17,277 nucleotides of DNA from assembly GCA_016176845.1 (NCBI GenBank), contig JACOWJ010000013.1, positions 1 to 17,277 of the forward strand, in the 5' to 3' direction. Each line of letters begins with the position of its first letter. Position 1 is the first letter of the stretch. Under the pieces are notes generated by a model. The model saw nothing but the letters and a program-made list of their open reading frames with translations. It had not been told where the DNA came from and did no database searches. This document shows, one piece after another, positions 1 through 17,277 of the stretch. A program made the position numbers and the translations under genes. Origin of the DNA: Nitrospinota bacterium (GTDB taxonomy: Bacteria > 2-12-FULL-45-22 > JACOWJ01).

Positions 1-131
1 GTCCGCCACCTCCCTGTGTGGGGTTACCTCAATACTCCCCTGTCCATGAGGGTCGAGTCATGCGCGGTCAACTTCGGTCCATAATCCCGAACGCTCCTGT
101 GCATAGCCCCAGGACAAGACTGCAAAATCTC

Positions 132-160
132 TTGACTAAAATTCTCGGTCCCGCTAGACT
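132..160 (+). promoter_or_regulatory. Putative sigma-70-type promoter for the crotonase gene
   Basis: TTGACT at 132-137 and TAGACT at 155-160 are separated by 17 nt. They match the sigma-70 consensus boxes at 5/6 and 4/6 positions. Transcription would start near 167 and leave an untranslated leader of about 70 nt before the ATG at 238. The rest of 1-237 shows no gene I can support. This is a prediction by eye only. Confidence 0.35.
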
Positions 161-237
161 CTTGGTCAAAGGGAAAGCCATGGTGGGATTTCAACCTCTG
201 TCGCAGATGCAGTAAACCGCCGGGAAGGAGGAGATCG

Positions 238-1029
238 ATGCACCACTTTCAAAACATCATCTACGAGAAAAGAGGACCGGGGGCCTGGATCTATCTGAAC
301 AGGCCCAACCTGATGAACCCGCTCAACCACGAGATCGTGCAGGAGATCGGCGAGGCGATCGAGGATGTGGAGAAAGACCTGAGCATCAAGGCAGTGGTGA
401 TCACCGGCAAAGGGAAGGCCTTCTCTGCTGGGGCCGACCTGACCTTCATCAAGCAGATCTTCGAGACTCCGGAAGGGGCTCAGGTGTTCCGGGCGTATAC
501 CCGGACTTGGGAGCGGGTCTTCTATAACCTGGAGAACTGCCGGGTACCAGTAATCGCCGCCGTGAACGGCCTGGCCCTGGCTGGCGGATTAGAGTTGGTG
601 CTGGTCTGCGACCTCGTGATCGCCTCCGAGGAGGCCCGCATTGGGGATCAGCATGCCAACTTCGGCCTGATTGCCGGAGGAGGGGGCACCCAGCGGCTGC
701 CGCGCAAGATCGGGATCAATCGGGCCAAGGAGCTCCTCATCACCGGCGACTGGCTTACCCCACAGCAGGCCATGGACTGGGGCCTGGTCAACCGGGTCGT
801 GCCGGCCAATAAGCTGGAAGAAGCGGCCACCGAGCTGGTGAACAAGATCGCCGGCAAAAGCTCCGCCGCCAGCAGGGCCGTCAAGCAGTTGGTCAATCAG
901 GGGATGCAGATGGACATCCAGGATGCCCTGCAGCTGGAGCAATGGGCCGTCCACTACCACTTCACCGGCGAGGACGTCAAGGAAGGACTGGCGGCCTTCA
1001 AAGAGAAGAGGAAGCCGGTCTTTAAGTAA
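238..1029 (+). CDS. Enoyl-CoA hydratase/isomerase (crotonase) family protein
   Basis: A 263-residue protein of normal crotonase length, probably a cytoplasmic CoA-thioester enzyme (hydratase or isomerase). The first oxyanion-hole segment is AFSAGADL (61-68) and the second is in GLALAGGLEL (111-120). Glu119 matches the first catalytic Glu of rat enoyl-CoA hydratase (Glu144). By alignment on the following GGGGTQRLPR (147-156), the second catalytic Glu (Glu164 in rat) is His139 here. The exact reaction therefore cannot be called from the fold, and classical hydratase chemistry is doubtful. The start is an ATG preceded by a strong GGAAGGAGG site. The gene appears monocistronic: a family A repeat starts at its stop codon and a terminator-like hairpin follows. 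No beta-oxidation partner gene lies nearby. Family assignment is firm; substrate is unknown. Confidence 0.93.
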   Translation: MHHFQNIIYEKRGPGAWIYLNRPNLMNPLNHEIVQEIGEAIEDVEKDLSIKAVVITGKGKAFSAGADLTFIKQIFETPEGAQVFRAYTRTWERVFYNLENCRVPVIAAVNGLALAGGLELVLVCDLVIASEEARIGDQHANFGLIAGGGGTQRLPRKIGINRAKELLITGDWLTPQQAMDWGLVNRVVPANKLEEAATELVNKIAGKSSAASRAVKQLVNQGMQMDIQDALQLEQWAVHYHFTGEDVKEGLAAFKEKRKPVFK

Positions 1030-1114
1030 GTTAGGGGCTAGGGGCTAGTGAAGAAGAACTTTTGCAAACCCTTAGCCTCTAGCCACTTAAAAATGGAAAT
1101 TTCTATACGATTAA
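1030..1114 (+). repeat. Family A heptamer-arm palindromic repeat, copy 1
   Basis: The left arm is GTTAGGGGCTAGGGGCTAG, the centre is TGAAGAAGAACTTTTGC, the right arm is a C-rich partial complement (around 1069-1086), and the tail is AAAAATGGAAATTTCTATAC followed by GATTAA. The left end (AAGTTAGGG) overlaps the last two bases of the crotonase TAA stop. The copy lies in the sense orientation of that gene, so it would form part of its mRNA 3' end. The right arm is imperfect. Confidence 0.85.
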
Positions 1115-1147
1115 ATTATCATGGTTATCGGTAAAACGCCAAGGCTG

Positions 1148-1185
1148 CCCGCAGGGAGATGACGCACCGTGTCCCTGCGGGTTTT
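1148..1185 (+). terminator. Probable intrinsic terminator after the crotonase gene
   Basis: A perfect 10-bp stem is formed by CCCGCAGGGA (1148-1157) and TCCCTGCGGG (1172-1181), with a 14-nt loop and then TTTTCTC. The T-run is short but the stem is very stable. An in-frame GTG at 1169 lies within this hairpin, which argues against it as the start of the next gene. Confidence 0.6.
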
Positions 1186-1206
1186 CTCAAGGTCAAAGGC
1201 ATTCAA

Positions 1207-1215
1207 AAAGGAGGG
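1207..1215 (+). promoter_or_regulatory. Ribosome-binding site that decides a TTG start
   Basis: AAAGGAGGG lies 5 nt (counted from GGAGG) before TTG at 1220. This is the best Shine-Dalgarno match around this gene. It places the start 51 nt downstream of the longest possible start (GTG at 1169). Confidence 0.6.
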
Positions 1216-1219
1216 TCTC

Positions 1220-1720
1220 TTGCTTCTCTGGCTTAAGAAGGGTCTATGGATTGCCCTGATACTGGTTTTCTGTGGGGTGGGGGTGCCGTCTTCCTCCTAT
1301 GCAACACCCCCCACATGGGAGAATGACAGCGAGAACGCGGTCCTCTTCCTCCCGATCAAATTGCCCTGGTACGCCCTAAAGTTCCTCTTTTATGAGCTCC
1401 CCAAGGCTGGCTTCTATCGATTGCCGGTGGCGACCGCCGACCGGTTCGAGGGGCCTCAGCCTCGCAAGCCGAGGGTGGCCCAGCTCATCGAGGAACTGAA
1501 CGATGAGGACCTCCTGGTCAGGGATTTCCTCCTGTTAGAGCTCAGGAAAGAGACCGGACAAGGTCTGACCTCTCGCCCCTTCTCCGATCCCGAGCAACAG
1601 AAGGCCTCCGTTCATTGGTGGAACCGATGGTGGCGGGCGAATCAGGGGGGGATCTCGAATGGAAATCGGGTGCCCGAGGCAGGTGAGCCTCGGGTAAAAG
1701 GCGCTGCCGGGGCAGATTAG
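1220..1720 (+). CDS. Small exported protein with HEAT-like C-terminal motif, function unknown
   Basis: From the TTG start this is 166 residues. The N-terminus is a signal peptide: a Lys-Lys n-region at 6-7, a hydrophobic core at about 9-22, and likely cleavage after SSSYA (Ala28). After a hydrophobic/aromatic stretch (about 41-70) comes an acidic-hydrophobic helix pair (about 87-110), then an ETGQ motif and a Trp-rich end, HWWNRWW (132-138). I recognise this pattern from HEAT-repeat-like proteins, where a final helix is followed by a Thr-Gly turn and a W-x-x-W-W segment. The last 25 or so residues look disordered. The protein is probably periplasmic or surface-associated. The gene overlaps the convergent lipoprotein gene by 4 nt at the 3' ends. 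No specific function can be assigned. Confidence 0.7.
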   Translation: MLLWLKKGLWIALILVFCGVGVPSSSYATPPTWENDSENAVLFLPIKLPWYALKFLFYELPKAGFYRLPVATADRFEGPQPRKPRVAQLIEELNDEDLLVRDFLLLELRKETGQGLTSRPFSDPEQQKASVHWWNRWWRANQGGISNGNRVPEAGEPRVKGAAGAD

Positions 1721-2406
1721 GGTTGGTTTTGCTTCTCCAGGAGGATATCCAGCTCCTTTAACCGCTTGAGCTCCGCCCTCAGGTCGGCATTCTCCCCTTT
1801 GATCTTCTCGATCCTCTGCTGGAGGCCTTCCATCTCCCGCTTGAGGGCTTCCCTTTCCTGCAAGAGCCGCTCCTGCTCCGCCTTCGCCCGGGCCAATTCC
1901 TGCACCAGGGCCTCCTGGGTCTGATGGACCTCCAGTGCTTTCTTTTCGCCCTTTTCCAGCTGATCGATGAGCCGGATCAAGGCCTCGGCCCAAGGCCGCT
2001 GAGGAATAGTTGGATAGCGCTCAATCAGGGAATGAAGGACCTCCCGGGCCTTCCCGCGGTCTGACGTAGGCCCTGCAGGATTCTGAAGATAGAGATAGCC
2101 CACCCGAAAGAGGGCTTTCGGCCCTTCCATGGTCTGAGGGTAAAGATCGGCAACCCGTTGATAGGTCTCGATCGCCTCCTGAAACCGGCCCTCTTTGAAG
2201 AGCTCCTCCGCCTGGCCGAAGGCCTCTCTGGCCTTATGGCGCTCCTCGGCCGCAGGCTTCGTCGGCCCGGGCGAGGGAGGGACTACGGCCCCGGCCGCGC
2301 TGGGGGCGGCGTTGGGGGCAGATGGGGTAGGGGGGGGAAGGGGAGGCGGAGGGACGACGGATGGGGTGGCACACCCCGCAAGGGCCAGGGCCAGCAATAA
2401 GACCAC
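1717..2406 (-). CDS. Predicted lipoprotein with TPR-like region and C-terminal coiled coil
   Basis: From GTG at 2406 this is 229 residues. A hydrophobic signal ends in the lipobox LALAGC, giving lipidated Cys12. Next come a Pro/Ala-rich linker (about 15-50), a TPR-like helical region (about 58-135, including EGRFQEAIETYQRV and a second helix pair ending in LIERYP), and a long Glu/Lys/Leu-rich coiled coil (about 150-225). This resembles periplasmic, membrane-anchored scaffold proteins of the CpoB/YbgF kind, but with the coiled coil after the TPR part; it is not a clear orthologue. The start is uncertain. A TTG at 2529 would add 41 residues and a more basic n-region (KGRHIGR) but would overlap the upstream gene by 97 nt. 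GTG 2406 leaves a 26-nt gap but has a weak ribosome site. It is last in a probable glyS-GGDEF-lipoprotein operon. Confidence 0.75.
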   Translation of the reverse strand: MVLLLALALAGCATPSVVPPPPLPPPTPSAPNAAPSAAGAVVPPSPGPTKPAAEERHKAREAFGQAEELFKEGRFQEAIETYQRVADLYPQTMEGPKALFRVGYLYLQNPAGPTSDRGKAREVLHSLIERYPTIPQRPWAEALIRLIDQLEKGEKKALEVHQTQEALVQELARAKAEQERLLQEREALKREMEGLQQRIEKIKGENADLRAELKRLKELDILLEKQNQP

Positions 2407-2432
2407 TCGCCCGATATGCCGGCCTTTGGCGC

Positions 2433-3791
2433 TTAGGTGGTTCGGGCGATGGACGCCATGGCCTGCTTGATGTCCTTGACGTAGTTGCTTCCCGGCAAGG
2501 ATTTGGCATATTCCTTTAACTCGGCGCAAGCCTCCGAGACCTCCAGGGGGCTGTGAAATTTTCCCCCTTCCACGGTAACAACGGCCAGGGAGATGGACAT
2601 CAACGGAAACCGCTGCTCCATCCCCCGGCGGTCATGGCCTTCGATATAGCCCCTAGTGACATCCTGCAGGCTATAGAAACTGGGAATGATTCGGTCGAAC
2701 TCCTGGACAATCCGGCTACAGATAGCATCGATTCGCGAAGGGTCCGTCATAATGATCACGAAATCGTCCCCGCCGATATGTCCGACTAAATCCCAGCCCT
2801 GGCCCAGTTCCTTCACGCTGCTCTCCAGGATTCGGGCCGTCTCCTTGATCACCTCGCTCGCCCAGGCGTACCCATATCGATCGGCATAAGCCTTGAAATT
2901 GTCCAGGTCGGAGTGACAGAGAGCAAACTCTTTTCCCCCCTTCAGAAGCTCCTCCAGCCGCCGTTGAATCACCAAGTTCCCGGGCAGCCGAGTCAGCGGG
3001 CTGGCGTCCAGGTTGATCTCCTCCAACTTCTTCAGCCGTTGGGCCATCAACCGAAAGGCGTGAGCCAGCTCGCCCACCTCGTCTTTAGCCTTTACCCGAA
3101 GGTTGTAATCGAAATCGCCTTCCGCGATGTGCTGGGTGGCCCGCTTCAGCTCCTTGATCGAGGAGGAAATGCTCAGGGTAATGGCCACCGCCAGGACGAT
3201 GCCTATGAGCAGGCTGAGGATACCCAGGATCAGAGTCAGTGCCGCCGCCCTCTCGCCCTTGCGTCTCAGCTCCACCATCCCGACATCTAGGGCCTGGTAG
3301 GAGGACCTCTCCAGCCCTTTGATCACTTCGATCAACCGCTTCAGGCGCTGAGTCCCCTCATGTTGAGAAAGCAGAGAGGGATCCAAGGGGCCTTCCTTCA
3401 GCACCTGGGGGACCTGTTGGAGGAAATGAGCCTCGTAGTTGGCATGCAAAGAGCCGATTCGTTTGAGCTTTCTTCTCTTCTCCCGCGGGGCCTGCTTCTG
3501 GAGATGGGCCAAAAGTTTTTTGAAATCCTGGCCTCTTGCCTGGAAGAGCGCCACGAAGTCCGGGTCCTTGGAGACCAAAAATTTCTTCTCGCTGCGCTCT
3601 TGAGCCACCAAGGTGCTCACCAGATCCTTGGAACGATCGATCATGGGAAAGTTATCGTTTACGATGAACTTGGTGATCTGATTCTGTTGGTAAAGGCCAT
3701 ATAGGGCATAAGCCCCCACTGCGATGGTCAAAAGGGACATCGAAAGATAGCCCAACAACATCTTCTTGGCGATGGTGAGCTTAAGAGCCAT
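2433..3791 (-). CDS. Membrane HAMP-GGDEF protein (putative diguanylate cyclase, variant active site)
   Basis: A 452-residue protein. Transmembrane helices lie at about 11-33 and 182-206 and enclose a mostly helical periplasmic sensor region of about 150 residues. A HAMP linker (about 207-258) and a GGDEF-family domain (about 262-435) follow. Family marks are LTRLPGN (266-272), DLDNF (295-299) and the signature GGDDF (340-344). The fourth signature residue is Asp rather than Glu. The upstream inhibitory-site position reads Q-G-W-D rather than RxxD, so c-di-GMP product inhibition is not expected. The two acidic metal-ligand positions are kept, so activity is possible but not certain. ATG 3791 has a GGAAGAG site, and the gene overlaps the end of glyS by 11 nt, which suggests translational coupling. 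The GGDEF family call is firm; enzymatic output is open. Confidence 0.88.
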
Positions 3792-5094
3792 CTCTTCCGC
3801 ATAGTCTCTCTAGGAGATAGGTCTCCAGCCCCTCGAGGGAGATCCGATCTTGGAGCATGGAGTCTCGTTCTCGAACGGTTACGGCGTGATCGGTCAGGGA
3901 TTGGACATCTACCGTCACGCAGTAAGGGGTCCCGATCTCATCTTGCCGCCGGTAGAGGCGACCGATGGAGCCGGTATCGTCATAGCGGGTGACGAATTGG
4001 CGCCGCAGATCCCTCGCGATCGATCGGGCCAGCTCCACCAGGTCGGGGCGGTTGCGCAGCAGAGGCAATACGGCCACCTTGATGGGGGCCAGGGTGGGGT
4101 GCAGGCCCAGCACGACCCGTTTCTCTCCCCGGACCTCCTCCTCTCGGTAGGCATCCAGCAGGAAGGCCAGGGTGGCCCGGTCGGCCCCGGCCGAGGGCTC
4201 GATTACGTACGGGATGAACCGCTCCTTCTGGAGGTCATCGAAGAAGCTCAAATCCTTGCGACTATACTGGGCATGTTGCTTGAGATCGAAGTCGGTCCGG
4301 TTGGCGATCCCCTCCAGCTCCGACCAGCCCATGGGAAAGAGGTACTCGATGTCGTAACAGCCCTTGGCGTAATGGGCCAGCTCATCCGGACCATGCTCGC
4401 GCAGGCGCAGATTGTCCTTCTCGATCCCGTACTTGCTGTACCACTGGAACCGCTCCTGGACCCAGTATTCGTGCCAATGCTGATCCGTCCCGGGCTCCAC
4501 GAAGTACTCGATCTCCATCTGTTCAAACTCGCGGGTGCGGAAGGTGAAGTTGCCCGGGGTGATCTCGTTGCGAAAGGCCTTCCCGATCTGGGCAATGCCG
4601 AAAGGAAGGCGGCGACGCATGGTTGTCTGGACGTTGACGAAGTTGGTAAAGATGCCCTGAGCCGTCTCAGGTCTCAGATAGACCACCGCGGCCTCATCCT
4701 CCACGGGCCCCATGAAGGTCTTGAACATCAGGTTGAATTGGCGGGCCTCGGTGAACTCCCCCCCGCACTCCGGGCAGCGAGCGGTTTGGAGGGAATCGGC
4801 CTTGAACCTCTTCTTGCAAGATTTGCAGTCCACCAAAGGATCCGTGAAGCCCTGAACATGCCCGGAGGCCACCCAAACCTGGGGATGCATGAGGATCGCG
4901 GCATCCAATCCTTCCATGTCCTCCCGCTGGTAGACCATCTCCCGCCACCAGGCCTCTTTGACGTTGCGCTTCAGTTCCGCCCCGAGGGGACCGTAATCCC
5001 AGGTGCTCCCCACGCCCCCATAGATCTCGCTGTTCTGAAAGATAAACCCCCTCCTCTTACAAAGGGAGACCACTTTGTCCATATCTCTGATCAT
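3781..5094 (-). CDS. glyS: Glycyl-tRNA synthetase, dimeric (eukaryote-like class II) type
   Basis: A 437-residue class IIa aminoacyl-tRNA synthetase that charges tRNA-Gly. Visible marks are RPETAQGIF (141-149), motif 2 [19 protein letters not shown] (174-192), [10 protein letters not shown] (262-271) and motif 3 GADRATLAF (303-311). A C-terminal anticodon-binding domain begins near [15 protein letters not shown] (331-345). Four cysteines, C90/C93 and C107/C110, form a probable zinc site in the insertion after the first catalytic segment. Length fits the alpha-2 family and not the bacterial GlyQ/GlyS tetramer. ATG 5094 has no nearby Shine-Dalgarno; a second ATG four codons on (5082) is possible, and an in-frame CTG at 5133 lies 11 nt from AAAGGAGG. 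It is first gene of a probable leftward operon. Confidence 0.96.
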
Positions 5095-5104
5095 CGAACA
5101 TTCG

Positions 5105-5128
5105 CGCAGGAAACCACCCGTTTCCGCG
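5105..5128 (-). other. Hairpin in the glyS leader just before the start codon
   Basis: On the minus strand GGAAAC and GTTTCC enclose a five-base GGGTG loop. Outer CGC/GCG pairs extend the stem past one bulged T. It sits 10 nt upstream of the ATG at 5094, between that codon and the strong AAAGGAGG at 5152-5145. It could affect translation initiation of glyS. No poly-T run follows, so it is not an intrinsic terminator. Confidence 0.4.
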
Positions 5129-5160
5129 GGCAGAGAAGTGCGCCCCTCCTTTCGGTTGGA

Positions 5161-5248
5161 GTTAAGTCAGGGATTAGGGATTAGTGATGAAGAGCTTCGC
5201 TAATCCCTAGCCTCTGGCCGCTTAAAATGGAAATTCCTATACGATTAA
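5161..5248 (+). repeat. Family A repeat, copy 2
   Basis: The left arm is CAGGGATTAGGGATTAG and the centre is TGATGAAGAGCTTCGC. The right arm starts CTAATCCCTAGCCTC, and the tail is TTAAAATGGAAATTCCTATA followed by CGATTAA. The arms pair well (TAGGGATTAG with CTAATCCCTA). It lies between glyS and its predicted promoter, so a glyS transcript would carry it in antisense. Confidence 0.85.
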
Positions 5249-5255
5249 GAAATTA

Positions 5256-5284
5256 GACAGGGTGAACAGGATTTACAGGATGGA
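5256..5284. repeat. Short ACAGGA nonamer repeat
   Basis: Three imperfect direct units of nine bases follow one another: ACAGGGTGA, ACAGGATTT and ACAGGATGG. This GAACAGGATTTACAGGAT-type string is familiar to me as a dispersed intergenic repeat in environmental genomes, from memory only. It begins about 8 nt after family A copy 2. Confidence 0.5.
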
Positions 5285-5336
5285 TTCGCTACTGCGCGCC
5301 TTCAAAGACGGGGCTCGCCGTAGAAAGCCAGGGTCT

Positions 5337-5365
5337 AAAGTAACATTTTTGGCTGGAAGTGTCAA
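5337..5365 (-). promoter_or_regulatory. Putative promoter for the glyS operon
   Basis: On the minus strand a perfect -35 box TTGACA (5365-5360) is followed by a 17-nt spacer and TACTTT (5342-5337). A TG precedes the -10 box in extended -10 position. Transcription would start near 5330 and give a leader of about 235 nt that runs through the ACAGGA repeat and family A copy 2 in antisense. The -10 box matches only 3/6. Confidence 0.4.
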
Positions 5366-5386
5366 GTTAGCAGGGATTAGGGCTAA
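5363..5386 (+). repeat. Degenerate family A left-arm relic
   Basis: CAAGTTAG, then CAGGGATTAGGGCTAA, matches the left end and two heptamers of family A. There is no centre, right arm or tail. It could be a truncated eighth copy, and it overlaps the putative glyS -35 box by three bases. Confidence 0.4.
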
Positions 5387-5417
5387 GTACAGCTCCACGG
5401 GAAAGGGTGTCCAATAA

Positions 5418-5476
5418 ACCGCAGAGACGCAGAGGGAAAACTTTGAAAAATCTCTGCGCCTCTGCGTCTCTGCGGT
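5418..5476. repeat. Palindromic CGCAGAGA/TCTCTGCG repeat
   Basis: Perfect 18-bp inverted arms, ACCGCAGAGACGCAGAGG (5418-5435) and its complement (5459-5476), enclose a 23-nt A/T-rich loop. The arms are built of octamers: two CGCAGAG units on the left, and three on the right if the extra TCTCTGCG at 5451-5458 is counted. It is unrelated in sequence to family A but has the same plan. It lies between the predicted glyS promoter and the 3' end of the UroD-family gene. The rest of 5095-5555 shows no gene I can support. Confidence 0.75.
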
Positions 5477-5555
5477 AAATGGGTACTTTATTGTGTGGCG
5501 TTATACTAAGGGCTCGTTAAACTACCCCCCGTCAAAAAAGGAGCTCCCTTTGCCA

Positions 5556-6557
5556 TCAAGGCAACCCGGGGTGGCCCGAACCCTGCGATCGGGGATAGCG
5601 GCCAAAACGGAGGGCGGCCCGATACATGGTCCGCACATTTCGGGGATCGAGCCCCGGACCCAAACCCCCTGAGGTACCGAAGATATAGCCCCCGCCAGGG
5701 GCTGCCACCCGAAGGGTCTCCCGGACCGTCCGCTCGACCTCCTCCCGGGTCGCGGAGGAGGAGAGCAGGTGCAAGTCCAGGTTGCCCATCAGGCAGAGCC
5801 GATCCCCGTATTTCCGCTTGATGGCGCCGATCTCCATGCCGGCCGAAGGTTGCAAGGAATGCAGCCCATGAATGCCCAGGGCGACCAGATCGTCCAGGAT
5901 CGCATGGAGTCGGCCATCCGAATGGAAGAAGACCGGGACCCCCATCTCCCCGATCTGCCCAACCTCCTCTTCGATGCCGGGGAAGACTACCTCCCGAAGC
6001 TGGGCGGGGGAAAGGAAAGTGCCGTCGTTGTAAGCCAGGTCATCGCCGATGATGACCGCCTGCGCCCCGGCCCCCACGGCTCGCCGGGCCAAAACGGCGT
6101 TCTGCCCCGCCAGCCTTCTCACCAGGGCCCTCGCCTCTCGCGAGGAGCTGACGCAGGCCATCAGGGCCTGGCCGAAGCCCATCAGGGCGCAGAGGGGACC
6201 CAACCCTCCACCCACCAAGGCAAAGACGAAGAGCTCCGTCTGTTGAGACCAGCGGCGGACCTGGGAGAGAGCTCCCCCTTCCGTCGAGGGCAGCTCCCCA
6301 CGATCCAGCAGCTCTTGGATATCTCCACAACTTGCAGGAGGTAGTGCGAAAGGGTAGTGGGGGGGCTCGTCGAGGCCGCAGACCACCAAGTCCAAGCCCA
6401 AAGAGGCCGTGAAGCGCCGGGTCTGCTCCCAAGGGTCCCCTGTCGGCTCTTCCAGGACCTGGGCGATCAACTGGGGGTCGAGGACCAGCTCCCCCATGGG
6501 GACCCGGTCGGGCTCGCGGCGTTGGAGGGTCAGGGAAACCCGCTCTCGGGGAGTCAT
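5556..6557 (-). CDS. Uroporphyrinogen decarboxylase (URO-D) superfamily protein
   Basis: From ATG 6557 this is 333 residues. It begins MTPRERVSLTLQRREPDRVP, which matches the usual N-terminus of the UroD/MtaA-like superfamily. Inner marks are GDDLAYNDG (171-179), HSDG (212-215), a GLHSLQP-type segment (231-237) and MGNLDLHLL (257-265). The methyltransferase branch (MtaA/MtbA) uses His-x-Cys zinc ligands; here the motif is H-S-D-G without Cys, so it is not a standard corrinoid methyltransferase. It also lacks context for a true haem-pathway HemE. Function is unknown. An ATG at 6605 would add 16 residues, but these are read from a hairpin repeat (6571-6628), so I reject it. No ribosome site is visible before 6557. 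It lies downstream of kdsD on the same strand. Confidence 0.85.
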   Translation of the reverse strand: MTPRERVSLTLQRREPDRVPMGELVLDPQLIAQVLEEPTGDPWEQTRRFTASLGLDLVVCGLDEPPHYPFALPPASCGDIQELLDRGELPSTEGGALSQVRRWSQQTELFVFALVGGGLGPLCALMGFGQALMACVSSSREARALVRRLAGQNAVLARRAVGAGAQAVIIGDDLAYNDGTFLSPAQLREVVFPGIEEEVGQIGEMGVPVFFHSDGRLHAILDDLVALGIHGLHSLQPSAGMEIGAIKRKYGDRLCLMGNLDLHLLSSSATREEVERTVRETLRVAAPGGGYIFGTSGGLGPGLDPRNVRTMYRAALRFGRYPRSQGSGHPGLP

Positions 6558-6570
6558 AAGATCGGCTCGT

Positions 6571-6628
6571 GGCTCATAGCTCATAGCGAATAGCTCATGA
6601 CTCATGGCCCGTAAACGCTATGAGCTAT
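6571..6628. repeat. Palindromic GCTCATA heptamer repeat
   Basis: Tandem heptamers GCTCATA, GCTCATA, GCGAATA, GCTCATG and ACTCATG run from 6572. After a short spacer come inverted units GCTATGA and GCTATAA. Perfect 13-bp arms are ATAGCTCATAGCG (6576-6588) and CGCTATGAGCTAT (6616-6628). GAGCTATGAGCC recurs at 6737-6748, past family A copy 3, as if copy 3 had entered this repeat. It spans the upstream alternative start codons of the UroD-family gene. Confidence 0.65.
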
Positions 6629-6630
6629 AA

Positions 6631-6735
6631 ATTAGGGATTAGGGGCTAGGGGCTGGTAAGAAAGAAGAGCTTTTGCTAATCCCTAGCCCCTAGTCCCTAG
6701 TCCCTAGCCCCTAAAAATGGAAATTCCTATACGAT
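6631..6735 (+). repeat. Family A repeat, copy 3 (longest right arm)
   Basis: The left arm has three heptamers (TTAGGGA, TTAGGGG, CTAGGGG). The centre is TAAGAAAGAAGAGCTTTTGC. The right arm has five heptamers (CTAATCC, CTAGCCC, CTAGTCC, CTAGTCC, CTAGCCC), and the tail is AAAAATGGAAATTCCTATAC followed by GA. GAGCTAT occurs on both sides (6622-6628 and 6737-6743), a possible 7-bp target duplication, though the flanking GCTCATA repeat also explains it. It fills the kdsD to UroD-family gap. Confidence 0.9.
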
Positions 6736-6750
6736 CGAGCTATGAGCCAT

Positions 6751-7713
6751 TCAAACCACTCCGGCCTTGAGCATGTCGTGGAGGTGGACGATGCCCTCGG
6801 CCCTTCGCTGCTCATCCAGGATCAGCAGGCTGGTGATGGCGTAGTACTCCATCACCTGAATGGCCTGAGCCGCCAGAGACTCGCCCTCGATCGTCTTGGG
6901 GTTGACGGTCATGATCTCCTGGGCGGTCTTGTGAAAAAGGTCGGTCTCCCTCTCCATCAGGCGCCGCAGGTCCCCATCGGTGACGATCCCATGGACGATT
7001 CCCTCCTCGTCCACCACGCTCGTCACCCCCAACCCTTTGGAGGAGATCTCGTAGATCACATCCTTCAGGAGGGCTTCCCGGGTCACTCGGGGAACTTCCT
7101 TTCCGGTATGCATGAGGTCTTTGACTTTCAGGAGAAGCCTCTTCCCCAACGATCCCCCGGGGTGGAACAGGGCAAAGTCCTCCTTCCGGAGCCCTTTCCT
7201 CTGCAAGAGGGCAACGGCGAGGGCATCCCCCATCGCCAGGGTGGCCGTAGTGCTGGCCGTGGGCACCAGGCCCAAGGGACAGGCCTCCTCCTCCACCCCC
7301 ACATCCAGGACGATATCGCTTTCCCGGGCCAGGGTCGAGCTCAGGTTTCCCGTGATCCCGATCAGGGGGACGCGGAAACGTTTGATGGCGGGCAGGAGCC
7401 GGAGCACCTCTTCGGTCTCGCCGCTGTTGGAGATTCCCAGGAGCAAGTCCCCCCGCGTCACCATCCCCAGGTCACCGTGGATCCCCTCAGCCGGATGGAG
7501 GAAAAGGGCCGGGGTGCCGATGCTGGCGAAGGTGGAGGTGATCTTCTTGCCGATCAATCCCGACTTGCCCATTCCGGTGATCACCACCCTCCCCTGACAG
7601 CGATGGATCAGATCCACCGCCTGGAGAAACTCTTCCCCGATCCGACCCGCCAGGGCCGCCACCGCCCGACTCTCCACCAGCAATGCCTTCTTGGCCAGCT
7701 CCAGGATCTCCAT
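6751..7713 (-). CDS. kdsD: Arabinose-5-phosphate isomerase (KdsD/KpsF family)
   Basis: A 320-residue cytoplasmic enzyme that interconverts ribulose-5-phosphate and arabinose-5-phosphate, the first step to Kdo of lipopolysaccharide. The N-terminal SIS sugar-phosphate domain shows GMGKSG (47-52), ISNSGETEEV (94-103) and PTASTTATLAMGDALA (151-166). HPGG (184-187) carries the His linked to catalysis in this family. Two CBS domains follow (about 199-260 and 265-320), as in full-length KdsD. The ATG has an AGAGGA site 4 nt upstream. Family A copy 4 begins immediately beyond that site, so the gene's leader is mostly repeat sequence. No other Kdo or Lpt gene lies in the window. A divergent promoter region shared with purB is proposed. 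Confidence 0.95.
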   Translation of the reverse strand: MEILELAKKALLVESRAVAALAGRIGEEFLQAVDLIHRCQGRVVITGMGKSGLIGKKITSTFASIGTPALFLHPAEGIHGDLGMVTRGDLLLGISNSGETEEVLRLLPAIKRFRVPLIGITGNLSSTLARESDIVLDVGVEEEACPLGLVPTASTTATLAMGDALAVALLQRKGLRKEDFALFHPGGSLGKRLLLKVKDLMHTGKEVPRVTREALLKDVIYEISSKGLGVTSVVDEEGIVHGIVTDGDLRRLMERETDLFHKTAQEIMTVNPKTIEGESLAAQAIQVMEYYAITSLLILDEQRRAEGIVHLHDMLKAGVV

Positions 7714-7721
7714 CGTTCCTC

Positions 7722-7813
7722 TTAGGGGTTAGGGATTAGCGATTAGGGGTTAGTGAAGAAGAGGTTTCGCTAATCCCTGGCCTATAGCCCCTTAAAATGG
7801 GAATTCCTATACA
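7722..7813 (+). repeat. Family A repeat, copy 4
   Basis: Left-arm heptamers are TTAGGGG, TTAGGGA, TTAGCGA and TTAGGGG. The centre is TGAAGAAGAGGTTTCGC, the right arm is CTAATCCCTGGCCTATAGCC, and the tail is TTAAAATGGGAATTCCTATA followed by CA. Its left end abuts the kdsD ribosome site and it is in antisense to kdsD. It is in direct tandem with copy 5. Confidence 0.88.
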
Positions 7814-7815
7814 AG

Positions 7816-7913
7816 CAAGTTAGGGACTAGGGATTATGGGCTAGGGGCTAGTGAAGAAGAACTTTTGCTACCCCCTAGCCTCTAGCCCTTTAAAAATGGG
7901 AATTCCTATACGA
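7816..7913 (+). repeat. Family A repeat, copy 5
   Basis: The left end is CAAGTTAGGG, followed by heptamers with four G-runs (7823-7847). The centre is TGAAGAAGAACTTTTGC, the right arm is TACCCCCTAGCCTCTAGCCC, and the tail is AAAAATGGGAATTCCTATAC followed by GA. AGCAAGTT flanks it on both sides (7814-7821 and 7913-7920). This is either a target duplication or the start of a further truncated unit. Confidence 0.88.
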
Positions 7914-7921
7914 GCAAGTTC

Positions 7922-7951
7922 CGGGGAGCTTGCCTTCGGGCTAACTCCCCG
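7922..7951. other. Hairpin with TTCG tetraloop
   Basis: CGGGGAG (7922-7928) pairs with CTCCCCG (7945-7951), and GCC (7932-7934) with GGC (7939-7941) across a TTCG loop. The two stems are separated by a 3-by-3 internal loop. No T-run follows on either strand, so it is not an obvious terminator. It would lie in the kdsD leader if the promoter at 7971-8000 is right. Confidence 0.35.
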
Positions 7952-7970
7952 AGCTCCCATAGGCAGAGAG

Positions 7971-8000
7971 AGGATAGCATAATCGAGATAAGCCCGTCAA
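7971..8000 (-). promoter_or_regulatory. Putative kdsD promoter (divergent)
   Basis: On the minus strand TTGACG (8000-7995) is followed by an 18-nt spacer and TATCCT (7976-7971). It would give a leader of about 250 nt carrying the TTCG hairpin and family A copies 5 and 4 in antisense. The -10 box matches 4/6. Confidence 0.3.
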
Positions 8001-8034
8001 CCGGGAGAAAACCGTTTTCTTTTTTCTCCTTGAC
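7996..8034. promoter_or_regulatory. Dyad between back-to-back -35 boxes (operator candidate)
   Basis: GTCAA (7996-8000) and TTGAC (8030-8034) are inverted, with GGAGAAAA (8004-8011) and TTTTCTCC (8022-8029) nested inside them. A separate 15-bp palindrome, AGAAAACCGTTTTCT (8006-8020), lies at the centre. The dyad puts kdsD and purB promoters symmetrically around one site. A LacI/PurR-like operator is conceivable from the AAAAC/GTTTT halves, but the extra central base differs from the E. coli PurR box. Confidence 0.35.
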
Positions 8035-8059
8035 CCCGGCCGGTTGCGCACCTTACAAT
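8030..8059 (+). promoter_or_regulatory. Putative promoter of the purine operon
   Basis: TTGACC (8030-8035) and TACAAT (8054-8059) are separated by 18 nt, and each box matches the sigma-70 consensus at 5/6 positions. The start point would be near 8066, leaving a leader of about 33 nt before purB. This is the best promoter match in the window. Confidence 0.55.
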
Positions 8060-8098
8060 TACAGACAACCTCGGTGCTAAAAAGAAAGGGCGGACGAA

Positions 8099-9421
8099 GT
8101 GATCGATCGCTACAGCCGGCCCCGGATGGTCCGGGTCTGGTCCCCGGAAAACAAGGTGGACCAATGGTTAGCCATTGAGCTGTTGGCCTTGGAGGCCTTG
8201 AAGGAATTGGGAGAGGTCCCGGAGGCCTCCCTGAGGAGGATTCGCGAGAAGGCTCGCTACGATTTGGACCGGATGAACCAGATCGAGCAGGAGGTTAAAC
8301 ACGATGTCATCGCCTTCCTGACCAATGTGGGCGAATACGTGGGTGAAGATGCCCGCTACCTACATTATGGGATGGCCTCCTCCGACATCCTGGATACCGG
8401 CCTGGCGCTGCAGCTCCGGGAGGCCGCGGACCTCATTCTGGAGGGGATCGCCGCGTTATCCCGGGCCTTGGAAGAGAAGGCCGGGGAGCACCAGTACACC
8501 GTCATGATCGGCCGTACCCATGGGGTCCATGCCGAACCGATCACCTTTGGCCTGAAGCTCGCCGGTTGGTACCAGGAGATCCAGCGCAGCCGAGAGCGGC
8601 TGGTGCGGGCCCGGGAGGGGATCTGCGTCGGCAAAATCTCGGGGGTGGTGGGAACCTATGCGCATATCCCCCCCTTCGTGGAGGGCTACGTGTGCCAACG
8701 CCTTGGCCTGAAGCCCGCTCCCATCTCCACCCAGATCCTCCAGCGCGATCGGCACGCCGAGCTCTTGATGTCCCTGGCGATCCTCGCCAGTTCCCTGGAG
8801 AAGTTTGCCCTGGAGATCAGACATCTGCAGCGGACCGAGGTGCAGGAGGCCGAAGAGCTTTTCGGCGAAGGGCAAAAGGGCTCTTCCGCCATGCCTCACA
8901 AGCGAAATTCGATCGGGGCCGAGCAGCTATGCGGTCTGGCCCGGCTGATCCGCTCTTACGCCTGGGCCGCCTTGGAAGACATCCCCCTCTGGCACGAGCG
9001 AGACATCAGCCACTCCTCGGTCGAGCGGGTCATCCTCCCCGATAGCACCATCCTGACCGATTACATGCTGTCCAAGATGACCGACCTGATCGCTCATCTG
9101 CAGGTCTATCCAAGGCGGATGCAGGCCAACCTTCAGTTAACCGGAGGGTTCCACTTCTCCCAGGGGGTGATGTTGGCCCTGATTCGCAAAGGGCTCCCTC
9201 GGGAGGAGGCCTACCGGATCGTCCAGCGCCAGGCGATGGACGCCTGGATGCACGGGGTGGAGTTGAAGGAGCTGCTGGCTCGGAGCGAAGAGGTCCAACG
9301 CCACTTGACGGCCGAGGAGCTGTCGGCCTGTTTTGACCCCCACAATCACCTGCGTCATGTGGAGGAGATCTTTCAGCGAGTATTTCCGGCGAGGAATTGC
9401 GGTCCGCAAGTTAGGGATTAG
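8099..9421 (+). CDS. purB: Adenylosuccinate lyase
   Basis: A 440-residue enzyme of the fumarase/aspartase superfamily. It splits SAICAR to AICAR and adenylosuccinate to AMP, releasing fumarate each time. His68 (EVKHDVIAF) and His141 (GRTHGVHAEP) fall where the Bacillus PurB active-site histidines lie. The lyase signature is GSSAMPHKRN (261-270). The GTG start has AAAGGG 8 nt upstream. The normal C-terminus seems to end near EEIFQRVFP; the last ten residues (ARNCGPQVRD) run towards and into family A copy 6, whose TAG (9419-9421) is the stop codon. The tail is therefore repeat-derived in part. It is first gene of the purine operon. Confidence 0.97.
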   Translation: MIDRYSRPRMVRVWSPENKVDQWLAIELLALEALKELGEVPEASLRRIREKARYDLDRMNQIEQEVKHDVIAFLTNVGEYVGEDARYLHYGMASSDILDTGLALQLREAADLILEGIAALSRALEEKAGEHQYTVMIGRTHGVHAEPITFGLKLAGWYQEIQRSRERLVRAREGICVGKISGVVGTYAHIPPFVEGYVCQRLGLKPAPISTQILQRDRHAELLMSLAILASSLEKFALEIRHLQRTEVQEAEELFGEGQKGSSAMPHKRNSIGAEQLCGLARLIRSYAWAALEDIPLWHERDISHSSVERVILPDSTILTDYMLSKMTDLIAHLQVYPRRMQANLQLTGGFHFSQGVMLALIRKGLPREEAYRIVQRQAMDAWMHGVELKELLARSEEVQRHLTAEELSACFDPHNHLRHVEEIFQRVFPARNCGPQVRD

Positions 9422-9495
9422 GGATTAGGGGCTAGGGACTAGTAAGAAAGAAGAGCTTTTGCTAATCCCTAGCCCCTAGTCCCTAGCCCCTAAAA
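9407..9495 (+). repeat. Family A repeat, copy 6 (inside the purine operon, tail lost)
   Basis: The left end is CAAGTTAGGG, with heptamers holding four G-runs (9414-9437). The centre is TAAGAAAGAAGAGCTTTTGC. The right arm is CTAATCC, CTAGCCC, CTAGTCC, CTAGCCC. After CTAAAAA the conserved tail is missing and AGGAGAGCAGCACC follows instead, with the purC ribosome site. It is nearly identical to copy 3 apart from heptamer number, so the two look recently related. Its hairpin lies in the purB-purC mRNA. Confidence 0.9.
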
Positions 9496-9503
9496 AAGGA
9501 GAG
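9492..9503 (+). promoter_or_regulatory. purC ribosome-binding site abutting a repeat
   Basis: AAAAAAGGAGAG lies where other family A copies read AAAAATGGAAAT, 10 nt before the TTG start of purC. The A-run belongs to the repeat and the GGAG may be a modified remnant of its tail. Confidence 0.55.
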
Positions 9504-9511
9504 CAGCACCA

Positions 9512-10219
9512 TTGGAAAAAAGGGAAAAGATTTACGAGGGAAAGGCCAAGGTCCTCTATGCCACGGAGGACCCGAATTTCTTGATCCAATATTTCAAAGA
9601 CGATGCGACCGCTTTCAACGCCCAGAAGCGGGGCACGATCCGGGAAAAAGGGCTCCTAAACAACCAGATCTCTTCCACCCTCTTCCAGTTCCTGGAGGGC
9701 GCGGGAATCGAGACGCATTTCGTCAGGACGCTGGGTGAGCGGGAGATGTTGGTCAAACGGCTGGAGATCCTGCCGATAGAGGTCGTGGTGCGAAACATCG
9801 TGGCCGGCAGCCTCTCGCAACGACTGGGGCTGCCCGAAGGGACCCCGCTCGCCGGAACCATTCTGGAGTTTTATTACAAGCGAGACGACCTGGGCGACCC
9901 CATGATCAACGAGTATCACATCCGGGCCCTGGGACTGGCCACGGAGGAAGAGATGGCCAGGGTCAGCGCCATGGCGCTGCGAATTAATGTCCTCTTGCAA
10001 CCCTTCCTGGAAAAGAGAGGCCTCCGGTTGATCGACGCCAAGTACGAGTTCGGGCGGTACGAAGGCCGAATCCTGCTGGGCGACGAGATCAGCCCCGATG
10101 GCTGCCGTTTCTGGGACATGGAAACCGATGAGAAGATGGACAAGGACCGGTTCCGCAGGGACCTGGGACGGGTGGAAGAGGTTTACCAAGAGGTCTGGCG
10201 CCGGGTCTGCGCGGCCTAA
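9512..10219 (+). CDS. purC: Phosphoribosylaminoimidazole-succinocarboxamide (SAICAR) synthase
   Basis: A 235-residue ATP-dependent ligase that joins aspartate to CAIR to form SAICAR, the substrate PurB then cleaves. Visible marks are the N-terminal YEGKAKVLY (8-16), the first family signature VVVRNIVAGSL (91-101), LIDAKYEFG (173-181) and the second signature DEISPDGCRFWD (191-202). Length is typical of the short bacterial form. The start is TTG: AGGAG lies 10 nt upstream and no ATG fits the conserved N-terminus. It follows the repeat after purB and leads directly into purS. Confidence 0.97.
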   Translation: MEKREKIYEGKAKVLYATEDPNFLIQYFKDDATAFNAQKRGTIREKGLLNNQISSTLFQFLEGAGIETHFVRTLGEREMLVKRLEILPIEVVVRNIVAGSLSQRLGLPEGTPLAGTILEFYYKRDDLGDPMINEYHIRALGLATEEEMARVSAMALRINVLLQPFLEKRGLRLIDAKYEFGRYEGRILLGDEISPDGCRFWDMETDEKMDKDRFRRDLGRVEEVYQEVWRRVCAA

Positions 10220-10234
10220 ATGGAAGGGGGGAGG

Positions 10235-10558
10235 ATGGCGCGGGCAAAGGTCTATGTGACGCTAAAGGCCGGAATCCTGGATCCCCAGGGGAAAGCGGTC
10301 AAGGGGGGCCTTGAGGCCTTGGGGTTCTCCGAGGTAGAGGACGTTCGCGTCGGGAAATATATCGAGCTCCGGGTGGCTGATGGTTCCGAGGAGAATTTAA
10401 AGGCACGGATCGATGAGATGTGCCAACGGTTGTTGGCCAACCCGGTGATCGAGGATTTCCTGTCCGAAATCGTGCAGGAGGCCTCATCCGAAGAGGACTC
10501 CGATCCCTCAAAGTTTCGAAGGAAATTAGATCTGGATCACAAGATCAATAGAAAATAG
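10235..10558 (+). CDS. purS: FGAM synthase subunit PurS, with C-terminal extension
   Basis: A small subunit that bridges PurL and PurQ in the FGAR-to-FGAM step. The core runs from ARAKVYVTLKAGILDPQGKA (2-21) through GFSEVEDVRVGKYIEL (30-45) to NPVIEDFLSEIV (69-80). PurS is usually about 80-85 residues. Here 25 more follow, acidic then basic (from EASSEEDSD to the final DHKINRK), probably a flexible tail. ATG 10235 is preferred because it matches the family start and has AAGGGG just upstream. ATG 10220, directly after the purC stop, would add five residues. There is a 37-nt gap to argS. Confidence 0.93.
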   Translation: MARAKVYVTLKAGILDPQGKAVKGGLEALGFSEVEDVRVGKYIELRVADGSEENLKARIDEMCQRLLANPVIEDFLSEIVQEASSEEDSDPSKFRRKLDLDHKINRK

Positions 10559-10595
10559 AGGTCAATCGATTCCGGGCATGAGGTAATAACCCGAT

Positions 10596-12293
10596 ATGAT
10601 CCAATTCAGAGAAGAGATCGTGCACCGGCTGGCCCAAATCCCTGGCCTATCCGAAAAGCTCGTGAGACCGCTCCTGGAGAAACCGGCTGATCCCTCTTAC
10701 GGAGAGTATGCCTTACCTTGCTTCCGGCTCGCCAGGGAGTGGCGCCGCCGCCCCAATGAGATCGCGGAAGATCTGGCCCGCCAATTGGGCTCCTTCGGCT
10801 CCATCGCATCCGTCGAAAGCGTTGGACCCTACTTGAACTTTAAGATCGATCCGTTGGCCTTGACGCGTTCCGTGTTGGGGGAGATTGGAGAGAAGGGCCC
10901 CGACTATGGCTCCGACAAACTGGGAGAGGGGAAGACGATCGTGATCGACTATTCTTCACCCAACATCGCCAAGCCATTTCATATGGGGCACCTGCGCTCC
11001 ACCATCCTGGGGAGCTCCCTCAAACAGATCTTTTCCACCCTCGGCTACCGCGTGGCTTCCATCAACTTCCTGGGAGATTGGGGGACGCAGTTTGGCCTTT
11101 TGGCCCTCGCCTACCAGAAATGGGGCGACAATCAGGAGCTCGAGGCCCGCCCCATCCGTTACCTCTATGAGCTCTATGTGAAGATCAACCAGGCCGCGCA
11201 AGAGGAGCCCGCCATCCAAGAGGCGGCGCGCGAAAACTTCCGGCAGATGGAGGAAGGCGCCCGCGAGCCCCTCGACCTATGGAACCGCTTTCGGACCCTC
11301 TCCATCCAGGAGTACGAGCGGGTCTACAGCCGGCTGGGTGTCCATTTCGACGTCTATAGTGGGGAGAGCTTTTACCGGGAGAAGGTCCAGGGCGTCCTCG
11401 AGGAGCTGAAGGCCAAGGGCCTCCTGCAGCTCTCCCAAGGGGCCTCCATCGTCGATCTTCTGCCTTGGGGTCTCAACGTGGCGCTCCTGGCCAAGAGCGA
11501 CGGGACTACCCTCTACCTGACGCGCGACCTGGCGGCCACCCACGAGCGGTACGCCGAGTACCGCTTCCACCGGCTAATCTACGTGGTGGGCTCCGATCAA
11601 CGGCTCCACTTCACCCAGCTGTTCAAGACCCTGGAGCTGATGGGTCGGCCATGGGCAGACCGGTGCGTCCACGTGGATTTCGGTCGCATCCTGGGCATGT
11701 CAACCCGCAAGGGACAGGCCGTCTTCCTCGATGACGTCCTCGACGAGGGAAAACGGCGCGCCCTGGAGAAGATGCAGGCCAACCCGGAAAAGTTCGCTGA
11801 GGTAGCAGACCCCGACCTGACGGCCGATATCTGTGGCATGTCTGCCATCGTCTTCAGCGACCTGTCGAGGCGGCGGGTCAAAGATTACGAGTTCGACTGG
11901 GAACAGGTCCTGGCCTTCGAGGGAGATACGGGGTTATACCTGCAGAACGCCCACGCCCGGGTGGCCGGGATCATGCGCAAGTCGGGGGTCGCGCTGCCGA
12001 GCTCAATCGACTACGGGCTGTTGCTCGGCGAGGGGGAGACGCTCGATCTGGTGAGGCACCTGTCCGCCTTCCCCGAGGTGGTCCATCGGGCGGCCGAAGA
12101 GTATGAGCCCGCCTTCATCTGTACCTACCTGATCGGTCTTGCCCGGCTGCTTCATCAGGCTTACAAGGCCCTGTGGGTGCAGGGTCGGCCCCCCCCACTG
12201 GCCGAGGCCCGGCTTAAGCTCCTATGGTCGGTGAAGCAGGTGCTGGCCAACGGGATGCGGCTTCTCGGGATGACCCCGCTGGAAAGGATGTGA
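10596..12293 (+). CDS. argS: Arginyl-tRNA synthetase
   Basis: A 565-residue class I aminoacyl-tRNA synthetase of normal length. The N-terminal additional domain (about 1-90) is followed by the HIGH region, here [17 protein letters not shown] (120-136, HMGH at 129-132). GDWGTQFG (160-167) is typical of ArgRS. The KMSKS loop reads GMSTRKG (367-373). The C-terminal DALR anticodon-binding domain ends in [16 protein letters not shown] 10596 has GAGGT 11 nt upstream. The gene lies between purS and purQ on the same strand and stops 2 nt before the purQ start, so it is almost certainly transcribed with the purine genes. Function is firm; its place in the operon is the unusual part. Confidence 0.97.
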
Positions 12294-12295
12294 CC

Positions 12296-12982
12296 GTGAA
12301 ATTTGGCGTGATCGTCTTCCCCGGCTCCAACTGCGACCATGACTGCTACCATGTGATTCGACATGTAATGGGAATGCCGGTGGAGTTTGTCTGGCACAAG
12401 GAGACTCACCTGAGCGGTTTCGACTGCCTGATTCTCCCTGGAGGCTTCTCCTACGGGGACTACTTGCGTACGGGGGCCATTGCCCGCTTCTCTCCCGTGA
12501 TGCGGGCGGTAGAGGATTTCGCCGAGGCGGGTGGGCCAGTCCTGGGGATCTGCAATGGCTTCCAAATCCTGCTGGAGGCCGGGCTGCTGCCAGGGGCGAT
12601 GTTGCGCAACCGCTCCTTGAGCTTCATCTGTCAGGACGTCTATTTGTGTCTGGAGAACCCTCATATCCCCTTTACCCTTTTAGGCCACTCCAGCCAGGTC
12701 CTGCGGATGCCCATCGCTCACGGGGAGGGGAATTACTACGCGGACCCCCAAACCCTGGCGGAGCTGGAAGCAAACGGACAGGTCGTCTTTCGATACTGCA
12801 CCGCCGAGGGGGAGAAGACCGACGGGGCCAACCCCAACGGCTCCCTCCATCACATCGCCGGCATCTGCAACCGGGAGGGGAACGTGCTGGGAATCATGCC
12901 CCACCCCGAGCGGTGCTGCGAGGGCATCTTGGGGAACGAGGATGGCAAGCTGATCTTTGAGAGCATTCTGCTTACACGTTAG
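12296..12982 (+). CDS. purQ: FGAM synthase glutaminase subunit PurQ
   Basis: A 228-residue class I (triad) glutamine amidotransferase that supplies ammonia to PurL. The nucleophile is Cys86 in LGICNGFQ (83-90); His203 and Glu205 in MPHPER complete the triad. [12 protein letters not shown] (47-58) is typical of PurQ. The GTG start has GGAAAGGA 7 nt upstream, inside the end of argS. An ATG at 12224 would overlap argS by 70 nt and add residues foreign to the family. Length matches stand-alone PurQ, as expected with separate purS and small purL. Confidence 0.97.
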
Positions 12983-12996
12983 GCGGAGCGACACTT

Positions 12997-13125
12997 ATGA
13001 AGTCACAACCCCTCAACTGCAATGTTTACACAAATGCTATTCTAACCGTCCAAAACTGGCAGTCCAAATCCTTTAACCATGCGGGTTTCGGGCGATGCTA
13101 CCCGATGTTTAGGATAGGCTTTTAA
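12997..13125 (+). CDS. Possible 42-residue small ORF between purQ and purL
   Basis: ATG 12997 opens 42 codons ending in TAA at 13123, 14 nt after purQ and 13 nt before purL. GGAG lies 8 nt upstream. The peptide starts [16 protein letters not shown] and ends MFRIGF. It is rich in Asn, Cys and aromatic residues, and I recognise no motif or membrane helix. The stretch has lower GC than its neighbours. It may be a real small protein, a leader, or simply non-coding spacer; chance is quite possible at this length. Confidence 0.25.
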
Positions 13126-13138
13126 TCGAAAGGCGTCC

Positions 13139-15379
13139 ATGCAAGAACCCCCAATCACCCCGGAGCTCGTTGCCCGGCACGGGCTGACGGAAGAAGAATA
13201 CGACAGGATCCTGAAGGCCCTGGGCCGGGAGCCCACTTTCACGGAGCTGGGGATCTTCTCCGCCTCATGGAACGAGCACTGTTCCTACAAGAGCTCGAAG
13301 CCCGTCCTGAAGCTCTTCCCCACCTCAGGGGAAGATATCCTGATCGAAGCCGGAGAAGAAAATGCCGGGGTGGTGGACATTGGGGATGGGCTGGTGGTCT
13401 GCTTTAAGGTCGAGTCCCACAACCATCCCTCCGCCGTGGAGCCCTTTCAGGGAGCGGCCACGGGCGTCGGCGGCATCCTCCGCGACATTTTTACCATGGG
13501 CGCCCGGCCCATCGCTCTGCTGGATTCGCTGCGTTTCGGACCACTCACCGAGCCGAGAAACCGGTACCTTCTCCATGGAGTGGTTTCAGGGATTAGCTTC
13601 TACGGGAATTGTATGGGTGTCCCCACCGTCGGCGGGGAGGTTTACTTCGACGAGGCCTATCAGGGCAATCCCCTGGTCAACGTCCTGTGCGTTGGGATCG
13701 CCAGGAGGAAGGAGATCGTCCGGGCCCGCGCCTCGGGGACCGGGAACCCTGTTTACTACGTGGGCTCGGCCACCGGCCGAGATGGGTTGGGGGGGGCGAG
13801 CTTCGCCTCGCGGGAGCTCACGGAGGAGTCGGAGAGGGACCGGCCTGCGGTCCAGGTGGGGGATCCCTTCACGGAAAAGCTCCTCCTGGAGGCCTGTCTG
13901 GAGCTCTTCAAGACCGGCCATGTGGTGGCCATCCAGGATATGGGGGCCGCGGGCCTGACCTGCTCTACGGCCGAGATGGCGGCTCGGGGAGGTTGCGGAA
14001 TCGAGATCGACGTGGAGAAGGTGCCCCGGCGCGAGCCCGGGATGATCCCTTATGAGGTCCTGCTCTCGGAGTCCCAGGAGCGGATGCTGCTCGTCATCCA
14101 GCGGGGAAGGGAGGAGGCCGTAGAGACGATCCTCCGCAGGTGGGACCTCCACGCCGTCGCCATTGGCCGGGTGACGGACGACGGCCTCGTTCGAGTAAAG
14201 GATTGCGGCAGGGTCGTGGCGGAAATCCCGGCCCGGGCCCTGGTGGACGAGGCCCCGGTCTATGTCCGGGAGGAGCGGGAGCCCCCTTACCTGAGAGAGA
14301 CCCGGAATCTTGACCTCCGGTGCCTCGAGGAACCTCAGGATTACCAGGGAATTCTCATACGGTTGCTCTCCTCTCCCACCCTGGCCAGCAAGCAGTGGGT
14401 TTTCCGGCAGTACGACCATATGGTGCGGACCAATACGGTGGTGCTGCCTGGCTCCGATGCCGGGGTAGTCCGGATCAAAGGAACCGATAAGGCCCTGGCC
14501 CTCACCATCGATGGGAATGGCCGATACAGCTACCTGGATCCTTACGAGGGGGGGAAGATCGCGGTGGCGGAGGCGGCAAGGAATCTGGTCTGCAGTGGGG
14601 CGCGACCGTTGGCCATTACCAACTGCCTGAACTTCGGCAACCCCGAGAAGCCCGAGATCTTCTGGCAATTTCGCCGGTGCGTAGAAGGTATGGCAGAGGC
14701 CTGCCGCAGATTCAATACTCCCGTCACCGGGGGAAATGTGAGCTTTTACAACGAAGGTCCGGAAGGGGCTGTCTATCCCACTCCCGTAGTGGGGATGGTA
14801 GGACTGATCGAGGAGCTCGGCCGAATGGCGCCCATCACTGCATGGTTCAAAAATGAAGGGGACCTCATTATCCTCCTGGGCGAGACGCAGGAAGCGCTGG
14901 GAGGAAGCGAGTATCTGAAGGAGATCCATGGACGGGTGGCCGGTCTTCCTCCCCAGCTGGATCTGGAGCGAGAGGCCTCCCTCCAGCAGGCCTGCCTGGA
15001 AGCAATTCGGGCGGGAATCATTCATTCCGCCCACGATTGTTCGGAAGGAGGGCTGGCCATCGCCCTGGCGGAGTGCTGCATCTGCGGACCAGGCCATGGA
15101 AGAGGGGCCCACATTGATCTCTTCGCCCCGGAGATCCGAACAGATGCCCTGCTTTTCGGAGAGTCCCCATCGAGGATCGTCCTTTCCCTGGAGGCCCAGC
15201 ACCTGCCGCAGCTGAAAGGGATCGCTGAGGGCCGAGGGATACCGCTCAGTCTCCTTGGGCAGGTTGGGGGAGATCACTTTTCACTGGAGATGTCCGCCTC
15301 CGGCCTTTATATCCACTTGCCAATCTCGGAGTTGAAGGGGATTTGGAGTGGGGCCATAGAGCGGTGCTTACGGATATGA
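13139..15379 (+). CDS. purL: FGAM synthase large subunit PurL (small, PurS/PurQ-dependent type)
   Basis: A 746-residue ATP-dependent enzyme that converts FGAR and ammonia to FGAM. The length marks the small PurL that needs separate PurS and PurQ, both present here. Motifs are [15 protein letters not shown] (41-55, with the family's conserved His47), [20 protein letters not shown] (91-110) and [12 protein letters not shown] (262-273). The C-terminal half repeats the fold, with [13 protein letters not shown] (494-506) and [14 protein letters not shown] (629-642). The ATG has AAAGG 5 nt upstream. It ends 14 nt before purF. Confidence 0.97.
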
Positions 15380-15393
15380 AGGAGTTTCGCCCG

Positions 15394-16812
15394 ATGGAAA
15401 CAATGGAAACCATAGAAGACAAGCTTCACGAGGAATGCGGCATCTTTGGAGTCTTTGGATATCCGGAGGCGGCCAATCTGACCTATCTCGGCCTCTACTC
15501 CCTCCAGCACCGAGGGCAGGAAAGCTCCGGCATCGTTTCTTCCGACGGCCGGGAGCTATACGCCGAGGTCTCCATGGGCCTGGTGGCAGACATCTTCACC
15601 CGGGAGCGGTTGGCGCGTCTTCCCGGGGGGATCGCCATAGGCCACAACCGTTACTCGACGACCGGCTCCAGCCAGTTGAAGAACGCCCAACCGATCCTGG
15701 TGGATTTCTCCCAAGGACCCCTGGCCCTGGCCCACAATGGCAACCTGGTCAATGCCACCGAGATCCGAAAAAGGTTAGAAGCCAAGGGATCGATCTTCCG
15801 CTCCACCATGGACAGCGAAGTGATCGTCCATCTGATCGCTGCCTCCCGAGAGGGAGACCTGATCTCGCGAGTCATCGACGCCATGCAGCAATTGGAGGGG
15901 GCCTTCTCCCTTTTGATTATGACCAAGAACCAGTTGATCGGAATCCGAGATCCCCAGGGGTTCAGACCCCTCTCCCTGGGGCGGTTGGGCAATGCCCTGA
16001 TCCTGACCTCGGAGACATGCGCCTTGGACCTGATCGAAGCGCACTTCATTCGAGACCTGGAACCCGGTGAGATCCTGCGAATCGATCAAAATGGGATGGA
16101 GTCTTTTCGGCCCTTTACCCCTCGGAAATGTTCCCAGTGCGTCTTCGAGTTCATCTACTTTTCCCGGCCGGATAGCGACGTGTTCGGTCAGAACGTTCAC
16201 CTGGTGCGCAAAGCGCTTGGCAGGAACCTGGTCCATGAGCTGCCGGTGGAGGCCGATATCGTCGTGCCGGTGCCCGATTCCGGGGTCCCGGCGGCCTTGG
16301 GCTACGCCGAAGAATCTGGGATCCCCTTCGAGATGGGGCTCATCCGGAACCATTATGTGGGACGTACGTTCATCGAACCGCAACAGTCGATCCGCCATTT
16401 CGGGGTCAAGATCAAGCTCAACGCCAACAAACAGCTTTTAAAGGGAAAGAGGGTCTTGATCGTAGATGATTCGATCGTGCGGGGCACCACCAGCCGAAAG
16501 ATCGTCCAGATGGTCAGGAGGGCCGGGGCCAAAGAAGTCCATGTTCGGATCAGCTCTCCCCCCAATACCCATCCCTGCTTCTATGGGATCGATACGCCCA
16601 CCCACAGCGAGCTTATTGCCGCCAACTGCTCCGTGGAGGAGATCTGCCAATACCTGACGGCCGATACCCTCGCCTACCTGAGCCTGGATGGCCTGACCCA
16701 GGCCATTGGCCCTTCATCAGAGGACTTCTGCCTGGCCTGCTTCAATGGAAATTACCCCGCCGTAAAGCTGTTGGAAAGGTTGGAGCTGGCAGGGGAGGGA
16801 AGGAGATCATGA
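15394..16812 (+). CDS. purF: Amidophosphoribosyltransferase (Fe-S, B. subtilis type)
   Basis: A 472-residue enzyme making phosphoribosylamine from PRPP and glutamine, the committed and feedback-inhibited step. Cys15 (EECGIFG) is the N-terminal nucleophile after a 14-residue propeptide, presumably cleaved. The PRPP loop is [10 protein letters not shown] (357-366). Fe-S ligands expected from B. subtilis PurF are all present: Cys249 ([13 protein letters not shown]), Cys395 (HPCFYGID), Cys446 and Cys449 (FCLACFNG). An oxygen-sensitive cluster is thus likely. ATG 15394 is chosen because AAGGAG lies 9 nt upstream. ATG 15376, overlapping the purL stop, and ATG 15343 are longer alternatives with a foreign N-terminus. 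It is last gene of the operon. Confidence 0.97.
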
Positions 16813-16833
16813 GAGGATTATCCTTGATTCAAA

Positions 16834-16921
16834 CGTATAGGAATTTCCATTTTTAAGAGGCTAGAGGTTTGGAAGTTCTTCTTCACTAATCCCTAACCCC
16901 TAATCCCTAACCCCTAACTTG
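16834..16921 (-). repeat. Family A repeat, copy 7 (opposite orientation)
   Basis: Read on the minus strand it starts CAAGTTAGGGG directly after the gyrA TGA stop. Four G-runs follow (16914-16891), then TGAAGAAGAACTTCC, a decayed right arm with CCTCTAGCCTC, and the tail AAAAATGGAAATTCCTATAC followed by G. It fills almost the whole gap between convergent purF and gyrA. The right arm pairs poorly, so the palindrome is eroded, while the tail is intact. Confidence 0.88.
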
Positions 16922-17277
16922 TCAGGTCTTGGGCTCCTCCTCCTGTTCCACCAGCGTGATCGATACCACGCGGTCCTCATTCTCCAGATCGATGAGCTTA
17001 AACCCTTGCGTGTGACGACCAATAATCGGGACTTCATCAACCTTCAGGCGGATGCCTTTCCCCTCGGAAGTCACCAAGATCATCTCCTCTCCTTCGTGGA
17101 CCTGCCGGGTAACGACCACCTTGCCATTTTTCTTCGTGATCTTGATGTTGGTCAATCCCATTCCCCGGCGGCTCTGGGTCCGGTACTCCGATAGCCTTGT
17201 CCGCTTCCCGTACCCCTTCTCGCAGACGGTAAGCAGTATGGGCTCATCCTCCTTCACGTTGGGCAGGATCTCCGCGC
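16922..17277 (-). CDS. gyrA: DNA gyrase subunit A, C-terminal fragment (runs off the window)
   Basis: About 118 residues of the C-terminal beta-pinwheel domain, which wraps DNA in gyrase. The blade pattern is visible in ILLTVCEKGYGKRTRLSEYR, followed by TQSRRGMG (a GyrA-box-like turn), EMILVTSEGKGIRLKVDEVP and GRHTQGFKLIDL. The protein ends in a short acidic tail, VEQEEEPKT. The frame stays open to the right edge, so the start lies beyond position 17277. ParC is less likely because this last-blade pattern is typical of GyrA, but the catalytic part is not visible. It converges with purF across family A copy 7. Confidence 0.88.
   Translation of the reverse strand, partial: AEILPNVKEDEPILLTVCEKGYGKRTRLSEYRTQSRRGMGLTNIKITKKNGKVVVTRQVHEGEEMILVTSEGKGIRLKVDEVPIIGRHTQGFKLIDLENEDRVVSITLVEQEEEPKT

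Follow-up and report, generated by a model that had tools for sequence, protein, structure and literature searches.

The window (the whole stretch of 17,277 nucleotides analysed here, from a Nitrospinota bacterium) carries genes for a crotonase and for glyS, purB, purC, purF and gyrA, and among them lie seven copies of a short repeat and a probable decayed relative:

1027..1109, plus strand: copy 1, heptamer family; left tetranucleotide TAAG at 1027-1030, hairpin from the TTA at 1031; on the right the ori tail ATGGAAATTTCTATACG at 1093-1109, then the target flank ATTAAATTA.
5163..5243, plus strand: copy 2; tail at 5227-5243; antisense to both its neighbours, with the start of glyS (minus strand) on one side and the stop of a further minus-strand gene on the other.
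6628..6733, plus strand: copy 3; antisense, with a minus-strand gene on either side; left TAAATTA, tail at 6717-6733, target CGAG.
7722..7813, plus strand: copy 4; lies 5' of purB in a divergent gap; tail at 7797-7813 (ATGGGAATTCCTATACA); followed head to tail by copy 5.
7816..7912, plus strand: copy 5; CAAG at 7816-7819, tail at 7896-7912, then target CAAG.
9407..9493, plus strand: copy 6; in the purB/purC gap; CAAG at 9407-9410, long hairpin; ori tail lost, with AAAAAAGGAGAGC in its place.
16834..16921, minus strand: copy 7; in the convergent gap that separates the purF and gyrA stops; CAAG at 16918-16921, tail at 16834-16850, target TGAA on the right.
5410..5484, plus strand: probable decayed relative in the gap upstream of glyS; hairpin CCGCAGAGACGCAGAGG...CTCTGCGTCTCTGCGG, then TAAATGGG.

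Because copy 6 lacks the conserved tail, we regard it as a decayed copy. The AAAAAAGGAGAGC found at the expected tail site (within 9407-9500) resembles a ribosome-binding site for purC, and this decayed purB-purC copy may have been taken up as the purC leader. The TAAATGGG that follows the hairpin at 5410-5484 is a possible tail remnant, and the same hairpin bears an intact tail in a Syntrophobacteraceae metagenome-assembled genome (MAG; L115). At 5364-5390, TCAAGTTAGCAGGGATTAGGG resembles a further decayed heptamer copy that has neither hairpin partner nor tail. On the sense strand of the heptamer family (7722-7912 and the heptamer arrays of the window), GGG runs are found 4 nt apart (TTAGGGATTAGGGG) and could in principle form a G-quadruplex; this pattern is missing from other insert families with the same tail. 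A search of the window against Rfam gave no family at the gathering threshold.

Across the source genome (G000; 1.53 Mb, 68% complete), the tail ATGGAAATTCCTATACG has 152 matches with at most two mismatches, while the reversed control sequence has none. The repeats in question are miniature elements of about 50-140 nt, devoid of genes and present in some 150 copies, that follow a fixed order: a left tetranucleotide, a variable insert that is usually a hairpin, the constant tail AAAAWGGAAATTCCTATRCG and the target NNAN', where N' denotes the complement of the first base. The tail is constant but the insert that precedes it belongs to at least seven unrelated families, namely TTAGGGG heptamers; GGGGACAGGG...GTCCCAATAATCTGTACCC; GCTCATAGC...; GATTGCTTCGCTTCGCTCGCAATGAC..., together with a variant containing GATTCCTCGC; AAGTTTTAGG...; CCCCCCCTTGCC...; and single cases. 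Folding of the inserts gave z-scores below -2 for 63 of 94, and the mean z was negative in every family.

For the analysis of ends and positions, we used 122 tail-bearing copies in 0.50 Mb of stretches chosen around tail matches, a sample that amounts to a third of a partial genome and in which gene calls and left ends were assigned by ourselves. All copies have NAAN'TTA at the left edge, and the same motif is found 3' of the tail on the right. The constancy of the left-edge TTA is partly by construction, since the family patterns demanded T-T/C/A-A at that position; the preceding tetranucleotide and the whole right flank were unselected. The ends of the element are not inverted repeats. Neither is there any sign of a target-site duplication, as the left and right motifs share 5.74 bases within copies versus 5.69 ± 0.08 between copies. 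With neither terminal inverted repeats nor target duplication, the elements do not fit MITEs of the DDE type. Integron attC sites were also considered and were dropped on inspection, the flanks of the elements being direct and not inverted.

The tail is all that the different hairpin families have in common, which would also be expected if it were a preferred landing sequence for unrelated hairpin repeats and not part of a single mobile unit. We consider this highly improbable, because the tail directly adjoins the insert, always at the same end, and is itself followed by the target motif, because in tandem copies the repeated unit comprises insert and tail together, and because the end of the tail resembles that of a known transposon, as described below.

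The tetranucleotide targets show a regularity that is, we believe, new. On the right flank, bases 1 and 4 are complementary in 102 of the 122 copies (38.5 ± 4.8 expected from shuffling), and at the left edge in 87 of 94 (34.0 ± 4.4 expected from shuffling). This 1:4 pair is the strongest among all position pairs of the target in the source genome. It is again the strongest pair next to tails from other MAGs, where 36 of 40 are complementary (14.5 ± 2.6 expected); chance tail matches in viral contigs have it in 0 of 15. The copies within the source genome are related repeats and their targets are separate sites. Targets observed include CAAG, TAAA, AAAT, CGAG, TGAA, GAAC, CCAG and AGAT, with CAAG, TAAA, AAAT, CGAG, GAAC and others present on both sides of elements. 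Since all four base pairs are used, the complementarity suggests pairing rather than recognition of a given base. The extended motif RT-NNAN'-TTA occurs at 0.336 per kb in intergenic and 0.025 per kb in coding DNA, and is thus 13 times denser between genes.

With respect to the neighbouring genes, the preliminary description had pointed out that the repeat lies flush with the crotonase, purB and gyrA stop codons, in the sense orientation each time, and had proposed either targeted insertion at 3' ends, for example at former terminator hairpins, or selection for a role in the 3'-UTR. The three junctions are indeed as described. The crotonase stop TAA (1027-1029) is formed by bases 1-3 of TAAG, the left tetranucleotide of copy 1. 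The purB stop TAG (9419-9421) lies 12-14 nt into copy 6, and the last purB codons are likewise derived from the element: the 3' end of the gene reads CAA GTT AGG GAT TAG, and the resulting C-terminal end is absent from relatives of purB. The gyrA stop TGA (16922-16924, minus strand) directly adjoins CAAGTTAGGG of copy 7, so that of the three genes gyrA alone has its own stop, just outside the element. While these contacts are real, they involve three of the seven window copies; the remaining four are found either in a divergent gap or 5' of minus-strand genes.

Genes in the larger sample were called with a home-made hexamer caller that recovered the window genes well. In tandem gaps, 45 copies are in sense and 38 in antisense orientation (p = 0.51; all 122 copies considered), and the neighbour faced by the 5' end of the element is a stop in 57 cases and a start in 56. 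Both comparisons come out equal, and strand therefore plays no role, contrary to the orientation bias that had been proposed. Stops do lie nearer to the elements than starts (median over both ends 33 versus 93 bp, p = 2e-5), and they lie nearer to element 5' ends than to 3' ends (18 versus 64.5 bp, p = 0.02). The suspected excess of stops at the 5' edge is real, but it comes mostly from stop codons of the element itself. Genes terminate within the element in 13 of the 45 stop-facing cases, and these account for the particular nearness of 5' ends to stops; non-overlapping single copies positioned 0-25 bp after a stop number 9, against 7.0 ± 1.6 expected for uniform placement. Within 25 nt of the left edge, an in-frame stop is met in 80% of frames versus 23% at random sites, the source of these built-in stops being the left edge NAAN'TTAG plus the TAG heptamers. 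Copies are also scarce just before starts (4 with the 3' end within 25 bp, against 8.5 expected), a scarcity that fits the loss of harmful insertions.

Strong hairpins and the two differences in distance are what one would expect if the elements were kept downstream of genes, in sense, as stabilisers or terminators in the 3'-UTR. This explanation appears very improbable to us: sense and antisense copies are equally frequent, the hairpin is followed on the sense strand by AAAA and in no case by a T run, and no copy falls on any of the 13 terminator-like sites in the window. Moreover, the excess of stops stems from those inside the element, and loss of insertions in promoters may account for the distances to starts. 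A strand-specific function in the 3'-UTR thus finds no support in these data, and of the proposed targeted insertion there remains the short A+T-rich intergenic target, with no link to terminators. We conclude that stop-codon adjacency is mainly a by-product of the target and of the left-edge stops and does not reflect a preference for a gene strand: the left edge carries TAA or TAG in several frames and ends any gene that runs into it, the A+T-rich target is almost absent from genes, and insertions a short distance 5' of start codons tend to be absent.

What kind of element these repeats represent is indicated by the tail. Its last 10 nt, TTCCTATACG, are identical to the 3' end (oriIS) of ISCR2/ISVsa3, with ISCR2 known from plasmids. 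In ISCR2/ISVsa3, TTCCTATACG is located just after the IS91-family transposase gene and is followed in one record by T-GAAC; ISCR1 and another ISCR end in TTCCTATACC. The spacing differs slightly, in that the gap from CTATACG to the tetranucleotide is 2 nt in the miniature elements and 1 nt in ISCR2. Two of about five ISCR2 junctions fit the complementarity at a one-base offset, in a comparison that comprises few independent sites. Like ISCR2/ISVsa3 and other ISCR elements, the repeats have a 3' TTCCTATACG abutting a target such as GAAC, no duplication and a variable other end; unlike them, they are gene-less and about 50-140 nt long, whereas ISCR elements encode a transposase of about 500 aa and measure well over 1.5 kb. 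They share with IS91/ISCR elements an oriIS 3' end, a target of the GAAC/CAAG type and the lack of both duplication and terminal inverted repeats, and also a hairpin at the left end with a variable left part, the hairpin being a putative ter.

A precedent for the small size is found in IS801 of the IS91 family, which inserts at GAAC, GGAC, CAAG and CGAC, transposes with its transposase supplied in trans, and gives rise to miniature one-ended products (229, 360 and 679 nt) with a common right end and a start at a target-like tetranucleotide (PMC3189936). Our elements resemble these products in having only the right end in common and in starting on the left at a target-like tetranucleotide, and they would likewise be mobilised by an enzyme supplied in trans. 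They differ in that the IS801 products are pieces of their parent, whereas the miniature elements keep only about 20 nt of any parent, have left parts consisting of hairpins of many unrelated families, and reach a high copy number. In the Helraiser Helitron, a hairpin acts as terminator and sequence is captured when the hairpin is bypassed (PMC4778049). Non-autonomous Helitrons are likewise gene-less copies with a terminator hairpin and capture at the terminator side (PMC4778049), but they depend on the eukaryotic RepHel enzyme, have 5'-TC/CTAG-3' ends and an AT target, and have no evident sequence relation to our elements.

Searches for a transposase yielded little. The source genome contains one decayed remnant of an IS91-family transposase (C24:137-338) and has no match to PF14319; as a consequence, the assignment to IS91 draws on the ends, the target and the lack of duplication. 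The remnant (L146, 132-400) shows LLCQTFGEILNFHPHLHCLVNDGCFG and then LIKKVYEVDPLVCPKCQGEMKIISL, with the middle deleted. No intact transposase gene ending in the tail was detected in the source genome, in genomes of its phylum, in the order-level genomes or in those bearing the tail. Y2 genes were present in seven of the 12 genomes searched, none of them ending in the tail, and for one intact-looking gene (L161/L263) the contig breaks off 10 nt past the stop. In another IS91 subgroup (L147), ACGCTATACGTTGGAC is situated about 400 nt after a gene for a Y2 transposase of 440 aa and is possibly an ori of the same form with the target GGAC.

Similar abundance and placement are known from REP/BIME palindromes, and repeats of that kind spread by a Y1 RAYT (REP-associated tyrosine transposase) or an IS200/IS605 enzyme would account for short palindromes in intergenic DNA next to gene ends, at a density of about one per 10 kb, for the lack of target duplication and for the requirement for a hairpin. 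We nevertheless judge this very improbable. REP/BIME repeats have a Y1 enzyme and a conserved palindrome with a conserved foot, whereas the conserved part here is the 3' tail, whose end matches, together with the target, ISCR/IS91. In addition, PF01797 (Y1 transposase) had no match in the source genome, which is 68% complete, although control genomes were positive.

In view of their anatomy, the end shared with ISCR2, the target motif, the lack of duplication, the variability of the left parts and the spread across phyla, we consider it very probable that these repeats are non-autonomous miniatures of the IS91/ISCR type of rolling-circle element (Y2 HUH). Each consists of NAAN'TTA on the left, a variable insert that usually folds into a ter-like hairpin, and the constant 20-nt right end AAAAWGGAAATTCCTATRCG, which would act as oriIS. 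In this model, a transposase provided in trans would introduce a nick at the ori and displace one strand, would halt at the hairpin or at the tetranucleotide serving as terminator, and would join the freed strand to a new NNAN' site without duplication. A more specific proposal, to which we give roughly even chances, is that the mobilising enzyme chooses NNAN' through the N1:N4 base pair and that one such system seeded ori-plus-hairpin elements across phyla. CAAG and GAAC, the sites classically known for IS91, would then both exemplify a structural rule that applies to single-stranded DNA.

The elements are widely distributed. The MAGs in which the tail was found bear the labels of at least six phyla; there it mostly closes hairpins other than those of the source genome, with up to 39 exact copies in a single genome. 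Tail plus target motif was found in MAGs labelled Latescibacterota, Nitrospinota, Nitrospirae, Syntrophobacteraceae, Desulfocapsaceae, Desulfobacterales, Chloroflexi and Thermoplasmata, labels that can be wrong for single contigs. The Chloroflexi MAG JACQUA01 (L136, L143) has two of the families of the source genome, the heptamer and GCTCATAGC, with the tail, which may reflect horizontal transfer or misbinning. As for vehicles, no evidence of phage carriage was obtained: all 21 exact matches to the tail core in viral contigs were chance matches, mostly in coding DNA and lacking the target motif. A search of plasmids for the tail gave two weak Enterococcus matches only, and literature searches for the tail sequence returned nothing relevant.

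The closeness of a repeat to stop codons is thus not in itself a pointer to a regulatory role in the 3'-UTR, and a false lead is removed. The complementarity rule makes the target choice of the IS91 family directly testable in vitro with oligonucleotides. If our interpretation is correct, a large part of the short intergenic hairpin repeats of environmental bacteria, including the heptamer, ACAGG and AAGTTTTAGG repeats and others, would be not unrelated sequences but cargo of one rolling-circle system whose ori need only be about 20 nt long, and this would explain how differing repeats come to share neighbours and to spread across phyla.

Follow-up and report, generated by a model that had tools for sequence, protein, structure and literature searches.

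One-ended transposition by insertion sequences of the IS91 and ISCR groups disseminates resistance and virulence genes; how the targets and stopping sites of these sequences are defined is poorly known. IS91 is expected to insert without target duplication (PMC5714925). For IS801, the tetramers GAAC, GGAC, CAAG and CGAC have been reported, and the one-ended miniatures are made up of the right end and a left tetramer (PMC3189936); its one-ended events finish at GAAC or CAAG (PMC6354349). The oriIS of ISCR1 is GTGGTTTATACTTCCTATACCC (PMC13023784), and a hairpin is known to serve as the terminator of a Helitron (PMC4778049).

We analysed a 17,277-nucleotide stretch of DNA from a Nitrospinota bacterium (the window), which is contig C18 of the assembly of this genome (G000; 1.53 Mb, 61 contigs, 68% complete). 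The repeats it contains are very probably non-autonomous rolling-circle mini-transposons of the IS91 type, composed of a start tetramer N-R-A-N' with TTA (the ter end), an interchangeable palindrome and a constant oriIS tail, with a target tetramer flanking the element.

Repeat copies and their constant tail

The sequence-only reading of the window had described seven palindromic copies and a relic, with a tail on six of the seven copies that is not matched at the left end. The copies and the tails were found as described, and the bounds were corrected (Table 1); the relic is also present and is now read as a truncated left end abutting a different MITE. The elements are about 85-110 bp long and contain no gene, and all seven copies are intergenic. 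Compared with dinucleotide shuffles, the hairpins of five of the six tailed copies are more stably folded (z -1.8 to -3.6), and that of the copy at 16832-16921 is not (z +0.2).

Table 1. Features of the window; element bounds include the left tetramer and stop just short of the target tetramer
Feature	Position	Strand	Description
Element 1, type A	1027..1111	+	left word TAAG-TTA (non-complementary), heptamer hairpin, ori tail with one substitution (AAATTTCTATACGAT)
Target word of element 1	1112..1118	+	TAAATTA, right of the element
Element 2, type A	5163..5245	+	left word TAAG-TCA, hairpin, ori tail; target TAAG from 5246 breaks the rule
Relic	5363..5386	+	truncated left end CAAGTTAG... plus heptamers; abuts the following inverted-repeat MITE (~5384-5509)
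Element 3, type A, complete	6628..6735	+	TAAATTA, hairpin, ori tail ...CCTATACGAT; nested in a type-C hairpin repeat
Target word of element 3	6736..6742	+	CGAGCTA
Element 4, type A	~7718..7815	+	degenerate left word CCTC-TTA, hairpin, ori tail with altered end (CCTATACAAG)
Element 5, type A	7816..7914	+	abuts element 4, CAAGTTA word common to both; target word CAAG from 7915
Element 6, type A	9407..~9498	+	left word CAAGTTA, hairpin; no ori tail after CTAAAAA
Element 7, type A	16832..16921	-	left word CAAGTTA (16921-16915), weak hairpin, ori tail; target TGAATCA from 16831 downwards

Several other features of the window were observed. The start of element 6 supplies the stop codon of an upstream purB-like ORF, and this tail-less copy ends in AAAAAAGGAGAGCAGCACCATTG (9490-9512), a remnant that may serve as the ribosome-binding site of the purC-like gene that comes next. 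The inverted-repeat MITE that follows the relic is a second mobile element, in which imperfect inverted repeats (CTTAGTACAACTCCACGTAAATAAGTATCCA type) flank a GCAGAGACGCAGAGG hairpin; its end has nine tail-like places in 721 kb, several of them adjoining GTAC. The 17-kb contig is about 1% of the assembly yet holds 7 of the ~51 type-A copies, a local cluster of one hairpin type. Rfam gave zero matches in the window.

The tail (AAAATGGRAATTYCTATACG, at most two mismatches) occurs at 132 places in the 1.53-Mb genome and the core of the type-A hairpin at about 51, with 0 places for the reversed control in both searches, so the repeats are a dispersed family, as had been supposed, and not these copies only. 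The constant oriIS tail reads AAAATGGAAATTCCTATRCGAT. When the tails are aligned, at least six unrelated palindromic repeats precede them in G000: type A, that of the window (GGGGCTA heptamers), type B (GGGGACA heptamers), type C (AGCTCAT heptamers), type D (GATTGCTTCGC...), type E (TTTTAGG/TTTTAAG heptamers) and type F (CCCCCCTTCG...). The median folding z-score is negative for every type (-1.6 to -6.6). Since unrelated palindromes stand before one tail, the conserved unit is the tail, and not the hairpin that the sequence-only reading had taken for it. On the left, most elements begin with a short word that ends in TTA; the left end has only this 7-base word, nothing there matches the 20-base tail, and there are no terminal inverted repeats. 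Arrays of elements occur, in which tandem pairs share one junction word (e.g. 7718-7914), and most copies are solitary with the tetramer word alone on the left side. Types A, B, C and E (e.g. L082, L090, L103) are built of tandem 7-base units (GGGGCTA, GGGGACA, AGCTCAT and TTTTAGG), so that these four unrelated families share a period of 7.

Five other genomes carry the tail: G060 (record title 'bacterium Zod_Metabat.896') at 69 places, G001 (same order as G000) at 53, G062 and G063 (both 'Candidatus Latescibacterota') at 40 and 7, and G061 ('Syntrophobacteraceae') at 36. It stands there behind other palindromes, in several lineages with differing hairpins, and it has genome-specific dialects (ATGGAAATTCC, ATGAAAATTCC or ATGCAAATTCC). 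The type-A core was found in none of these five genomes, and the type D hairpin is common to G000 and G001. Exact matches to the tail plus target were present in 4 of 297 genomes of G061's phylum and 4 of 64 of G062's phylum. The record titles of these metagenomic bins were accepted as given. Some contigs could be mis-binned, but the presence of tens of copies in a dialect particular to each genome speaks against this.

Element ends, target words and insertion sites

The tail is an oriIS-type end: it reads AAATTCCTATACGAT followed by CAAG in the window, AAATTCCTATCGAT followed by GAAC in E. coli IS91, and ACTTCCTATACCC in ISCR1. Read from known copies, the right end of IS1294 is ...TTTTAATTCCTATCGCT before CAAG and that of ISEc37 is ...TTTTAATTCCTATCGAT before GAAC, and 12 further E. 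coli plasmid stretches end in ...ATTCCTATCGAT or ...CGTT, then GAAC or CAAG. The yardstick consisted of ISEc37, these 12 short stretches and, for IS1294, only the right end of a 3-kb IS locus on a Shigella virulence plasmid (L167). The window tail (...GGAAATTCCTATACGAT before CAAG) aligns with these IS91-type right ends with one extra base, and stands at equal distance from a like tetramer. As in the IS91/ISCR group, an ori of the type (A)ATTCCTAT..C adjoins the target at the right end, insertion is beside a GAAC/CAAG-like tetramer with a tetramer at the left end too, and neither target duplication nor terminal inverted repeats are seen. An insertion sequence of this group carries its own Y2 HUH transposase, and the repeats do not; with no gene inside and only transposase relics elsewhere in the genome, they are filed as non-autonomous elements with IS91-type ends and not as IS.

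The tail is followed by AT and then by a tetramer N-R-A-N', usually with TTA after it. Among the 86 solo right-hand sites of G000, N is complementary to N' at 69, compared with 29.3 expected, and none of 5000 permutations reached 69. The mutual information of N and N' is 0.83 bit, and that of the other pairs tested is at most 0.21. The rule was replicated in G062 (15/16), G001 (9/11) and a mixed set of further genomes (8/9), the samples from G060 and G061 being too small to show it. It also holds for the left words of 55 of 66 elements (those with a left word ending in TTA). About 20% of the right-hand words break the rule; in the window, element 1 does so in its left word and element 2 on both sides, and element 4 has a degenerate left word. 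The targets in G000 include GAAC/CAAG-like words and also TAAA, AAAT, CGAG, TGAA and others, and TAAA and AAAT are absent from the published IS91/IS801 target lists that could be compared. The tetramers of G062 (GAAC, GGAC, CAAG, CGAG and GCAC) largely agree with those reported for IS801.

The complementarity within N-R-A-N' is a fact of the sequences; it extends the known GAAC/CAAG and is apparently unreported. It suggests an intrastrand base pair in a single-stranded target. As a tentative extension, to which we give a little less than an even chance, IS91-family transposases may pick their targets through this pair, that is, any N-R-A-N' in which N is complementary to N' and the pair closes a tight turn, and mini-elements with a bare ori may exploit it in bacteria of several phyla, with interchangeable hairpins as terminators.

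Element 3 interrupts a type-C hairpin, and its flanks (...GCTATGAGCTA joined to CGAGCTATGAGCC) are continuous when the copy at 6628-6735 is removed. The joined flanks resemble intact type-C copies (L069, L075, L083 and L090), and a D-type element in L071 has the identical position in another type-C copy. The nested insertion fixes the element as tetramer and TTA, hairpin, tail and CGAT, directly before CGAG, with zero bases lost or duplicated. Tandem arrays dominated the first results of the nested-junction search, and two nested insertions were clean. The sequence-only reading had proposed a search for empty sites in close relatives; the continuous type-C hairpin is equivalent to such a site, and identical occupation, as for fixed gene-specific elements, was not what was found. 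The test for target duplication was negative: the two words that bound an element match to 4.35 of 8, no more closely than shuffled pairs (4.30 of 8), so the words are not a duplicated target. An inverted-repeat MITE moved by a DDE transposase, which the sequence-only reading had also set aside, was ruled out by the lack of both terminal inverted repeats and target duplication.

Putative mobilisation and competing explanations

No transposase is encoded in the window, as had been noted before, and no intact transposase gene was found in the G000 assembly, which is 68% complete. A decayed piece of an IS91-family transposase on contig C24 has an HPHLH motif and matches Pfam Y2_Tnp (E 1.1e-6). 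Contig C20 carries a C-terminal piece of an IS91 transposase, with AAAGCAAATTCCTATCGAG about 0.4 kb downstream at the contig end (ori core AAATTCCTAT), and a short solo copy of the same 3' end is on C22 near 4359-4417. IS91-transposase matches were obtained in five of the six tail-bearing genomes, above the curated cut-off in two, and only G061 has the transposase as one uninterrupted gene. A multi-copy ORF search in 721 kb gave no multi-copy transposase, and an autonomous element with the exact tail was not found in IMG/VR, plasmids or the order of G061. One IMG/VR search gave 0 matches and another 8, all of them one coding stretch of phage-like contigs, and these were rejected as chance.

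The ori end of the IS91-type element of G061 (TTAATTTCCAAATACGAG before CAAG) and that of an EVDPL-type IS91 group from the order of G061 (GCGATTTCCTATCAC) are related to the window tail and different from it. IS91-type transposases of this order with a C-terminal EVDPLxCPRC zinc motif (L176 and L181-L185) have the latter ori followed by CT, with no N-R-A-N' word. In G061 (L159, contig C78), an intact IS91-type transposase immediately follows the gene for a tyrosine recombinase; plasmids of Herpetosiphon, Roseicitreum and Rhizobium show this gene order too.

The IS91/ISCR ori in the tail, the IS91-like tetramers, the lack of duplication and the decayed IS91 transposases, one of them with the same ori core behind it, make it most likely that the elements are moved in trans by a Y2 HUH transposase and not by Y1/RAYT. 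The IS91/ISCR-family enzyme would nick at the ori tail, and one strand would be displaced leftwards through the hairpin, which probably aids termination, and be cut at the N-R-A-N' tetramer. The single strand would be joined before a new N-R-A-N'TTA site without target duplication. If termination needs little beyond the tetramer, one ori could acquire different neighbouring hairpins, which would explain many hairpin types with one tail. That the elements transpose, whether they do so at present, and what in the structure underlies the N-N' rule are matters of inference.

The hairpin and tail may instead have been united through the tail that the elements share, either by gene conversion or by homologous recombination, with spread still by the IS91 route. 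Many D, E and F hairpins are tail-less and hairpins are also found joined to the ends of another MITE; because types D and E are often without the tail, the two parts may have separate histories. The left boundaries, however, are N-R-A-N'TTA words that obey the same rule as the targets, and elements of types D and A occupy exactly the same target in two type-C repeats, so we regard this explanation as unlikely, although it fares best among the alternatives. The chimaeras may have arisen by one-ended capture or by recombination at the tail.

The sequence-only reading had favoured REP-like elements, with a Y1 (RAYT/IS200-type) transposase as their mover and the hairpin and its single-stranded foot as what this enzyme recognises. 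Its idea of an HUH-type single-strand enzyme acting on an asymmetric end was retained, and a hairpin with a constant foot would suit Y1, as would the Y1_Tnp matches in G001, G061 and G062. However, no hairpin is conserved among the unrelated types, whereas the tail is constant and matches the IS91/ISCR oriIS, which belongs to the Y2 HUH family. The suggested search for a genome-encoded Y1 gave no Y1_Tnp (PF01797) in G000, 68% complete, or in G060 with its 69 tails, and no linked Y1 transposase in either, which leaves Y1 mobilisation very improbable.

Selection could maintain fixed functional elements between genes, such as terminators or regulatory hairpins whose tail binds a protein. Such elements would fit the intergenic position of all seven copies, but the precise insertions inside other repeats, the arrays, the sharing of the tail and not the hairpin by several lineages, and ends that belong to a transposon family render them slightly less probable still. 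A cassette array of the integron kind, rearranged by a tyrosine integrase, as the tandem pairs with one common junction word (7718-7914) might suggest, can practically be dismissed, since most copies are solitary with only the tetramer word on the left, attC-type boxes were not seen by eye, the hairpin types are few and repeated, and the IS91-type ori tail largely refutes it.

Comparison with known systems

Read as IS91-type mini-transposons, the roughly 100 natural insertions in one genome act like a target-site assay that gives exact boundaries and the complementarity rule. The rule makes 'GAAC or CAAG' a mechanistic prediction that is testable with any IS91-family transposase. Some of the short hairpin families that lie between genes in metagenomic genomes could plausibly spread in this way too, by a shared ori that acquires different hairpins. 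Literature searches, covering few subscription papers, returned neither the tail and hairpin strings nor a description of IS91-type miniature families of this kind. The repeats are not a new class of element; the variant, for which no description was found, appears novel in its bare ori with interchangeable hairpins, its copy number (>130), its occurrence in several lineages and its target complementarity rule.

REP/BIME elements with RAYT (Y1) are likewise short intergenic hairpins with a conserved foot and a high copy number, but Y1 enzymes have cognate hairpin sequences, whereas the present repeats combine a freely varying hairpin sequence with an IS91-type ori as the tail. Non-autonomous Helitrons (e.g. 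Helraiser, PMC4778049) are similar in their rolling-circle HUH mechanism, their hairpin close to the terminator end, capture by read-through and the lack of duplication; unlike the elements here, they are eukaryotic, have TC...CTAG ends and depend on a helicase-bearing transposase. ISCR1 (PMC13023784) has the core TTCCTATAC at its right end and acquires neighbours by one-ended transposition, but it carries a transposase with adjoining resistance genes and has no hairpin mini-elements. IS91, IS1294 and ISEc37 of E. coli have the right end AATTCCTATCGAT followed by GAAC or CAAG; they encode a transposase, whereas the extra base of the tail here is an A or G before CG and the targets extend beyond those two words. 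The one-ended miniatures of IS801 in Pseudomonas syringae (PMC3189936, PMC6354349) are similarly short, with an intact right ori end, a GAAC/CAAG-like left tetramer, no duplication and movement in trans. They are, however, fragments of the IS itself with no left palindrome, in contrast to the unrelated hairpins set on a bare ori in the elements described here.
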